A stretch of 64,000 nt of DNA from Streptomyces sp. NBC_00102 (GTDB taxonomy: Bacteria; Actinomycetota; Actinomycetes; Streptomycetales; Streptomycetaceae): NCBI RefSeq assembly GCF_026343115.1, contig NZ_JAPEMC010000001.1, positions 3,162,001 through 3,226,000 on the forward strand. Reading direction: 5' to 3'. Shown here piece by piece: positions 1 to 64,000 of this stretch; position 1 is the first letter of the stretch; each line of letters opens with the position of its first letter. The notes below the pieces were generated by a model. It did no database searches and was not told the DNA's origin. It saw nothing but the letters and a program-made list of their open reading frames with translations. The translations under genes and the position numbers were made by a program.

Positions 1-1626
1 CGAAGGGCGGTCGCGCAGGCGGGTCGCCGCGATGCGCAGGGCGAGCGGGTGGTGCCCGCACAGGGCGACCGTCCGGTCGAGGGAGGATCCGGCGCAGGCC
101 TCGCCCGCGATCCGGCGGAACAAGGTCTCCGCGTCCGCCGGGGCGAGCGCGCCCAAGGGCAGCGAGAGGGCGCCGTCGGTCGCCGTCAGCTTGCGGCGGG
201 TGGTGATCAGGGTGAGGGTGTCGCCCGTGCCGGGCAGCAGCGGGTCCACCTGGGCCGCGTCGGCCGCGTTGTCGAGGACGAGCAGGGCGCTGCGGCCCGC
301 GAGGCGGGAGCGCCACATGGCGCTGCGCTCGGCCAGGCCGGCCGGGAGGGCGTCGGGCGCGGCGCCGTCGGAGCGCAGCAGCACGCCCAGTGCCTCCTCG
401 GGGGTGAGCGGTGCACGCGCCGGGCTGAAGCCGTGCAGGTCGACGTAGTACTGGCCGTCCGGGTGGTCCGCGGTGCGGCGGTGCGCGAAGTGGACGGCGA
501 GAGCCGTCTTGCCGATCCCGCCCATGCCGTCGATCACGACCGTGCGGGGAGCACCGGCGCTCTGGCCGTCGACGGCCCGGTCGAGCAGCGCCAGCTCGGT
601 GGTACGGCCGGTGAAGTCGGGCAGGGTACGCGGCAGGTAGTTGTCCCGGCCGGGGCGGTCGGTGGCGGGGCGGTCGGCGGCGGGGCGGTCGGCGGCGGGG
701 CGGACGGTGGCGGGGCGGTCATCGGCGGGGCGGTCAGTAGCCGTGTGGTCGGCGGCGGGCCTGTCGGTGACGAACGGGTCCCCGGGGCGGTCGGTGGCGG
801 GCAGGTCGGTGGCGGGCCGGCCGGTGGCGAGGAGGTCGATCACGGGCCGGCCGGTGGCGAGCCGGTCGGTGACGGGCGTCCGGGGCTGCACCCGCGGGGC
901 GTCCGCGAGGATCTCGGTCTGCAGACGGCGCAGCTGCGGGCCTGGTTCCAGGCCCAGTTCGTCGGCGAGCAGCCGGCGGCCCTCGTCGTAGACGGCGAGC
1001 GCGTCCGCCTGCCGCCCGCCCCGGTACAGCGCGAGCATCAGGCTGCCGCGCAGGGCGTCGCGCAGGGGGTGCCTGGCGGTCAGCGCGAACAGTTCGGCGA
1101 CCAGCGAACCGGTCTCACCGGACGCGAGGCGCAGCTCCATCAACTCCTCCACCGCGGTGAGTCGTTGCTCGTCGAGTCCGGCCGCGACGGCGGCCACCGC
1201 CGGGCAGTCGATTCCGGCGAAGGCGTCGCCGCGCCACAGGTCGACCGCCGCCTGCAGCAGCCGCATCGCCTCGACGTCGCGGCCCTCCCGCCGGGCGGCA
1301 CGGGCGGCACGGACCCCGTCGGTGAAGCGGTGCGCGTCGACCGCGTCGGCGGGCACGTCCAGGCGGTAGCCGACGTCCACCGTGATCAGTCCGGCGCCTT
1401 CGGAGCCGGCCAGGGCGGCGCGCAGATCACGGATCGCGTTGTGCACCTGGTGGCGGGCGGAAGCGGGCGGGTCCTGCCACAGCTCGTCCACCAGGGCGTC
1501 CATGGAGACCGCGTAACGCGCGTTCAGCAGCAGAAGCGCCAGAAGCCGGCGGCGACGCATCCCGCGGAGCCGGACCGGCATCCCCGACTCGCGCACTTCC
1601 ACCGGTCCCAGAACCAGGAAATCCAT
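1..1626 (-). CDS. SARP-family transcriptional activator, large NB-ARC type (partial, runs off left edge)
   Basis: Probable pathway-specific activator of the adjoining biosynthetic cluster. The frame is open from the ATG at 1626 to the window edge (542 codons, no stop seen). Residues 1-95 read as an OmpR/PhoB-type winged helix and about 98-240 as a bacterial transcriptional activation domain. After a repetitive linker (about 245-335), an NB-ARC-type ATPase begins, with a P-loop (VVIDGMGGIGKT) near residues 363-374. The C-terminal part, usually with TPR repeats, lies outside the window. It is divergent from the UbiA-like gene, so the 160-bp space between them probably holds both promoters. AfsR-like regulators share this layout. 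The family call is firm; the target is inferred from position. Confidence 0.88.
   Translation of the reverse strand, partial: MDFLVLGPVEVRESGMPVRLRGMRRRRLLALLLLNARYAVSMDALVDELWQDPPASARHQVHNAIRDLRAALAGSEGAGLITVDVGYRLDVPADAVDAHRFTDGVRAARAARREGRDVEAMRLLQAAVDLWRGDAFAGIDCPAVAAVAAGLDEQRLTAVEELMELRLASGETGSLVAELFALTARHPLRDALRGSLMLALYRGGRQADALAVYDEGRRLLADELGLEPGPQLRRLQTEILADAPRVQPRTPVTDRLATGRPVIDLLATGRPATDLPATDRPGDPFVTDRPAADHTATDRPADDRPATVRPAADRPAADRPATDRPGRDNYLPRTLPDFTGRTTELALLDRAVDGQSAGAPRTVVIDGMGGIGKTALAVHFAHRRTADHPDGQYYVDLHGFSPARAPLTPEEALGVLLRSDGAAPDALPAGLAERSAMWRSRLAGRSALLVLDNAADAAQVDPLLPGTGDTLTLITTRRKLTATDGALSLPLGALAPADAETLFRRIAGEACAGSSLDRTVALCGHHPLALRIAATRLRDRPS
630..890 (-). repeat. Degenerate in-frame repeat in the SARP linker
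   Basis: A run of imperfect 15/30-bp units encodes repeated (A/P)-x-D-R-P-type pentapeptides (for example ATDRPAADRP) between the activation domain and the NB-ARC domain. The units stay in frame, so this is a flexible, low-complexity linker that could vary in length by slippage. Confidence 0.8.
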
Positions 1627-1721
1627 TTCCCGCACCCCCGAAGTTCCGCATCGTGCAGCGTGATTGCGACACTGAGGACGCTAGGCGCGCGGGCTCTTCG
1701 TATTCAACGCGAGTACTCCCC

Positions 1722-1752
1722 AAGACACACGCCGTACCTCGGAAGACACACG
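1722..1752 (+). promoter_or_regulatory. Candidate SARP binding site: two direct repeats 21 bp apart
   Basis: The 10-mer AAGACACACG occurs at 1722-1731 and again at 1743-1752, both followed by a CG-containing triplet. SARP proteins are known to bind direct repeats spaced 11 or 22 bp apart on one face of the helix. The site lies 35-65 bp before the UbiA-like gene start and downstream of the divergent SARP start. Binding is inferred. Confidence 0.45.
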
Positions 1753-1786
1753 ACGGAACCAGGAATTCCCGCTTTAGGTTCCCCCC

Positions 1787-2761
1787 ATGACACAGGCCCT
1801 TACGCCTCGCCTCGCCCCCTCGTCCCCCTCCGTCTTCACGGTGTTCGACGCCCCGTGGTCCTCCCTCCTCTCGACGGCCCGCACCGTGCGGCTGTGCCTG
1901 CGGGAGGCCCGTCCGCTGGTACAGGTGATGTTCGTGCTGCGGTTCGTCACGGGTGCGCTGCTGACCTCGTCCGCCGCGCACCACCGGCCCGACGCCCCGC
2001 ACCTGTTGATCGGCGCCGCGGCCTGGTGGGCGGCGACGGTGAGCGTCTACGTCTTCAACGGGGTGAGCGACCTGTGCGAGGACCGGGCCAACCGGTCCCA
2101 AAGACCCTTGGCCAGCGGGCGGTTGAGCGAAGCGGCGGCACGGCGGGCCGTGGTGCTGACCGCGCTGGCCGGATTGCTGCTCGGCTGCGCGGCGGGGTGG
2201 GGGGTGTTCGAGGCCACCACCGTCTTCCTCGCCCTGGGATACGCCTACTCCGCACCGAGGATCGCGGCCAAATGCCGCTCCTGGTCGGCCTCCGCGGTCA
2301 CCTGCGCCGCCGCCGGGACCACCTATCTCGCCGGGGTCGCTTCCTCCGGCAGCCGGCTCACCGTCGAGGCAGCCGTCTTCGCCCTGGTGCTCTCGCTCGG
2401 CGTGGGGCTGATCGCTGCCGTGGCCAAGGACTTGGGCAGCACCCGGGGAGACGCGCTCGCGGGCCGTCGCACCCTGGCCGTCATCCGCGGCGAGCGCAGC
2501 GCCCGGCGCTTCTGCGCCGCCTCCGGCGGGGCGTTGACCCTGGTCCTCACGGTCGGAGCCGTGTGGGTGCGCGAGCTTCCGCTCGACGCGGCGGCCGTCG
2601 CGTTCGCCGTGGGCGCCCTGTGCGTGGCAGGACACTGCCGGCCGTCCCGCATGCGGGACGGAGAAACGAAGCCCGTCAACTTTCGTGGTCCGTACCGGAG
2701 TTGGATGGCGACTCAGTACGCCGCCCATCTGACCGCGCTGGGCGCGCTCCTCCTGGTCTGA
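1787..2761 (+). CDS. UbiA-like membrane prenyltransferase family protein
   Basis: A 324-residue hydrophobic protein with about eight membrane segments. The first Asp-rich motif is present as N91-x3-D95-x3-D99-x2-N102. A second motif around K214-D215 and D222 matches the other Mg-pyrophosphate site of UbiA enzymes. These enzymes transfer polyprenyl or phytyl groups, or act as membrane synthases. No terpene or aromatic acceptor pathway is visible nearby, so its substrate is unknown. The ATG at 1787 is the only sensible start. It is divergent from the SARP gene and followed by the kinase/regulator pair, so it probably belongs to the cluster. Confidence 0.75.
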   Translation: MTQALTPRLAPSSPSVFTVFDAPWSSLLSTARTVRLCLREARPLVQVMFVLRFVTGALLTSSAAHHRPDAPHLLIGAAAWWAATVSVYVFNGVSDLCEDRANRSQRPLASGRLSEAAARRAVVLTALAGLLLGCAAGWGVFEATTVFLALGYAYSAPRIAAKCRSWSASAVTCAAAGTTYLAGVASSGSRLTVEAAVFALVLSLGVGLIAAVAKDLGSTRGDALAGRRTLAVIRGERSARRFCAASGGALTLVLTVGAVWVRELPLDAAAVAFAVGALCVAGHCRPSRMRDGETKPVNFRGPYRSWMATQYAAHLTALGALLLV

Positions 2762-2889
2762 GGTTCTGCCCTTTCTTCACAAGCTCGCCATCTGATCACC
2801 GGCCCCTTAGTATGATCGCGCCGGACGGGTGATTGTGGGGAGTCGTACCGTCCTGGCCCTGCCGACTCCTCATATCGAGGGGGCGCACC

Positions 2890-3969
2890 GTGGAACTTTC
2901 CGCCGACCAGGCAACCGACCGGCCCTGTCTGATCGATTCCTCCGTGGTCCGCTACGCCGACGGCCTGCGCAGGGCCGCCAATCCGCTGGTCCTCCGTCCG
3001 GAGCTGTGGATCTCCTGCGAGAAGCAGGCCCGCCAGATCCTCGGTGAGTGCATCGCCACGCTGCACGGCACGCCCGTACAGGTCGCCGCGGAGGCCGAAC
3101 TCACCTCCATGGCACTCGGTGTGCAGCGCTCCTTCGAGAAGGTCTCGCCGATCGACTCGGTGCACGCGGCCCGCGTGCTCTTCGACGTGGCGGTCGAGAC
3201 GATGACCGAGGCCGCCGCCCAGCTTCCCGCCGAGGTCGCGCTCTCCCGGTTCCTGACCGCCGTACGGATGCTGCACAAGGGCATCTTCGCGCGGGTCAGC
3301 GCCGCCGCCATCGGCTACGAGTCGACGACCCTGCACAACGTCGGCCAGGCCAGCACCGCCCGCCGCCACCAGCTCGCCCGCGATCTGCACGACCACATCG
3401 GCAGCAGCATCGGCCTGGCGCTGCGCTGCCTCGACCTGTACACCATGGAGCGGGCGAAGGGGGTCACCTCCGCCCGCGACAGACTCCAGGACGCCCGGCA
3501 GGCGCTGCGCGACGTGTTCAGCTTCACCCGCACGATGGTCAGCGGGCTGCGCGTCGACGAGCTGCACGACGGTCTGAAGGAAGAGATCGACGCCTACAGC
3601 GCCGCCGCCTCCGACCGGCCGGCCGAAGTCTCCTCCCGTATCGACGGCGACGAGTCCTGGATGCCCGAACAGACCCGCCAGGAACTGTTCCTCGTGGTGC
3701 GCGAAGCCCTGCGCAACGCCTTCGCGCACGCCAGGGCCGGCCACATCGACGTCCTCGTCAGCGTCTTCCCCGACGCCGCGCACGCCACCGTCACCGACGA
3801 CGGCGTCGGGCTGCCCTACCCGCGCGACGGTGACGGCACCGGCCTGACCGCCATGCGGCAACGGGTGGCCGCCCTCGGCGGGACCCTGGAGCTGATCAGC
3901 CAGCCCGGCCAGGGAACACGCGTCCAGCTCCGCATCCCGCTGGACGGCACCGGGGAAGGCGCCCGATGA
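2890..3969 (+). CDS. NarL-type cytoplasmic sensor histidine kinase
   Basis: A 359-residue HisKA_3-type kinase. The dimerisation/phosphoacceptor helix has ARDLHDHIGSS with His167 as the likely phosphorylated residue. The HATPase region follows, with an N-box (EALRNAFAHA) and a G-box (DDGVGL, then GTGLTAMRQR). No membrane segment is visible, so it probably senses a cytoplasmic signal through residues 1-150. The GTG at 2890 is preceded by a GAGGGGG ribosome site; a longer frame opening at 2833 has no such site. The stop overlaps the response-regulator start (ATGA), indicating co-translation. Confidence 0.88.
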   Translation: MELSADQATDRPCLIDSSVVRYADGLRRAANPLVLRPELWISCEKQARQILGECIATLHGTPVQVAAEAELTSMALGVQRSFEKVSPIDSVHAARVLFDVAVETMTEAAAQLPAEVALSRFLTAVRMLHKGIFARVSAAAIGYESTTLHNVGQASTARRHQLARDLHDHIGSSIGLALRCLDLYTMERAKGVTSARDRLQDARQALRDVFSFTRTMVSGLRVDELHDGLKEEIDAYSAAASDRPAEVSSRIDGDESWMPEQTRQELFLVVREALRNAFAHARAGHIDVLVSVFPDAAHATVTDDGVGLPYPRDGDGTGLTAMRQRVAALGGTLELISQPGQGTRVQLRIPLDGTGEGAR

Positions 3970-4613
3970 GCGAGGGAGCGGCCGCCTCCGGCGACATCCG
4001 GGTGCTGGCCGTGGACGACCACCGGCTGCTGCGCGAGGCACTCTGCGACCTCCTGGAGATGTACGAGGGACTGACGGTGGTCGCTCAGGCCGACGACGGG
4101 CCGAGCGGCGTCCGGATGGCGGGCCTGCACCGGCCGGACCTCGTGCTGCTCGACGTCGAGATGCCGGGGCCCGGCCCGCTCGCCAACCTGCGGGGGATCC
4201 GCCAGGCGGCCCCCGAGGCGCGGATCATCATGCTGACGATGCACGACGACCGCCGGCTCATCGACTCGCTGCTGTCCGCGGGGGCCGTGGGCTACCTCCA
4301 CAAGGAGGCCGACCGGAACGTCCTGGTCGCCGCGATCCGCAGCGCGATGGCGGGCGGCAGGACCATGTTCCTGCCCCGTACGGCGAACGGTTCGAGGCCG
4401 GAACGGGAGCCGGCGCCCGCCGACACGCTCACCCTCCGCGAGCGGGAGCTGATGGAGCTGGTCGCACAGGGACTGAGCAACCGGCAGATCGGCACCCGCC
4501 TGGGGATCACGGAGGGCACGGTCAAGCGCCATCTGCGGAACATCTTCGACAAGCTCGGCGCCACCTCCCGGCTGGACGCGGTCAACCGGGTCCAGCCGCT
4601 GCGCCGCTACTGA
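3966..4613 (+). CDS. NarL/FixJ-family response regulator
   Basis: A 215-residue regulator. The receiver domain (about 10-125) has the acidic pair D17-D18, the phosphoacceptor Asp63 in LLDVEMPG, Thr in the LTMHDD segment and Lys in YLHKEAD. A LuxR-type helix-turn-helix follows (about 145-205; LTLREREL, GLSNRQIGTRLGITEGTVKRHLRNI). It overlaps the kinase gene by 4 bp and should be its cognate partner. Its 3' end overlaps the convergent MFS gene end by 7 bp. It probably adds signal input to the cluster alongside the SARP. Confidence 0.93.
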   Translation: MSEGAAASGDIRVLAVDDHRLLREALCDLLEMYEGLTVVAQADDGPSGVRMAGLHRPDLVLLDVEMPGPGPLANLRGIRQAAPEARIIMLTMHDDRRLIDSLLSAGAVGYLHKEADRNVLVAAIRSAMAGGRTMFLPRTANGSRPEREPAPADTLTLRERELMELVAQGLSNRQIGTRLGITEGTVKRHLRNIFDKLGATSRLDAVNRVQPLRRY

Positions 4614-6253
4614 GCCGCGGCGGCCCGTGCCGCCTTCTCCCGGCGATCGGCGATCAGCAGGGCGACGGCCGGGGCGAGGGTGAGCGCGTACACGGCGAGC
4701 AGCAGGCCGAAGGAGTCGGCGAACGCGGCCGGTACGAGCCCGTGATGGGACCGCGCGGCCCGGTCCAGGACGACCGTGACCACGGCGAGGGCGAACGTGC
4801 CGCCGATCCGCTGGACCAGGTTGAGCTGCGTGGAGGCGTCCGGGATGGAGCGCGGCTCGACCGACTCGAAGGCGCGGGTCATGGCCGGCACGATGGTCAG
4901 GCCCGTGCCCAGACCCCGTACCGCGATCGCGGCGCACAGCAGTACGTACGACGTGCTGGACGACAGGGCCGTCAGCGGAACGGTGGCCAGCATGGTGAGG
5001 ACGATCCCGATCACCACGGTGGTGCCGCCGCCGATCTTCTTCATGATCGGGCGGCAGGCGAGACCCGCGACGACGACTCCGGTACCGCCCGCCGACATCA
5101 GCAGACCCGTGGTGACGGCGCTCTCGCCGCGCGCCGACTCGAAGTACAGCGGGATCAGCATCATCGGGGAGAAGAGGACGAAGCCGAGGCAGAAGATGTT
5201 GATCGCGGCCGTGCGGTAGACGCGGTGCGTGAACAGCCGCAGGTTCAGCAGCGGTGCCTCGGTGCGCAGTTGGTGGCGTACGAAGACGGCACCGCTGACC
5301 ACGGCCACCACCAGGGGGACCAGGGAGGCGGGGCGGGCGGACAGGCCCGTCTGCGAGAAGGCGTGCACGGCGAGGACGACACCGACCGTGCAGGCGGCGG
5401 CGGTCAGCAGGCCCAGCACGTCGAGCGGGCGGCGGCCCTCGCCCCGGGCGGGCGGCGCGTCCTTGCGGACACGGCGCAGTGCCACCACCAACAGCACCGA
5501 GCACAGCGGGATGTTGACGGCGTAGACCGCCCACCAGTCCCAGGCGTTGACCAGGAGGCCGCCGACGGTGGGGCCGAGCAGCGGGCTGATCAGCATGACG
5601 CTGCCGTTCAGCGCCTGGACCTGGCCGAGGCGTTCGCGCGGCATTCCGCTGGTGAGCAGGATGGTGGCGACCGGTACGAGCACACCCGCGGCGGCACCGG
5701 ACAGGGCGCGCGCGGCGATCAGTTCGGGAAGTGTCGTGCTGAAGGCGCAGGCCGCCGAGCCGATCCCGAACACGGCGACGGAGGCGACGAAGGTGCGGCG
5801 GGTGCCGAAGCGGGAGGCCAGCCAGCCCGCGGCCGGCATCAGGGCGACCAGGGCCAGCAGGTAGGCCGTGACGACCCATTGGACCTGGGTGATGGCACCG
5901 AACCGGGCGGAGGTGTCGGCCAGCGAGACGTTGACGATGGTGGTGTCGAGCTGGGCGACGAAGGCTCCGCCCACGGCCACGGCGATGGTGAAGAGCGCGG
6001 TGCGGGTGGCAGCCGCTGCCGCCGGGTCACGGCCCGCCGCCGGACCTCCGTCCGCGGCGGGAGCCGCCTCGGCCCCGGCGGTTTCCTCGGCACCGCGGGC
6101 CGGCTCGGCCCCGGCGGTTTCCTCGGCACCGCGGGCCGGCTCCGCCGGACGCGCGTCCGCCGCCGGGGAAGGTTCCGCCGCGGGTGCGGGGTCCGCCACG
6201 GGGGTCGGGTCCGCCGCCGGCGCCGGGGGCTCGGTTCTCTGGTCCAGGGACAT
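4607..6253 (-). CDS. DHA2-type MFS drug efflux transporter (14 TM)
   Basis: A 548-residue transporter. Residues 1-85 are a Pro/Ala/Glu-rich cytoplasmic tail containing a duplicated PARGAEETAGAE unit. After this come about 14 membrane helices, with antiporter motifs FVAQLDTTIVNVSL and LLGPTVGG typical of the EmrB/QacA group. Likely role: export of, or self-resistance to, the cluster product. It is convergent with the regulator pair and separated from the big operon by a repeat-rich spacer, so it probably has its own promoter. Confidence 0.88.
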   Translation of the reverse strand: MSLDQRTEPPAPAADPTPVADPAPAAEPSPAADARPAEPARGAEETAGAEPARGAEETAGAEAAPAADGGPAAGRDPAAAAATRTALFTIAVAVGGAFVAQLDTTIVNVSLADTSARFGAITQVQWVVTAYLLALVALMPAAGWLASRFGTRRTFVASVAVFGIGSAACAFSTTLPELIAARALSGAAAGVLVPVATILLTSGMPRERLGQVQALNGSVMLISPLLGPTVGGLLVNAWDWWAVYAVNIPLCSVLLVVALRRVRKDAPPARGEGRRPLDVLGLLTAAACTVGVVLAVHAFSQTGLSARPASLVPLVVAVVSGAVFVRHQLRTEAPLLNLRLFTHRVYRTAAINIFCLGFVLFSPMMLIPLYFESARGESAVTTGLLMSAGGTGVVVAGLACRPIMKKIGGGTTVVIGIVLTMLATVPLTALSSSTSYVLLCAAIAVRGLGTGLTIVPAMTRAFESVEPRSIPDASTQLNLVQRIGGTFALAVVTVVLDRAARSHHGLVPAAFADSFGLLLAVYALTLAPAVALLIADRREKAARAAAAQ

Positions 6254-6307
6254 ACGGGGTCGTCCTTCGGGTGAGTGGTGGACCGGACCTGGGGCCCGGT
6301 CGGGGAA

Positions 6308-6501
6308 GGGCTTTCGTGGTCGGGCGTGAGGGCTTTCGTGGTCGGGCGGTGTCGCCGTGGCTGAGGACGGGCCGCCGTGCGTGGGGACGGACCGCCGTGC
6401 GTGGGGGGCCGTGGTGGGGACGGGCCTTCGTGCGGAACACGGCGCGAGGACGGAACACGGCGCGGGGACTGAACACGGCGCGAGGGACGGAACACGGCGC
6501 G
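6308..6501. repeat. Three families of short direct repeats in the MFS gene leader
   Basis: Between the MFS start and the upstream acyltransferase stop are: two copies of a 19-mer beginning GGGCTTTCGTGG (6308, 6330; period 22); two copies of CCGCCGTGCGTGGGG (6372, 6392; period 20); and four copies of GAACACGGCGCG (6435, 6453, 6471, 6490; period 18-19). No gene is seen here. The near-helical phasing would suit repeated operator sites. Confidence 0.7.
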
Positions 6502-6540
6502 TGCGACGGGCCGCGGGCCGCCCGCCGGGATCCCCCCGGC

Positions 6541-7692
6541 TCAGCCGGAGTTCAGCGCCTCGGCGATGTCGTCCAGGATCGCGCCGGCCTTCTCCCGGGC
6601 ACCCGCGCGGTCACGGCAGGCCAGGGTCAGCTCGGTGCTGTCGCCGACGCGGCAGGCGCTCAGGAACATCTCGGCGTACGGGACCAGCATCGGCAGGGTG
6701 AGGAAGGAGCAGGCGCGGAAGGCGGGCGTCGAGAAGGCCCGCGGGTCGACCTCGCCGTGGTCGGAGATGATCGCCGTGCAGGGGAAGCGGGTGCCGTCGA
6801 ACGCACGGGCCTCGCTCAGGTTGTTGGCGAACGGGTTGTCGCGCAGGAAGTCCCGGTCGAGTACGGCGACCTCGGTCTTGGCGATCAGGGCGCGCATCAG
6901 CGTGGAGTGGACGCGTTTCCAGGTGTCGTCGCGGCGCAGGTCGAGGACGAGCTGCGAGGTCAGGTTCGCGGTGGAGCGCGTCGTGGTGTCGTGGCGGCGC
7001 AGGTCCACCGGGACGATCAGGCGGCCGGTGTCCGTGGTGAGGTGGCGGGAGAGCGCGGCTGCGGCGCGCGCGGTGACCCCGGACGGGGTGGCGGGCACCC
7101 GGCGGCTCAGCCACAGGGGCTGCCCGCCCGCGGGCCCGTCGCCGATGAACGCGGGCAGTCCCGTGAGACGGGTGGCCGCGGGGGCCGGGCGGACGTCGCC
7201 CGCCGCCGTACGGAAGTGCGCGTCGTCCACCGTGTCCGGACAACCGGCCGGCTCCTCGCCGCGCAGGGCCCGGAAGAGATCCGCGATCCACTGCCGCAGA
7301 CCGCGCCCGTCGGTGACGATGTGGCTGGCCCGGACGACCAGCCGGGTGGTCCCGGCGCCCCGGATCAGGCCCAGTTCGCAGACGGGTCCGGTGACCACCG
7401 ACAGGTCGCGGTGGAAGAACGGGTGGTCGAGACCGGTGCCGTCGGGCAGCTCCACGACCTCGGGGACGGTGCCGTCGGCGCGCCACAGCGCGCCCCGGCG
7501 GCGCACCGCGAGGCCGGGACTCGCCTCGGTCGCCGCGCGCGCGGCCCGGCGCAGCGCGTCCGTGTCGAGAGCGCCTTCCCCCTCGATCACCATCTGGATG
7601 AGCTGCGGGGTGCCGGTCGCGGCGGCGTTGAGGTAGCCCCGTTCGATCGGGGAGATGCGGCGGGTGTAGGGCCGCACGGCGGTGAGGGTCAT
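6541..7692 (-). CDS. Stand-alone condensation-type acyltransferase (PapA/alcohol acetyltransferase-like)
   Basis: A 383-residue protein with the chloramphenicol-acetyltransferase/NRPS-condensation signature H124-I-V-T-D128-G129. H124 would be the general base for ester or amide formation between a carrier-bound acyl group and an alcohol or amine. It is shorter than an NRPS condensation domain (about 430-450) and closer to PapA5-like free enzymes. The ATG at 7692 overlaps the PPTase-like stop by 4 bp and is the last gene of the long operon. Inferred role: joining the polyketide chain to an amino-acid unit, or a late acylation. Confidence 0.75.
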   Translation of the reverse strand: MTLTAVRPYTRRISPIERGYLNAAATGTPQLIQMVIEGEGALDTDALRRAARAATEASPGLAVRRRGALWRADGTVPEVVELPDGTGLDHPFFHRDLSVVTGPVCELGLIRGAGTTRLVVRASHIVTDGRGLRQWIADLFRALRGEEPAGCPDTVDDAHFRTAAGDVRPAPAATRLTGLPAFIGDGPAGGQPLWLSRRVPATPSGVTARAAAALSRHLTTDTGRLIVPVDLRRHDTTTRSTANLTSQLVLDLRRDDTWKRVHSTLMRALIAKTEVAVLDRDFLRDNPFANNLSEARAFDGTRFPCTAIISDHGEVDPRAFSTPAFRACSFLTLPMLVPYAEMFLSACRVGDSTELTLACRDRAGAREKAGAILDDIAEALNSG

Positions 7693-8345
7693 TCCTCCTC
7701 CAGGTGGTGGAAGCGCACCGGTGCGGGTGCGTCGCAGGCGAGGGCGAGGTGCAGGGGCGGTTCGCCCTCGGGCCGCAGGACGACGGAACGCACCTCGTAG
7801 GTCGGGGTGTTCGTGGGCCGCCAGCCCGGCCGCCACTCGGGCAGCCGGGTTCCGGCGAAGGTCTCCTTCGTCAGGTGCGAGGCCTTGATGAGCGCCTCGC
7901 ACTCGGCGAAGTCCCTGATGGTGGCCGGCTGTTCACGTCCGAGCAGGTCGCCGAGCCAGCGCAGGGCGTACGGCCGGTCACGCTCGTCCTGGAGGTCCAC
8001 TCCGACCGTGCGGCCGGCGGGCGCGAAGGCCACGGCGCTGTACGTGCCGACGTGCGCCACCGAGACGGACAGGCCCAGGGCGGGCACCGACCAGCGCTTG
8101 TGACCGTCCCGCGCCAGGTCTTTGGCGGTGATCCGGATTCCGTACGTCGTACCGAGCGCCCCGACGATCAGGGAGCGGCCCGAGGCGGACAGCCGGTGCC
8201 CCATCCGGTCGCGGGGGAGCCCGCGGTGGCGGGAGACCAGGACGTTCACCGTCTCCCCCACCTCCTCCACCGCCGCCGGCCCGTCGGGCGCCAGCGTGTA
8301 TCCGGTCAGTCCCGCGTCGAGGAGCAGGCCCATCAGGGCGCCCAT
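7689..8345 (-). CDS. 4'-phosphopantetheinyl transferase superfamily protein
   Basis: A 218-residue protein with a VGVDLQDE Mg-binding segment and a FAECEALIKA segment, matching the conserved V-G-[IV]-D and W-x-x-KEA-x-x-K motifs of Sfp/AcpS enzymes in a degenerate form (Glu-Cys-Glu in place of the usual Lys-Glu). It would load the two carrier proteins of the cluster with the phosphopantetheine arm. Its ATG shares one base with the KS-CLF stop (TGATG). The family is probable; activity is uncertain because the second motif is atypical. Confidence 0.65.
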   Translation of the reverse strand: MGALMGLLLDAGLTGYTLAPDGPAAVEEVGETVNVLVSRHRGLPRDRMGHRLSASGRSLIVGALGTTYGIRITAKDLARDGHKRWSVPALGLSVSVAHVGTYSAVAFAPAGRTVGVDLQDERDRPYALRWLGDLLGREQPATIRDFAECEALIKASHLTKETFAGTRLPEWRPGWRPTNTPTYEVRSVVLRPEGEPPLHLALACDAPAPVRFHHLEEE

Positions 8346-10660
8346 CACGCCTCCGGGTCGAGGACGGCCGCCGCGTAGCTGCCGCCGTACGCGAAACTCG
8401 ACAGCAGTACCGGGCCGGGGGTGCCGGCACCGGTGAGGGCGGCGACCAGGCCGAGGGCTCCCGCGCTGCCGTAGGTCTCGCCGAGCAGGGCCTTGGGGGC
8501 GAAGACCGGCCGGCCTTCGAGGCCGGTGTGGCGCAGGGCCGCCCGCTGTGCCAGGTCGACCAGCGGGTGGCCGGACGCGGCGGAGACGACCGTGCCGATC
8601 CCCTCCGGGCCGAGGTCCGCTTCGGCGAGCGCGGAGCGCAGGGAGCGTCCCCATGCCTCGCCGTCCCTGGCGATGCGGCCGATGCCGGCCGGTTCGCCAC
8701 TGGCGCCGAAGCCGCGGACCCGCGCCAGGACGTCGGCGCCCCGGTCCCGGGCCGCGTCCCGGCTCTCCAGCAGGATCGCGGCGGCCCCCTCGCTGAGGAC
8801 GGTACCGGTACGCCCGCCGGGTACGACGTGCGCGGACCGGGCGTAGCCGGGCAGCGCCGCCTGGGTGGCGAGGGCCTGCTCGGGGAACTCGTCGGCGACC
8901 ACCACCATGATCCGTTCCGCGGCGCCGCGGGCGATGACCCGGGCGGCGAGCTGGAGCGCGAGCACGGAGCTGGTGCCGCCGTTGGCGATGGTCGCGGTGT
9001 AGCCGCGGAAGCGGTGCAGCATCGCGACGTGGCCGGCGGCGGCGTTGACGACGGTGTTGGCGAAGAGGGACGGGTTGGCACCGGTGATGCCCGAGCGCAC
9101 CACGCCCTCGTGGAACCGCAGGACCGAGGTCACCGGGCCGTACCCGGTGGCGAAGACGACACCGGTCGACTCCGCCACGTCCCGCGACGGTTTGCCGTGG
9201 CGGGCGTACAGGTCGTTCACGGCGGACGCGGCGAGCAGGCTCAGCGGGTCCATGCGACGGGCCCGGCTGGGGTTCGTACCGCGTGAGGCGGCCTTGATGT
9301 CGACCCGGCCGACGGGCACCCGGCCGACGCCGGGAACCTCCTCGAAGGTCTCGAAGCAGGGCCGCCCCTCGGCGAAGGCCGCGGCGATCGCCTCGGTACC
9401 GCCGGCCGATCCGGCCAGGCCGGCGACTCCGGTGACGACCACCTCCTGGACGGCCTCACGGCGTGGCGGCCTGGAGCCGGCACGGCCGGGCCGGTTGATG
9501 ACGACGGAGGCGTTGTTGCCGCCGAAGGCGAAGGAGTTCGACACCACGACCTCGGGTCGCGCGTCGCGTCCGGTGTCCGGGATGACGTCCAGGCCGTACG
9601 GCGAGGCGACGCCCCGGGTGTTGATGGTCGGCGGCAGCGTGCCCCGGTCGACGGCCAGGGTGCTGACCACGGCCTCGACCGCGCCGGCCGCACCGAGGGT
9701 GTGGCCGAGGATCGACTTGGTGGAGCTGGCCGCCGGTATCTCCATGCCGAACAGGAGCTTCAGCGCCTTGGGTTCGGAGGCGTCGTTGGCGGGGGTGCCG
9801 GTGCCGTGCAGGTTGAGGTAGTCCACGTCGGCGGGGGTGAGGCCCGCCGTGTCGAGGGCCTGTGCCATGGCGGCGCAGGCGCCCTTGCCGCTGGGGTCGG
9901 GCGCGGTCTGGTGGTAGCCGTCGCAGGACAGGCCGTATCCGCCGAGCTCCGCGAGGACACGGGCGCCGCGCGCCTCGGCCCGCTCCACCGACTCCAGGAC
10001 CATGAATCCGGCGCCCTCGCCGAGGGTGAGTCCGGTGGAGGCGGAGAGCGGTGAGCACGGCTCGGCGTCCAGCGCGCCGAGCGCGCTGAACCCGTAGGCG
10101 GACAGCTCCGCCAGCGGGTCGACACCACCGCACACGACGTAGTCGACGTCGCCCTTCCACAGCAGCTCGGCGGCGTAGCCGAGGGCGACGGCGCTGGCGG
10201 CGCAGGCGTTGGAGAGGACCACGCGCGGGCCGCGCAGATCGAACTCCGCCGCGATGTAGTCGCCGACGCAGGGCAGTTGGGAGGCCACGGCCTGCGCGAC
10301 GTCCAGCCTGCCCTCCAGGACGAAGGTGCGGTGGGTGGCCTCCAGCGTCGGCATGGCGCCGAGGCTGGAGCCCACGACGACGGCCACCCGGTCGCGGTCC
10401 ACGGCCGAGAGGTCGAGGCCGCTGCCGTGCAGGGCCTCGCGGATCGCGGTGGCCGCGAGCGCGTAGCAGCGGTCCAGGTCGGCGGGCTGCTCGGCGGTGA
10501 CCATGCCCGCCCAGTCGGTGAGCAGCTCGGAGGTGTCGAAGAGGGTGTTGGTGCGGATGCCGGTGGTGCCGGCCGCGATCGACGACCAGCTCTTCTCCAC
10601 GTCGTCACCGGCTCCGGTGATCAGTCCCAGGCCGGTCAGGGCGATGTTCGCAGGTGTCAT
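8345..10660 (-). CDS. Type II PKS ketosynthase and chain-length factor fused in one polypeptide
   Basis: One uninterrupted 771-codon frame. Residues 1-395 form an active ketosynthase: Cys153 in SNACAAS, His285 in NLHGTGTP and His320 in SILGHTLG. After a short Arg/Pro linker (about 393-404), residues 405-771 form a second thiolase-fold copy in which Cys is replaced by Gly562 (ANGGTSS) and the second His position is Glu (LLGETYG). That is a chain-length factor. Normally these are two proteins encoded by adjacent genes. No internal stop lies between the halves. With FabG-, FabZ-, ACP- and MAT-like genes in the same operon it should build a reduced, polyene-type chain. The start is the ATG at 10660, 12 bp after the GcvT-like stop. 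Confidence 0.88.
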   Translation of the reverse strand: MTPANIALTGLGLITGAGDDVEKSWSSIAAGTTGIRTNTLFDTSELLTDWAGMVTAEQPADLDRCYALAATAIREALHGSGLDLSAVDRDRVAVVVGSSLGAMPTLEATHRTFVLEGRLDVAQAVASQLPCVGDYIAAEFDLRGPRVVLSNACAASAVALGYAAELLWKGDVDYVVCGGVDPLAELSAYGFSALGALDAEPCSPLSASTGLTLGEGAGFMVLESVERAEARGARVLAELGGYGLSCDGYHQTAPDPSGKGACAAMAQALDTAGLTPADVDYLNLHGTGTPANDASEPKALKLLFGMEIPAASSTKSILGHTLGAAGAVEAVVSTLAVDRGTLPPTINTRGVASPYGLDVIPDTGRDARPEVVVSNSFAFGGNNASVVINRPGRAGSRPPRREAVQEVVVTGVAGLAGSAGGTEAIAAAFAEGRPCFETFEEVPGVGRVPVGRVDIKAASRGTNPSRARRMDPLSLLAASAVNDLYARHGKPSRDVAESTGVVFATGYGPVTSVLRFHEGVVRSGITGANPSLFANTVVNAAAGHVAMLHRFRGYTATIANGGTSSVLALQLAARVIARGAAERIMVVVADEFPEQALATQAALPGYARSAHVVPGGRTGTVLSEGAAAILLESRDAARDRGADVLARVRGFGASGEPAGIGRIARDGEAWGRSLRSALAEADLGPEGIGTVVSAASGHPLVDLAQRAALRHTGLEGRPVFAPKALLGETYGSAGALGLVAALTGAGTPGPVLLSSFAYGGSYAAAVLDPEA

Positions 10661-10671
10661 GACCCGGCCCT

Positions 10672-11715
10672 TCAGGCGATCTTGACGGTGAGGGAGCGGG
10701 CGATGACCCGGGGCAGGGTCGCGGTGCGCACCGGGCGCTCGTCCCCCGCCTCGTCCGTGGCGGTCAGCTCCAGTCCCGGCACCCAGAAGGGGTTGTCGAG
10801 CAGGGCCAGGACCAGCTCCTCCTCCGGGTTGGCGGCCGGCGCCTGGTGCAGGACGGTGCCGACCTCCTGACCGGCCGCGGTGACCGGCGTACCGGCCGCG
10901 AAGCGGCTGCCGACCGGGGCGACGAGCGCGGTGAGCCGGGCCTCGGAGCCGGTCGGTGCGGTCAGCTCGTCGGAGCCGTGGAACTCGCCGATCCGGCTCC
11001 AGTCGATCATCCAGGCCAGGTCGGCCTCGCCGACGCTCAGTTCGCCGAACCCGGTGCTGTACACGCCCATCCCGGCCTCGGCCTGCACCCGGGTGAGGCC
11101 CTCCTCGCCGATCTCGGCGCCGCCCTGGCCGGCGAGGGCCGCGAGCACCGCGTCGTGCGCGGCCTGCGGGGCGTCGGACAGCAGCAGGTAGCCGTACTCC
11201 CCGGTGGTACCGACGCGGGCCAGGTGGGCGGTGGCGCCGGGAACGTCGAGGGTGGACTCGGTGACGGCGTGCAGGGTCAGGCCGGAGATGTCGAAGTCCA
11301 CGAAGCCGGCCGCGACCGACCAGGCCACGGGGCCCTCGAAGGCGGTGGCGCCCCAGCCGTCGGGGGAGATCTCGACGGTGACGCCGGCGGAGGTGTCGAA
11401 CCCGCCGAGGTAGGAGCCGAGTTCGTCGGCCGTGACGGCGGTGCGCGGCAGCAGCCACGACTCCTCGCCGATCTCGAAGTGCAGCAGGATCGCGAACGGC
11501 GTGCCGTCGGCGTTCAGCGCCAGCACCTCACGGACGGAGTCGGGCTCCACGTAGTCCGCGGACTTGGCGAGGAAGCCGTCCAGGAAGGTCAGCCGGTCGT
11601 CGCCGGTCAGCCGGACCAGCGGGGCGGTGACGCGGTAGGCGCCGACGGCGGTGCGCAGGGTGGCGTAGTCCTCGGTGGCGGTGCGGACGGCCGGGGCGAT
11701 GGTGGTGGCGGTCAT
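10672..11715 (-). CDS. GcvT-like folate-binding aminomethyltransferase family protein
   Basis: A 347-residue member of the glycine-cleavage T-protein/YgfZ family. It has the N-terminal LTGDDRLTFLDGFLAKS segment and the R-x-G-x2-GE-x-GY motif (ARVGTTGEYGYLLL). No glycine cleavage P, H or L gene is present, so it is an orphan. Relatives demethylate or transfer one-carbon units with tetrahydrofolate. A GAAAGG ribosome site precedes the ATG at 11715. Its place between the GNAT fusion and the KS-CLF suggests a tailoring role. The reaction is unknown. Confidence 0.72.
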   Translation of the reverse strand: MTATTIAPAVRTATEDYATLRTAVGAYRVTAPLVRLTGDDRLTFLDGFLAKSADYVEPDSVREVLALNADGTPFAILLHFEIGEESWLLPRTAVTADELGSYLGGFDTSAGVTVEISPDGWGATAFEGPVAWSVAAGFVDFDISGLTLHAVTESTLDVPGATAHLARVGTTGEYGYLLLSDAPQAAHDAVLAALAGQGGAEIGEEGLTRVQAEAGMGVYSTGFGELSVGEADLAWMIDWSRIGEFHGSDELTAPTGSEARLTALVAPVGSRFAAGTPVTAAGQEVGTVLHQAPAANPEEELVLALLDNPFWVPGLELTATDEAGDERPVRTATLPRVIARSLTVKIA

Positions 11716-11744
11716 GATCTGTCGTTGCCTTTCGGGTCGGTGGT

Positions 11745-13724
11745 TCAGAAGGAAAGGGGTATGTCGTGTACGGAGAGCAGCCAGGAGCTCTCCCGTGCGG
11801 CGGACACTCCGCCGACGAGCAGGCCCGACGGCGAGGCGCGCAGGACGAGTTCGTCGTGCGGGCCGGCGGCGGGAGCGCAGTGCAGCCACCGCCCGTCGGA
11901 GAGCCGGACGGATGCCCTGCGGGCCCACACCTGGCGGAAGTCACCGGAGTTCAGCTCCCAGCGCGCGCCGTCCGAGTCGAGGACGACGGCCGTCTTGAGG
12001 GGCGTCTGCGGGGTGAGCCAGACGACGGTCTCGCGGTCCGTCCCGCTCGGGTCCGTCCCGCTCGCCCGGACGTCGACGCGGAGCCCGTCGCCGGCGGCAG
12101 CGATCTCCCAGTCGAGGCCGGATTCCGGGGCGTGGAGGCCGAGCGGGTGCTTCTCCTCCCAGGTGCCGCATGGCACCCCCCAGCCGAGCCCCGAGGCCCG
12201 GTCGTGGCGGCTGTTCTCCTGGGTCACCCACAGGCCCGCGGACCAGTGGGGGTTGTAGGCGTAGGAACGGGTGCGGGGGTAGGGGCTGCGCAGCACCTTG
12301 GTGGTGCCCTCCCGCCAGACGGTGACGCCTCCCGCGGCGGCGTGCGTCTCCAGGCGGCGCGTGGTGTCCGCGCCGCTCGGGCGGATGACGGTGCGCATCC
12401 GGGCCACGCCGTCCGCGCCGGGTTCCGGGCGGCGCTCCAGGAGCGTGCTGTGGACCAGCCGCAGGGGCCCGTCCACCGGCAGCGAGACGCGTACGTCCCG
12501 CCCTTGCCAGGTCAGCTCCGCGCCTTCGGGGACGGTCCGGGAGGCGGCGACGATCTCGGAGGCGTCGCGCACCCCCTGGCCCAGCCCGATCGGGTGGGTC
12601 TGCCCTTCCGCGTCGGTGAAGACGCCCTGGCGCAGGCCCACGGTCTGGAAGATCCGGCCGCTCGCGGAGCCGGTGCGGGTGAACTCCTGGAGCAGACCGG
12701 TGCCGTCCAGGGTGAAGGTGCCGGTGACCGTGGCGTCGCCGTCCCGCTCGGTGACCCGTACCCCGCCCTCGACGGGCTCCAGGGTGAGGTCGCGGGGCTC
12801 GCCCTCGCGCCAGCCGGCCGGGCGGTCGGCCCGGCAGCTCGGCCAGGTGGAGACGAGTACCGGGCCGCGGTGCCCGGCCACGAGGACGCTCAGCGTGCCG
12901 TCCTCCCCGTCGACCTCGCAGGTGAGGCCGGACTCGGTGAACCGGTACGGCGCCACCCCGCGCGGGGCCCTCACCTCGTACGGGGGCCGGGTGATGCGCA
13001 GCGCCCGCTCCGTGCCGTCGGCCTCGATGAGGCGGGCCTCGCGCACGGCGCCCCGGTCCACGTCCACGGACGCGTCGATCCGGAACTCGCCGAGCGCCAG
13101 GCTGTAGTCGACGGTGCGCACCCCGTCCACCACCCGCACGTCCGAGCGCAGCTCGTCGTCGCGGGACTCCGTGACGGAGGCGAAGCTGGTCAGGCTGCCG
13201 AGGGCCGCCATGGCCCGCTCGCCCAGGTCGGCGAGGACGCCGCGTACGACGAGCGGGATGTAGTTGTGCAGCTCCACGTTGCCGTCCTCACCGGGGACCG
13301 CCCGGCCCACCGACACGCAGCCGACGCGCCGGTAGAGCCGGAAGGCCACGGTGTTGGCCGGGTTGACGGTCAGCCGCAGCACCAGGCAGCCGGTGCGCAT
13401 CATCCACTCGACGGCCTCGGTGAACAGCCTTCCGGTGACCAGGCCGCCCCGGTGGGCGGGATGGACGAAGAACATGTCCGCGATGAGTTCGCCCGCCCGG
13501 CCGGAGCGCCGGCCGGTGTTGTGGAAGAGGCCGAACGTTCCCACGAGCCGGCCGTCGTCCTCGGCCACCAGGAACGTCGCCGTCTCCCGCTCGGCCAGCT
13601 CGTGGGCGAGTTCCGTACCGCTGACCCCCCCGGCGACCGGGTTGGGGTTGTCGCGGTGCCGGTTGTAGAGCTCCGCGATGGCGTGCGCGTCGCCCTCCTG
13701 GTACGGGCGGATCGTGAGGGCCAT
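11745..13724 (-). CDS. GNAT acetyltransferase fused to a large beta-rich domain of unknown function
   Basis: A 659-residue protein. Residues 1-155 are a GNAT domain (LIADMFFVHPAHRGGLVTGRL acetyl-CoA loop, then LTVNPANTVAFRLYRRVGC). The remaining 490 residues are rich in short beta-strand-like, Trp- and Arg-containing segments (YNPHWSAGLWVTQENSR near the end), and I recognise no family. A strong AGGAGGT site precedes the ATG at 13724. It lies between the FabZ-like and GcvT-like genes. It may acetylate an amine such as diaminopropionate, but that is only suggested by context. Confidence 0.7.
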   Translation of the reverse strand: MALTIRPYQEGDAHAIAELYNRHRDNPNPVAGGVSGTELAHELAERETATFLVAEDDGRLVGTFGLFHNTGRRSGRAGELIADMFFVHPAHRGGLVTGRLFTEAVEWMMRTGCLVLRLTVNPANTVAFRLYRRVGCVSVGRAVPGEDGNVELHNYIPLVVRGVLADLGERAMAALGSLTSFASVTESRDDELRSDVRVVDGVRTVDYSLALGEFRIDASVDVDRGAVREARLIEADGTERALRITRPPYEVRAPRGVAPYRFTESGLTCEVDGEDGTLSVLVAGHRGPVLVSTWPSCRADRPAGWREGEPRDLTLEPVEGGVRVTERDGDATVTGTFTLDGTGLLQEFTRTGSASGRIFQTVGLRQGVFTDAEGQTHPIGLGQGVRDASEIVAASRTVPEGAELTWQGRDVRVSLPVDGPLRLVHSTLLERRPEPGADGVARMRTVIRPSGADTTRRLETHAAAGGVTVWREGTTKVLRSPYPRTRSYAYNPHWSAGLWVTQENSRHDRASGLGWGVPCGTWEEKHPLGLHAPESGLDWEIAAAGDGLRVDVRASGTDPSGTDRETVVWLTPQTPLKTAVVLDSDGARWELNSGDFRQVWARRASVRLSDGRWLHCAPAAGPHDELVLRASPSGLLVGGVSAARESSWLLSVHDIPLSF

Positions 13725-13754
13725 GACCACACCTCCTTCTGTCGGTCCAGTGGT

Positions 13755-13830
13755 TCCGGTTGTGTGCGTTTGCGCGTGTGTGCGCTTGCGCGTGTCTGCG
13801 TTTGCGCTTCCGCGCTTCCGCGTTCGCGCT
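13755..13830. repeat. Low-complexity TGCG-rich tract between the FabZ-like and GNAT-fusion genes
   Basis: About 75 bp of alternating TGCGTTTGCGCG, TGTGTGCGC and TTCCGCG words, unlike the surrounding DNA, in the 118-bp spacer inside the operon. Alternating purine-pyrimidine runs of this kind can adopt Z-DNA. No reading frame here looks like a gene. Confidence 0.6.
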
Positions 13831-13842
13831 CTCCGGGGGAGG

Positions 13843-14364
13843 TCAGCCCTTGCGGCCGGTGGTGACGACGAGCGTCCCGGCGGCGGCGAGCTCGGTTCCG
13901 ACGGTCGCCCGCACCTTCACCTGGCGCAGGCCGCCGAGGCGCTGCCCGAGCTTGGCCTCCAGCGTGAGCTGGTCCCCGGGGACGACGAGCCGGGAGAACT
14001 TCATGGTGCTGATGGAGCCGAGGTAGCCGACGCTCTGCGAGGCGTCGTCACCTCCGGTGCCCTCGGCGCTTTCGAGGATCTCCGCGACGTAGACGACGGC
14101 GACGAGCTGGGCCATCGACTCGACGATCATCACGCCCGGCATGATCGAGTGGTCCGGGTAGTGCCCGGCGAAGAACGGCTCGTTGACGGAGACGCTCTTG
14201 ACGCCTCGGCCCGAGACGCCCGGGACGACGTCGTAGGCCCGGTCGATCATCAGCATCGGCCAGCGGTGCGGCAGCATCCGCTTGATGTCGTCGGACGAGT
14301 AGCTCAGGGCCTTGCGCGCGGGCGCGGGGGCCTGCGCTTCGAGGAGTGTGGTCGCGGGGCTCAC
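13843..14364 (-). CDS. FabZ-type 3-hydroxyacyl-ACP dehydratase
   Basis: A 173-residue hotdog-fold dehydratase with LPHRWPMLMIDR near the N-terminus and the catalytic pair His68 (AGHYPDHSIMPG) and Glu82 (IVESMAQ). It would dehydrate the ketoreduced acyl chain to an enoyl group each cycle; with no enoyl reductase in the cluster the result should be a conjugated polyene. The GTG at 14364 overlaps the ACP stop by 4 bp. Length is a little above standard FabZ because of a 20-residue Ala/Pro-rich N-terminus. Confidence 0.9.
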   Translation of the reverse strand: MSPATTLLEAQAPAPARKALSYSSDDIKRMLPHRWPMLMIDRAYDVVPGVSGRGVKSVSVNEPFFAGHYPDHSIMPGVMIVESMAQLVAVVYVAEILESAEGTGGDDASQSVGYLGSISTMKFSRLVVPGDQLTLEAKLGQRLGGLRQVKVRATVGTELAAAGTLVVTTGRKG

Positions 14365-14657
14365 GCGGCGGTCTCCCGGTCCTCGATGAAGTCGACCAGG
14401 GCGTTGATGGAGCCGAAGGCCTCGAAGTCGTCGTCGCTGATCAGCACGTCGAACTCGTTGTTGACCATGACGACGATCTCCAGCGTGTCCAGCGAGTCCA
14501 TCTCCAGGCCCCGGCCGAACAGCGGCTGGTTGTCGGAGACGAAGGCCGGCTCGACCTCGAGACCGAGCCGGTCGATGATCATCGACTTGACCTTCATGTT
14601 CTTGCCGAGACGGGCCTCGGCCTGGGTGCGGATGTCCTCGAAGGTGGCGGTGGACAT
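14361..14657 (-). CDS. Acyl carrier protein of the type II PKS
   Basis: A 98-residue acidic carrier protein with Ser55 in GLEMDSLDTLE as the phosphopantetheine attachment site. It has a perfect AGGAGGT ribosome site before the ATG at 14657 and is coupled to the dehydratase gene. It lies between the ketoreductase and dehydratase genes, so it is the likely carrier for chain extension by the KS-CLF. Confidence 0.92.
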   Translation of the reverse strand: MSTATFEDIRTQAEARLGKNMKVKSMIIDRLGLEVEPAFVSDNQPLFGRGLEMDSLDTLEIVVMVNNEFDVLISDDDFEAFGSINALVDFIEDRETAA

Positions 14658-14692
14658 GGTGGTTACCTCCTGTGAATCGGTGGGTGGTGCGG

Positions 14693-15445
14693 TCAGTTGG
14701 GGATCATTCCGCCGTCGACGGTCAGCACCTTTCCGGTGATGTACGAAGCGGCGGACGAGGCCATGAAGACAGCGGCCTGGGCGACCTCGGCAGGGGTGCC
14801 GGTGCGGCCGAGCGGAATCACCTGGAGGGCCTCCTTCAGGTGCGCCGGGGGGACCTTCTTGACCATGTCGGTGTCGATGAACCCCGGGGCGACGACGTTG
14901 ACGCGGATGCCGCGCGGCGCCACCTCGTACGAGAGGCTCTTGGCCAGGGAGATCACCCCGCCCTTGCTGGCGGCGTAGTTGGCCTGGCCGGCCCGGCCGG
15001 CGATTCCGCTGGTGGAGGCGATCAGGACGAGGGAGCCGCCACTCGCGTACATCTGCTTGGTGGCCTCGCGGGCGGTGAGGAAGGTGCCGGTGAGGTTGGT
15101 ACCGATGACTTCCTGCCACTTCGCGCTGCTCATGGCCGCGAAGTGGCCGTCCGCGGTCACACCGGAGTTGAGGACGGCGACCTGGACCGGCCCCCACTCG
15201 GTGCGGATCCGCTTGAACATCGCGGTGACCTGAGCCTCGTCACCGACATCGGCCTGGACGAGGAGGGCCTGGCGGCCCAGGGCACGGATCTGCTCGGCGA
15301 CCGTCTCCGCCTTGGCGGCGCTGGAGTGGTAGTTGAGGACGACGTCGCAGCCGTGCTCCGCGAGCGCCAGCGCGGTGGCCGCGCCGATGCCGCGCGAGGC
15401 GCCGGTGACCAGGGCACGGGTGCCCTCGGGGAAGAGGAAGCTCAT
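14693..15445 (-). CDS. FabG-type 3-oxoacyl-ACP reductase
   Basis: A 250-residue short-chain dehydrogenase with the TGASRGIG nucleotide-binding motif at 14-21 and the catalytic Ser144, Tyr157 and Lys161 (NYAASKGG). It would reduce the beta-keto group of the ACP-bound chain with NADPH. It overlaps the SbnB-like gene by 4 bp (ATGA). Length and motifs are fully standard. Confidence 0.93.
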   Translation of the reverse strand: MSFLFPEGTRALVTGASRGIGAATALALAEHGCDVVLNYHSSAAKAETVAEQIRALGRQALLVQADVGDEAQVTAMFKRIRTEWGPVQVAVLNSGVTADGHFAAMSSAKWQEVIGTNLTGTFLTAREATKQMYASGGSLVLIASTSGIAGRAGQANYAASKGGVISLAKSLSYEVAPRGIRVNVVAPGFIDTDMVKKVPPAHLKEALQVIPLGRTGTPAEVAQAAVFMASSAASYITGKVLTVDGGMIPN

Positions 15446-16470
15446 GCCACGCCTCCCGCCATGGCCGCGGTGACCCGGTGCAGGCCGGGGTCGAAGCCCT
15501 CGGCCTCGCTGCCGAGGCCGTTGCGGGTGGCCGCCCCGAGGATCACCCGGGCGACGGCGAGGTCGAGGATGCCGAGGCCGAAGGGGGAGAAGACGATGGT
15601 CCCCTCGGTCTCCAGCCCCTCGCTCAGGCCGAGCACGGTCGCGATCTCGGCGCCCACGAAGCGGCGGTGGCCCACCTCCTGCTCGGCGCGGTGCAGCGAG
15701 GTCCCCTCCCGCATCACGTGCTCCGTGTCGTCGACCACGTTGTAGGCGTTCAGGACGGAGTCCGTGCTCAGGTCGCGCAGCGACAGGTGCAGGATCACCT
15801 GACGGGCGGGGCGGTCGGGGTGGGCGGCGAGGTCGAGCCAGTAGGTGGAGTCGGTGGTGGCGACGGAGACCGTGCCGGCGCGCAGCGCGTCGTCGACGTC
15901 ACCGGCCACGAAGCTGATCTCCGGGCGCTCGGCGGCAAGTTGGGCGGCGAAGGTGGCCGCTCGGCCGGGCACCGCGTCCTGCACGGTGACCGTGCGCAGT
16001 TCGGGGTGGACCAGGACCAGGAAGTCCAGGACGCGCCGGTTGATGGTGCCGCAGCCGATCAGACCGGCCGTGTGCACGGGGCGGTCGCCGTGCAGCGTAC
16101 GGCTCGCGAGGGCGGCCGACGCCGCGGTGCGGGACGCCGATATCTGGCTGGCCTCCAGGACGGCGGTCGGGTAGCCGGTGCGCAGGTCGTTGAGGATCTG
16201 CACCGACGAGGCGCGCTGCAGGCCCCGCTCGACGTTGGCCGGGAAGGAGGAGATCCACTTCAGGCCCATGACGGGATCGGGTCCGCCCAGGTAGGCGGGG
16301 AGCGAGATGACGCGGGAGCCGTCGTCGCCGGGCGGGCGCAGGAACCCGGAGAACGGCACCTCCGAGCGGCCCTGGCCGTGCAGCACGTACGCGGCGCGCA
16401 CCGCGTCGAGCACGGCGGGGTCGAGGCCGCTGAGCGCGGCGGCGACGTCCTCGCGACCGAGGATTCTCAT
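15442..16470 (-). CDS. SbnB-like ornithine cyclodeaminase-family dehydrogenase (diaminopropionate pathway)
   Basis: A 342-residue ornithine cyclodeaminase/mu-crystallin family protein. It has the GLKWISSFPANVERGLQRASS substrate loop, the GLIGCGTINRRVLDF NAD-binding turn and SFRDL-like LSLRDLSTDSV. In staphyloferrin B biosynthesis, SbnB oxidatively cleaves N-(2-amino-2-carboxyethyl)-L-glutamate to L-2,3-diaminopropionate and 2-oxoglutarate. The SbnA-like gene directly upstream supports the same role. It is coupled to the ketoreductase gene, tying amino-acid supply to the polyketide operon. Confidence 0.85.
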   Translation of the reverse strand: MRILGREDVAAALSGLDPAVLDAVRAAYVLHGQGRSEVPFSGFLRPPGDDGSRVISLPAYLGGPDPVMGLKWISSFPANVERGLQRASSVQILNDLRTGYPTAVLEASQISASRTAASAALASRTLHGDRPVHTAGLIGCGTINRRVLDFLVLVHPELRTVTVQDAVPGRAATFAAQLAAERPEISFVAGDVDDALRAGTVSVATTDSTYWLDLAAHPDRPARQVILHLSLRDLSTDSVLNAYNVVDDTEHVMREGTSLHRAEQEVGHRRFVGAEIATVLGLSEGLETEGTIVFSPFGLGILDLAVARVILGAATRNGLGSEAEGFDPGLHRVTAAMAGGVA

Positions 16471-16524
16471 GACTGGTCAATTCCTCTGCGTGGAAGGTGG
16501 GTGGGGAAGTGGGGTGGGCGGGCT

Positions 16525-17538
16525 TCAGCCGAAACGGGACTCCACCCAGGAGTCGCTGTAGATCGTGTCGAGGTAGCGGTCGCCCCCGTCGGGGAGGATC
16601 GCGACGCAGGTGGCACCCGGCGTGATCCAGGAGGAGGCGTCCAGCAGGGCGGCCACGACGGCTCCGGACGAACCGCCCGCGAGGATCGACTCCTTGCCCA
16701 GCAGGGCCCGGCAGCCGCGCACGCAGTCCAGGTCGGTCATCTTCACCACCCGGTCCGCGAGACCGGGTCGCAGCAGCGCCGGGACCACCGCCGCGCCGTG
16801 CCCGGGGATGGTCCGGCGGTGCCGGCGCTCCCAGGACTCGGGCGGGCCGAAGATCACGCTGCCCACCGCGTCCACCGCCACCACCTGGGTGGGCAGGCCC
16901 TCGGCGGCGATGTACTCGGCGCAGCCGCGCAGCGTGCCGGTGGTGCCGGCGGCCAGGAAGAGGTAGTCGGGAGCCTGCGGAAGCGCTTCGTGGATCTCGC
17001 GCATGGTGTGCTGGTGGGCGAGGGCGTTGTACTCGTTGCCGTACTGGTTGGGCCAGTAGGCGTCGGGCACGGTGCGCAGGAGTTCCCGCACCCGCCTGAT
17101 CCGGGACGGCAGGTACTCGCCGGTCTCCGCGTCGCGGTCCACGACCTCGACCGTCGCCCCGTACGCCCGCATGATCGCGGTGTTCTGGGCGGTGGTGCGC
17201 GGGTCGACGACGCAGATCAGGTCGAGCCGGTAGAAGTTGCAGAGCTGGGCCAGGGCGATGCCCAGGTTGCCGGAAGAGGACTCCACGACCGTGGAGATGC
17301 CCGGCATCAGCACCCCGGTGGACAGGGCGTGTTCGATCATGGAGCGGGCCGCGCGGTCCTTGATGGAGCCGCCCGGGTTGAACCGCTCGCACTTGCCGTA
17401 GACCTGGAAGAGCGTGGGCGGGAAGAGTCGGTCGAGGGCGACCAGTGGGGTGGAGCCGATCGTTGCGATGATGTCCGGATCGCGGGGACGGGCCGCCGTT
17501 GCGGCGCGGGTCGCCGCGGCGGAGGGGGCCACGGTCAT
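16525..17538 (-). CDS. SbnA-like PLP synthase (cysteine synthase fold; diaminopropionate pathway)
   Basis: A 337-residue fold-type II PLP enzyme with the cofactor Lys60 in NPGGSIKDRAA, the SSSGNLGIA loop and the phosphate-cup motif AAGTTGTLRG. Residues such as the long GSVIFGPPESWERRHRRTIPGHG segment are typical of SbnA/VioB-type beta-replacement enzymes rather than cysteine synthase. SbnA joins O-phosphoserine and glutamate to give the SbnB substrate. Its ATG overlaps the lantibiotic-dehydratase-like stop by 4 bp. The pair is a recognised signature of L-2,3-diaminopropionate. Confidence 0.87.
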   Translation of the reverse strand: MTVAPSAAATRAATAARPRDPDIIATIGSTPLVALDRLFPPTLFQVYGKCERFNPGGSIKDRAARSMIEHALSTGVLMPGISTVVESSSGNLGIALAQLCNFYRLDLICVVDPRTTAQNTAIMRAYGATVEVVDRDAETGEYLPSRIRRVRELLRTVPDAYWPNQYGNEYNALAHQHTMREIHEALPQAPDYLFLAAGTTGTLRGCAEYIAAEGLPTQVVAVDAVGSVIFGPPESWERRHRRTIPGHGAAVVPALLRPGLADRVVKMTDLDCVRGCRALLGKESILAGGSSGAVVAALLDASSWITPGATCVAILPDGGDRYLDTIYSDSWVESRFG

Positions 17539-19838
17539 TCCGGTACCTTTCTGCTGATCTGGAGCCGGAGTTCACTGACGTAGCGCTCGCCGTCGGCCCC
17601 CGTGAGCCAGGAGTCCCGGGGGTGCGGCAGCGGCTCGCTGAGGATCACGGTCGCGTCCGCGTCGAGGCGCCGGGTGCGGCGGACGAGGTTGGCGAAGGAG
17701 AGCACGAGGGTGGGACTGGTGAAGTCGACCAGGGACGGCTTCGTCTCCTGCGGGAACTTCACGAAGGCCTGGTCGGGCAGCCCGCTCGCGCGCAGCCACC
17801 GCCGTACGGCCAGGTAGTCGCCCGCTCTGTCGGGCTTGACGGCGAGCGGGATCTCCCCGGCCGGCACCCGCCAGGTCTCCCGGAACAGGACGAGCCCGTC
17901 GAGGCTGACGCGGGGGGCGTGCGGCCGGTCGAGCCCGATCTTGAAGGCGTCCGCGGCGATGATGGACACCGGGACGGCGAGCAGTTCGGCCATGCTCCAC
18001 CCGCGGCCGTCGGGGGTGGTGGCGGTGACCGTGCCGTCCCGCTCGGACAGGGTGATCGCGGTGGCCGGGTCGATCCGGGACCGGTCGTCGAACGGCGCCC
18101 GGGTGAACCCGATGAGTCGGTCGCCCGCGCCGATGGGGGCGGGCACCATGCGGCCGCTGTTGCGCTTCCAGTCGACCGGGAGCAGCGGTACCAGGCGGGG
18201 CGCGCCGATCGCCGCGTTCACCTTGTCGCGCAGGGAGCCGGCGTCGCTGGTCCAGTCGAGGAACGGCAGGTCGCAGGTGGCGAGGCAGGCGTGCAGCTCG
18301 CCGAGGACGACGGTCGGGTCCCCGTCCGCCTCCTGGACCACCTGGAGGTCGGGGCTGTGCAGGGCGAGATGGGGCGAGCGGACCGGACCGGTGGCGAAGA
18401 CGGCGCGCGCCCGCCGCTCGATGTCGTCCACCCGCAGCGCGACCGGCTGGACGCCGGCCGGATCGAGATCGAGGACCTCGCGCCACTTGCGGGCGAGTTC
18501 CCTCGTCGCGGTGTGCACGGGCCGGGCGCCTTCGCCGCCCCAGAACAGGCCGAGCACCTGTGTCCACACGTCGGCGAGGGTGACGGGCGACCTCCGCGGC
18601 GCGGCGGCCCGGACGAAACCGGCCACCTCCGCCTCGACGAGCTCCACCAGTCGGTTGCCGAACCAGTCCGCCGCGTCGGCCACCAGGGCGAGCGGGCGGG
18701 CGATCCCGTCGAGGAAGCCGGTGCCGACCTCGACCTGGCAGTCCCGCACCGCGTCCTGGTAGCAGAGAGTGCGGCCCGCGTACGCCTTGCCCTCGTCGCG
18801 GGAGGCGTCGAGGCCGGTGATCTTGACGAAGTACGCGTCCAACTCGTCCAGCCGGGCAGCGAGCTGATCGGGATCGGTGGCGGCGTCGATGGCGTCGCGG
18901 TGCCGGTCGAGTCCGGTGAGGACCGTCTCGAAGCGGACGAACAGCTCGGGGTCGGCGACGGCGGCGACCCGCCGTCGCAGGACCCGCTCGGCCCGCACGT
19001 CGACCGGGATGTTGGCGTCCCAGGTCAGCACGCGCTGCTTGAGGAGCCGGGTGAGGATCTTCTCGACGCGTGGCCGTGCGCCCTCGGTGTCCCAGCCGTC
19101 CTCCCGTACGAGGGCCTCGACGATCGCGGCACCGTTGCGCTCCCCGTCCGCGTGGCCGAGGACCTGCCGGTCCTCCGGGCGCAGCCGCGTCACGCGTCCG
19201 CCCGGCAGCAGCAGCCGGTCACCGTCGAGGTGGACGTCGGGGCGGGGCAGCGGCGGGAACCACCAGCGTGCACCGGGCTGGGCGGTCATCCAGTCCGCGA
19301 CGGCGGCCAGCGCCCAGCGTTCGAAGTACGTACGGCTGCGCGCCACCAGCCGCTCGCCGTGGTCCACCGCGAGGCCCCCGGGCGCCCGCCCGACGGACAT
19401 CCAGGCGGCCGGACCGAAGAAGCCGATGGTCTCGGCCTTGGCGCAGTAGCGCAGCCAGTACATGGCGAGGGTGCGCTCCCGCTGCTTGCGCTTGGACTCC
19501 TTGCCCGTGCCGGCGGCGAGCGCGTCGAGCACGCGGTAGACGGTGCGGTTCTGCCAGGCGATGGCCGTGCGGACCTTCTCGTCACCGGCGAGTGCGGCCA
19601 GGCGGTGCGTTTCGGCCGCGCTGTCGGCGAGGTAGGCGACGGTGAAGGCGTCCTGGTCCCCGCGGTCGGCCGCGGCGGCCGCCGCCGGCCCGCCGAGCAG
19701 GTCGAGTCCGGAGGCGGGGAAGCCTGCACTGCGCAGCAGCCCGACGCCCCACATGTGCCACTCGCTGTCGCCGAGGCGCCGGGTGGGCCGGAAGTCGGCC
19801 CAGTCGTGCTCGCGCAGCGCTTCACGGGTGCTGGTCAC
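17535..19838 (-). CDS. Stand-alone lantibiotic dehydratase-like (LanB) protein
   Basis: A 767-residue protein resembling the N-terminal (tRNA-dependent transfer) part of LanB enzymes. The WLRYCAKAETIGFFGP core is at about 126-143, RTLCYQDAVRDCQVEVG is mid-protein, and the C-terminal third carries PRVSLDGLVLFRETWR, FVKFPQETKPSLVDF and a closing SELRLQI. True LanB proteins transfer glutamate from tRNA to Ser/Thr of a peptide; PEARL relatives add amino acids to peptide ends. I find no precursor-peptide gene nearby, so the acceptor may be a carrier-bound or free small molecule. The GTG at 19838 overlaps the aminotransferase stop; the frame stays open far upstream but only as a shadow of that gene. 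Confidence 0.75.
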   Translation of the reverse strand: MTSTREALREHDWADFRPTRRLGDSEWHMWGVGLLRSAGFPASGLDLLGGPAAAAAADRGDQDAFTVAYLADSAAETHRLAALAGDEKVRTAIAWQNRTVYRVLDALAAGTGKESKRKQRERTLAMYWLRYCAKAETIGFFGPAAWMSVGRAPGGLAVDHGERLVARSRTYFERWALAAVADWMTAQPGARWWFPPLPRPDVHLDGDRLLLPGGRVTRLRPEDRQVLGHADGERNGAAIVEALVREDGWDTEGARPRVEKILTRLLKQRVLTWDANIPVDVRAERVLRRRVAAVADPELFVRFETVLTGLDRHRDAIDAATDPDQLAARLDELDAYFVKITGLDASRDEGKAYAGRTLCYQDAVRDCQVEVGTGFLDGIARPLALVADAADWFGNRLVELVEAEVAGFVRAAAPRRSPVTLADVWTQVLGLFWGGEGARPVHTATRELARKWREVLDLDPAGVQPVALRVDDIERRARAVFATGPVRSPHLALHSPDLQVVQEADGDPTVVLGELHACLATCDLPFLDWTSDAGSLRDKVNAAIGAPRLVPLLPVDWKRNSGRMVPAPIGAGDRLIGFTRAPFDDRSRIDPATAITLSERDGTVTATTPDGRGWSMAELLAVPVSIIAADAFKIGLDRPHAPRVSLDGLVLFRETWRVPAGEIPLAVKPDRAGDYLAVRRWLRASGLPDQAFVKFPQETKPSLVDFTSPTLVLSFANLVRRTRRLDADATVILSEPLPHPRDSWLTGADGERYVSELRLQISRKVPE

Positions 19839-21073
19839 GCGGCCCGCCTCCCGAGGTCCACGTCGGCGTCCGCGTCGGAGTGCCCGTCGGTGCCGGTGCC
19901 GGCGTCCGCGCCTCTCAGCGCGGCCGCGAGCCGGGCGACCCCCTCGGGGATGCGCTTGCGCGGGACGTTGCTGAAGCAGAGCCGCAGCGCGTCGCCGCAC
20001 TCCCCGTCGAGCCCGAAGTGGCTGCCGGGGACGTAGGAGACGCCCTGTTCGGCCGCGGCGCGCGCGAAGCGGCCGGTGTCGGCGCCGCCCTCGTGCCGCA
20101 GCCACAGGTAGAAGCCGCCGTCCGGCCGCTGCCACCGCCAGGGGCCGTCGGTCCCCAGCTGCTCGTCCAGCGCGTCGGCCATCAGGCCGCACCGCTCCCG
20201 GTAGCGCTCGCGGTAGGCGTCGATCAGGCTGTCCCAGCCACCGCGGGCGTGGAACGCGGCGAGCGCGGCCTGGGCGAACGCCGACGGCGACAGGGCCATC
20301 ACCTCGGTCGTACGGCGCAGCCGCTCCGCGACCTGCTCGGGGGCGGCGATCCAGCCGCAGCGCAGTCCCGGCGCGAAGACCTTGGAGAAGGTGCCGAGGT
20401 AGACGACGTTCGAAGGGTCGATGCCCTGGAGGGTCTGGACCGTGCCGCCGTCGAAGCCGAGCAGCCCGTAGGGGTTGTCCTCGACGATCAGCAGGTCCAG
20501 TTCCCGTGCGGCGTCCACCAGTTGGTGGCGTCGCTCGACGGACAGGGTGGCGCCGGTGGGGTTCTGGAAGGTCGGGTTGCAGTACAGCATCCGTACCCGC
20601 TGCCCGTCGGCCCGCAGCCGGGCCACGGTCGCCCGCAGCGCCAGCGGGTCGAGCCCTTCGGCGTCCTCGGGGGCCCCGTGCAGGCGCAGTCCCGCCGTAC
20701 GGAAGGCGGTGGCCGCTCCCGGGTAGGCGGGGGTCTGGCACAGTACGGTCTCCCCCGGTGCGGCGAGGCCGAGGCCGAGGGCCAGCAGTCCCATCTGGGA
20801 TCCGGCGGTCGGCACCAGGTTCGCGGCGTCGGTGCTGCCGCCCTCGCGGGCCATCAGGTCGGTGATGGCGGGGACGAGGGCCTTGGCCACGTGCGGGGTG
20901 CTGTACTGGAGCGCGATCCGGCCGCCGATCCGGGTCAGCCGGGCGAACTGCTCGGAGAGTTCCTTCAGGGGCAGCAGGTCGAGGTCCGGCAGGCCGCCGG
21001 CGAACGAGATCAGATCACCGCCCCGTTCGAAGAGCTGCGGCATCTCGGCCGCGGGTCTTATGTCGGTCCACAT
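19835..21073 (-). CDS. PLP-dependent aminotransferase (fold type I, MocR/2-aminoadipate type, no DNA-binding domain)
   Basis: A 412-residue class I/II aminotransferase. It has the N-terminal FAGGLPD segment, the NPTFQNPTG substrate/PLP loop (about 166-174), EDNPYG with the cofactor Asp, and the Schiff-base Lys231 in GTFSKVFAPGLRCGW. The ATG at 21073 starts 5 bp after the small carrier-protein stop; ATA and AGA, both very rare in Streptomyces, are codons 5 and 6. It has an unusual Asp-rich C-terminal tail (GTGTDGHSDADADVD). It could make or use an amino acid that feeds the ligase/carrier pair. The substrate is unknown. Confidence 0.85.
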   Translation of the reverse strand: MWTDIRPAAEMPQLFERGGDLISFAGGLPDLDLLPLKELSEQFARLTRIGGRIALQYSTPHVAKALVPAITDLMAREGGSTDAANLVPTAGSQMGLLALGLGLAAPGETVLCQTPAYPGAATAFRTAGLRLHGAPEDAEGLDPLALRATVARLRADGQRVRMLYCNPTFQNPTGATLSVERRHQLVDAARELDLLIVEDNPYGLLGFDGGTVQTLQGIDPSNVVYLGTFSKVFAPGLRCGWIAAPEQVAERLRRTTEVMALSPSAFAQAALAAFHARGGWDSLIDAYRERYRERCGLMADALDEQLGTDGPWRWQRPDGGFYLWLRHEGGADTGRFARAAAEQGVSYVPGSHFGLDGECGDALRLCFSNVPRKRIPEGVARLAAALRGADAGTGTDGHSDADADVDLGRRAA

Positions 21074-21078
21074 GACGG

Positions 21079-21333
21079 TCAGCTCCCCGACAGCGCGTGC
21101 GCGCCGCTCGCCAGCTGCTCGTGCACGAGCCTCAGCAGGCCGGCCGACGAGGTGAGCGAGAGGTCGGCGAGCGCGTCGGGGTCCAGCTCGATGCCGAACC
21201 TGTCCTCGACGGCCATGATCAGGGCGACGGTGTGGAGCGAGTCCACGCCGAGGTCCACGAGCGGCACTTCGGAGCTGGTGACCTGCACGGCGCATATCTC
21301 CTCTACGAGCTGGTCAAACTGCGACTGGTCCAT
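21079..21333 (-). CDS. Small carrier protein paired with the acyl-AMP ligase
   Basis: An 84-residue carrier protein with Ser32 in DLGVDSLHTVALIM. It overlaps the ligase gene by 20 bp, the usual arrangement for a dedicated A-domain and carrier pair. It differs in sequence and neighbours from the PKS ACP at 14361-14657, so it probably holds the starter or an amino/acyl building block rather than the growing chain. Confidence 0.88.
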   Translation of the reverse strand: MDQSQFDQLVEEICAVQVTSSEVPLVDLGVDSLHTVALIMAVEDRFGIELDPDALADLSLTSSAGLLRLVHEQLASGAHALSGS

Positions 21334-22858
21334 GGGAGCTCCCTGTGAGTGCGGCGGGGACGGGGGTGACGGCCGTGGCGACGGCCTCGGCGGGGGCGGC
21401 GGCGCCGGCCCGGAGCAACTGGGCGACGGCCACGCGGTCGGGTTTGCCGTTGGCGGTCAGCGGCACGGTGTCGAGCGGGACGATCCCGTCGGGAAGGCGG
21501 GCGTGGTCCAGAAGGCGGGTGAGAGCGGCGCGGACCTCCTGCAGGGTGAGATCCGTCTGCACGGCGAGCAGGAACGGAGCGTCCTCGTCGGCGGGGCGCG
21601 GGGCGACGGCGGCGTACACGCCGGGTACGCGCTCGGCGGCGAGTTCGATCTCCGACAGGCCCATCCGCACGCCGCGCCGTTTGATCACGTCGTCGTCGCG
21701 GCCGACGAAGTACAGCAGGCCGTCGGCGTCGATCCGGCCCTGGTCACCGGTGTGGAGCTCCAGGGAGCCGTCGGCCAGGCGCACGTACCGGCTCTGCCGC
21801 TCCAGCGGGACTCCCCAGTACCCGGCCATGACGGTCTCGCCCCGGACGACGATCTCGCCCACCTCGCCCGGCGGCAGGGTCCGCCCGTCCGGCCCGACCG
21901 TCCGTACCCGGAGACCGGGGATGGCTCGGCCCACCGAGTCGGGATGACGCTCGTAGAGCGCCGGGTCCAGGACCGAGATGCGCTTGCACTCGGTCATCCC
22001 GTACATCGAGGCGAAGACGGAGCCCGGGAAGGCGTCGAGCAGTTCGCGCATCACGGTCGGGCTGGGCCGGGCACCGGTGTTGGTGAACAGCCGGACCTTG
22101 GTGGCGCGGCGCAGCTTCTTCTGGAGCAGCCCGAGGATCTGCGCGAGGGAGGGCACCAGCGGGACGACGGTGACCCCGTGGCGCTCGATCACCCGGATCA
22201 GTCCGAGGTCGCCCCCGCGGTCGGTGAGCACCAGGGTCGAACCGGTCAGCGTGCACAGCAGGGCCTGGTACAGGCCGTAGTCGAAGGAGAGCGGCAGTCT
22301 GCACAGCACCACGTCGTCGGCGCGGTAGCCGAGGGCGGCGTCGACGGCGCGGACCGCGGCGAGGATCTGCCGGTGCGGGCAGACGACGCCCTTGGGACGG
22401 CCGGTGGTGCCGGAGGTGTAGATCAGCAGGGCGACCGCGTCGTCCGCGACCTCGGCAGTGGTGTGGTCGGCGGGCGTGTGCCCGATCTCCCGTACGGCCC
22501 GCTCCACCTCCACGGTCGACCGGGCGGCGGCACCCGCGGTGGGCGGGCAGACGGCGAGAGCGGCCGTGCAGTCCCGCACGATGTGGTCGATCTGGTGGTC
22601 CGTGAGGTCGGGGTGGACCGGCACGAACACCGCTCCGATACGGAACGAGGCCCACAGGAGGGCGAGGAAGGTGCGGTCGCCGCCGCCGGCGTAGACCACG
22701 CGGTCCCCCGCGCCCACTCCCTGGCCGCGCAGCCAGCCGGCCGCCCGGTCGGTCTCGGTGCCCAGCTCCGCGTAGGTCAGCGGTCCTGCGGCGTCGACGA
22801 GGGCGAGGTGCCCGGGGCGCTCGGCGCGGGCGTGTGCGAACAGCTCAGACACCGGCAT
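21314..22858 (-). CDS. Acyl/aminoacyl-AMP ligase
   Basis: A 514-residue ANL-family enzyme with the P-loop LIYTSGTTGRPKGVV, the core YGMTECKRIS, the hinge-region TGDQGRIDADGLLYFVGRDDDVIKRRG and the catalytic Lys in TANGKPDR. It should activate a carboxylic acid with ATP and load the carrier protein encoded next to it. The ATG at 22858 overlaps the MAT stop by 14 bp; a GTG six bases further in is possible. I did not derive substrate specificity. About 20 residues after the catalytic Lys are a low-complexity Ala/Val tail. Confidence 0.88.
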   Translation of the reverse strand: MPVSELFAHARAERPGHLALVDAAGPLTYAELGTETDRAAGWLRGQGVGAGDRVVYAGGGDRTFLALLWASFRIGAVFVPVHPDLTDHQIDHIVRDCTAALAVCPPTAGAAARSTVEVERAVREIGHTPADHTTAEVADDAVALLIYTSGTTGRPKGVVCPHRQILAAVRAVDAALGYRADDVVLCRLPLSFDYGLYQALLCTLTGSTLVLTDRGGDLGLIRVIERHGVTVVPLVPSLAQILGLLQKKLRRATKVRLFTNTGARPSPTVMRELLDAFPGSVFASMYGMTECKRISVLDPALYERHPDSVGRAIPGLRVRTVGPDGRTLPPGEVGEIVVRGETVMAGYWGVPLERQSRYVRLADGSLELHTGDQGRIDADGLLYFVGRDDDVIKRRGVRMGLSEIELAAERVPGVYAAVAPRPADEDAPFLLAVQTDLTLQEVRAALTRLLDHARLPDGIVPLDTVPLTANGKPDRVAVAQLLRAGAAAPAEAVATAVTPVPAALTGSSHGPVAV

Positions 22859-23795
22859 GGACGAGGTCCTCCTTCCAGGCACCCGCGGCACCGATCCGGG
22901 CCCGCACCTTGTCGAGGTCCCGGGGGGCGGTGACGCAGACGACGGCCAGCTCGGGCAGCTGGCGCTTGAGGATGCCCGCGAGGGTGCGGGCGGGCGGCAG
23001 ACAGACCGTCACCTCGGGTGCGATCCGGCCGAGCGACTCCAGGCAGAGGTCCCAGCGCACCGGCTTGACCACCTGCTCGACCAGGCGGCGGCGGATGTCG
23101 TCCGGTTCACGGACGACCGAACCGTCGGCGTTCGACAGGAGGGACCCGGTCGGCCGCCGGAACGGTGTCCGTTCCGCCGCCGCGGCGACGGCCCGGCGCG
23201 CGGACTCCATGTACGGGGTGTGGAAGGCGCCGGCGACCTGGAGCAGCTTGACCGTGGCGGAGGGCGGCGGGGCGGCGACGAGCCGTTCGAGGCCGTCCGT
23301 GGGTCCCGCCGCGACGATCTGGCCGGGGCCGTTGAACGTGGCCGCGTACAGGCCCAGTTCGCGGATGCGGCCGAGCACGTCGGCCTCCTCGCCGCCGACC
23401 ACGGCCGCCATCGAGGTGGGCACCTCCGCACAGGCCGCGGCCATCGCCCGGCCACGCACCGCGGCCAGCCGCACGGCGTCGGCGGGGGCGAGCGCTCCGG
23501 CGTACACCGCCGCGGTCAGCTCCCCGACCGAGTGCCCGGCAGCCACCAGGGGCCCGTCCGGCTCGGCCGTGGCGAGCGCCTCGTGGGCGAGGAGCCCGGC
23601 GGCGACCAGCAGCGGCTGGGTGTTCTCGGTACGGGCGATCTCCGCGGCCGGCGCCTTGCCGCCGAGGTGCACGAGGTCCACATCGGCGGCCTCGGACCAG
23701 TCGCGCAGGCGCTCGGCGTGCACCGGGTCGCGCAGCCAGCCGGCCAGCATGCCCGGGGTCTGGGAGCCCTGTCCCGGCACAACGAATGCGTACAT
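22845..23795 (-). CDS. FabD-type malonyl-CoA:ACP transacylase
   Basis: A 316-residue acyltransferase starting VVPGQGSQTPGM, with the nucleophile Ser89 in GHSVGEL and the catalytic His in GAFHTPYM near residue 192. It would supply malonyl units to the PKS ACP. The ATG at 23795 has an AAGGAG site about 10 bp upstream. A cluster-dedicated transacylase is unusual for aromatic type II systems, which usually borrow FabD, but is seen in reducing type II clusters. Confidence 0.9.
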   Translation of the reverse strand: MYAFVVPGQGSQTPGMLAGWLRDPVHAERLRDWSEAADVDLVHLGGKAPAAEIARTENTQPLLVAAGLLAHEALATAEPDGPLVAAGHSVGELTAAVYAGALAPADAVRLAAVRGRAMAAACAEVPTSMAAVVGGEEADVLGRIRELGLYAATFNGPGQIVAAGPTDGLERLVAAPPPSATVKLLQVAGAFHTPYMESARRAVAAAAERTPFRRPTGSLLSNADGSVVREPDDIRRRLVEQVVKPVRWDLCLESLGRIAPEVTVCLPPARTLAGILKRQLPELAVVCVTAPRDLDKVRARIGAAGAWKEDLVHAGV

Positions 23796-23946
23796 GAGTT
23801 CGAATCTCCTTTCGTAGGGGTGTCGATGACCGGAGCGGGGCCCGGCGTCGGAGGCGGAAAGGGGCGTGAAAGGCGCAAAAGGGCGTGAAAGGCTCGTGAA
23901 GGGGCTTGTGGAGGAGAGGAACGAGCGGTGCGGGGCGGCGCCGGCC

Positions 23947-24738
23947 TCAGTTGCGGCCGGTGCTCTTGCGGAAGCGGCGGATACCCATGAAGGCGAAGGC
24001 CGCGAACCAGGCGACGGTGTTGACCACAGCCATCGCGAGGCTGGAGTGCTCACCGCTGAAGGAGTAGCCCTCGGTCAGGCTGTAGCGGGCGAGTGTGGAG
24101 ACGCCGAACATCGGCGAGTAGCGGGAGATCTCCAGCATGGTGCCGGAGAGCGGGATGAAGAGATTGCCGAGGAAGGCGAGCGCGGTCATGGTCAGACCCG
24201 GCATGTGCATCACGGTGTCGGGCTTGAGAGCGAGCCCCAGCGTGATGCCGAGGGCGGCGAAGACGGCCGCGCCGAGCCACGCCACCAGCAGGGACGTCAC
24301 CCACACCGTGGCCGTGGCCTCCACCCCGGTGAACACACCGAGCACACCCACGACGGCCACCGGCACCGCCGCCATGATCACGGAGGACAGCACCTTGACG
24401 AAGAGGTAACCGGGAGGGGCGAGCGGGCTGAGCGCCATGGTGCGCATCCAGCCGGACGCCTTCTCCACGGAGATGGTGGCCGCCGAGCTGACCGCCGCGG
24501 TCGCCGCTCCGTACACGGCGATGCCGGTCATCATCCAGGCCGCGAAATTGCCGTGCGGGAGGGTGGCGCCGTCGGGTTCGGTACGGAAGAGCGCCAGGTA
24601 GAGGACGGCCGGCAGGAGCAGCGTGAAGATCGTGGTCTGCCGGTTGAAGCGGCGGCGCAGTTCGTAGCCGATGAAGACGGAGTTGACTCCGCTGAACGGC
24701 GAGGTCCGCACCTCGTGGGTGGCTGACGCGGCGCTCAT
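23947..24738 (-). CDS. ABC-2 type transporter permease
   Basis: A 263-residue membrane protein with six predicted helices and the ABC-2 conserved segment after the second helix (SVEKASGWMRTMALSPLAPPGYLFVKVLSS). It pairs with the ATPase gene upstream (4-bp ATGA overlap) to form a DrrAB-like exporter. Probable role: export of, or immunity to, the product. A 151-bp spacer with repeated GGGCGTGAAAGGC words separates it from the MAT gene. Confidence 0.9.
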   Translation of the reverse strand: MSAASATHEVRTSPFSGVNSVFIGYELRRRFNRQTTIFTLLLPAVLYLALFRTEPDGATLPHGNFAAWMMTGIAVYGAATAAVSSAATISVEKASGWMRTMALSPLAPPGYLFVKVLSSVIMAAVPVAVVGVLGVFTGVEATATVWVTSLLVAWLGAAVFAALGITLGLALKPDTVMHMPGLTMTALAFLGNLFIPLSGTMLEISRYSPMFGVSTLARYSLTEGYSFSGEHSSLAMAVVNTVAWFAAFAFMGIRRFRKSTGRN

Positions 24739-25691
24739 CGGGTGCCCCCTTCGGTACGGCTGTGGTGGGTGAGGGTCATGAATGCCTCTTCGAGGCTGCG
24801 CGGGGTGACCTCGATGTCGGTGGCGGACGTCCGCCCGATCAGCAGGCGCAGCAGCGCGTCGGAGTCGGTGGTGTCGAAGTGGTACCGCCCGCCGCGCGGG
24901 GTGCTCGATCGGACGAGGGGGGACTGCGCGAGAACGGCCGCCTCCTGCTCGCCGATCCGCGCCGACACGGTGCGCCCGCTGAGAGCGGACCGCACGTCGG
25001 ACACCGAACCGTCGACGACCACACGGCCCCGGTCGATCATCACCACCCGGTCGGCGAACCGGTCCGCTTCCTCCATGTAGTGGGTGGCGAACATGACCGT
25101 CATGCCGCGCTCCGTGTCCTCACGGACCGTCGCCCAGAACTCCCGGCGGGCGACGACGTCCATCCCGGCCGTCGGCTCGTCGAGGACCAGCAACTCGGGC
25201 CCGGAGAGCAGGGCGAGAGCGAACCGCAGCCGCTGCTGTTCACCGCCGGAGCACTCCGCGACGCGTCGGCCGCGCAGCTGGTCGAGTCCGGCCCGGGCCA
25301 GCACCGAGTCGATGTCGGCACCGGGGTGCAGCGAACCGAGCATCCGCACGGTGGCCTCGACACTCAGGTCGGGCAGCAGCCCGCCCGACTGGAGCACCGC
25401 GGCGACCTGTCCGGAGCGCACCGCCTGCCGCGGCTCACCTCCGAACAGCCGCACCGACCCCTCGTCGGGCCGCGTCAGCCCGAGCAGCATGTCGATGGTG
25501 GTCGTCTTGCCGGCGCCGTTCGGTCCGAGGAAGGCGACGATCTCGCCCTGCCGGATGCGCAGGTCGATGCCGTCGACGGCGGTGAACCGCTCTCCCTTGG
25601 CATCGGTGAACCGCTTCACGACAGAGTCGAGCCTGACGGCTTCCGAGGACGTCACCCCCTCGGACACCTGGCGCGGTCGGGTTTCGATCAT
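24735..25691 (-). CDS. ABC transporter ATP-binding protein (DrrA-like)
   Basis: A 318-residue ATPase with Walker A GPNGAGKTT (about 56-64), the signature CSGGEQQRL, Walker B LLVLDEP and the switch His in MFATHYMEE. The C-terminal 90 residues match the DrrA extension of daunorubicin-type exporters. It is the first gene of the long minus-strand operon; GAGGA lies 9 bp before the ATG at 25691. It acts with the permease at 23947. Confidence 0.93.
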   Translation of the reverse strand: MIETRPRQVSEGVTSSEAVRLDSVVKRFTDAKGERFTAVDGIDLRIRQGEIVAFLGPNGAGKTTTIDMLLGLTRPDEGSVRLFGGEPRQAVRSGQVAAVLQSGGLLPDLSVEATVRMLGSLHPGADIDSVLARAGLDQLRGRRVAECSGGEQQRLRFALALLSGPELLVLDEPTAGMDVVARREFWATVREDTERGMTVMFATHYMEEADRFADRVVMIDRGRVVVDGSVSDVRSALSGRTVSARIGEQEAAVLAQSPLVRSSTPRGGRYHFDTTDSDALLRLLIGRTSATDIEVTPRSLEEAFMTLTHHSRTEGGTR

Positions 25692-25802
25692 CTTCGAGTC
25701 CTCACGATCGGGGCGGGGGTGGCCTGGCAGGAGCCACTCTCCCGGGACCGCCTATCCGCCCCTGCCCGCCGGTCTATCCGGTCGCTATCGGGACGGACGG
25801 AC

Positions 25803-25862
25803 CGGGAACGACGGGCCGCCCGGGAACGCGTACGGCCCGGGAACGCGGGAGGGCCCGGGAAC
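25803..25862. repeat. Four phased CGGGAAC repeats before the biosynthetic operon
   Basis: CGGGAAC occurs at 25803, 25821, 25838 and 25856, a spacing of 17-18 bp, between the ABC gene start and the GH16 terminator. Regular phasing in the only promoter-sized gap upstream of the long operon makes these candidate activator sites. Low complexity is the alternative. Confidence 0.45.
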
Positions 25863-25863
25863 C

Positions 25864-25899
25864 CAGGAGGGCCCCGCAGCACGCTGCGGGGCCCTCCTG
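25864..25899 (-). terminator. Intrinsic terminator after the GH16 gene
   Basis: A perfect 16-bp inverted repeat (25864-25879 with 25884-25899) around a CACG tetraloop, starting 37 bp past the GH16 stop. There is no U-tract, as is common in Streptomyces. Confidence 0.88.
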
Positions 25900-25935
25900 C
25901 CTGCGTAGTCCCGGTCCCATGACGGGAGTGCGGTG

Positions 25936-27669
25936 CTATCCCAGGGCGAACTTCTGGGCCGCGGAACTGTTGCAGTCCCAGATCTGGAGCCGGGTGCCGT
26001 TGGCGGTGGCTCCGTCGGGCGAGTCGATGCACCGGCCGCTGGTCGGGTTGGACATCGAGCCGTTGGAGTTCGCGACCCAGTTCTGGTAGCCGCCGCCGTT
26101 GCAGGTGGCGAGCTGGAGCTTCGTACCCGCGGCGCTGTTGCCGCCGGCGATGTCGAGGCACTTGCCCAGCGTCTGGAGGGTCTGGCCGCTCCAGGTCCAC
26201 TGCTGGTCCTTGGCGGTGGACTGGCAGTCCCACAGCTGGACGGCGGTGCCGTCGCCGCCGTTGTCGTCACCGGCCACGTCCACGCACTTGCCGCCCGGGC
26301 CCTTGATGGAGCTGCCGATGGAGAACTTCTGGGCGGCGGAGGTGTTGCAGTCCCAGATCTGGAGCCGGGTGCCGTTGGCGGTGGCGCCGTTCGGGGAGTC
26401 GATGCACCGGCCGCTGGTCGGGTTCTTCAGGGTGCCGTCGGACTGCTTCACCCAGGACTGGTAACCGCCGGTGTTGCAGGTGGCGAGCTGGAGCTGGGTG
26501 CCGGCGGCGCTGTTGCCGCCCGCGATGTCGAGGCACTTGCCCAGCGTCTGCAGGCTCTGGCCGCTCCAGGTCCAGTGCTGGTCCTTGGCGGTGGACTGGC
26601 AGTCCCAGAGCTGGACGGCGGTGCCGTCGCCGCCGTTGTCGTCACCCGCGACGTCCACGCACTTGCCGCCCGGGCCGACGATCGTCTGGCCGGTCACCGA
26701 ACCGCCGGTGCTGCCGCCGCCGGTGGAGCCCGGGGCCTTGTTGTAGACGGCGACCGAGTCGATGATCAGCTTGCCGCCGGAGACCGTGGCCGCGTTCGGT
26801 CCCCCGCCGAAGGCGTCCGGGAAGCCGCCGCCGATCGCCAGGTCGTAGATGATGTAGAAGGGGTGGTCGATCGCGTCGGCCCAGGTCGTCGCATCCACCT
26901 GGTTCGCGTAGATCGTGTAGTAGTTGTTGCCGTCGAGGTAGAACCGGACCTGCTCCGGAGACACCGAACGGTCGATCTCCACGGCGTAGTCGTGGAATCC
27001 GGTCTGGCAGCCCGAACAGGCGCGTTCGCCCGAGGTGATGCCGGTCCCCTCGTTGCACGGGCCGCCCGGGCTGACACCACAGTGGACGGCGCCGAAGACG
27101 GAGCTGCGGCCGTTGATGTCCTCCATGATGTCGATCTCGCCGGACTTCGGCCAGGTGACGCCGGAGCGCAGCGGTGCGCCGAGCATCCAGAACGCCGGCC
27201 AGTAGCCGGCCCCGTTGGCGGTGGTGACGTTGGGCTGCTGGAGGACGGACTCCATGCGGACGACTCCGCCCGCCGGGGCGCCGAAGGTGGCGGCCTGGGT
27301 CTCCACCCGGCCGGAGGTCCATCCGGCCCTCGGGTCGGAGCCGGAGTGCAGGGCCTGGAGCACCAGGTGGCTCTGGCCGTCGTAGTAGACGTTGGACGTG
27401 CTGTTGGTCATGGTCTCGATCTCACCGGTGCCGAAGTTGCTGCCCGGTCCGGTGTCGTACTTCCACAGGCTCTGGTCGATGCCGGTGCCGGACGCGCCGT
27501 TGAAGTCGTCACTCCAGGTGAGGGTGAAGCCCGAGGGCGGCGCGGGCACCGACGCCTCGGCGTTCATCGTCCCGCCGACGGAGACCGCCGCCACGGTGAC
27601 CGCGGCGACGGATAGCAGCCTCAGCGCTTTCGTCCAACCACGCTGCGGTCTTGCAGATTTCAGGCGCAT
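25936..27669 (-). CDS. Secreted GH16 beta-glucanase with two ricin-type (CBM13) lectin modules
   Basis: A 577-residue secreted enzyme. A Tat/Sec-like signal (RLKSARPQRGWTKALRLL, then an Ala/Val core) ends near AEAS at about 40. The GH16 domain (about 45-310) carries catalytic E178, D180 and E183 in GEIDIMED, the signature of laminarinase/beta-1,3-glucanases. A Gly/Ser linker leads to two nearly identical ricin-B modules (about 322-445 and 452-577; GKCVDVAGDDNGGDGT, GKCLDIAGGNSAAGT, GRCIDSP in each), probably binding galactose- or mannose-type glycans. The ATG at 27669 follows a GGAGGG site. It probably attacks fungal beta-glucan. Confidence 0.92.
   Translation of the reverse strand: MRLKSARPQRGWTKALRLLSVAAVTVAAVSVGGTMNAEASVPAPPSGFTLTWSDDFNGASGTGIDQSLWKYDTGPGSNFGTGEIETMTNSTSNVYYDGQSHLVLQALHSGSDPRAGWTSGRVETQAATFGAPAGGVVRMESVLQQPNVTTANGAGYWPAFWMLGAPLRSGVTWPKSGEIDIMEDINGRSSVFGAVHCGVSPGGPCNEGTGITSGERACSGCQTGFHDYAVEIDRSVSPEQVRFYLDGNNYYTIYANQVDATTWADAIDHPFYIIYDLAIGGGFPDAFGGGPNAATVSGGKLIIDSVAVYNKAPGSTGGGSTGGSVTGQTIVGPGGKCVDVAGDDNGGDGTAVQLWDCQSTAKDQHWTWSGQSLQTLGKCLDIAGGNSAAGTQLQLATCNTGGYQSWVKQSDGTLKNPTSGRCIDSPNGATANGTRLQIWDCNTSAAQKFSIGSSIKGPGGKCVDVAGDDNGGDGTAVQLWDCQSTAKDQQWTWSGQTLQTLGKCLDIAGGNSAAGTKLQLATCNGGGYQNWVANSNGSMSNPTSGRCIDSPDGATANGTRLQIWDCNSSAAQKFALG
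25954..26690. repeat. Tandem duplication encoding the two ricin modules of the GH16 enzyme
   Basis: Two stretches of about 370 bp, near 25954-26310 and 26330-26690, are almost identical at the DNA level and encode the two lectin modules. The low divergence suggests recent duplication or gene conversion. Confidence 0.85.
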
Positions 27670-27979
27670 ATGTCCGACCCTCCGGGGGAAAGGCGTGCCC
27701 TCGCGTGTCCGTACGGGCACCTCTGACGGAACATCACCAGGTATAGACCTGAGATGTCATGGACACAGCTTGTCGATGGGTTCTGCATTCGACAAGATGC
27801 CTGACACGTCTGCCTCGCGCGCGTTCTCCTTCAAGAGTTGAAGGCATTTTGCGGGACAGTCCCAAGGCTCCCCGGTACGCCGACGGCCCCTCCGGGCGGA
27901 CCACGAGGGTTCACCCGGAGGGGCCGTACGCACGGTGGGCAGCGCCCCGCCGGGGTGCCGGCGGGGACGCGGCTCGCGG
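27670..27979. promoter_or_regulatory. Intergenic region with operator-like inverted repeat upstream of the GH16 gene
   Basis: This 310-bp gap has no gene. It contains an inverted repeat CTTGTCGA-N12-TCGACAAG (27769-27796) about 100 bp before the GH16 start. A possible minus-strand -10 (TATACC, 27741-27746) lies between the repeat and the gene. The terminator of the GH92 gene occupies 27883-27927. Confidence 0.5.
27883..27927 (-). terminator. Intrinsic terminator after the GH92-phosphatase gene
   Basis: A perfect 14-bp stem (ACGGCCCCTCCGGG, 27883-27896, with its complement at 27914-27927) and a 17-nt loop, about 50 bp past the gene end. Confidence 0.85.
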
Positions 27980-30900
27980 TTACCGCAGGCCGGTCAGGCG
28001 CAGCGGCCGGGACCAGTCCGTGGACGGCGACCAGCCGCCGTCCGAAGAGCCGTTGCCGGAGTGGTTCCAGCCGCCGTGCGAGCCGAAGGCGCCCTCGTCG
28101 CGGTCGGTGGACCGCAGCCCGACCGTGTAGGTGCGGGTGACCGCGCCGTCGGCCGACGTCACCCTGATGGTCCGGGTGGTGAACTTCGAGCCGGAGCCGG
28201 AGGACGACAGGATGCTGCTGCCCTCGGTGACCTTCACCTTCGCACCGGGCTGGGCAGGTACGGCGGTGACGGCCGGGGTCTTCCCGTTCTTGGGCACGTC
28301 CACCACGTACGTGGAGACCTCCGGGTCGAACCCGTCGATCGCCACGCCGCCGACCGTGATCGCGCTCGCGTCGGCGACCGCGGCAGCGGTGGCGTCGGCG
28401 AAGTTGGTCACGGTGACCGAGCCGTCCGCGCCGACGACCACCTGCGCGGCCATGGCGGCGGCGAGGTTGACTCGCTCCCAGCTCTCCCCGCCGTCACCGG
28501 TGAGGTCGAGCGGGTAGCCGGAGTCGGTGGCGGTCTGCTCGATGATCTGCGTGCGCTGCTCGGGGGTGAGGTCCGGGAAGGCCGTGATCAGCAGGGCCGC
28601 CGCGTCGGCCGGCGCCTGGAGCGCCTGACCCGACTGCCCCACCCGGGAGAACCCGTAGCTCAGCCGGCGCGTGTACACGTCGATCTGCTGCTCGGTGGAG
28701 AGACCGGCGTACGCGTCGCCGGAGCAGGCCGCGAGGGTGGTGCCGTACCCCTCCTTCTCGCAGCTCGCGAGCAGCACGTTCTCGATCTCGGTGTGGGCCT
28801 CGGCCAGCAGCTTCTCGAACTCGGGGTCCGCCCAGCGGTGGGCCACGGTGGCCTGCGCGCTCATCCGGCCGCCCATGACGTCCAGCGGGTAGTGGAACCC
28901 GAGGATGACGCGGTTGTTGCCGTATTCCGAAGTGCGGGCGAGGATCGACGGCGCCAGCTCCGGGAGGAGGGTGGCGAGGACGGTACCGGCCTCGTATCCG
29001 CCGTAGGTGTGACCGCTCGGGTAGGAGCCGCTGGTGGTGAGGCTGCCGTACGAGCCGTCCTGCGACTCGTAGATGTCGCCGCCGTCGCCGACGAAGCCGA
29101 GCCGGACGTACGGGCGCTGGTAGGCGTAGAGGTTCTTCACCGCGTCGACCTCGTCGAGGCCGGACGAGACGCGGCCGAAGAGGGCGCTGGTCTTGGGCAG
29201 TCGGCCGCCGTTCAGGGCGTCGGTGTAGAGCGTGCCGAGCCGGGAGCCGAGGCCGTCGGCCATGGTGACGGTGGCGCTGTGGGTCGCGTCGATCTCGGCC
29301 CGGTCCACCTCCTTCTGGGTCGCCGCGTTGTTGATGGCGACGGAGATCTTGTCGTTCTCGGCGGTCGGCGCGGTGCCGGCGGGCACCTTGGCGTTGGCGC
29401 CGCGGGTGCCGGTGCCGAGGTCGTCGAAGCCGGCGAGCAGGTCGTGGAACCAGTCGCTGCCGTCGCCGGTCTCCGGCCACTCGTCGGACGGGTAGCTCGC
29501 GTCGAGGGTGTCGGCCGGGAAGGCCGACGGCTCGTACGCGGTGTCCGTGCCGGAGCCGGCGACGGCGGCGGCCACCGGTTCCTCGGAGGTTCCGGCCAGG
29601 GTCACGGCGGTCACCGTGGCGGTGTTCGCCTTCGCCGTGCCGGTGGTGGTGAGCAGCGCGGTGTCCGCCGTGGCGGAGACGTGCGCGGTCGTTCCGTCGC
29701 CGAGGGCGACGGTGTAGCCGACGATCGGGAACCCGCCGTCGAAGGCGGAGTGCCAGGTCACCCGGACGTGCTTGCCATGGGTGACCACCCCGGTCACCAC
29801 CGGCTTCTGCGGCTTGCCGCCCGCGGTCACCACGGGGGCCGTGGCGGCGCTCGGGCGGGAGGTGCCGTAGGTGTTCACGGCGCTGACCCGCGCCGTGTAC
29901 GAACGGCCGGACCGCAGGCCGGTGAAGGTGGTGGAGCGGCTGTCCTGGTCCGCGATCCGGACCTGGTGACCGTCGTCGAGCGTGACGGTCCAGCCGGTGA
30001 CGGGCGAACCGCCGTTGTCCGCGGGGGCGGACCAGGCGACCGTCACGCTGCTGCCCGAGGAGGTCGCCGACACCGCTTCGGGTGCGGCGGGGGCCGACTT
30101 GGGCTTGACGGTGAGTGCCGCGACGGCGTGCTGGAGCGCGTCGTACTTGGCGGTGAGCGCCGCGTCCGTGGCCGTGGTGTCGGCCACGGCGGTCTTCGCC
30201 GCGGCGAGTGCCGTGGTGAAGGCCGTCCAGGTGGCGTCCGTGTAGCGGGTGTTCTCCAGGGCCGAGGCGGTCCGGAGCAGGTACTCCAGCGTGAGCCGCG
30301 GCAGCGGGACCAGCTGACCGACGGCGAGGGTGAGGCTACGGGTGCGGGTGTCGACTTCGAGCTGGGTCGCGTCCTCGGCGTCGACCAGGGCGCGGGCGGC
30401 GTCGAGTTCACGCCGGAACACCCCGAAGTCGATCCCGTCGTAGCGGTCGGCCTCGCCGGTGAGTCCCTCGTACCGCTCGATCGCCTTGCGGAGCGCGGAC
30501 GGATCCGTGGCCGCGGGGGCGTCGACGTGGTCGAAGGTGATCCGGCCGATGTTCGCCACGTACGGGTGCGCGGAGTCCGCGGTGGTGACCAGGCGCAGGT
30601 GGAGGCCGTGGGTACCGGTGATGCCCTGCGGAAGCGTCAGGCTCGTCGTGCCGCCGGACGACCAGGCGCTGCCGGTGACGGGCAGCGGGACGGTCGCGTA
30701 CGGCGTCCCGGGGCCGGCGGCGTCGAAGGAGTCCAGGTAGAGCTGGACCGCCGAACCGGTGCCGCAGCGGGCTGAGTTGTTGGCGTAGGTGATCGTGACG
30801 GTGTTCTTCGCGGCGGCACCGAATTCGATGTCCCCGTAGTCGAGCCAGGCTCCGTCGTAGGTGCCGCCGAGGTCCGTGGCGGACCCCGCGCCGCTCCAGC

Positions 30901-33900
30901 CGGCCGGCTCGCTCTTGAGGCCGCCGCCGCTGTTCGAGCGGAAGGCGGTGGCGTCGATCGCGACGGGGGCGGAGGTGTCCTGCGTCAGGGTCAGCGCGTA
31001 GACGTTGGCCACGTAGGGCAGGGCGGAGGTCTGCGTGCTGGAGGCGAAGACCGCGTACACGTCCTTGGCGCCCTTGAGGACGGCCGGGTCGAGGCGGACG
31101 GTCGTGGTGCCGATGGTGCCCCAGCCCGAACCGGTGGAGGCGAGGGGGACGTCGACGGCCGTCGGACCGTCCTTCGAGCCGAGGCGCAGCTCGATGTGCG
31201 AGTCCGGGGCGGAGCGCGTCTGCGGCTTGTCGTAGCTGACGGTGAGGGTGTCGGCCCCGTCGTGGAGGTCGGTGTCCTTCCACTCGGCCCAGGCGCCGTC
31301 CGTCACGTTCTCGAAGATGCCGGACGAGGTCTTGAGCGGGAGCGAACCGCCGCCGGTGGAGGTGGCGTTCACCGCGGTCAGCGTGGCGAGCGTCGTCGAG
31401 GAGGACGCGGAGACCGCGTACGGGGAGAACTGGTACCAGTCGAAGTTCGACACCCACTGCTGTCCGGCGGGGGCGTGGAACACGAAGGTCGCGCTCTTCG
31501 CGGTCAGCAGGGCGTCCGGGTCGGTGACGGTCGCCTGGACGGTGTTCCAGTACTGCCAGCCGCCCGTTCCGGGGAGCTGGGCGGTGGCGACGACGGGGCC
31601 GTCGGCGCCGCCCGCGTGGATGTCGACGCTGCTCGGCTTGGCGTTGGTCGCCTGCGAGTTGGCGTAACGCACCGAGACGCTGCGCGGGGCGACACCACCG
31701 AAGTCCAGCTTGGTGTACCGCTCCCACGAGCCCTCGGAGACGCCGCCGAGGTTGCCGTCCGAGTTGTTGCGCTCGCTGACGAGGCTCGCACCCTCCTTCT
31801 CGTCGGGGGACTCGGCCTGGAGGACCGCGTAACCGCCCTCGTCGATGGTGAGGGCGGAGGCGGCGGACCGCAGCGCGTCCTCGGCGGCCATGATCGTGCC
31901 GGTCGTGGCGGCGGGGTCCGCGAGGACGGTCCGGCCACGCTCCAGGGCCGACTGGAAGAGGTTCCAGGAGCCGTCCGAGTAGTTGCCCGCGCGCACCGGG
32001 GACGCCTGGTCGACCAGTGCGCCCAGGGTCGTACGGTGCACCGCGGCGGCTGAGACGATGAGCGGGGCGGTCGGGGAGATCCCGGTGCCGCGCACCGTGG
32101 ACGCCTTCCCGCCGTGGGCGAACGCGGCGTCCTGGAAGGTGATGCCGAGGCGCGCGTCGGTCTCGGTGGTGCCCTTGAGGGAGAGCGTCGCGGTGTGCGC
32201 GTCGGCGACCCGGAGGTCGGCGGTGACGCCGCCCGGCAGGCCGGTGACGGTGGCCGCCCCGGACGCGGTCAGGCTGGTCCCCTTGCGGGCGGCGAAGGTG
32301 GCCGGTCCGGAGAGGGTGAGCCGCACGTCGCCGCCGACGGTGCCGTCGGCCTTGGTGGCGAGGGTGGCGGGGGCGGCGGAAACGGTGGTGTCGCCCTTGC
32401 CCGGGGCCGTACCGGCACCGGTGTCACCGTCGTCGGTGTTCAGCGAGTACGCGGGCTCGGTGGCGGCGCCCCACTTCGAGGGCTTGGCGCCCATCGTGAA
32501 GTCGAGGGTGCCGCCCGCGATGATCTGCGCGTAGTCCAGCCAGGTGTTGTCGAACTTCTTGCCGTTGAGCTTGGCGCTCTGCACGTAGTAGTTGCTCGGC
32601 GAGACGCCGTCGGCCTTCACGGTGAACGTGGCGCCGTTGGCGTAGGTGATCGTCGTGGAGTCGAAGAACGGGCTGCCGATCTGGAACTGGCTGGACCCGG
32701 CGGTGACCGGGAACAGGCCGAGCGCGGCGCCGACGAACATGGTCGACATGGTGCCCGCGTCGTTGTCCATGGTCGGCAGGAAGCCGTGCGGGGAGAGCTT
32801 GTAGACCTGGGTCTTCACCGGCGGGGTGAACTGACCGCCGCCGCTCGGGGCTTCGTTGGTGGAGCCGGTCGCGATGTACCGGTTCCAGGTGGTGCCGGTG
32901 TAGATGGAGCGCACCCACTTCTGCGTCAGGCTCGGCTCGCCGACGTAGTTGAAGAGGTACGGGGCCTGCAGATCGATCTCGTTCGCGTTGGAGTGCAGCA
33001 TGGTCGAGCCGTCGTCGACGCTGGAGTCCTCGCCGAACATGTGCTCCACCGCGGCCTTGCCGGCCTTGTCGCCGCCCATGGCGTCGATGAGACCGCCCAT
33101 GTCGTAGGCGTCGTACCAGTGGTACTGCCAGAGCGTGCCCTGGTAGAGACCGGCCTCCTCGAACTTCTCGTAGTCGGCCGCCTGCCAGTCACCGCTCGCG
33201 GCGCGCGGGGTGAGCAGACCGACCTCGGTGCCGTCCGGGGCCTTCCAGGCACCGGACTTCACGAGGTTGTCGATCGCCATGGTCGACTGCTCGCGCAGCT
33301 TCACCGCGTCGTCCGTCTTACCGAGCGCGCCGGCGATGACGGAGAGCGCCCACTGGTCGTAGCCGCGCTGGACGGTCGTACCGGGGTCACCGGTGACGTA
33401 CCCCTGCCGCAGCTGCGCGCCGGTGTAGTAGCCGGCGTACGACATCAGCGCCGGGTACGCCTCGTCGAGCCGGTCGAAGTTCTTGAACCCCTTCGACAGC
33501 GCGTCGGCGACCAGCACCGCGGAGCGCTCCCAGCGCACGGTCGGAACCGAGTGGGTGAGACTGCCGAGGCTCTTGCCGGTGGCGCGGGTGTCGGCGAAGA
33601 GCTCGATGAGCGACTGCACCATGTCCCGGTAGGTGGCCGGGTCGATGTACGCCTCGACGGAGTACTTGCGGAAGTCGTCCCAGGTGGACCAGCCGTCGTA
33701 GTACGTGAAGCCGTTGGCCTTGTGCACCGCGCCGTCGGCGCCGCGGTACGTGCCGCTGGTGCTGGTGGCGTTCACCGGGGCCGCGTACATGCGGTACAGG
33801 TGGGTGTAGAACTCCTTGGTCAGCGTCGATCCGGGGTCGGACTTCTCCGTGGCCTTGACGGCGACCGCGCCGAGGGCGCTGTTCCACTCCGCCTTCGTCC

Positions 33901-34909
33901 GGTCGCGCGCCTGCTCGAAGGTGAGCCCGCCGACCTCGTTCGCCTGGTCGGTCGCGGCCTGTTCGGCGCTGATCGGCGAAAGGGTGACACGCAGCTCGAT
34001 GTCGTCCCCGTCGGACGCGTCGAACCCGAGGACGGCGCCGGTGTCGACCCCGTCCCGCGCGGTCGCGTCGCTCAGCTTGCCGTCGCCGCCCCAGCTCTTC
34101 AGCGAGGTGACCGGGACGTTCGTGGTGGCGTTGTAGAACATCTGGTACGAGGCGCCGTTGAACGATCCCGCGATGAGCCCGGAGACCGAGGTGGTCCCGT
34201 CCGGGAGCGTCGTAGCTTTCAGGGTCGAACGGGTACGGCTGGTGAAGTTGTTCGCCAGGTCGAGGACCAGCTCGGGCTGCGAACCGGCGGGGAAGCGGTA
34301 CCGCTCCAGCGCCGTACGGGTCGTCGCGGCCATCTCGGCCTCGATGGTCCCCGAGCCCTCCGTGACGGCCGACCCGGTACCGGAGAGGGCGCCGAGACCC
34401 ACCTTGTACGAGCCGGGGCTCGCCGACTCGTCGTCGTGGCTGTACGCATGGGCGTAGGTGCTGGTGGCGGGGCGGCTGTCGTACCGCACCGAGGTCGGGA
34501 CGACGAGCAGGTCGCCACCGCCTCCGGAGCCGCCGACCCCGTCGAGGTTGGTCGCCGTGAACCCGGCGATGTGGTCCTCGTCGTAGTCGTACCCGGGGTG
34601 GTTGCGGTTCGGCGTCGTCAGCGGGTTGACCTTGGCCAGACCGTGGGGCGCCTGCGCGCCCGGCAGGTCGTTGCCGTCGTCACCGGCGGTCGACACGAAC
34701 GGGTCGACCAGCGCGGTGTAGTCCGTCGTGGAGGTGCCGGACGCGCTCGCGCCGGGCGCCGCCACGGCCACGCCGCCACCCGCCAGTGCGGCGGCGCCGA
34801 GCGCCCCGGTGAGCAGGACGGCGACCGCGGCGCGCCGGGGGCGGCGGCCGGCGGGGGCCGCTCCCGCGCGTATCGCGGGAGGCAAGGGGGGATGGGATCT
34901 GATGGACAC
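27980..34909 (-). CDS. Giant secreted GH92 alpha-mannosidase fused to a PAP2-type acid phosphatase
   Basis: A 2309-residue secreted protein. A signal with twin Arg (RRPRRAAVAVLLTG) ends near AAPGAS (about 52). The GH92 domain spans about 58-810 (Ca-dependent exo-alpha-mannosidase; GGSGGGGDLLV early, MDNDAGTMSTMF near 714). Then come a FIVAR segment (about 950-1025), three CBM6-like modules (about 1024-1155, 1170-1305, 1316-1460), two FIVAR segments, two Fn3 domains (about 1607-1800) and a complete PAP2 phosphatase (about 1806-2135) with K-x6-RP (KNLYAYQRP), PSGH, and R-x5-H-x3-D. The tail has an Ig-like domain. Some GH92 enzymes act on mannose-phosphate caps, so pairing with a phosphatase suggests phosphomannan as substrate. 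The GTG at 34909 follows AGAGG; a longer upstream frame has no ribosome site. Confidence 0.9.
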   Translation of the reverse strand: MSIRSHPPLPPAIRAGAAPAGRRPRRAAVAVLLTGALGAAALAGGGVAVAAPGASASGTSTTDYTALVDPFVSTAGDDGNDLPGAQAPHGLAKVNPLTTPNRNHPGYDYDEDHIAGFTATNLDGVGGSGGGGDLLVVPTSVRYDSRPATSTYAHAYSHDDESASPGSYKVGLGALSGTGSAVTEGSGTIEAEMAATTRTALERYRFPAGSQPELVLDLANNFTSRTRSTLKATTLPDGTTSVSGLIAGSFNGASYQMFYNATTNVPVTSLKSWGGDGKLSDATARDGVDTGAVLGFDASDGDDIELRVTLSPISAEQAATDQANEVGGLTFEQARDRTKAEWNSALGAVAVKATEKSDPGSTLTKEFYTHLYRMYAAPVNATSTSGTYRGADGAVHKANGFTYYDGWSTWDDFRKYSVEAYIDPATYRDMVQSLIELFADTRATGKSLGSLTHSVPTVRWERSAVLVADALSKGFKNFDRLDEAYPALMSYAGYYTGAQLRQGYVTGDPGTTVQRGYDQWALSVIAGALGKTDDAVKLREQSTMAIDNLVKSGAWKAPDGTEVGLLTPRAASGDWQAADYEKFEEAGLYQGTLWQYHWYDAYDMGGLIDAMGGDKAGKAAVEHMFGEDSSVDDGSTMLHSNANEIDLQAPYLFNYVGEPSLTQKWVRSIYTGTTWNRYIATGSTNEAPSGGGQFTPPVKTQVYKLSPHGFLPTMDNDAGTMSTMFVGAALGLFPVTAGSSQFQIGSPFFDSTTITYANGATFTVKADGVSPSNYYVQSAKLNGKKFDNTWLDYAQIIAGGTLDFTMGAKPSKWGAATEPAYSLNTDDGDTGAGTAPGKGDTTVSAAPATLATKADGTVGGDVRLTLSGPATFAARKGTSLTASGAATVTGLPGGVTADLRVADAHTATLSLKGTTETDARLGITFQDAAFAHGGKASTVRGTGISPTAPLIVSAAAVHRTTLGALVDQASPVRAGNYSDGSWNLFQSALERGRTVLADPAATTGTIMAAEDALRSAASALTIDEGGYAVLQAESPDEKEGASLVSERNNSDGNLGGVSEGSWERYTKLDFGGVAPRSVSVRYANSQATNAKPSSVDIHAGGADGPVVATAQLPGTGGWQYWNTVQATVTDPDALLTAKSATFVFHAPAGQQWVSNFDWYQFSPYAVSASSSTTLATLTAVNATSTGGGSLPLKTSSGIFENVTDGAWAEWKDTDLHDGADTLTVSYDKPQTRSAPDSHIELRLGSKDGPTAVDVPLASTGSGWGTIGTTTVRLDPAVLKGAKDVYAVFASSTQTSALPYVANVYALTLTQDTSAPVAIDATAFRSNSGGGLKSEPAGWSGAGSATDLGGTYDGAWLDYGDIEFGAAAKNTVTITYANNSARCGTGSAVQLYLDSFDAAGPGTPYATVPLPVTGSAWSSGGTTSLTLPQGITGTHGLHLRLVTTADSAHPYVANIGRITFDHVDAPAATDPSALRKAIERYEGLTGEADRYDGIDFGVFRRELDAARALVDAEDATQLEVDTRTRSLTLAVGQLVPLPRLTLEYLLRTASALENTRYTDATWTAFTTALAAAKTAVADTTATDAALTAKYDALQHAVAALTVKPKSAPAAPEAVSATSSGSSVTVAWSAPADNGGSPVTGWTVTLDDGHQVRIADQDSRSTTFTGLRSGRSYTARVSAVNTYGTSRPSAATAPVVTAGGKPQKPVVTGVVTHGKHVRVTWHSAFDGGFPIVGYTVALGDGTTAHVSATADTALLTTTGTAKANTATVTAVTLAGTSEEPVAAAVAGSGTDTAYEPSAFPADTLDASYPSDEWPETGDGSDWFHDLLAGFDDLGTGTRGANAKVPAGTAPTAENDKISVAINNAATQKEVDRAEIDATHSATVTMADGLGSRLGTLYTDALNGGRLPKTSALFGRVSSGLDEVDAVKNLYAYQRPYVRLGFVGDGGDIYESQDGSYGSLTTSGSYPSGHTYGGYEAGTVLATLLPELAPSILARTSEYGNNRVILGFHYPLDVMGGRMSAQATVAHRWADPEFEKLLAEAHTEIENVLLASCEKEGYGTTLAACSGDAYAGLSTEQQIDVYTRRLSYGFSRVGQSGQALQAPADAAALLITAFPDLTPEQRTQIIEQTATDSGYPLDLTGDGGESWERVNLAAAMAAQVVVGADGSVTVTNFADATAAAVADASAITVGGVAIDGFDPEVSTYVVDVPKNGKTPAVTAVPAQPGAKVKVTEGSSILSSSGSGSKFTTRTIRVTSADGAVTRTYTVGLRSTDRDEGAFGSHGGWNHSGNGSSDGGWSPSTDWSRPLRLTGLR

Positions 34910-35271
34910 GGGACCTCTCAGGCGTCGCACTGCGTCGCACGGTTCGGCCTCACCAGAAGACAACGTTGTCAGCCCACGACACCGGGCGTGCAACCCAGAA
35001 ACAGCAGGACGGAAGTGAACACCGCGATCATCCCTGCCGCGTTCACGACCGTCCACCATCAGACACGGAGAAAACGTACGAGGGGCAAACAATTCCCGCC
35101 GGGGAGGTGGCCGGGCCCGGAGCGCGCACGGAGGGCCCGGTCCGCGCGGGGACGGGGTAGGACGGCGCCCGGTCCGAGCACGGCGGGAATTCATGGCATG
35201 CACGCGATCAGCTGTGTACGGTGAGCCTCTTCGGACGCGGACGCGGAAGTGAATACGGGGGACTTGGCGTC
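34910..35271. promoter_or_regulatory. Intergenic region between the divergent GH92 and Pro-rich membrane protein genes
   Basis: A 362-bp gap holding promoters in both directions. The only clear element is the palindrome at 34959-34970, reported separately. A 9-bp tandem word (GCGTCGCAC) occurs at 34923 and 34932. No gene is seen. Confidence 0.6.
34958..34972. promoter_or_regulatory. LacI-family-type operator upstream of the GH92 gene
   Basis: A perfect 12-bp palindrome with central CG, GACAACGTTGTC (34959-34970), flanked to read CTGACAACGTTGTCTT on the gene strand, 50 bp before the GH92 start. This matches the classic actinobacterial LacI-type sugar-operator layout. The regulator is not in the window. 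Confidence 0.7.
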
Positions 35272-36060
35272 ATGACGCACGAGACGGGCGGGTCGAGCCC
35301 GCACCCGCCGATGCCCGCACAGCCACCGAGGCCCGCGCCGCAGGATCCTCCACGGCCGGCACCGCCGGAGTCGCCGAGGCCCGCACCGCCGGAGCCCCCG
35401 CGGCCCGATCACGGTCCGCCGAAGTGGTCCTGGTGGGTCGTCGGCATCCTGGTACCCGTCCTCGGCCTGATCGTCACGCTGATCGTCCAGACGGGGAACA
35501 GCACGTCCCGTGACCCGCTCGCGCCGCCGTCGGCTGCCGCCCAGGACTCGGCCGAGCCCGAAACCCCGGCCGCCACCGGGACGTCGGGGACCGCCGACCC
35601 GGACGCGACGCCCGCCGACGACATCACCTCGACGTCCCCTTCGCCGTCGCCATCGGAGCCGTCGCCCTCGGAGCCGTCGCCATCGGAGCCGTCGACGAAG
35701 ATCCTCAGGACGGGGGACTTCACCCTCGCCGAAGGGAACAGTGCCGACCTCGAACACGGCACGGTCGGAGCGTCGGTGGAGAGCCCCGACATGGCGTGGA
35801 GCGGCGGCGGCTCGTTCTCGGTCATGAACGGCCGCGTGGCCGAACCCTCCGAGGGCGCCACGCCGAAGGTGTGCGCCCATGTGCTCCTCGCCTTCCCGCA
35901 GGCCACCGGGAACATGAACTCCGGCCTGGAGGGGACGTGGTTCTGCATGCCGACCAGCGCGAACCACCTGGCAGCCGTCACCTGGCTGGGCCAGGGGCAC
36001 GACGGGATGCGGTTCCACTACATCGTCTGGGACACCCCCGCGCCCTCCGACGACGAATAG
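35272..36060 (+). CDS. Proline-rich single-pass membrane protein of unknown function
   Basis: A 262-residue protein. Residues 1-53 are a cytoplasmic Pro-rich tail with PAPPE/SPRPAPP repeats; a single membrane helix follows (WWVVGILVPVLGLIVTLIV, about 55-75). Next is a Ser/Pro/Glu spacer (PSEPSPSEPSPSEPS) and an extracytoplasmic domain of about 110 residues with two Cys (KVCAHVL, TWFCMP). I recognise no family. The ATG at 35272 has a GGGGGA site; an in-frame GTG at 35221 would add 17 residues. It is divergent from the GH92 gene. Confidence 0.7.
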   Translation: MTHETGGSSPHPPMPAQPPRPAPQDPPRPAPPESPRPAPPEPPRPDHGPPKWSWWVVGILVPVLGLIVTLIVQTGNSTSRDPLAPPSAAAQDSAEPETPAATGTSGTADPDATPADDITSTSPSPSPSEPSPSEPSPSEPSTKILRTGDFTLAEGNSADLEHGTVGASVESPDMAWSGGGSFSVMNGRVAEPSEGATPKVCAHVLLAFPQATGNMNSGLEGTWFCMPTSANHLAAVTWLGQGHDGMRFHYIVWDTPAPSDDE

Positions 36061-36079
36061 GCCGGCACCCGGCGACTGG

Positions 36080-36541
36080 TCACTCCCCCGCGGCCAGGTC
36101 CTCCACCGCCGCAAGGACCAGGTCCGCGTGGCGCTCCGGGTCCGCCACCGGGTGCAGCAGCGCACGCACCCGGCCGGTCCGGTCGAGGACGACTCCGGCG
36201 CGCGCGAACAGGGTGCGCTCCCCCACCCGTACCTCGGGTACGCCCAGGGACCGGCCGAGCGTCAGCCCGGGGTCACCGACGAGCGGGTATCCCAGCTCGC
36301 GCTCGGCCGCGAACTCGGCCAGATGGCCCGGGGCGTGGGCGCTGACGCCGAGGACCCGGACCTCGGCTCGCGCGAACCGGGCGGCCTTGTCACGTACCGA
36401 GCAGAGGCCGGTGGTGCAGCCGGCCAGCTCGGGGAGCACCTCGCCGATACCGGGCTCGGTGATGAAGAACAGGGCGGTCCAGCGGTGCTCGCCGGACGGG
36501 ACGGCGACGGGGCCCTCGGTGGTCTCGACGGTGCTCTGCAT
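36080..36541 (-). CDS. Peroxiredoxin, AhpC/TSA family (BCP/PrxQ-like)
   Basis: A 153-residue thioredoxin-fold protein with Cys42 and Cys47 in AGCTTGLCSVRD, matching the GCT-x3-C-x2-RD active site of atypical 2-Cys PrxQ enzymes. It is followed by LGVSAHAPGHLAEFAAERELGYPLVGDP. It reduces peroxides in the cytoplasm. GAGGA precedes the ATG at 36541; an upstream extension to 36670 lacks a ribosome site and would overlap the DUF4287 gene. Confidence 0.87.
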   Translation of the reverse strand: MQSTVETTEGPVAVPSGEHRWTALFFITEPGIGEVLPELAGCTTGLCSVRDKAARFARAEVRVLGVSAHAPGHLAEFAAERELGYPLVGDPGLTLGRSLGVPEVRVGERTLFARAGVVLDRTGRVRALLHPVADPERHADLVLAAVEDLAAGE

Positions 36542-36608
36542 GGGAGTCCTCACTGAGGGGATTCGGCGCATCGGCGTGTTCCGATCATCGCACCAGCCCT
36601 GCGAAGCA

Positions 36609-36821
36609 TCAGCCGACGGCGTCCTCCGCACGGGTGTGGGCGACCAGTGCGTTGGCGTGGCCGTGGCCAAGGCCGTGGGTGGTCTTGAGCCAGGCGACCA
36701 GCTCCATGTGCTTGGTCAGGGGAGACGCGCGGATCAGTTTCTTCCATTCCGTCACGGGGCGGCCGTACGTCTTCTCGATCGAGGGGAAGTAACTCGCGGG
36801 ACCCTTGGAGGAGTTCGTCAT
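36609..36821 (-). CDS. DUF4287 family small protein
   Basis: A 70-residue protein with YFPSIEKTYGRPVTEWKKLI and the closing GLGHGHANALVAHTRAED, the pattern of the DUF4287 family found across bacteria. Function is unknown. It lies just upstream of the peroxiredoxin gene on the same strand with a 67-bp gap. Confidence 0.85.
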   Translation of the reverse strand: MTNSSKGPASYFPSIEKTYGRPVTEWKKLIRASPLTKHMELVAWLKTTHGLGHGHANALVAHTRAEDAVG

Positions 36822-36884
36822 GCCGGGATAGACCCCTCGGCCGCCCGGAAATCATCGGTCGACGAAGGTGGCCGGACCCGAGAG

Positions 36885-36922
36885 GGTGTGCGGTAGGGGG
36901 CGAGCCCCCCGTACCGCACACC
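36885..36922 (-). terminator. Intrinsic terminator after the GH76 gene
   Basis: Inverted repeat: an 11-bp outer arm (GGTGTGCGGTA) extended by a G5/C5 pairing with one bulge around a CGAG loop, 18 bp past the GH76 stop. Confidence 0.83.
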
Positions 36923-36939
36923 CGTGCAGGCGCTTTTCC

Positions 36940-38421
36940 TTACTGCCCAGCCGCGTTGAGCAGATCGAGAACGCTCTGCTGGCAGCCGTAGTCGCTGGTG
37001 CCGGCGCCTCCGTTCCAGTGCGGGCCGTACTGGTCGAGGGCGTTGCGGTCCTTGGCGTAGGCCGCGTCGGCCCAGCGGTCCAGGGTCCCCGCGTACGGGT
37101 GGTCGGTCAGCTGGGTGTCGAGCCTGCCGAGGCCACGGACGTACGCGCCCTTGAAGGACGGGCCGTCGCCGGAGCACTGGTCGCCCTCACCGGGTTCCCG
37201 CAGCACCCCGTCGGTCTGGAGCCGGACGGTGGACGCGTCGGCGAGGGTGCGGGCGGTGGTCAGCAGGGCGGAGTCGCCGGTGGCCCGGTACAGCTCGGTG
37301 AGCCCGCCGAGGACCACGCCCTGGTTGTACGTCCAGGTGGGCTGGCCGTTGTTGGCACAGGCGTCGGTGAGCCCGTCGTTGATCAGGTGGTCGCCGTTGA
37401 TCATTCCGCTCGCCCGGAACCAGGTCCACTCGGCCTTCGCCCGGCCGAGGTAGACGGTGTCACCCGCGATGCGGTTGTGCAGCGCCGCGTTGAGCTGGAG
37501 GAAGAGTTCGTTGGTGATGGCGTTCTTGTACGTCATCGTCCGGTTCCACAACACCCCGCCGCCGCAGGTGCCGTTCCAGGACGCCTGCATGTGATCGGCG
37601 TCGGCGCGGGCCGTGTTGAGGTACCGGCTGTCGCCCGTGGCGTCGTAGGCGGCCACCCAGGCCAGGCCCCACCAGCCGGTGTCGTCCAGGTAGTCGTTGC
37701 GGAAGCTGCCGCCCTGGGCGTTGATGTTCTTGTCGTAGGTGGAGGCGATGGCGTACCGGTAGCTCGGCATGCCGCTGAGGCGGGCGTTGTCGAGCACGGC
37801 GGTCAGCGCGTTGGCGGCGGTCCACCAGCCGTTGCCGCCGAAGAGCCCGGTGCCACGGTCGTACGACATCATCAGCGCGGTCGCGGCGGCGGTGGAGCGG
37901 CTCCAGGCGTTCCAGTTCACCCGCGCCCAGCCGGTGCAGGTGATCTCGGGCCGGTCCCCGGCCTTGCCGCAGGCCCGCAGGGCGCCGACCCCGGCGGTGT
38001 TCCAGTCGTCGACGTTGTACATCTGGGTGCGCCAGCCGCTCGAACCGGAGGGCACGGCCGTGGCGCCCAGCCGGCTCCCGGACGCCCAGGTCCGGCCGCC
38101 GTCGAAGGAGCGGTCGATCCAGACCTCGTCCCCGGCCGATCCGCCCTCGATCGAGGCCCAGCCCATGACATCGTTGTCGGAGAGGTGCAGCCGGACGGTA
38201 CGGCCGTAGAGCACGCTGCTCACGGGCACCCGGTCCGAGGTCGCGGAGGCGGGATCGCGGGCATCGCACTGCTTGTTGCAGATGGCAGCGTCGGCGGCTT
38301 CGACGCCGGCCTGCGGAGCGGGAGTGGCGGCCCGCGCGGTGGCCGCCGGGAGGGCGGTGATCAGCAGGCTCGCGAAGAGGGCGAGAACGGCCGGGCGCCG
38401 GCCTCTACGGATGAAGGGCAT
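36940..38421 (-). CDS. Secreted GH76 alpha-1,6-mannanase
   Basis: A 493-residue secreted enzyme with a signal peptide (MPFIRRGRRPAVLALFASLL, cleavage near ARAA at about 32). An Asp-rich beta-sandwich-like region spans about 45-165. The (alpha/alpha)6 GH76 catalytic domain (about 170-493) carries the paired acids D246-D247 in YLDDTGWWGLAW. GH76 enzymes cut the alpha-1,6 backbone of yeast mannan. Together with the GH92 enzyme, which removes side-chain mannose, this makes a mannan-degrading set. The ATG at 38421 was chosen over an in-frame upstream ATG because it begins the signal peptide. Confidence 0.92.
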   Translation of the reverse strand: MPFIRRGRRPAVLALFASLLITALPAATARAATPAPQAGVEAADAAICNKQCDARDPASATSDRVPVSSVLYGRTVRLHLSDNDVMGWASIEGGSAGDEVWIDRSFDGGRTWASGSRLGATAVPSGSSGWRTQMYNVDDWNTAGVGALRACGKAGDRPEITCTGWARVNWNAWSRSTAAATALMMSYDRGTGLFGGNGWWTAANALTAVLDNARLSGMPSYRYAIASTYDKNINAQGGSFRNDYLDDTGWWGLAWVAAYDATGDSRYLNTARADADHMQASWNGTCGGGVLWNRTMTYKNAITNELFLQLNAALHNRIAGDTVYLGRAKAEWTWFRASGMINGDHLINDGLTDACANNGQPTWTYNQGVVLGGLTELYRATGDSALLTTARTLADASTVRLQTDGVLREPGEGDQCSGDGPSFKGAYVRGLGRLDTQLTDHPYAGTLDRWADAAYAKDRNALDQYGPHWNGGAGTSDYGCQQSVLDLLNAAGQ

Positions 38422-38465
38422 GCGGCAACTCCTTGCGGGTGGGGGGAACATGCCGACCCGCCAAG

Positions 38466-38493
38466 CCGAACCGATCCATCAGGTGCATGTCAA
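38466..38493 (-). promoter_or_regulatory. Possible -35 element for the GH76 gene
   Basis: On the gene strand a perfect TTGACA (38488-38493) is followed 17 bp later by TTCGGC, a poor -10. It lies 67 bp before the start codon. The -10 match is weak, so this is tentative. Confidence 0.3.
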
Positions 38494-38716
38494 TACGTCG
38501 TTCCTCGGCTTCTCCCACGACCCTGCACACCTGGACTGCTCCGGAACCCGAGCGCCGACCGGTCCGGGTCGCGCCGTGTCCCCTCCCACCTGGTGATGTC
38601 CACGGTCCGGGCGTCCGCCGGCGGAAAGGGACCGAAAACTCCTGGACCGCACCCGACGACGCCGGCCTCTCACCACGAGCTCTGCCGTCGACCGACGGCC
38701 CTCCAGCCGCGGGCCT

Positions 38717-39301
38717 TCAGACCCGGGGCAGCAGGACCTCGATGACCTCGGCGATGCCGACGGCGGATCGGGCCTCGTGCATGGTGATCACGTCACCGGG
38801 CTTCAGGTGCCGCCACCGCTCGGGCCGCAGGGGAGCCAGGCGGACATCGGCGGTCTCCCCAGGGGCGAGTTCCGGCGCGAACTCCACCCAGACCCGCGCG
38901 ATGTTCAGATCTTGCCGTCCCTCCGCGGAGCGGTCGCCGATGTCCCACGGAGGCCTGAGCCGGCCATCCCCGTCGAAGGCATTCCGGCGTCCGCCCTCGT
39001 CCGCTCCCAGCAGAGTCAGCGTCGCGCGGACGGTTCCGTGCTCGGCCTCCCAACTCCGCCACAGACACCAACGGTGGTTGTGGTCCAGCGCCATCTGTCG
39101 AGCGGCCTCGGCGAGCATCTCCCAGAAGGTCCCGGACACCGGCTGGACATCCGCGATCTCGATGAGCACGTCGAGCGCCAGCTCCCACTCCTGGAGCTCG
39201 ATGTCTCCGCGAACGTCTTCGACCGTCTGCCCGTTCTCTGCCACGGCCCCCTCGGGCAGCAGGTCGACAGCCCGCCGAATCAGTGTGGAAGCGTCATCCA
39301 T
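38717..39301 (-). CDS. Hypothetical protein with C-terminal EF-Tu-like beta-barrel segment
   Basis: A 194-residue soluble protein. Residues 1-75 are acidic and helical (MDDASTLIRRAVDLLPEG, then EWELALDVLIEIADVQPVSGTFWEMLAEAARQMAL), resembling small immunity-type proteins. The C-terminal half (ARVWVEFAPELAPGETADVRLAPLRPERWRHLKPGDVITMHEARSA in outline) looks like the EF-Tu domain-II-like barrel found in some accessory proteins. No function is assigned. Its start lies next to an octamer tandem repeat that could affect its promoter. Confidence 0.7.
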   Translation of the reverse strand: MDDASTLIRRAVDLLPEGAVAENGQTVEDVRGDIELQEWELALDVLIEIADVQPVSGTFWEMLAEAARQMALDHNHRWCLWRSWEAEHGTVRATLTLLGADEGGRRNAFDGDGRLRPPWDIGDRSAEGRQDLNIARVWVEFAPELAPGETADVRLAPLRPERWRHLKPGDVITMHEARSAVGIAEVIEVLLPRV

Positions 39302-39410
39302 GCGCTGGATTGTCGCCCGATACCGAGCGCGGTGTCACGGACGGCCACGTGCGGACACCTCGGGTGCTTCGGCAACGCCGCGAGGCGCCGTGCCGGGCCC
39401 CCGTGCCCCC

Positions 39411-39540
39411 GGGCCCCCAGTGGCCCAGTGGCCCCGTGCCCCCGTGCCCCCGTGCCCCTGTGCCCGCGTGCCCCCGTGCCCCCGTGCCCCTGTGCCCGCG
39501 TGCCCGCGTGCCCGCGTGCCCGCGTGCCCGCGTGCCCGCG
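39411..39540. repeat. Tandem octamer repeat (GTGCCC-C/G-C), about 13 copies
   Basis: A run of GTGCCCSC octamers with a longer-range order: a block mixing GTGCCCCC, GTGCCCCT and GTGCCCGC occurs twice, then five or more pure GTGCCCGC units close the array next to the hydrolase stop. It lies between a gene start (39301) and a gene stop (39548). Frames through it give only an Ala-Arg-Gly-His-type simple repeat, so it is not coding. Confidence 0.9.
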
Positions 39541-39547
39541 GCAAGAT

Positions 39548-41107
39548 CTACCGGACCCCGCCCAGGTGCCCCAGCACCGTGCGTACCGCCTCGCGGACCG
39601 CCCGGCGGGCCGGGTCGGTGTGGTCGACCGCCTCGAAGCCGTGCCGCGCGCCCGGAACGGGGATCACCTCCAGTCGGAGATCCGTCCCCTTGGCCGCGAG
39701 CAGGAACTCCTCGACGGTGGCGTCGATCTCCGGCCGCTCCTTCTCCACCCGGCTCAGCACGAAGGGCAGCGGGCCCGCGGTCCCGACGGCCTCCGCAGGC
39801 CTGAACCGCCCTTCGGTCTGCGGCCAGTTGGCGAGCGGGGCCAGCATCGGATAGGTCGCCGCGACACAACGCAGGAACGAAGGAGGATCCGCCAGCAGAT
39901 CGGCGCAGAGCAGCGATCCGGCGGAGAAGAACCAGACGGCGACCCGGTCCCCGTCGACCCGCGGATCGGCGCGGACCCGCTCGACCGCCTCCGCGAGGTC
40001 CTCGGCCGCCGCCGGATAGGCCCCGAGGCCGAACAGGCGGTGGTCAAGGACGGCCCCGACCGCGCCCAGGCTCGCCACGTACCTGCCGTACCCGACGAAG
40101 GTCGGCCAGTCGCGGGGCGTCGGGCTCGCGTCACGGTCCACCGGGCCGCCGTGGACGAACAGGACGGCGGGGCGCGGGGTTTCGGCGTCGGGGTAGTAGA
40201 GGTCGACCAGCCCGTGCCGCTCCCGTTCGCGCTCGGGCACGTCCAGCAGGAACGGCCCCAGCTGCTGGGGCGATCCGGCCCGCGCGGCAACCCGGTGCCC
40301 CTCGCCGGCCACCGCCCGCCGCAGCAGGTCCGCGACGTCGGCGGGGGCGGAGAGCATCGGCCAGTGCCCGGTGGGGATTTCGAAGAGGGTGACCTCGGGG
40401 CGGGTGAGCGTCTGCACACGCGGTTCGCCCATGCCGACGAGGGACTCGATCAGATCCAGGGTCGAACCGTTCCCCGAGGCGAGGACCCCGGTGTACGGAA
40501 CACCCACGGCGGCCCCGGTGGGCGGCAGCGGTTCCACCAGCGTGCCCGCCGGGTGCGGGACCGCCCGCCGCGCCAGCAGTTCCACGTCCTCGGCGGACAG
40601 GTCGGCCGACCCGGCCCGCCGGCGCCACTCCTCGGCGGAGGGCGGCGGGATCAGGCGCGCCCCCTCGGGCGAACCACCGCCCCCGGCACGGCCCTCGGCC
40701 AGGCCGGTGCCGCCCGCCAGAAGCGCGAGGGCCCGCTCGCGCACCTTCGGATCGGGCTCGATGGCGAGGGCGGGCTCACCGTCCTGGGGGAGCCCCGCGT
40801 CCAGGTTGACGATCCGCGAGACCCGCTCCGGGCGCAGCGCGGCCGCGCCGAGGACGGGGAGGATGCCGTAGTCGTGGGCCACCAGGACCACATCGCCATC
40901 CGCCGGGTCCACTCCGTCGACGGCCCGCACCACGTCCTCGATGTGGGTGGTGAGGCCGGTGTCCGGACCGGCGGGGGCCGCCCCGTCCCCGAGGCCGGTG
41001 AGAGTGAGGGTGAGGGCCGTCGCCCCCGACTGTTCCAGGAGCCCCGCCACCCGGTCCCAGATCCAGCCTCCGGTGAACGTGCCGGGCACCAACAGGAAAA
41101 CTGTCAC
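39548..41107 (-). CDS. Double alpha/beta hydrolase fold protein
   Basis: A 519-residue protein with two hydrolase domains in tandem. The first (about 1-260) starts FLLVPGTFTGGWIWDRV like plant-esterase-type hydrolases, has Asp79 at the nucleophile elbow (LVAHDYG) instead of Ser, and ends with GHWPML. The second (about 275-519) starts AVLFVHGGPVD, has a Ser elbow FFSAGS and a catalytic-type His in GARHGFE, like prolyl-oligopeptidase/dienelactone hydrolases. An Asp nucleophile suggests dehalogenase or epoxide-hydrolase chemistry, or loss of esterase function. The GTG at 41107 was chosen because homology begins there. Confidence 0.78.
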   Translation of the reverse strand: MTVFLLVPGTFTGGWIWDRVAGLLEQSGATALTLTLTGLGDGAAPAGPDTGLTTHIEDVVRAVDGVDPADGDVVLVAHDYGILPVLGAAALRPERVSRIVNLDAGLPQDGEPALAIEPDPKVRERALALLAGGTGLAEGRAGGGGSPEGARLIPPPSAEEWRRRAGSADLSAEDVELLARRAVPHPAGTLVEPLPPTGAAVGVPYTGVLASGNGSTLDLIESLVGMGEPRVQTLTRPEVTLFEIPTGHWPMLSAPADVADLLRRAVAGEGHRVAARAGSPQQLGPFLLDVPERERERHGLVDLYYPDAETPRPAVLFVHGGPVDRDASPTPRDWPTFVGYGRYVASLGAVGAVLDHRLFGLGAYPAAAEDLAEAVERVRADPRVDGDRVAVWFFSAGSLLCADLLADPPSFLRCVAATYPMLAPLANWPQTEGRFRPAEAVGTAGPLPFVLSRVEKERPEIDATVEEFLLAAKGTDLRLEVIPVPGARHGFEAVDHTDPARRAVREAVRTVLGHLGGVR

Positions 41108-41220
41108 GGGCTGCCTCCGCCTCTTCGTGGAAAACGACGCGGCCACGTCACGAGCGCGCCCGCATCCCTTCAACTCCTGTGGCGGCGGGCCGAGTTCCCA
41201 CTCCCGGGCAGTCACACCCA

Positions 41221-41268
41221 TTCGGGTGGATCACACCGGGCACGCGGGTCCGGCGTGATCCACCCGAA
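41221..41268 (-). terminator. Intrinsic terminator after the cupin gene
   Basis: A 14-bp perfect arm (TTCGGGTGGATCAC, 41221-41234, with 41255-41268), one mismatch, then CCGG/CCGG closing a 10-nt loop; starts 20 bp past the cupin stop. Confidence 0.85.
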
Positions 41269-41287
41269 AGGGTCTGGACCCCGTGGG

Positions 41288-41653
41288 TCAGCCGATCCTG
41301 GACCGTACGTGCTCGATCACCCGGGTGAACTCGTCGGTGGGGGTGAAGTCGACGTACTGGCAGTCCTCCAGGGCCTCGGGCGCGTGTCCGGGTGCCCAGT
41401 AGAACGCCTGCCCCGCCTCGTACGTCTCGTCCCCGTCCTTCGTGTGGAGCCTGAGCCTGCCCTTGAGCATGTACCCCCAGTGCGGGCACGAGCAGAGGTC
41501 ACCGGGAAGGCCGACGAGCGCCGGGCCCATGTCGGTGCCCCGGGGGAAGTTCACGAAGGACACGCTCATCTCGCCGCCCGCGACCCGCGAACGCAGTTCG
41601 GCGTCGCCGTTGCTGAAGGCGACCGGGGTGTCGTCACGTGTCGTCGCCGTCAT
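41288..41653 (-). CDS. Cupin-domain protein
   Basis: A 121-residue small beta-barrel protein. The segment PHWGYMLKGRLRLHTKDGDETYEAGQAFYW matches the first cupin motif (the G-x5-H-x-H pattern is reduced to PHWG), followed by PGHAPEALEDCQYVDFTP for the second. It could bind a metal and a small ligand. No partner is evident. The ATG at 41653 gives the family length; the frame upstream is a shadow. Confidence 0.75.
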   Translation of the reverse strand: MTATTRDDTPVAFSNGDAELRSRVAGGEMSVSFVNFPRGTDMGPALVGLPGDLCSCPHWGYMLKGRLRLHTKDGDETYEAGQAFYWAPGHAPEALEDCQYVDFTPTDEFTRVIEHVRSRIG

Positions 41654-41827
41654 GGCCTGACTCCCTACCGGTCGTTGCGGTGGAGCCCACCGCCGGGCCC
41701 CGGCGCGCGCGCCGGGCGCGGCGGGGGCTCCCTCGCCTTCCAGCGTGCGCCGGGACGGCGGCCCGCGCACCGGGCCGTCGTACTGCGGACCGCCGTTCGC
41801 GCGGCCCGGCGTGCGACGCCACCGCAC

Positions 41828-42955
41828 CTACCGGGCCGGGTGGCTTTCGGTGATCCGGCCGACCGCGTCGGCCAGCAGATACGCGCTCCTGCCGTGCCCG
41901 GAGACCGTCACCCGGACGACCGGCGCCGGGCTGCCGCTCCCGGGCGCGATGTCGATCCGCCAGGACTCGGGGGAGTCGATGCCGAGCCCGGTGCGCGCGG
42001 TGTCCACGAGTCCGGGGAGCAGTTCGTACGGAACGGCGCGCAGGAGCATCGGGAACTCGCCGCCGGTGGACGGGCCCTCGGAGCCCACCGCCGACATCAC
42101 CTTCTCCTCGATGGTGATCCGGGTGCCCGTCTCCGTACCCATGCCGGTGACCAGGACGTTCGCGAGACGGCGCATCTCGCCGGCACGCAGGGTGGAAGCG
42201 GAGGTGGTGGAGCCCTCCACCGTGGTGACCGTGGTGGAGGATCCGGTGCGCGGCCCGGGGACCGCCGCGCCGGTCGCGGACGGGGCGGGCGGGGCGGGCG
42301 TGCCGTCGCCGTAGCGGTCGTCCAGACCGTCCCGGTGGGTAAGGAGGACCAGGGCCACCCCGGCGAGCAGACCCAGCAGCATCACCGAACACCGGCCCCA
42401 GCAGGCATCGCCGCTCTTCACCCGGGTGTGCTCGGGCGCGGTGGCGAGGTGCGCACCGGCCGCCCTGCGCGCCCACTCCTCCGTCGGCCGCCGGTCCAGT
42501 TCCACCCGCTCGCGTCGGGCCGCGTCGTACGTCACCACGAGGATCCGGCCCTCGGGGTAGTCCGCCAGGTCCACCAGGTTGACCTGCTCGTGGACGGTCA
42601 CCCGGTACGCCGGGGCGTCGTCGGGGACCACCGTGAGGTCGAACCGCACCGGTACGTCGGAGAACTCGCCGTTCGTCGCCTGCCGGCTCTCGATCCGGGC
42701 GAGCGCGACCCGGGGCGCCTGCGCGCCCTGCCGGCGGCTCCGCACCTCCCTGGGCACCTCCAGCAGCAACACGGCCACCAGCAGCCCGCCGAGACCGCAC
42801 CAGAACAGCACCACGTCCCTGAGCATCACCCCCACGACGATCGCGGTCGGCGCGCCGCCGAACAGCACGCTCACCACCAGCCCGGCCAGCAGGGAAAGCA
42901 CCTGCCGTGCCACCGGCCGGACCGGCTGTGCGGACGTCTCCCCCGTCGTCACCAT
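41828..42955 (-). CDS. Hypothetical membrane protein
   Basis: A 375-residue protein. Two N-terminal helices (about 15-65; LLAGLVVSVLFGG, DVVLFWCGLGGLLVAVLL) precede a cytoplasmic domain of about 125 residues (FDLTVVPDDAPAYRVTVHEQVNLVDLADYPEGRILVV, a DUF3592-like beta domain). A third helix (CSVMLLGLLAGVALVLL, about 185-205) leads to an extracytoplasmic Thr/Ser-rich segment and a C-terminal domain. I do not recognise a function. The ATG at 42955 puts the first helix at the N-terminus. Confidence 0.7.
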   Translation of the reverse strand: MVTTGETSAQPVRPVARQVLSLLAGLVVSVLFGGAPTAIVVGVMLRDVVLFWCGLGGLLVAVLLLEVPREVRSRRQGAQAPRVALARIESRQATNGEFSDVPVRFDLTVVPDDAPAYRVTVHEQVNLVDLADYPEGRILVVTYDAARRERVELDRRPTEEWARRAAGAHLATAPEHTRVKSGDACWGRCSVMLLGLLAGVALVLLTHRDGLDDRYGDGTPAPPAPSATGAAVPGPRTGSSTTVTTVEGSTTSASTLRAGEMRRLANVLVTGMGTETGTRITIEEKVMSAVGSEGPSTGGEFPMLLRAVPYELLPGLVDTARTGLGIDSPESWRIDIAPGSGSPAPVVRVTVSGHGRSAYLLADAVGRITESHPAR

Positions 42956-43234
42956 GGCCACGATTGTCCACGGCACGGGTGACCGCGAGAAGGCGAACGG
43001 TGGAACGCCGGCCGCGGGAGAGCGGCGGGCCGGTGGACGCGCCCGCGTTGCGGCGTCCGGGTGAAACCGGCTGACCCCCGGCGCCCGCACCCGGGCCGGG
43101 CGGGGCCGGGTCGGCATCGTGGCCCGGGTCCCGAGGGCCGTTCGTCCGGCTCCCGGCCCACCGCTCGGGCCCGCCACGCGAGCAGCCCTCGCGCCGACGA
43201 ACCGACCCAGCACCCCCGTCCCCAGGAGGACTCC

Positions 43235-44020
43235 ATGCTCGGCACCGACTTCCGTACCGGATCACCCAACTGGCTCGACCTCGGCAGCCCCGACACCCGG
43301 GCCGCCGCCGCCTTCTACCGGGCCGTCTTCGGCTGGGAGTTCGTCTCCGCCGGGCCCGAGACCGGCGGGTACGGGTTCTTCCGGACCGACGGGAAGACCG
43401 CCGCGGCCCTCGGCCCGCTCACCGAGCAGGGCGCCTCGTCCGCCTGGACGGTCCACTTCAAGACCGACGACATCGGGGCCACCGTCCAGGCCGTCAGGGA
43501 CGGCGGCGGGACGGTCCGGGCCGAACCCATGGACGTCATGGGCGAGGGGACGCTCGCGCAGGTCACCGACGCGCAGGGCGCCGACTTCGCGCTCTGGCAG
43601 CCCGGCAGGACGGCCGGGCTGGAGATCGCCTCCGCGCCGAACAGTCTCATCTGGGTGGAGCTGCACGTGCCCGACCCGGTCGCCGACATCGCTTTCTACC
43701 AGGGCCTGTTCGGCTGGCGGACCCAGGACATGCCGGTGCCCGGGATGACGTACCGGGTGCTGAGCACCGAGGACGGCGACCTGCAGGACTCCACCTTCGG
43801 CGGGGCGGCTCCGGCCGACGACGCGAGCGGCGGCGAGCAGTCCCGCTGGGTGCCCTACTTCCACGTGACGGACGTCGACGCGACCGTGGCGGCGACCACC
43901 GACCACGGCGGGACGGTGCTGATGCCGGCCGCCGACATGTCCGACGTCGGCCGGATGGCCTGGCTCGCGGACCCCTTCGGCGCGGTCTTCGCGCTGCTGA
44001 GGCCCGACCCCCGGATGTAG
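43235..44020 (+). CDS. Two-domain VOC (glyoxalase/bleomycin-resistance) family protein
   Basis: A 261-residue protein made of two VOC repeats (NWLDLGSPDTRAAAAFYRAVFGWEF and LIWVELHVPDPVADIAFYQGLFGWR begin each). It resembles CFP30B/hydroxylase-like Streptomyces proteins that bind or modify small molecules. The ATG at 43235 follows a strong AGGAGGA site. Metal ligands are not obvious, so it may be a binding protein rather than an enzyme. Confidence 0.88.
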   Translation: MLGTDFRTGSPNWLDLGSPDTRAAAAFYRAVFGWEFVSAGPETGGYGFFRTDGKTAAALGPLTEQGASSAWTVHFKTDDIGATVQAVRDGGGTVRAEPMDVMGEGTLAQVTDAQGADFALWQPGRTAGLEIASAPNSLIWVELHVPDPVADIAFYQGLFGWRTQDMPVPGMTYRVLSTEDGDLQDSTFGGAAPADDASGGEQSRWVPYFHVTDVDATVAATTDHGGTVLMPAADMSDVGRMAWLADPFGAVFALLRPDPRM

Positions 44021-44035
44021 GGACCCGGCGGGGTC

Positions 44036-47000
44036 TCAGTCGTCCCCGCCCTCCAGCTCGCCCTCGGTCTCCAGGAAGACCTGGCGCAGCGCTTCGAGGA
44101 CGGCCGGGTCGGGCTTCGCCCACATCCCGCGCGACTCGGCCTCCAGGAGGCGTTCGGCGATCCCGTGCAGCGCCCAGGGGTTGGCCTGCTGGAGGAACTC
44201 CCGGTTCTCCGGGTCGAGTACGTACGTCTGGGTGAGCTTGTCGTACATCCAGTCGGCCACGACGCCGGTCGTGGCGTCGTAGCCGAACAAGTAGTCCACG
44301 GTGGCGGCGAGTTCGAAGGCGCCCTTGTAGCCGTGGCGGCGCATCGCCTCGATCCAGCGGGGGTTGACCACGCGGGCGCGGAAGACCCGCGAGGTCTCCT
44401 CGACCAGGGTGCGGGTGCGGACGGTCTCGGGGCGGGTGGAGTCGCCGATGTACGCCTCGGGGGCGGTGCCCTTCAGCGCGCGCACGGCCGCCACCATGCC
44501 GCCGTGGTACTGGAAGTAGTCGTCCGAGTCCGCGATGTCGTGCTCGCGGGTGTCGGTGTTCTTCGCGGCGACCTCGATGCGCTTGTACGCGGTCTCCATC
44601 TCCTCGCGCGCCGGGCGCCCGTCGAGCTCACGCCCGTAGGCGTAGCCGCCCCACACCGTGTAGACCTCGGCGAGGTCGGCGTCGGTGCGCCAGTCGCGGG
44701 AGTCGATGAGCTGGAGGAGCCCGGCACCGTACGTTCCCGGGCGCGAGCCGAAGATCCGGGTGGTGGCCCGGCGTTCGTCACCGTGCTCGGCGAGGTCGGC
44801 CTGGGTGTGGGCGCGTACGAAGTTCCGCTCGGCCGGTTCGTCGAGCGAGGCGGCGAGCCGTACGGCGTCGTCCAGCAGGCCCACCGTGTGCGGGAAGGCA
44901 TCCCGGAAGAAGCCGGAGATGCGCAGCGTCACGTCGATGCGGGGGCGGCCCAACTCCTCGTAGGGGATGGGCTCCAGGCCGGTGACGCGGCGCGAGGCGT
45001 CGTCCCAGACGGGGCGGATGCCGAGCAGCGCGAACGCCTCGGCGATGTCGTCGCCCGCCGTGCGCATCGCGCTGGTGCCCCAGAGCGAGAGGCCGACGGA
45101 GGAGGGCCAGTCGCCGTTGTCGGTGCGGTAGCGCTCCAGCAGCGAGTCGGCGAGCGCCTGACCGGTCTCCCAGGCGAGCTTGGAGGGGACGGCCTTCGGG
45201 TCGACGGAGTAGAAGTTGCGGCCGGTCGGCAGCACGTTGACGAGCCCGCGCAGCGGTGAGCCGGAGGGCCCGGCGGGCACGAAGCCGCCGTTCAACGCGT
45301 GGACGGCGTGGGTGAGTTCGTCGGTGGTGGCGGCGAGGCGCGGCACCACCTCGGTGGCGGCGAAGGTGAGGATGTCGGCGACGGCGGGCGGCAGGCCGGC
45401 GGCCACGCCCGCGACGGCGGCCGGGTCCCAGCCGGCGTCCTCCATCGCCTGGACCAGGGCACGGGCCTGCTCCTCGATTTCGTCGGCGGCGGTGCGGGTG
45501 GCAGCCGACTCGTCCAGGCCGAGCGCCTCGCGCAGCCCGGGGAGCGAGGCCGTACCGCCCCAGATCTGGCGGGCGCGGAGCACCGCGAGGACCAGGTTGA
45601 CCCGGTCGCCGCCCGCCGGGGGGTTGCCCAGCACGTGCAGGCCGTCGCGGATCTGGACGTCCTTGATCTCACAGAGCCAGCCGTCGAGATGCATGATGAA
45701 CTCGTCGAAGCCCTCGTCCTGGGGCCGGTCTTCGAGCCCGAGGTCGTGGTCGAGCTTCGCGGCCTGGATGAGGGTCCAGATCTGGGCGCGGATCGCGGGC
45801 AGCTTCGCCGGGTCCATCGCGGCGATCTGGGCGTGCTCGTCGAGGAGTTGCTCCAGGCGCGCGATGTCGCCGTAGCTGTCGGCGCGGGCCATCGGCGGCA
45901 CCAGGTGGTCGACCAGCGTGGCGTGCGCCCGGCGCTTGGCCTGGGTGCCCTCGCCCGGGTCGTTGACGAGGAACGGGTAGACCAGCGGCAGGTCGCCGAG
46001 GGCCGCGTCCGGGCCGCAGGCCGCGGAGAGCCCGGCGTTCTTGCCGGGCAGCCACTCCAGGTTGCCGTGCTTGCCGAGGTGGATCATCGCGTCGGCGCCG
46101 AACCCGCCGTCCTCGGCGCGGGCGGCGATCCAGCGGTAGGCAGCCAGATAGTGGTGCGAGGGCGGCAGATCGGGGTCGTGGTAGATCGCGATCGGGTTCT
46201 CGCCGAAGCCGCGGGGCGGCTGGATGAGGATCAGCAGATTGCCGCGCCGCAGCGCCGCGAGGACGATGTCGCCCTCCGGGTTCGCCGAACGGTCCACGAA
46301 CATCTCGCCCGGCGCCGGGCCCCAGTGCTCCTCCACCGCAGCGCGCAGTTCGGCGGGGAGACCGGCGAACCAGCGGCGGTAGTCGGCCGCCGGGATACGG
46401 ACCGGGTTCGCGGCCAACTGCTCCTCGGTCAGCCACTCCTGGTCGTGGCCGCCCGCCTCGATCAGCGCGTGGATCAGCTCGTCGCCGTCGCCGGAGACCA
46501 GGCCCGGGATCTCGCCCTCTGGCCCGAAGTCGTACCCCTCGGCGCGCAGCCGGCGCAGCAGGGCGACGGCGCTCGCGGGGGTGTCCAGGCCGACCGCGTT
46601 GCCGATGCGGGAGTGCTTGGTCGGGTACGCGGAGAGCACGAGGGCGATCCGCTTCTCCGCGTTCGGGATGTGCCGCAGGCGGGCGTGCCGGACGGCGATC
46701 CCGGCGACCCGGGCAGCGCGTTCAGGGTCGGGGACGTACGCGGGCAGGCCGTCCGCGTCGATCTCCTTGAAGGAGAACGGCACCGTGATCAGGCGCCCGT
46801 CGAACTCCGGCACCGCGATCTGGGTGGCCGCGTCCAGCGGGGAGACGCCCTCGTCGTTCTCCTCCCAGGCGCTGCGCGAGCCGGTCAGGCAGAGCGCCTG
46901 GAGGATCGGTACGTCGAGCCCGGTCAGGGCGCCCGCGTCCCAGGACTCGTCGTCGCCGCCGGCCGAGGCTTCGGCGGGGCGGGTGCCGCCGGCCGCGAGG

Positions 47001-47659
47001 ACGGTGGTCACGATCGCGTCGGCCGCGCGCAGGGCGTCGATCAGTCCGGACTCGGGGGTACGGAGCGAGGCCACGTAGAGCGGCAGGGCTCGGGCCCCGG
47101 CGTCCTCCACGGCACGGCAGAGCGCCTCCACGAACCCGGTGTTGCCGCTCATGTGGTGGGCGCGGTAGTAGAGCACCGCCACCGTGGGCGCGCCGTCCGG
47201 GAGTGCGGGGGCGGGGAGTTCGCGGGCGGTCCGCTCCAGCGGGCCCCAGGCGGGGGCCGGGGCGGGCGGCTCGAAGCCGTGGCCGGTGAGCAGCACGGTG
47301 TCGGAGAGGAACCGGGCCAGCTGGTCGAGGTTGTCCGGGCCGCCGTGCGCGAGGTAGGCGTGGGCCTCGGCGGCGATGCCGATCGGGACGGTGGACGCGG
47401 CCATCAGCTGGGCGTCGGGGGCCTGTTCACCGGTGAGGACGACGACCGGGAGCCCGGCGGCCCGCACCTGGTCGAGCCCCTCCTCCCAGGCGCGCACCCC
47501 GCCGAGGAGGCGGACCACGACGAGTTCGGCCCCGTCGAGCAGCGCCGGGAGGCCGTCGAGCGGGAGGCGGGAGGGGTTGGCCCAGCGGTAGCGGACCGGG
47601 CCCTCGCAGGCACGGGCGCTCAGCAGGTCGGTGTCGGAGGTCGACAGGAGCAGGATCAT
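44036..47659 (-). CDS. cobN: Cobaltochelatase subunit CobN
   Basis: A 1207-residue large subunit of the ATP-dependent cobaltochelatase that inserts cobalt into hydrogenobyrinic acid a,c-diamide. Typical segments include LSAYPTKHSRIGNAVGLDTPASAV, PPRGFGENPIAIYHDPDLPPSHHYLA, MIHLGKHGNLEWLPGK and MYDKLTQTYVLDPENREFLQQANPWAL. Length matches the family (about 1200). Transcription should be controlled by the cobalamin riboswitch directly upstream. CobS/CobT or ChlI/D-type partners are not in the window. Confidence 0.96.
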   Translation of the reverse strand: MILLLSTSDTDLLSARACEGPVRYRWANPSRLPLDGLPALLDGAELVVVRLLGGVRAWEEGLDQVRAAGLPVVVLTGEQAPDAQLMAASTVPIGIAAEAHAYLAHGGPDNLDQLARFLSDTVLLTGHGFEPPAPAPAWGPLERTARELPAPALPDGAPTVAVLYYRAHHMSGNTGFVEALCRAVEDAGARALPLYVASLRTPESGLIDALRAADAIVTTVLAAGGTRPAEASAGGDDESWDAGALTGLDVPILQALCLTGSRSAWEENDEGVSPLDAATQIAVPEFDGRLITVPFSFKEIDADGLPAYVPDPERAARVAGIAVRHARLRHIPNAEKRIALVLSAYPTKHSRIGNAVGLDTPASAVALLRRLRAEGYDFGPEGEIPGLVSGDGDELIHALIEAGGHDQEWLTEEQLAANPVRIPAADYRRWFAGLPAELRAAVEEHWGPAPGEMFVDRSANPEGDIVLAALRRGNLLILIQPPRGFGENPIAIYHDPDLPPSHHYLAAYRWIAARAEDGGFGADAMIHLGKHGNLEWLPGKNAGLSAACGPDAALGDLPLVYPFLVNDPGEGTQAKRRAHATLVDHLVPPMARADSYGDIARLEQLLDEHAQIAAMDPAKLPAIRAQIWTLIQAAKLDHDLGLEDRPQDEGFDEFIMHLDGWLCEIKDVQIRDGLHVLGNPPAGGDRVNLVLAVLRARQIWGGTASLPGLREALGLDESAATRTAADEIEEQARALVQAMEDAGWDPAAVAGVAAGLPPAVADILTFAATEVVPRLAATTDELTHAVHALNGGFVPAGPSGSPLRGLVNVLPTGRNFYSVDPKAVPSKLAWETGQALADSLLERYRTDNGDWPSSVGLSLWGTSAMRTAGDDIAEAFALLGIRPVWDDASRRVTGLEPIPYEELGRPRIDVTLRISGFFRDAFPHTVGLLDDAVRLAASLDEPAERNFVRAHTQADLAEHGDERRATTRIFGSRPGTYGAGLLQLIDSRDWRTDADLAEVYTVWGGYAYGRELDGRPAREEMETAYKRIEVAAKNTDTREHDIADSDDYFQYHGGMVAAVRALKGTAPEAYIGDSTRPETVRTRTLVEETSRVFRARVVNPRWIEAMRRHGYKGAFELAATVDYLFGYDATTGVVADWMYDKLTQTYVLDPENREFLQQANPWALHGIAERLLEAESRGMWAKPDPAVLEALRQVFLETEGELEGGDD

Positions 47660-47689
47660 GCCGAGTCAGCCCTTCCCCGGGGTGTCCAC

Positions 47690-47838
47690 GCCCCGGGCGG
47701 TGTCGGACGGCGGGAGTTCCTGACTCGTACGGCCGCGTCAGCGGGACGTACTCACAGTGGCGGGACCGCGCCGGAATCTCACCGGGCTTCCTCCCATGGC
47801 GCCGTCTGGCGTCGGCGGACCGAATGGTCCACCGCGAG
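47690..47838 (-). ncRNA. Cobalamin riboswitch controlling cobN
   Basis: On the cobN strand the leader reads GGGAGGAAGCCCGGTGAGA, then TTCCGGCGCGGTCCCGCC, the B12 box GCCACTG (47755-47761) and GTCAGGAACTCCCG. These are the hallmark conserved pieces of the adenosylcobalamin aptamer in the right order. It ends about 30 bp before the cobN start, so it could also hide the ribosome site. Confidence 0.92.
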
Positions 47839-47839
47839 C

Positions 47840-47868
47840 ATCCTAAGGGCCCGGCCCCCGTCGCGGCA
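47840..47868 (-). promoter_or_regulatory. Candidate cobN promoter
   Basis: A TAGGAT -10 element (47840-47845 on the gene strand) lies just before the riboswitch, with a weak -35 (TGCCGC) 17 bp upstream. Position relative to the aptamer supports it. Confidence 0.4.
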
Positions 47869-48092
47869 GGGGGCCTCCGGTGGGCGGCACAGGTCACATG
47901 TGCGCGCCGGTGACCTTCATGGGGCTGTCGTGCGGAGCATGCTGGGCTCGCGCGGCCCTGTGCCGCGCCTCGCGGCGTAGTCGTCGGTCGCCGACGCTCC
48001 GCGTCGCCTCCCTCCTCCGCCTTGCGACGCACGGCACAGGACCCCGCTCCCTGATCCAGCCTGCTCCGGACGACAGCCCCTGGGACGTGGGT
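47869..48092. other. Spacer between cobN riboswitch and cobG
   Basis: About 220 bp without a convincing gene. It has an inverted repeat AGGTCAC (47891) / GTGACCT (47910) around a GC-rich loop, then a GC-rich stretch. A cobG promoter must be here, but I see no second cobalamin aptamer on the plus strand. Confidence 0.5.
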
Positions 48093-49412
48093 ATGCTCGC
48101 CGCCATGTCCGCAACCGCCGATTCGCCCGGTTCCCCGGCAGCCGTCGCCGTAGCCCGGAACGGCGGCGACGCCTGTCCGGGCACTTTGCGGCTGCACACG
48201 GCGGACGACGGTGCGCTGGCTCGCGTACGGATACCCGGCGGGGTGCTGACCGCCGCCCGGGCCCGCACCCTGCTGGACGCCGCCGAACGGCTCGGCGACG
48301 GTGAACTCCACCTCACCTCGCGCGGAAACGTACAACTCCGGGGCCTCGGCCAGGATTGCGGTGGCGAACTCGCCGAACTCCTGCGCGAGGCGGGCCTGCT
48401 GCCGTCCGACCGGCACGAACGCGCACGGAATGTCGTCGCCTCCCCGCTCTCCGGTCTCGACACCGCCGGCCGCTCCGACATCCGGCCCTGGCTGGACGAG
48501 TTGGACGCCCTGCTCTGCGCGAGCGAGCGCGCCACCGCGCTCTCCGGACGCTTCCTCTTCGCGCTGGACGACGGCCGCGGGGACGTGGACGCCCTGGGCG
48601 CCGACCTCACCCTGATCGCGCTCGACGACGGGCAGGCGCTGCTGCGGATCGGCCCCGGCGACACCGGAGCCCTCCTCCCCGTCGCTTTCGCGAACGCCCC
48701 GCGCGCCGCGCTGCTGGCCGCCGAGGCATTCCTCGACCTGGCGGCCGGACCGGACGTCTGGCGGATCTCCGGCCTCCCCGGTGCCGCCCGCGCCGTCCTC
48801 CCCGCCGAGGCCGCCCGCCGCGCGGGGCTCGCACCCCCGCCGGAACCACTCGCCCACCGGGCCGCCGCCGCGGCCCCCGGGCCGGGCGCGGTGACCGGGC
48901 CGGGCGGACGGACGGCGCTGCACGTCGGGGTACCGATGGGGCGGCTCACCGGGGTGCGGTGGCGGGCGCTCGTGGAGACCGCCGAACGCCTCGGCTCCGG
49001 CGAACTGCGCTGCACCCCGTGGCGCGGGGTCGTGGTGCCCGGCCTGGCCGCCGCCACCGCCCGGGAGGCCCTGGACGCGCTGGCCGGCGCCGGTCTGGTG
49101 ACCGGGCCCGGCTCCCCCTGGGCGGGGGTCGGCGCCTGCGTCGGGCGTCCCGGCTGCGCGAAGTCGCTCGCCGACGTACGGGCCGAGGCGGAGGCGGCAC
49201 TGGGTCCGGCCGGGCGGCTGCCCGTGTACTGGTCCGGGTGCGAACGCCGCTGCGGCCACCCCCGGGGCGAGTGGATCGACGTCCTCGCCACCCCGGACGG
49301 GCACCGGATCACCCACGTACGGGGGGAGTCGCGGGGCGCCCCGACCGCCGTCCCGGACGATCCGGCCGCGCTCGCCGCCGCGGTGGCCGCGGCCCGTGAC
49401 GCCCGTACCTGA
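48093..49412 (+). CDS. cobG: Precorrin-3B synthase CobG
   Basis: A 439-residue nitrite/sulfite-reductase-fold enzyme that uses O2 to contract the corrin ring (aerobic route). It has HLTSRGNVQLRGL near residue 75, the second ferredoxin-like half LRCTPWRGVVVPGL, and Cys residues for Fe4S4 and siroheme-type binding in ACVGRPGCAKSLADV and YWSGCERRCGHP. Two ATG codons (48093, 48105) are possible. It begins a plus-strand run with cobH and the cobI-cobJ fusion. Confidence 0.88.
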   Translation: MLAAMSATADSPGSPAAVAVARNGGDACPGTLRLHTADDGALARVRIPGGVLTAARARTLLDAAERLGDGELHLTSRGNVQLRGLGQDCGGELAELLREAGLLPSDRHERARNVVASPLSGLDTAGRSDIRPWLDELDALLCASERATALSGRFLFALDDGRGDVDALGADLTLIALDDGQALLRIGPGDTGALLPVAFANAPRAALLAAEAFLDLAAGPDVWRISGLPGAARAVLPAEAARRAGLAPPPEPLAHRAAAAAPGPGAVTGPGGRTALHVGVPMGRLTGVRWRALVETAERLGSGELRCTPWRGVVVPGLAAATAREALDALAGAGLVTGPGSPWAGVGACVGRPGCAKSLADVRAEAEAALGPAGRLPVYWSGCERRCGHPRGEWIDVLATPDGHRITHVRGESRGAPTAVPDDPAALAAAVAAARDART

Positions 49413-49534
49413 CCACGTGAACACCTGAACACCCGAACCGACCATGCCCCGGCACACGACCGCCCGTGCCCCGGCCCTCCCCGGCCGCCCGGCGAAAAGA
49501 CCGCCCCGGCCCGACCGAAGAAAGCGACAGCACT

Positions 49535-50161
49535 GTGCATCAGTACGAGAAGGACGGACCGGCGATCTACCGCCAGTCCTTCGCCACCATCCGCGCGGAG
49601 GCGGATCTCGCCGGTCTGCCCGCCGACGTCAGCCAGGTCGCGGTCCGGATGATCCACGCGTGCGGCATGGTCGACCTCGTACGCGACCTCGCCTTCTCCC
49701 CGACCGCCGTGGCCGACGCCCGCGCCGCGCTCCGGGGCGGCGCCCCGATCCTCTGCGACGTGGCGATGGTCGCCAGCGGGGTCACCCGCAAGCGGCTGCC
49801 CGCGGAGAACGAGGTCGTCTGCACCCTCTCCGACCCCTCGGTCCCGGAGCTCGCCCGAAAGATGGGCACCACCCGGAGCGCCGCCGCGCTGGAGCTGTGG
49901 CGGGACCGGCTGGAGGGCTCGGTCGTCGCCATCGGCAACGCGCCCACCGCACTCTTCCGGCTGCTGGAGATGATCGAGGAGGGCGCCCCGCTGCCCGCCG
50001 CCGTGATCGGCGTCCCGGTCGGCTTCATCGGCGCGGCCGAGTCCAAGGAGGCTCTCGCGGCGCACGGCTCGGGGGTCCAGCACCTGGTGGTGCGCGGCCG
50101 CCGCGGCGGCAGCGCCCTGGCGGCGGCAGCCGTCAACGCCCTCGCGAGCGAGGAGGAGTGA
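49535..50161 (+). CDS. cobH: Precorrin-8X methylmutase CobH
   Basis: A 208-residue methylmutase that moves the C11 methyl group to C12 to give hydrogenobyrinic acid. The catalytic His lies in [13 protein letters not shown], and the family block [37 protein letters not shown] and [16 protein letters not shown] is intact. The GTG at 49535 gives the standard length. The stop overlaps the cobI-cobJ start (GTGA). Confidence 0.95.
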
Positions 50162-51726
50162 CCGGCACCGTCGCGGCGAACGAGAACGCCGCACACGCGT
50201 CCGCCCCCGCACGCGCCGAGGCGGCGACCGGCGGCACCGGCCGGCTCTACGGGGTCGGCCTCGGCCCCGGCGACCCGGAGTTGATGACGCTCCGGGCGGT
50301 GCGGGCCATCGCCGAGGCCGACGTGATCGCCTTCCACAGCGCCCGGCACGGCCGCTCGATCGCCCGGTCCATCGCCGCCGCCCACATCCGCCCCGACCAC
50401 GTCGAGGAACCGCTGGTCTACCCCGTCACGACGGAGACCACCGACCACCCGGGCGGCTACCGGGGCGCGCTGGAGGACTTCTACGCCGAGGCGGCGGCCC
50501 GGCTCGCCGTACACCTGGACGCGGGCCGCACGGTCGCCGTCCTCGCCGAGGGCGACCCGCTCTTCTACGGCTCGTACATGCACATGCACAAGCGGCTGGC
50601 GGACCGTTACCCCGCCGAGGTCATCCCCGGGGTCACCTCGGTCAGCGCCGCCGCCGCACGGCTCGGCACCCCGCTCGTCGAGGGCGAGGAGATCCTCACC
50701 ATCCTCCCCGGCACCCTCCCCGAGGAGGAGCTGACGGCCCGTCTGGCGTCCACCGACTCGGCCGTGGTGATGAAGCTCGGCCGGACCTTCCCGGCGGTGC
50801 GCCGCGCGTTCGAGGCGTCCGGCCGGCTGCCCGAGGCCCGGTACGTCGAACGCGCCACGATGGCCGGGGAGCGCACCGGCCGGCTCGCGGAGGTGGAGGC
50901 CGGATCGGTGCCGTACTTCGCGGTCGCCGTGGTCCCCAGCCGGATCGACGCCCCCCGCCCCGAGCCGGAGCCCGGCTCCGGCGAGGTCGTGGTGGTCGGC
51001 ACCGGACCGGCCGGCCCCCTCTGGCTGACGCCCGAGACGCGCGGGGCGCTGGCAGCGGCCGACGCGGTGGTCGGCTACACCACGTACCTGGACCGGGTAC
51101 CGGTCCGGCCCGGCCAGGCCCGCCACGGCTCGGACAACAAGGTGGAGGCGGAGCGCGCCGAGTTCGCGCTCGACCTCGCCCGGCGCGGCCATCGGGTGGC
51201 CGTGGTCTCGGGCGGCGACCCTGGCGTCTTCGCCATGGCGACGGCCGTCCTGGAGGCCGCCTCGCAGCCGGAGTTCGCGGACGTCCCGGTACGCGTGCTC
51301 CCCGGGGTCACCGCCGCGAACGCCGCGGCCGCCCGCGCGGGCGCCCCGCTCGGCCACGACTACGCGACGATCTCCCTCTCCGACCGGCTCAAGCCCTGGG
51401 AGGTCATCGCCGGACGGCTGCGCGCCGCGGCGACGGCCGACCTGGTCATCGCGCTCTACAACCCGGGCTCGAAGAGCCGAACCTGGCAGGTCGGCAAGGC
51501 CCGCGACCTGCTCCTCGAACACCGCTCCCCCGACACCCCGGTCGTGCTCGGCCGGGACGTCGGCGGCCCCACCGAGAGCGTGCGCACGGTCCGCCTCGCC
51601 GATCTCGACCCGGCCGAGGTGGACATGCGCACCCTCCTGATCATCGGGTCCTCGCAGACCCGCCGGGTGGACCGCCCCGACGGCGGCCGGCTCGTCTGGA
51701 CCCCGCGCCGCTACCCGGAGGCGTGA
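50158..51726 (+). CDS. cobIJ: Fused precorrin-2 C20- and precorrin-3B C17-methyltransferase (CobI-CobJ)
   Basis: A 522-residue fusion of two SAM-dependent uroporphyrin-III-type methyltransferases. CobI (about 28-255): [47 protein letters not shown]. CobJ (about 270-510): [74 protein letters not shown]. Such fusions are usual in actinomycetes. The first 27 residues are a low-complexity lead. The GTG at 50158 is fixed by overlap with the cobH stop; the frame opening earlier is a shadow of cobH. Confidence 0.95.
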
Positions 51727-51746
51727 CGGGTCGGTACGGCTGAGGG

Positions 51747-52556
51747 TCAGCCGCTCAGGCGGGCGTCGAGCCAGGCCAGGGCCTCGGCCGGGGTCGAGGC
51801 CACCGGTACCCCCTCCGGGACCGGTGGCCTCTGGACGACCACCACCGGAATCCCGGCCTCCCGGGCCGCCGCCAGCTTCGGCGCGGTGGCCGCGCCGCCG
51901 CTGTCCTTGGTGACCAGTACGTCGACGCGGTGCCGGCGGAGCAGCTCCCGTTCGCCCTCGAACGTGAACGGCCCCCGGTCGAGCAGCACCTCCATCCGCG
52001 ACGGGTGCGGCTGCTCCGGCGCGTCCACCGACCGCATCAGGAACCAGAGTCCGTCCAGCCCCGCGAAGGCCGCGAGACCCGTCCGCCCGGTGGTGAGGAA
52101 GACCCGCTCGCCCAGCGGGGGCAGCAGGGCGGCGGCCTCCTCCAGGGAGCCGGCCGGGTGCCAGTCGTCGCCCGGGCCGGACACCCAGCCGGGACGGCGG
52201 AGCGCCAGCAGGGGAACATGGGCCTCGGCGGCGGCGCGGGCCGCGTGGAAACTGATCGTTCCGGCGAAAGGATGGGTGGCGTCGATGAGAGCGTCCACCC
52301 GGTGCTCCCGCAGCCACGCGGCGAGCCCCTCCGTACCGCCGAAGCCGCCGACGTGGACCTCGCCCGGCGGCAGCACCGGCTGGGCGACCCGTCCGGCGAG
52401 CGAACTCGTCACCCGCGGAGGTCTCCGCCCGCCGGCCGGAACCTCGGCGTCCAGGGCCTCCGCGAGCCGGCGGGCCTCGGTCGTCCCACCGAGCACGAGG
52501 ACGTGTGCCGGGGACACGGGCTCGTACGGCATGTCGGGCAGTGATATCGGCACCAT
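51747..52556 (-). CDS. cobK: Precorrin-6A reductase CobK
   Basis: A 269-residue NADPH-dependent reductase with VLVLGGTTEARRLAEAL at the start, IDATHPFAGTISFHAARAA and VLVTKDSGGAATAPKLAAAREAGIPVVVVQRP near the C-terminus, all family hallmarks. It is convergent with cobIJ (20 bp apart) and divergent from cbiD with only 14 bp between start codons. The ATG at 52556 or 52532 may be used. Confidence 0.94.
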   Translation of the reverse strand: MVPISLPDMPYEPVSPAHVLVLGGTTEARRLAEALDAEVPAGGRRPPRVTSSLAGRVAQPVLPPGEVHVGGFGGTEGLAAWLREHRVDALIDATHPFAGTISFHAARAAAEAHVPLLALRRPGWVSGPGDDWHPAGSLEEAAALLPPLGERVFLTTGRTGLAAFAGLDGLWFLMRSVDAPEQPHPSRMEVLLDRGPFTFEGERELLRRHRVDVLVTKDSGGAATAPKLAAAREAGIPVVVVQRPPVPEGVPVASTPAEALAWLDARLSG

Positions 52557-52570
52557 CGAGGGGACCTTCC

Positions 52571-53689
52571 GTGAGCGGTGAGGCGAAGGGCGGGCGCGAA
52601 GCCCAACTCAAACACACCGGCCTGCGCCCCGGTTGGACGACCGGCGCCTGTGCGACGGCGGCGACCACCGCCGCGTACACCGCGTTGCTGACCGGGGAGT
52701 TCCCCGACCCGGTGACGATCACCCTGCCGAAGGGGCAGACCCCCGCGTTCGCGCTCGCCGTGGAGTCGCCGGGAGACGGCACCGCGACCGCAGGAGTGGT
52801 CAAGGACGCCGGCGACGATCCGGACGTGACCCACGGGGCACTGGTCAGGTCGACGGTACGGGCGCTGCCGCCGGGCTCCGGGGTGGTCTTCCGGGCGGGT
52901 CCGGGCGTCGGCACGGTGACCCTGCCCGGCCTGCCGCTCGACGTCGGCGAACCGGCCATCAACCCGGTGCCCCGGCAGCTGATGCGCGAGCACGTGGCGC
53001 GGGTCGCGGCGGAACACGGCGCCGCCGGTGACGTGGAGATCACGATCTCCGTGGACGACGGCGAGGAGATCGCGCGTTCCACGTGGAACGGTCGCCTCGG
53101 CATCCTCGGCGGGCTCTCCATCCTCGGCACCACCGGGGTCGTCGTGCCGTACTCCTGCTCGGCCTGGATCGACTCCATCCGGCGCGGGGTCGACGTGGCG
53201 CTGGCCGCAGGGGAGACCCATGTGGCCGGGTGCACCGGCTCGACCTCGGAGAAGACGGTGGTCGCGGAGTACGGCCTGCCGGAGATCGCCCTGCTGGACA
53301 TGGGCGACTTCGCGGGTGCCGTGCTCAAGTACGTACGCCGCCATCCGGTCCCCCGGCTCACCGTCTGCGGCGGCTTCGCCAAGCTCTCCAAGCTCGCCGC
53401 CGGCCATATGGACCTGCACTCGGCACGGTCCCAGGTGGACAAGGGGTTCCTCGCCCGGCTGGCCCGGGAAGGCGGCGCGGACGAGGAGCTGGCCGAGGCG
53501 GTGGCGCACGCCAACACCGGTCTCGCCGCACTCCAGTCGTGCGCGGCGGCCGGGGTCCCGCTGGGCGACCTGGTGGCGGTGGCCGCCCGCGACCAGGCGC
53601 TGGAGGTGCTGCGCGGGGCGCCGGTCGCGGTGGACGTGATCTGTATCGACCGGGCCGGCACGGTGGTCGGGCGCAGCGCGGTCCGCTGA
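52571..53689 (+). CDS. cbiD: Cobalt-precorrin-5B C1-methyltransferase CbiD
   Basis: A 372-residue SAM-dependent methyltransferase with GLRPGWTTGACATAATTAA near residue 18, the NPVPRQLMREHV block, the GTTGVVVPYSCSAWIDSI loop and VCGGFAKLSKLAAGHMDLHS. In the classic anaerobic route it methylates C1; in this aerobic set it probably replaces CobF. The GTG at 52571 follows GAGGGGA. Confidence 0.93.
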   Translation: MSGEAKGGREAQLKHTGLRPGWTTGACATAATTAAYTALLTGEFPDPVTITLPKGQTPAFALAVESPGDGTATAGVVKDAGDDPDVTHGALVRSTVRALPPGSGVVFRAGPGVGTVTLPGLPLDVGEPAINPVPRQLMREHVARVAAEHGAAGDVEITISVDDGEEIARSTWNGRLGILGGLSILGTTGVVVPYSCSAWIDSIRRGVDVALAAGETHVAGCTGSTSEKTVVAEYGLPEIALLDMGDFAGAVLKYVRRHPVPRLTVCGGFAKLSKLAAGHMDLHSARSQVDKGFLARLAREGGADEELAEAVAHANTGLAALQSCAAAGVPLGDLVAVAARDQALEVLRGAPVAVDVICIDRAGTVVGRSAVR

Positions 53690-53716
53690 GCCCGCGGACC
53701 GACCGCCGACGGGGCG

Positions 53717-54466
53717 TCAGCAGGTGTGGCGGTCGCGGTGCGGCGAGTAGAGGTGACTGTCGCGGAACTGCTCCGCGCCCAGGGTGCGCCCGACCAGGAT
53801 GACCGCCGTACGGATCACCCCGGCCTCCTCCACCTGTCCGGCGATGGTCTCCAGCGTGCCGCGCAGCACGATCTCGTCCGGCCGGGAGGCCATCGCCACC
53901 ACGGCGGCCGGGCAGTCGGGCCCGTAGTGCGGCAGCAACTCCTCCACCACCCGGTCCGCGTACCTGGCGGCCAGGTGGAGCACCAGCAGGGCGCCGCTGC
54001 GGCCGAGGGTCGCCAGGTCCTCGCCCTGGGGCATGGCGGTGGCCCGCTGGGCGATCCGGGTCAGGATGACCGTCTGACCGACCGTCGGCACGGTCAGCTC
54101 CCGCTTCAGCGCCGCGGCGGCGGCGGCGAACGCCGGTACCCCGGGCACCACTTCGTACGGCACCGCGGCGTCGTCGAGCCGCTTCATCTGCTCGTTGACC
54201 GCGCTGAAGACGGACGGGTCGCCGGAGTGCAGCCGGGCGACGTCGTGGCCCTCGGCATGGGCGCGGACCAGTTCGGCGGTGATCTGCTCGATGTCCAGGC
54301 CCTGGGTGTCGGTCAGCCGGGCGTCCGGCGGGCAGTCGGCGAGCAGTTCGCGCGGCACCAGGCTGCCCGCGTAGAGGCAGACCGGACTGGCGGCGAGGAG
54401 CCGGGCACCGCGCACCGTGATCAGGTCGGCCGCGCCGGGTCCTGCGCCGATGAAGTACACGGTCAT
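53717..54466 (-). CDS. cobM: Precorrin-4 C11-methyltransferase CobM
   Basis: A 249-residue SAM-dependent methyltransferase. VYFIGAGPGAADLITVRGARLL, VARLHSGDPSVFSAVNEQM, VVPGVPAFAAAAAALKRELT and VILTRIAQRATAMP are the expected motifs. Its ATG overlaps the cobL stop by 4 bp. It is convergent with cbiD (27 bp apart). Confidence 0.95.
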   Translation of the reverse strand: MTVYFIGAGPGAADLITVRGARLLAASPVCLYAGSLVPRELLADCPPDARLTDTQGLDIEQITAELVRAHAEGHDVARLHSGDPSVFSAVNEQMKRLDDAAVPYEVVPGVPAFAAAAAALKRELTVPTVGQTVILTRIAQRATAMPQGEDLATLGRSGALLVLHLAARYADRVVEELLPHYGPDCPAAVVAMASRPDEIVLRGTLETIAGQVEEAGVIRTAVILVGRTLGAEQFRDSHLYSPHRDRHTC

Positions 54467-55731
54467 GGGGTCTCTCCCGGGGAGTCGTGGGGCTTGCGTA
54501 CGGACCACTGGGTGACGGGCATCGCCTGGCGCCAGCCGGTGAAGCCGCCGACCGGGACGGCGTGGGACACCGCGAGCCGGACGAGTTCGCCGCCGTGGCG
54601 CCGGTAGCGGTCGGCGAGCAGCGCCTCCGACTCCAGCGTGACGGTGTTGGCGACCAGCCGTCCCCCGGTGGGCAGCGCCTCCCAGCAGGCGTCGAGCAGC
54701 CCCGGGGCGGTGAGCCCGCCGCCGACGAAGACGGCGTCCGGCGCCGGCAGCCCGGCGAGCGCCTGCGGGGCGCGGCCGGAGACCACCCGCAGTCCGGGCA
54801 CCCCGAGCCGGTCGGCGTTGCGGCCGATCCGGGCGGCGCGCGCTTCGTCGCGTTCGACGGTGACCGCGCGGCAGGACGGATGGGCGCGCATCCACTCGAC
54901 GGCGATCGAGCCGGAGCCACCGCCGACGTCCCAGAGCAGTTCGCCGGGCGCGGGTGCCAGCGCGGCGAGGGTGGCGGCCCGGACATGGCGCTTGGTGAGC
55001 TGCCCGTCGTGCTCGTACGCGGTGTCGGGCAGCCCGGGGACGAGGCCGAGGCGGAGCGCCTCGGGGGCGGCGCGGCACTCCACGGCGACGAGGTTCAGCG
55101 GGTCGCCCGCCGGGCGGTCCCAGCCCTCGGCGGTTCCCTCGTGGCGGGCCTCGGCGGCCGAGCCGAGCTGTTCGAGGACGGTCAGCCGGCTCGGGCCGAA
55201 GCCGTGCTCGGTGAGCAGGGCGGCCACGGTCGCGGGGGTGGCCGCGTCCGCGCTCAGCACCAGCAGCCGGCGGCCGTCGTGCAGGGCGGCGAGCAGCCGG
55301 GCGGCGGGGCGGCCCACCAGCGTGACGGTCTCGGTGTCCTCGGCGGGCCAGCCGAGCCGGGCGCAGGCGTACGCCACCGAGGACGGGTGCGGCAGCACGC
55401 GCAGTGCTCCGGCGCCCAGCTCCTCGGTGAGCGCGCGGCCGATCCCGTAGAACATCGGGTCTCCGCTGGCCAGCACCGCGATCCGGCTCCCCCGGTGGGC
55501 GGCGAGCAGGCCCGCGACGGCGGGGCGCAGCGGCGAGGGCCAGGCGACCCGCAGGCCCCCGCACACGACGGGCAGCAGTCCGAGCTGGCGCCCGGCGCCG
55601 ATCAGGACCTCGGCCTCCAGCAGCGCGGTGCGGGCCGGTCCCGCCAGGCCCGCCCAGCCGTCCGCGCCGATGCCGACGACATCCACCGGGGCCGGCGGGG
55701 GTGCGGATGATGCGGGCGGGGTGGTGGGCAC
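54463..55731 (-). CDS. cobL: Precorrin-6B C5,15-methyltransferase/decarboxylase CobL (CbiE-CbiT)
   Basis: A 422-residue two-domain enzyme. The CbiE half (about 15-215; VDVVGIGADGWAGL, VLASGDPMFYGIG) methylates C5. The CbiT half (about 235-420; LTKRHVRAATLAALAPAPGELLWDVGGGSGSIAVEW) methylates C15 and decarboxylates. The GTG at 55731 is the furthest sensible start. It is coupled to cobM. Confidence 0.95.
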   Translation of the reverse strand: MPTTPPASSAPPPAPVDVVGIGADGWAGLAGPARTALLEAEVLIGAGRQLGLLPVVCGGLRVAWPSPLRPAVAGLLAAHRGSRIAVLASGDPMFYGIGRALTEELGAGALRVLPHPSSVAYACARLGWPAEDTETVTLVGRPAARLLAALHDGRRLLVLSADAATPATVAALLTEHGFGPSRLTVLEQLGSAAEARHEGTAEGWDRPAGDPLNLVAVECRAAPEALRLGLVPGLPDTAYEHDGQLTKRHVRAATLAALAPAPGELLWDVGGGSGSIAVEWMRAHPSCRAVTVERDEARAARIGRNADRLGVPGLRVVSGRAPQALAGLPAPDAVFVGGGLTAPGLLDACWEALPTGGRLVANTVTLESEALLADRYRRHGGELVRLAVSHAVPVGGFTGWRQAMPVTQWSVRKPHDSPGETP

Positions 55732-55938
55732 GGCCGGACCTCGGTGTTCGGGGCGTTCGGAGCGATCGGGGCGTTCGGGGCGTTCAAGGGGGTCTCGGGC
55801 GGGCGGAGACGCTGCCGCACTCTACTGTCCGCCACCCGGGCGACGACCGGCCGGGCCCGCCGGGACCGCTCGCGCGGGTGGCCCGTGCGGTGTCCGATGG
55901 AGTGAGGACAGGGGGGCCGACGACGGAGGTGCAGGCGT

Positions 55939-56358
55939 ATGAAGTACCTGGTGATGGTGCAGGGCTCGCAGGCCGATTACGACGCGATGTCCGGCCACGG
56001 GTCCGCCGAGGGCGGCCCGGCGTGGGGCGATCAGGACCGGAAGGCGATGTTCGCGCACATGGAAGCCCTCAACAAGGAGCTGGAGGCGTCCGGCGAGATG
56101 CTCTACTGCGACGGCCTCACCGCCCCGGACGAGACCCGGTTCGTCACGGCGGGCGCGGACGGCGGGCCCCCGGTGGTCGCCGATGCCCCGTACGACCGGG
56201 CGCAGGTACTGATCGCCGGGTACTGGGTGCTGGAGTGCACGGGCCTGGAGCGGGTCACGGAGATCGCCGCCCGGGTCGTCGCCTGCCCGCAGCCCGAGGG
56301 CGCCCCGGACCGGCCGGTGGCGATCCGCCCGATCGGGGAGGCCCCCGAAGGGGAGTAG
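55939..56358 (+). CDS. YCII-related (DGPF) domain protein
   Basis: A 139-residue protein beginning MKYLVMVQGSQADY, with MFAHMEALNKELEASGEMLYCDGLTAPDETRFV and VLIAGYWVLECTGLERVTEIAARV, the pattern of the DGPF/YCII family often linked to ECF sigma factors. No sigma factor is adjacent here. Function is unknown. Confidence 0.88.
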   Translation: MKYLVMVQGSQADYDAMSGHGSAEGGPAWGDQDRKAMFAHMEALNKELEASGEMLYCDGLTAPDETRFVTAGADGGPPVVADAPYDRAQVLIAGYWVLECTGLERVTEIAARVVACPQPEGAPDRPVAIRPIGEAPEGE

Positions 56359-56425
56359 CCCGGGTGAGCCCGCCCGGCGGCGGCAGGAGTCGCCGATGCC
56401 GGCGTCCGCCGCCACCATCGGCAGT

Positions 56426-57124
56426 ATGACCACGAGCAGGAAGAGCGCCGGGGAGTCCGCGGCGGACGGAGTACCCACCCTTCGGATCGCGCAGCAGCCT
56501 CAGGCGGACGAGCTGCTGGCCCGCAGCCCGCTGGCCGCCCTGGTCGGCATGCTGCTCGACCAGCAGGTCCCCATGGAGTGGGCCTTCACCGGCCCGCACT
56601 CGCTGGCCCTGCGGATGGGGGCGGAGGACTTGGACGCCCGGGAGATCGCCGCGTACTCCCCCGAGGCGTTCGCCGCGCTCTTCACCGACAAGCCGGCCCT
56701 GCACCGCTACCCCGGTTCCATGGCGAAGCGGGTGCAGCAGCTGTGCCGGTTCCTCGTCGCGGAGTACGACGGCGACGCGGCCGCGGTGTGGGCCGACGCC
56801 GCCACCGGCGAGGAACTGCTGGACCGGCTGAACGCGCTCCCCGGCTTCGGCGCCCAGAAGGCGCAGATCTTCCTGGCCCTGCTGGGCAAGCAGTTCGGCG
56901 TCCGGCCGCCCGGCTGGCGGGAGGCGGCGGGGGCGTACGGGGAACGGGGCGGGCACCGCTCGGTCGCCGACATCACTGGCCCCGAGTCGCTCGCCGAGGT
57001 CCGCGCGTTCAAGCAGCGGGCGAAGGCGGAAGCGAAGGCTGCGGCCACCGCGAAGAAGAAGGCGCCGGCGAAGAAGAAGGCGCCGGCGAAGAAGACCGGC
57101 ACCACCCCCCGGACCGCGAAGTGA
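56426..57124 (+). CDS. HhH-GPD family DNA repair-like protein with Lys-rich tail
   Basis: A 232-residue protein. The LVGMLLDQQVPMEWAFTGPH segment and the helix-hairpin-helix LNALPGFGAQKAQIFLALLGKQFG match the HhH-GPD base-excision fold. The catalytic Lys/Asp region is not clear, so glycosylase activity is uncertain. The C-terminal 35 residues are a KAxAKKKAPAKK tail, likely DNA-binding. An ATG at 56396 would add ten residues; 56426 begins the conserved part. The stop overlaps the M28 peptidase start (GTGA). Confidence 0.82.
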   Translation: MTTSRKSAGESAADGVPTLRIAQQPQADELLARSPLAALVGMLLDQQVPMEWAFTGPHSLALRMGAEDLDAREIAAYSPEAFAALFTDKPALHRYPGSMAKRVQQLCRFLVAEYDGDAAAVWADAATGEELLDRLNALPGFGAQKAQIFLALLGKQFGVRPPGWREAAGAYGERGGHRSVADITGPESLAEVRAFKQRAKAEAKAAATAKKKAPAKKKAPAKKTGTTPRTAK

Positions 57125-58680
57125 GGGCCCGCGCCCGCCGCCGGACACCGGCGCTCGTCGCCGCCGCCGTGCTGCTCCCGCCGCTGCTGCTGGGCGCGGC
57201 GGCCCAGCCGTCCGCCGCCGGACCGGACCCGGCCCGGGAGGCAGCCCGGCTCTCCCGGGAGCTGGTCGAGGCCGCGTCCGCCACCGGCGCCTACCGCCAC
57301 CTGCGCCGTTTCCAGCAGGCGGCCGACGCGGCGGGCGGAAACCGGGCCGCCGGTACGGCGGGCCACGACGCCTCGGCCGCGTACGTCCTCCAGCAGCTTC
57401 GCCGGGCAGGCTACGACGCCCGGTACGAGTCCTTCCCCTTCACCTACACCGAGACGCTCGCCGAGAAGCTGGCCGTGGTCACCCCGGAGCCCCGGGACGC
57501 CGAGGTCGAGGCGATGACGTACACCGCGTCCACGGACGAGGGCGGGCTCACCGCCGAGCTGGTCCGGGTGCCGGTGGACGGCACGACCGGCTGCGAGGCA
57601 GCCGACTACGCGAAGACCGAGGTCACCGGGCGCATCGCGCTGATCGAGCGGGGCGGCTGCTCCTTCCTTCAGAAGCAGTCGGCCGCTGCCGGGGCTGGCG
57701 CGGCCGGGGCGCTGATCTCCAACAACCTGGACGGCAGGCTCACCGGCACCCTCGGCGACCCCGAGGCCGTCCGCATCCCCACCGGCGGTGTCAGCCGCGC
57801 CGAGGGCGAGGCGCTCGCCGCCGCGCTGGACGCCTCCGGCGAGGACGGGGAGAAGGTCACCGTGCACCTCGAACTCCGCGAGCGCCAGGAAGCCCGCACC
57901 ACCCGCAACGTCGTCGCCCGGACCCCGGGCGGCGACCCCGCGCACACCGTGATGCTCGGCGCGCACCTGGACTCCGTCTCCGAGGGTCCCGGCATCAACG
58001 ACAACGGCTCCGGCTCCGCCGGGCTCCTCGAAGTCGCCCTCCGCCTCGCGGCGACGCACCGCACCCCGGCGAACGCCGTCCGGTTCGCCTGGTGGTCGGC
58101 CGAGGAGAACGGGCTGGTCGGCTCGGAGGCGTACGTCGCCGGGCTGACCGCGGCCCAGCGCCAACAGATCGCCCTCTACCTCAATTTCGACATGATCGCC
58201 TCTCCCAACGGTGTCCAGTTCGTCTTCGACGGCGACGACTCGCAAGCCTCCGGCTCTGGCCCGGGCCCGGCCGGTTCCGCCCAACTGGAGCGCGGGATCA
58301 CGGATTTCCTGGACCGCCGCAAGACCCCGTACGAGAGCTCCGACTTCACCGGGCGGTCCGACTACGGCCCGTTCATCGAGGCCGGCATCCCGGCGGGCGG
58401 CACGGACACCGGCGCCGAGGGCATCAAGTCGGCCGCCCAGGCAGGGAAGTTCGGCGGCAAGGAGGGGATCGCACACGACCCCTGCTACCACGCGGCCTGC
58501 GACACCCTCGACAACATCGACCGGGCGGCCTTCGAGACCAACATCGACGTGATCGCGGACGCGGTCGGCACCTGGTCCCAGGACCTGCGCCCGCTCACCG
58601 GCGCGGTCCCGGCGGCGGCCGGCACGGACCGCCACGGAAACGGACGCCTGCGCACCGGCCACGCCCGCGACACGGCGTGA
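57121..58680 (+). CDS. Secreted M28-family zinc aminopeptidase with PA domain
   Basis: A 519-residue secreted peptidase. A signal sequence (RARARRRTPALVAAAVLLPPLLLGAAAQPSAAG in outline) is followed by a PA insert (about 150-230; IALIERGGCSFLQKQSAA). The M28 metal ligands are visible in order: MLGAHLDSV (His, Asp), INDNGSGSAG (Asp), SAEENGLVGS (Glu pair), LNFDMIA (Asp) and HDPCYHAACD (His). It resembles Streptomyces leucine aminopeptidases. The GTG at 57121 is fixed by its overlap with the preceding gene. Confidence 0.93.
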   Translation: MRARARRRTPALVAAAVLLPPLLLGAAAQPSAAGPDPAREAARLSRELVEAASATGAYRHLRRFQQAADAAGGNRAAGTAGHDASAAYVLQQLRRAGYDARYESFPFTYTETLAEKLAVVTPEPRDAEVEAMTYTASTDEGGLTAELVRVPVDGTTGCEAADYAKTEVTGRIALIERGGCSFLQKQSAAAGAGAAGALISNNLDGRLTGTLGDPEAVRIPTGGVSRAEGEALAAALDASGEDGEKVTVHLELRERQEARTTRNVVARTPGGDPAHTVMLGAHLDSVSEGPGINDNGSGSAGLLEVALRLAATHRTPANAVRFAWWSAEENGLVGSEAYVAGLTAAQRQQIALYLNFDMIASPNGVQFVFDGDDSQASGSGPGPAGSAQLERGITDFLDRRKTPYESSDFTGRSDYGPFIEAGIPAGGTDTGAEGIKSAAQAGKFGGKEGIAHDPCYHAACDTLDNIDRAAFETNIDVIADAVGTWSQDLRPLTGAVPAAAGTDRHGNGRLRTGHARDTA

Positions 58681-58750
58681 GACACCCGCGCCACGGCGTG
58701 AGAAATACCCCCCGCGGCACGGCGTGACACACCCGCCGCACGGCGCGAAG
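58670..58750. repeat. Four short CACGGCGTGA-type repeats over the M28 stop codon
   Basis: The word ACGGCGTGA, which includes the gene's own stop, recurs with spacing of about 20-25 bp, the last copy degenerate (CACGGCGCGA). It looks like slippage duplication of the gene end. Confidence 0.65.
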
Positions 58751-59093
58751 CCCCCGTGGACGCCACGTGGGAAGCCCCGCGGAGAAGGGTCCGCGGGGCC
58801 AGGGTGCGCACCTCGCCGACGGGGGCGCACACCGCGCTCCCGCGCTTCCGCCCGCTCCGGGGGGTCACGGACCGCTCCCGTTCACCACGACACCACCCAC
58901 CCGGCCCTCCCCGGTCACCGAGAACGGGTGAACTCCCCCTCCCGGGCCGGGTGTCGGCGTGATGTACACCCCCTCGGAGACGGCTCCAGAGGGGATCACC
59001 CTTCCGTTTTCAGGGGGTTCACTCGCTTTCGACCGGCATCATGCCCCCGTTCCCCGGCTGCGCACGGTGGTTGTTCCCCGGTAGGCTTTCCGT
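58681..59093. other. Intergenic region after the M28 gene
   Basis: A 413-bp gap. It holds the short repeats above, a terminator at 58774-58799 and then AT-poor DNA that must contain the promoter for the small gene at 59094. No gene is supported. Confidence 0.6.
58774..58799 (+). terminator. Intrinsic terminator after the M28 gene
   Basis: A 10-bp perfect stem GCCCCGCGGA / TCCGCGGGGC with a GAAGGG loop, about 95 bp past the stop. Confidence 0.75.
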
Positions 59094-59390
59094 GTGATCT
59101 TCAAGCGCATCGGAAATGGGCGGCCATACCCCGACCACGGCCGGGAAAGCACCCGCCAGTGGGCCGACGTCGCGCCGCGCCCGGTTCGCCTCGACCAGCT
59201 CGTGACCACGAAGGGCGAGCTGGACCTCGAAACGCTCCTCGCCGAGGACTCCACCTTCTACGGCGACCTCTTCGCGCACGTCGTGAAGTGGCAGGGCGAC
59301 CTCTACCTGGAGGACGGGCTGCACCGCGCCGTCCGCGCCGCGCTCCAGCAGCGCCAGGTGCTCCACGCCCGCGTACTCGAACTCGGCTGA
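59094..59390 (+). CDS. Small ParB-like-fold conserved actinobacterial protein
   Basis: A 98-residue protein with the sequence LDQLVTTKGELDLETLLAEDSTFYGDLF and a C-terminal LYLEDGLHRAVRAAL. The DG-x-HR motif is the ParB/sulfiredoxin-like signature. I recall close relatives in most Streptomyces at this kind of location. Role unknown. The GTG at 59094 gives MIFKRIGNGRPYPDHGRES as N-terminus. Confidence 0.8.
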   Translation: MIFKRIGNGRPYPDHGRESTRQWADVAPRPVRLDQLVTTKGELDLETLLAEDSTFYGDLFAHVVKWQGDLYLEDGLHRAVRAALQQRQVLHARVLELG

Positions 59391-59546
59391 CGACACCCTC
59401 CCCGGGCGCCGGCCCGGCCGACGTCTCTACCACAACGCGCCCCGGAAGCCGCGCTGTCGGGCCTTTCGGGTGTTTTCAGGCGCATGCGGGTGCCATCGGT
59501 TGATCATTTAGTACGCATCATCAGCGACCCGCACTACGCTGCGCAC

Positions 59547-60173
59547 ATGAGCATGCTCACTCCCCCCGGCATGGGCGGAAAGTACCGCATCACGGGCAAC
59601 GCCTATCCGCGGATGCGCCGCCCCCGTCGCCGCCGCAGGCTCGCCCTCGCCGCCGTCGCCACCCTCGTGACACTCGGGCTGGCCGGCTGGGGCACGCTGC
59701 AGCTCATCGACGTCTACTCGGGCGGTGACACGAAGGCGCAGGCGGCCGACCACAAACGGAAGTGCACCACCGCGGTCACGCGACAGGCGGCCGCCGTGAA
59801 GGCGCTGCCCGCGCCGGACCGGATCACGGTGAACGTCTACAACGCGACCCCGCGCAGCGGCCTCGCCAAGTCCGCCGCCGACGAGCTGAAGAAGCGCGGT
59901 TTCAAGATCGGTGAGGTGGGCAACGCCCCCGCCGCGTACGACAAGAAGGTTCCCGGCACCGGTCTGCTGCTCGGCCCGCCGACCGCCGCCGACAGCGCGT
60001 TCCCGGTCCTGGAGACCCAGCTTCCGGGCACCGTCCGCAAGACCGAGGCGCGCAAGAACGCCGAGGTCGATCTGATCCTGGGCACGCGGTTCCAGGCGTT
60101 CAGCACCCCGCAGGCGGCAGCCGCCGCGCTGACGGCACTGACGAAGCCGGCGCCCGCCCCCTCCGGCTGCTGA
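59547..60173 (+). CDS. LytR C-terminal domain (LytR_C) envelope protein
   Basis: A 208-residue single-pass membrane protein. The basic cytoplasmic stretch RMRRPRRRRRL is followed by one helix (LALAAVATLVTLGLAGWGTLQLI, about 31-53). The extracytoplasmic LytR_C fold (about 90-190; ITVNVYNATPRSGLAKSAADELKKRGFKIGEVGNAP in outline) is the C-terminal module of LytR-CpsA-Psr cell-wall ligases, here without the catalytic domain. The ATG at 59547 begins the conserved tail. Confidence 0.87.
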   Translation: MSMLTPPGMGGKYRITGNAYPRMRRPRRRRRLALAAVATLVTLGLAGWGTLQLIDVYSGGDTKAQAADHKRKCTTAVTRQAAAVKALPAPDRITVNVYNATPRSGLAKSAADELKKRGFKIGEVGNAPAAYDKKVPGTGLLLGPPTAADSAFPVLETQLPGTVRKTEARKNAEVDLILGTRFQAFSTPQAAAAALTALTKPAPAPSGC

Positions 60174-60212
60174 ACCCGGGCGGCTGCCGAACCCGGGGCG
60201 ACGCCCCCCGCG

Positions 60213-60265
60213 CGGACACGACGACGGCCGGTCACCCCACCTGTGACCGGCCGTCGTCGTGTCCG
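60213..60265. terminator. Bidirectional terminator between the LytR_C gene and upp
   Basis: A perfect 23-bp inverted repeat (60213-60235 with 60243-60265) and 7-nt loop in the space between two convergent genes. It should stop transcription from both sides. Confidence 0.93.
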
Positions 60266-60290
60266 TCCGGCCCCAAGGGCCGGACACGCC

Positions 60291-60926
60291 CTAGTCGGCG
60301 GTGCCGTACATCCGGTCACCGGCGTCGCCGAGGCCCGGCACGATGTAGCCGTTCTCGTTGAGCCGCTCGTCGACCGAGGCGGTGACCACGGTGACGGGGG
60401 CGTCCGCGAGCTCGCGCTCCATGATCTCGACACCCTCCGGCGCCGCGAGCAGCACGACGGCGGTGACGTCGTCGGCCCCCCGCTTGATGAGCTCGCGGAT
60501 CGCGGCGACGAGCGTGCCGCCGGTCGCCAGCATCGGGTCGAGGACGTAGACCTGCCGGCCGGAGAGGTCCTCCGGCATCCGGGTCGCGTACGTCTCCGCC
60601 TGCAGCGTCTCCTCGTTGCGGATCATGCCGAGGAAACCGACCTCCGCCGTCGGCAGCAGCCGCACCATGCCGTCCAGCATGCCGAGACCGGCGCGCAGGA
60701 TCGGTACGACGAGGGGGCGGGGGTACGAGAGCTTCACGCCCGCCGTACGCGAGACCGGGGTCTCGATGTCGACCAGCTCGGTCCGCACGTCCCGCGTCGC
60801 CTCGTAGGCGAGCAGGGTGACCAGCTCGTCGGCGAGCCGGCGGAAGGTCGGGGAGTCGGTGCGCTTGTCGCGCAGGGTGGTGAGTTTGTGCGCCACCAGT
60901 GGGTGGTCGACGACGTGGATCCGCAT
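60291..60926 (-). CDS. upp: Uracil phosphoribosyltransferase
   Basis: A 211-residue pyrimidine-salvage enzyme making UMP from uracil and PRPP. It has [20 protein letters not shown] and the PRPP loop [35 protein letters not shown] closes the protein as in all UPRTs. The ATG at 60926 gives the family length. Confidence 0.97.
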
Positions 60927-61071
60927 GCCGTCAACACTAACGGCCTCCCGCGCGCCACGGGCTTCCTCCCCGGCGACGACCGGGGCCGCCCGCATCCGTC
61001 CGTACGCCAGCACTGGCATCATCCACTCGTTCGGGGGGAAGGTGAGGCATACGGACCAGCCTTGGGGTGGT

Positions 61072-61332
61072 GTGCGGATGCCTGACCGGGAGCGGAAGCG
61101 GGACGAACCCGCGACGCGGGGACGAACCGAAGCGCGCGACGTGCTCGACGAGCGCGACGCGCCGACCAGTACGGAGCACACGCAGGAGAGTGACGCGTCC
61201 CGCCGCCGGCGCCGGGCGCAGTTCCTCCGCGAGCTGCACGAGGCGAAGCAGCTGCGGGACCGCGTGCAGCCCCGCCGGGCCCGCGCGGCCCGTATGCGCC
61301 AACAGATGCGGATGCGTACCTTCCGCTGGTGA
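61072..61332 (+). CDS. Small basic conserved protein
   Basis: An 86-residue, highly charged soluble protein ([19 protein letters not shown], then [43 protein letters not shown] in outline). It lies between upp and the tadA pair, a position where I recall similar small proteins in Streptomyces. It may bind nucleic acid. Start is GTG at 61072 or ATG at 61078. Confidence 0.65.
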
Positions 61333-61548
61333 CGGGGGCTCCGCCGGGCGCGTTCTCCCCTCCCCGGACGCTCCGGAGCGGCTTCCGCCGACCGGGCCCT
61401 CGCGGAACTGATGGCCGACGCAACGTCCGAAGAGGTCTCGCTCGGCCGATGTTTCTGCCACGATGCCGATTGGGCGGGGCTCAGCGCAGTCGACAATCGT
61501 CTGCCCTCCCGTCGGACCGATTCACCTCTGACCAGTGGGAGTGTCACG

Positions 61549-62133
61549 GTGTACTTCGCCGCACTGCTCGCGCGCACCGAAGACGGGTGGGAAGCGAGCG
61601 ATACGGAGCTCGACGATGTGGAGGCCCTGTCCGACCTGACGGACCTGGCCCGGGACGCCTCGGTGGACGAGGACACGGTCCTCGTCTACATCGAGCAGGA
61701 GGACGCGTGGTTCGGCGTCGTCCGCGTGGACGGTGAGGAGGACCCGCGGATCTACGTCTCGGACGCCGCCGCCGCCGCCCGTTCCTCGTACGGGGAGATC
61801 CTGCTCACCGACGAACTGCTCGGCCGCGAACCCGGGGCCGAGGACGAGATCGCCGCTCTGGAAGAACTCGTCGGCCTCGACGGCGACGAGGACGACGATC
61901 CGGAATTCGGCCGCGAGGACGAACCCGGCGGGGACGACGCCGCCGCTCCGTCCGCCGGGGCCGCCGACGCGGACCACGACCCCGATGCCGTGCCGGCGGG
62001 ACCGATCGGGGACGCCTCGATCCTCGCCGACCTCGGTCTCTCCGAGCGGGCGCTGCTGACCCTGCGGACCGACGCGCTGGCGGAGATCGCCGACGCGCTG
62101 GGAGCGGACGAGGTACTGGAGAGCGTCCGCTAA
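61549..62133 (+). CDS. tRNA adenosine deaminase-associated protein
   Basis: A 194-residue acidic protein ([56 protein letters not shown] in outline) of the family always found next to tadA in actinomycetes. A long Asp/Glu-rich loop (about 115-155) precedes a C-terminal helical part. Function is unproven. GGGAG precedes the GTG at 61549. Confidence 0.87.
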
Positions 62134-62142
62134 GGTCCGCGG

Positions 62143-62673
62143 GTGACCGCGCGCCCCCCCGAAGAACCACCGCCCCCGTTTTCCCCCACTCCCCTTCTCG
62201 CGTCCTTCGCCACCGATCCCGTACGGGATCCGTGGCGGGCCCCGATGCGCCATGCCCTGGACGAGGCGGCGCAGGCGGCGCTGGCCGGCGATGTTCCGGT
62301 CGGTGCCGTCGTCCTGGGACCGGACGGATCGACGATCGCCACGGGCCACAACGAGCGCGAGGCGACCGGCGATCCGACCGCGCACGCCGAGATCCTCGCC
62401 GTCCGTGGAGCCGCCGCCGCCCTCGGGCAGTGGCGGCTCACCGGTTGCACCCTCGTGGTCACCCTGGAGCCCTGCACGATGTGCGCGGGAGCGCTGGTGC
62501 AGTCGCGCGTGGACCGGGTCGTCTACGGCGCGCGTGACGAAAAGGCCGGGGCAGCCGGTTCGCTCTGGGACGTGGTGCGCGACCGGCGGCTCAATCACCG
62601 GCCCGAGGTGATCCTCGGCGTCCTGGAGGAGGAGTGCTCGGCGCAGCTCACGGCCTTTTTCCGGGCTCTGTGA
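62143..62673 (+). CDS. tadA: tRNA-specific adenosine deaminase TadA
   Basis: A 176-residue zinc deaminase that converts A34 to inosine in tRNA-Arg. Zinc ligands and proton shuttle are H81-A-E83 and the pair C111/C114 in EPCTMCAG. ARDEKAGAAGS follows as in TadA. A 30-residue Pro-rich N-terminus precedes the domain, as the GTG at 62143 is nine bases after the partner stop. Confidence 0.94.
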   Translation: MTARPPEEPPPPFSPTPLLASFATDPVRDPWRAPMRHALDEAAQAALAGDVPVGAVVLGPDGSTIATGHNEREATGDPTAHAEILAVRGAAAALGQWRLTGCTLVVTLEPCTMCAGALVQSRVDRVVYGARDEKAGAAGSLWDVVRDRRLNHRPEVILGVLEEECSAQLTAFFRAL

Positions 62674-62718
62674 CAACTGATTTCTGATCCCGGGCCGTCA
62701 TGGTCTAAGCTCTCTCTC

Positions 62719-62803
62719 GGTAGCGTGTCCGAGCGGCCGAAGGAGCTCGCCTCGAAAGCGAGTGTGGGGAAACTCACCGAGGGTTCAAATCCCTCCGCTA
62801 CCG
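62719..62803 (+). tRNA. tRNA-Ser(CGA)
   Basis: A class II tRNA. The acceptor GGTAGCG pairs with CGCTACC; the anticodon stem CTCGC/GCGAG holds loop CTCGAAA with anticodon CGA (reads UCG). A long variable arm (TGTGGGGAAACTCAC) and the T-loop GGTTCAAATCC are present. The CCA end is not encoded. Confidence 0.97.
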
Positions 62804-62809
62804 CTCTTA

Positions 62810-62842
62810 CGAAGGGCCCGACGCATCGCGTCGGGCCCTTCG
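62810..62842 (+). terminator. Intrinsic terminator after tRNA-Ser
   Basis: A perfect 15-bp stem (62810-62824 with 62828-62842) closed by a 3-nt ATC loop, 7 bp after the tRNA. Confidence 0.92.
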
Positions 62843-63331
62843 AGCATGTCCGGCGGGTGCGTCGTCGCGTCGTGCGGTCCGGCCCCCGGCACTGCGACGG
62901 CCCCGGCCCTCACGGAAGAGGTGGCCGGGGCCGGAGCCAAGGCCGCCGGACAGCCTTGCGGCGGGGGCCTTGGGGCGGGGGAGGCCGGCATCGGGGGGAC
63001 AAAGCCGCCTCCCCCGCGAGGACAGTCCCTACTGGTCCTGCCGCGGTCGGGGGGAGAGAGCCGCGGCCGGACCCCACAGAGAGGGTCCTGTCCCGTGCCC
63101 TGCGGATTCCTGCCTGGTCCGCCGGGCCGTGCTTCCATCGTGCCCGCCGGCGCCGCCCGTGCGGGCCGGTGAAAGGCCCCTGTCGCAGGGCCGTTGGTCC
63201 CGAGAGGACCGGGCACCGAGTGCCGGACCTCCCACGGCGTTCGAACAACGATCGCCTGCGGGCCCCGAATCCGACCAGGTGTACGGATAGAATCTGCCGA
63301 CCGCGCGGGGGACCGAGGGGGAGGCAGGGCT
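62843..63331. other. Gene-poor region between tRNA-Ser and the small membrane protein gene
   Basis: About 490 bp. A second GC-rich hairpin (GGCCCCGGCC at 62899 with GGCCGGGGCC at 62923) may be a back-up terminator. A possible -10 (TAGAAT, 63288-63293) precedes the next gene. No integrase or coding frame is supported. Confidence 0.55.
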
Positions 63332-63496
63332 GTGGCGCAAGCGAGGAAGATCGCGCTCTACATCGTGGTGGTCTTCGTGCTCTACACGATCATCACGTCG
63401 CCCGCGAGGGCCGCCGACCTCGTCCAGGTAGGGTTCGAAGGCATCTCCAGCGCCGCCCAGGGCGTCGGGGACTTCATGTCCGAGCTGGTGAAGTAG
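63332..63496 (+). CDS. 54-residue single-pass membrane protein
   Basis: A very small protein, VAQARKIALYIVVVFVLYT at the start with one membrane helix (about 7-25), then a short amphipathic tail (GFEGISSAAQGVGDFMSELVK in outline). A GGGGGAGG ribosome site precedes the GTG at 63332. The Dabb gene follows after 12 bp, so they are probably co-transcribed. I recall similar proteins in other Streptomyces; function unknown. Confidence 0.75.
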   Translation: MAQARKIALYIVVVFVLYTIITSPARAADLVQVGFEGISSAAQGVGDFMSELVK

Positions 63497-63508
63497 GAGC
63501 GACCGCCG

Positions 63509-63802
63509 ATGATCCGCCACCTGGTCCTGTTCAAGCTGAACGACGGCGTCGAGCGGGACGATCCGCGGGTCGTGGCCGGCGAGAAGGCCTTCCGCGAACT
63601 GGACGGCCTCATCCCCGAGCTGGAGTTCTGGGAGTGCGCCTGGAACATCACCGACCGGCCCATCGCGTACGACTTCGCCATCAACTCCGCCGTCAGTGAC
63701 GCGGACGCGCTCGTGCGGTACATCGAGCACCCGGCGCACCAGGCGGCGGCCGGGCAGTGGCGCGAGTTCGCCACCTGGGTCATCGCCGACTACCCCTTCT
63801 GA
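63509..63802 (+). CDS. Dabb-domain (stress-responsive A/B barrel) protein
   Basis: A 97-residue dimeric ferredoxin-like barrel protein starting MIRHLVLFKLNDGV, with YDFAINSAVSDADALVRYIEHPAHQ and a closing FATWVIADYPF, typical of the Dabb family. Some relatives are polyketide cyclases or stress proteins. It appears to be housekeeping here. Confidence 0.9.
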   Translation: MIRHLVLFKLNDGVERDDPRVVAGEKAFRELDGLIPELEFWECAWNITDRPIAYDFAINSAVSDADALVRYIEHPAHQAAAGQWREFATWVIADYPF

Positions 63803-64000
63803 GCCGTACGCGCCCCGGCGCGCGGTCCGTTCACGGGTCCCGCGCGCGGGGCGCACGGGACTCACGCCCTGCTCGCACCTCGCCTTCGCGCGGGTGTGCG
63901 CCGCCTTCGCACCCCTCTTCGCGCACGTGCGCGCCGCCTTCGTGGGGACGTCCCGCACGGTGCGGTCACGGTCCGCCGGTCGCAGGTCACAGCCCTTCAC
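63803..64000. repeat. Right-edge spacer with imperfect GCGCGCCGCCTTCG repeats
   Basis: No gene is seen in the last 200 bp. A word ending GTGCGCGCCGCCTTCG (or GTGTGCGCCGCCTTCG) occurs twice about 36 bp apart, near 63893 and 63929, next to CTTCGCGC words. It looks like a short degenerate tandem repeat. Confidence 0.5.

Follow-up and report, generated by a model that had tools for sequence, protein, structure and literature searches.

Highly reducing type II polyketide synthases (PKSs), such as those for ishigamide and the aryl polyenes, use a KS–CLF pair, a ketoreductase, a dehydratase, and an ACP and have no enoyl reductase (excerpt of PMC10698177). AMP ligases of the VinN type take Asp or 3-methyl-Asp and activate its side-chain carboxylate (excerpts of PMC7756342, PMC11253843, and PMC12186527) and usually feed PLP-dependent decarboxylation (PMC7756342, same excerpt). 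Related LanB-like proteins of NRPS/PKS clusters form amides, and one of them, SnaE, acts at an unactivated carboxylate (excerpt of PMC10769383).

We analyzed a 64,000-nucleotide stretch of Streptomyces sp. NBC_00102 DNA (the window) that carries a cluster sharing the KS–CLF, ketoreductase, dehydratase, ACP, and lack of an enoyl reductase with these highly reducing PKSs. Whereas KS and CLF are separate in the ishigamide and aryl polyene PKSs, here they are fused and accompanied by genes for L-2,3-diaminopropionate (Dap), a VinN-type ligase, and a LanB-like protein. The structure 6kxd, which we take to be the ishigamide KS–CLF, is not the best PDB match of the fused protein. The original prediction knew of no characterized cluster with this gene set, and searches of the open-license literature aimed at the cluster or at a fused KS–CLF yielded no account of the cluster, which is weak evidence of absence; excerpts of PMC13311259, PMC6316421, and PMC11705231 held nothing bearing on it.

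An 18-Gene Cluster with Conserved Gene Order

In the window, a minus-strand operon running from 25691 to 6541 and an MFS gene together make up a cluster of 18 genes. Every gene class named in the original prediction was found on the minus strand in its assigned position. The KS–CLF fusion, the amide precedent for LanB-like proteins, and the wide conservation of the cluster were points it did not contain.

Neighboring genes overlap or lie at most 54 bases apart, with three exceptions: 151 bases before the MAT gene, 118 before the GNAT fusion, and, before the MFS gene, 560 bases from a start at 5980 or 287 from a start at 6253. Collinear copies occur in genomes named as Streptomyces, Kitasatospora, Labedaea, Rhodococcus, Propionibacterium, Pseudopropionibacterium, and Flexivirga, and genome comparison places all 18 genes in G155, G080, and G272. 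Within the stretch retrieved per locus, the window-type set was present in 29 of the 32 loci carrying the GNAT fusion (L101, L102, L116, and L117 were left out of the locus reading); gene presence is counted below over the uncut window-type loci (n = 29). Because 14 of the 70 genomes in one genus carry some version of the cluster, its product is likely a fairly common, as yet undescribed natural product.

Genes for UbiA, a histidine kinase, and a response regulator were rejected as members, being present in G155 and in only 6 of 29 window-type loci; in L078, the kinase and regulator are more distant (32–33%). The sole tRNA found by a scan of the window is a tRNA-Ser at 62719.

Polyene-Type PKS and Dap Synthesis

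The reducing, polyene-type type II PKS of the original prediction is borne out by KS–CLF, FabG, FabZ, ACP, and MAT genes without an enoyl reductase:

22845..23795, minus strand: MAT, a malonyl transferase (FabD-like); Pfam Acyl_transf_1 at 2.2e-26, with GHSVGE and AFH motifs
14693..15445, minus strand: FabG-like ketoreductase; NCBIfam FabG models, YxxxK motif as YAASK
14361..14657, minus strand: ACP; Pfam PP-binding at 3.7e-10, Ser in 36/36 rows
13843..14364, minus strand: FabZ-like dehydratase; NCBIfam FabZ at 135 bits (cutoff 113)
8345..10660, minus strand: fused KS–CLF of 771 residues in one ORF; best start ATG 10660
7689..8345, minus strand: phosphopantetheinyl-transferase-like protein of 218 residues, by motif only

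The predicted KS–CLF needed amending in one respect: Both parts are present, but in a single 771-residue ORF, as a fused protein. Near-full-length matches in a single ORF were seen in 32 of 35 rows, among which are the window and a genome that is counted two times; the other three cover residues 1–651 at a contig end (L058), 2–748 (L077), and 227–768 only (L078). The KS half has its Cys in 34 of 35 rows (one gap) and both His residues in all 35. The CLF half has no Cys: The two motif-checked columns hold Gly and Thr, and the motif reads ANGGTSS. The fused protein also resembles FabF, a likeness counted against the polyene inference.

Apart from SbnB, the sole reductase is the FabG-like protein, in keeping with the predicted absence of an enoyl reductase. 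One Pfam model matched by the FabG-like protein bears the name enoyl-ACP reductase. The phosphopantetheinyl-transferase-like protein had zero Pfam matches, ACPS included; its D117, Q119, E150, and K154 are invariant in 12 sequences, with Gln at a position where Sfp-type phosphopantetheinyl transferases usually have Glu.

Dap synthesis, also predicted, proved a constant part of the cluster, with both enzymes above curated cutoffs:

16525..17538, minus strand: SbnA; TIGR03945 at 392.5 bits (cutoff 349.95)
15442..16470, minus strand: SbnB; TIGR03944 at 333.8 bits (cutoff 326.9)

SbnA is present in 29/29 and SbnB in 28/29 uncut window-type loci, even where the genes are relocated, and the SbnA PLP lysine (Lys60) is kept in 35/35 rows. 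The 34-kb G952 stretch and the short L086 contig showed no SbnB.

Candidate Acyl-Transfer, GcvT-Like, and Export Genes

The cluster has three further enzyme-like genes and three exporter genes:

11745..13724, minus strand: GNAT fused to a beta-structured part of about 500 residues; Pfam Acetyltransf_1 and a structure model
10672..11715, minus strand: GcvT-like protein without the DD-motif Asp; Pfam GCV_T at 2.8e-14
6541..7692, minus strand: condensation/PapA5-like acyltransferase; NCBIfam PapA5 at 9e-6, below cutoff
24735..25691, minus strand: ABC transporter ATPase (DrrA-like); Pfam ABC_tran at 1.8e-29
23947..24738, minus strand: ABC-2 membrane protein; Pfam ABC2_membrane at 7.1e-8
4607..6253, minus strand: MFS exporter (DHA2 family); TIGR00711 at 248 bits (cutoff 230), scored on the 5980 start

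The GNAT-fusion model matches amino-acid acetyltransferases, and its residues 380–655 match 3k25 and 3bga; most of its structure matches are GNAT chains, and residues of about 250–380 are hardly covered. The fusion had no match in a plasmid collection. The GcvT-like protein matches 1yx2 by profile (4.7e-20) and has no Asp at the place aligned to the DD motif, whose Asp has a catalytic role in GcvT. In the condensation-like enzyme, the H, D, and G of HxxxDG are kept in 33/33 rows and the first His of HHxxxDG in 0/33 (S in 28, D in 4, T in 1); a PDB profile search returned four weak matches, none of the condensation fold. Its gene is absent from the G681 stretch and so cannot encode a universal Dap-joining enzyme. 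The loss of the first His, together with a GcvT-like protein and a GNAT-fusion second half that fit no proposed step, is counted against the product model given below.

The predicted ABC pair and MFS exporter were both found. The ATPase gene, whose closest NCBIfam model is drrA (below cutoff), is present in G155, G080, and G272. The MFS gene belongs to the conserved set (28/29 uncut window-type loci) and likely starts at 6253, giving a 548-residue ORF, versus 5980 from the gene caller.

A Predicted Polyene–Dap Amide

The gene set, KS–CLF fusion, Dap enzymes, active-site residues, collinearity, and joint presence or absence of the Asp/LanB block are established at the level of sequence. For the product, we tentatively favor, at slightly less than even confidence, an exported polyene–Dap amide in which the free carboxylate of an Asp-derived starter is amidated by the LanB-like protein. 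This reading draws on four additional genes:

21314..22858, minus strand: VinN-type AMP ligase; best PDB match VinN (3wvn) at 349 bits, next other protein 234
21079..21333, minus strand: small carrier protein for the ligase; Pfam PP-binding at 2.4e-9, Ser in 28/28 rows
19835..21073, minus strand: PLP aminotransferase, class I/II; Pfam at 4.3e-36, PLP Lys in 33/33 rows
17535..19838, minus strand: LanB-like protein; Pfam Lant_dehydr_N only, at 3.1e-24

MAT, ACP, the fused KS–CLF, FabG, and FabZ would assemble a conjugated polyene, L-Dap would come from SbnA and SbnB, and the GNAT fusion, the condensation-like enzyme, or both would join the polyenoyl chain to Dap. As the starter, Asp would be placed on the small carrier through its β-carboxylate by the VinN-type ligase. 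Loading in this way would leave the α-carboxylate unactivated, and the LanB-like protein would amidate it with an amino acid from an aminoacyl-tRNA. The ABC and MFS proteins would export the product.

A more specific form of this model, doubtful though worth stating, has the Asp block supply a fumaryl-type starter. Two amide-forming systems, unrelated to each other, would act at opposite ends of one polyketide and give the bis-amide of a polyenedioic acid. The aminotransferase would convert the isoaspartyl-carrier into an oxaloacetyl thioester (a β-keto thioester), FabG and FabZ would turn this into a fumaryl thioester, and the fused KS–CLF would extend it to a polyenedioyl chain. The LanB-like protein would then amidate the free carboxyl end with the tRNA-derived amino acid, and Dap would occupy the thioester end.

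Ligase Residues Point to Aspartate Loading

The ligase retains D193 and R293, equivalent to VinN Asp230 and Arg331 by pairwise numbering in the alignment, in 33/33 rows. The VinN K330 equivalent is K in 30 rows and Q in 3; Phe231 and Ser299 are not kept, being replaced conservatively by Tyr194 and Thr261 in 33/33 rows. A VinN-type ligase that keeps Asp230 and Arg331 is predicted to load Asp by its side-chain (β) carboxylate, as an isoaspartyl unit, and not Dap, which goes against the original assignment of the ligase/carrier pair to Dap.

It is unlikely that the pair activates Dap itself, with the condensation enzyme joining Dap to the polyene. The Dap genes and the ligase share one operon, and the β-amino group of Dap could bind a VinN-type Asp230, but VinN's second-carboxylate Arg is kept in every row and Dap has one carboxylate. 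Variants with SbnA moreover lack this ligase, which argues that Dap use is independent of it.

Quite unlikely, too, is a macrolactam/bolagladin-like route in which the ligase and carrier work with a PLP-dependent decarboxylase to derive a β-alanyl unit from isoaspartate, giving a polyene with a β-amino acid. Such decarboxylation is what VinN-type ligases usually feed (excerpt of PMC7756342). The order of the genes, with the PLP enzyme after the carrier, is also compatible with it. The VinO/BtrK decarboxylases, however, form a separate PLP family, and the enzyme here is a class I/II aminotransferase (nearest solved structure 1x0m, 202 bits); decarboxylation would, in addition, take away the free carboxylate that the LanB-like protein requires.

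A Probable Amide-Forming LanB-Like Protein

All 11 PDB matches of the LanB-like model at E ≤ 0.001 are LanB proteins, and a profile matches 6ec7 at 1.4e-12. With Lant_dehydr_N as its sole Pfam match and no elimination domain matched at E 0.01, the protein is probably a PEARL-like amide-forming enzyme that adds a further amino acid. We consider it improbable that it is a true dehydratase or a glutamyl transferase acting on a small-molecule hydroxyl: In its favor, the model folds like the glutamylation domain of LanB, but the elimination domain is unmatched, and the tested relative type from NRPS/PKS clusters, SnaE, forms an amide (excerpt of PMC10769383).

A lanthipeptide pathway was rejected, as neither elimination-domain nor cyclase families were matched by Pfam in the operon. 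Judged from gene spacing, the operon genes leave little room between them for a precursor or carrier peptide gene. Ligase motifs appeared in only 3 of 13 second-tier LanB loci, none VinN-like, in a motif scan whose low recovery means that it says little.

Simpler Variants Separate Core from Add-On Block

Kitasatospora and Catenulispora hold simpler relatives of the cluster that retain the fused KS–CLF, FabG, FabZ, ACP, MAT, GNAT fusion, GcvT-like protein, and SbnA (the last in four simpler variant loci), yet the VinN-type ligase, carrier, aminotransferase, and LanB-like protein are jointly absent from the G681, G952, G945, and G987 stretches. On this division, the polyene and Dap look like the core, and Asp loading with LanB looks like an add-on block. 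Within one genus, 11 of the 70 genomes have LanB at E ≤ 1e-120, and these are exactly the 14 with fused KS–CLF minus the 3 of the simpler type. In the Catenulispora variant (G681), an RPE65-family (carotenoid-oxygenase-family) gene (1.1e-113) lies 32 bases from SbnB, which fits a polyene. That two or more unrelated pathways adjoin by chance is highly improbable: The Asp/LanB block may be missing while the rest stays, but spacing is tight and the same order holds from Streptomyces to Rhodococcus and Flexivirga.

Comparison with Known Systems

If the polyene–Dap amide model is correct, an aminoacyl-tRNA-using enzyme family familiar from peptide antibiotics cooperates with a discrete type II PKS, and the chain is extended at one end while its other end is amidated. 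The fused KS–CLF is a natural one-protein form of a pair usually handled as a heterodimer. Both clusters that have the Asp/LanB block and clusters that lack it exist in nature, which makes the division of labor directly testable.

Dapdiamides and A 19009 likewise carry an unsaturated acyl group on Dap and then another amino acid, as proposed here; unlike the present cluster, their pathways use ATP-grasp-type ligases and no PKS. The KS–CLF didomains of PUFA synthases, in excerpted descriptions, also hold KS and CLF in one polypeptide, but as part of a megasynthase, whereas here the 771-residue protein is free-standing. NCBIfam Amc models match in the cluster below cutoff. The cispentacin-type AmcB-H system shares a discrete KS with a partner, an ACP, a hot-dog enzyme, an aminotransferase, and an adenylating enzyme for loading a dicarboxylic acid; in the excerpt of PMC10698177, however, AmcH loads 2-oxoglutarate, and neither a ketoreductase nor Dap genes are present.

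With the VinN, AfcQ, and BolO systems (excerpts of PMC7756342, PMC12186527, and PMC11253843), the cluster has in common a VinN-type ligase with Asp230 and Arg331 and a free-standing carrier; a PLP decarboxylase comes next in those systems, whereas a class I/II aminotransferase and a LanB-like protein accompany the ligase here. The PEARL-like LanB proteins of the SnaE/threopeptin type share the glutamylation fold, the unmatched elimination domain, an assembly-line cluster, and a predicted unactivated carboxylate, with SnaE compared by its description in an excerpt of PMC10769383. A modular NRPS-PKS and a ureido dipeptide are the partners of SnaE, whereas an Asp-type starter and a discrete type II PKS are predicted in the present cluster.

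Organization and conservation of the cluster

The gene classes named in the original prediction were all confirmed, each by domain scan, in a genome of 8.6 Mb (GC 73% in the window). SbnA and SbnB both exceed the NCBI curated cut-offs for synthesis of 2,3-diaminopropionate (Dap). Genes of the operon overlap or lie ≤54 bases apart, except at gaps of 151 and 118 bases. We rate the cluster as a reducing type II PKS hybrid. Its parts are known families, and a search of open-licence papers returned no description of the gene combination, a free-standing fused KS-CLF, or the block structure described below.

Features of the window

25691–6541, minus strand: run of 17 genes, with the MFS gene next after it
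Start ATG at 10660, minus strand: fused KS-CLF, one 771-aa protein carrying both KS and CLF
1787–4613: genes for a UbiA prenyltransferase, a histidine kinase, and its paired response regulator; conserved next to the cluster in close relatives only
25936–38421: upstream glycan-degradation genes, including
(within 25936–38421) ricin-lectin/GH16-like protein
(within 25936–38421) 2263-aa protein with GH92, CBM6, fn3, and PAP2 domains
(within 25936–38421) GH76 protein

With the LanB-like protein as query, 56 of 295 genomes of the window's genus gave matches. Five were close (100, 95, 91, 72, and 65% identity, the window's own among them), after which identity dropped to 34–36%. Among the four close genomes other than the window's, G155, G080, and G272 each hold 18/18 cluster genes in the same order, and a 10.9-kb contig of G147 carries the part from LanB to KS-CLF. 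Four loci of this genus (L044, L045, L047, and L048) encode paired LanB-like proteins ~5 kb apart, 31–34% identical to the window's, in clusters with AMP-ligases.

Thirty-two loci from named genomes were retrieved with the GNAT fusion as query, its presence there being a selection criterion and not countable as a finding. The window-type gene set occurs in 29; the rest are two loci cut by contig ends (L058 and L071) and L086, of a different type. MAT, ligase, aminotransferase, LanB, SbnA, FabG, ACP, FabZ, GcvT-like, KS-CLF, PPTase-like, and condensation-like genes are present in 29/29, counts that leave out the ABC genes, which mostly fall outside the locus sequence covered. SbnB is found in 28 (the exception, L085, stops soon after SbnA) and MFS in 28 (absent from L078). 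The small carrier scores >60 bits in 23, matches weakly in four Rhodococcus loci, and was recognized in L078 and L085 only by comparing called genes. SbnA lies beyond MFS in L080 and L085, at 39–44% identity to the window's. KS-CLF identity reaches 97% in named Streptomyces loci carrying the cluster, so the window is probably from Streptomyces.

The fused KS-CLF

Near-full-length matches within one ORF were observed in 32 of 35 KS-CLF alignment rows, which include the window itself and one genome twice. The top PDB matches of the two halves come from one entry: chain 9s5h_B for KS (271 bits) and 9s5h_C for CLF (74 bits). Among the best 120 of 1414 matches, proteins of similar length matching nearly the whole query occur in other actinobacteria and in Bacillota (Thermoactinomyces, Bacillus, Paenisporosarcina, and Desulfotomaculum; 38–40% identity).

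The fusion was detected in 8/394 genomes of the class sample (E ≤ 1e-100), two of them, the window's own and G539, at 82–100% identity. The order sample gave 13/391 (E ≤ 1e-120), 11 at 77–100% and two of Catenulispora type at 52–53% (G681 and G686 are Catenulispora). In Kitasatospora, the genus of G822, it occurs in 14/70 genomes.

Five of six further class-sample loci (L095 and L097–L100) belong to another cluster type. In these, the fused KS-CLF measures 772–807 aa and has one or two separate KS genes, a FabZ-like gene, and FabG beside it. The sixth, from the genus Streptomyces (L096:8452–14691), encodes the fused KS-CLF together with MAT, FabG, ACP, FabZ, and a GcvT-like protein (27%); the GNAT fusion was not found in that cluster.

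Simpler variants point to a core and a block

Within 37 kb, Catenulispora G681 carries SbnA, MAT, FabG, ACP, FabZ, GNAT fusion, GcvT-like protein, and KS-CLF. The same stretch encodes SbnB, an oxygenase of the RPE65 family, a protein that fuses PPTase-like and SbnA-like parts, and an ABC ATPase next to a membrane protein. It shows no match to the ligase, carrier, aminotransferase, condensation-like protein, or LanB of the window. Kitasatospora-genus genomes G952, G945, and G987 combine a G681-like core with PPTase-like and condensation-like genes and a different AMP ligase, which in G945 bears a carrier domain. SbnB lies outside the core in G945 and G987 and was not seen in 34 kb of G952. LanB (E ≤ 1e-120) occurs in 11/70 Kitasatospora genomes, exactly the 14 with KS-CLF minus these three. 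From this variant gene content and co-occurrence, the PKS with SbnA behaves as the constant core, to which a single block of ligase, carrier, aminotransferase, and LanB seems to be added.

All four variant loci encode a second SbnA-like protein in which Glu replaces the PLP-binding Lys; the first SbnA keeps this Lys in 4/4. The sequences suggest a putative dead paralogue retained in variant clusters.

Second SbnA-like proteins of the variant loci

L114:11109–12587 (G681): fused behind the PPTase-like protein
L134:10053–10952: Glu for Lys
L136:10078–11013: Glu for Lys
G987:C18:20567–21496 (L138/L139): Glu for Lys

In G681, 32 bases separate SbnB from the RPE65/carotenoid-oxygenase-family gene (L114:8714–10096; E 1.1e-113), and both are read from one strand. 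The oxygenase gene was seen at no other locus; L086, the other contig from Catenulispora, is too short at 10.8 kb to tell. Since RPE65-family enzymes cleave conjugated polyenes, its presence supports the polyene product originally expected.

Comparison with characterized ligases and LanB-like proteins

The closest solved relative of the ligase is VinN, at 349 bits; the next other protein scores 234. According to PMC7756342 and PMC11253843, VinN reads the amino group by Asp230 and the alpha-carboxylate by Ser299/Arg331, and activates the beta-carboxylate; PMC12186527 describes AfcQ, with the same Arg, as activating L-Asp. With numbering taken by hand from the alignment, equivalents of the VinN Asp and Arg are invariant in 33/33 ligase rows, and Phe231 and Ser299 are replaced by Tyr and Thr, respectively. 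Dap as the substrate is disfavored, as it lacks the second carboxylate for the conserved Arg. Given the invariant residues and the substrate reading of VinN and AfcQ, isoaspartyl loading is predicted.

Lant_dehydr_N is the sole family matched by the LanB-like protein in the domain scan, and all 11 matches of its structural model (mean pLDDT 87.9) with E ≤ 0.001 are MibB, MadB, TbtB, NisB, or GodF. In PMC10769383, Yu and van der Donk place such proteins in about two thousand NRPS/PKS clusters and describe peptide bond formation by SnaE on a carboxylate that has not been activated; by analogy, we infer that the window's LanB-like protein may have the same kind of role as SnaE.
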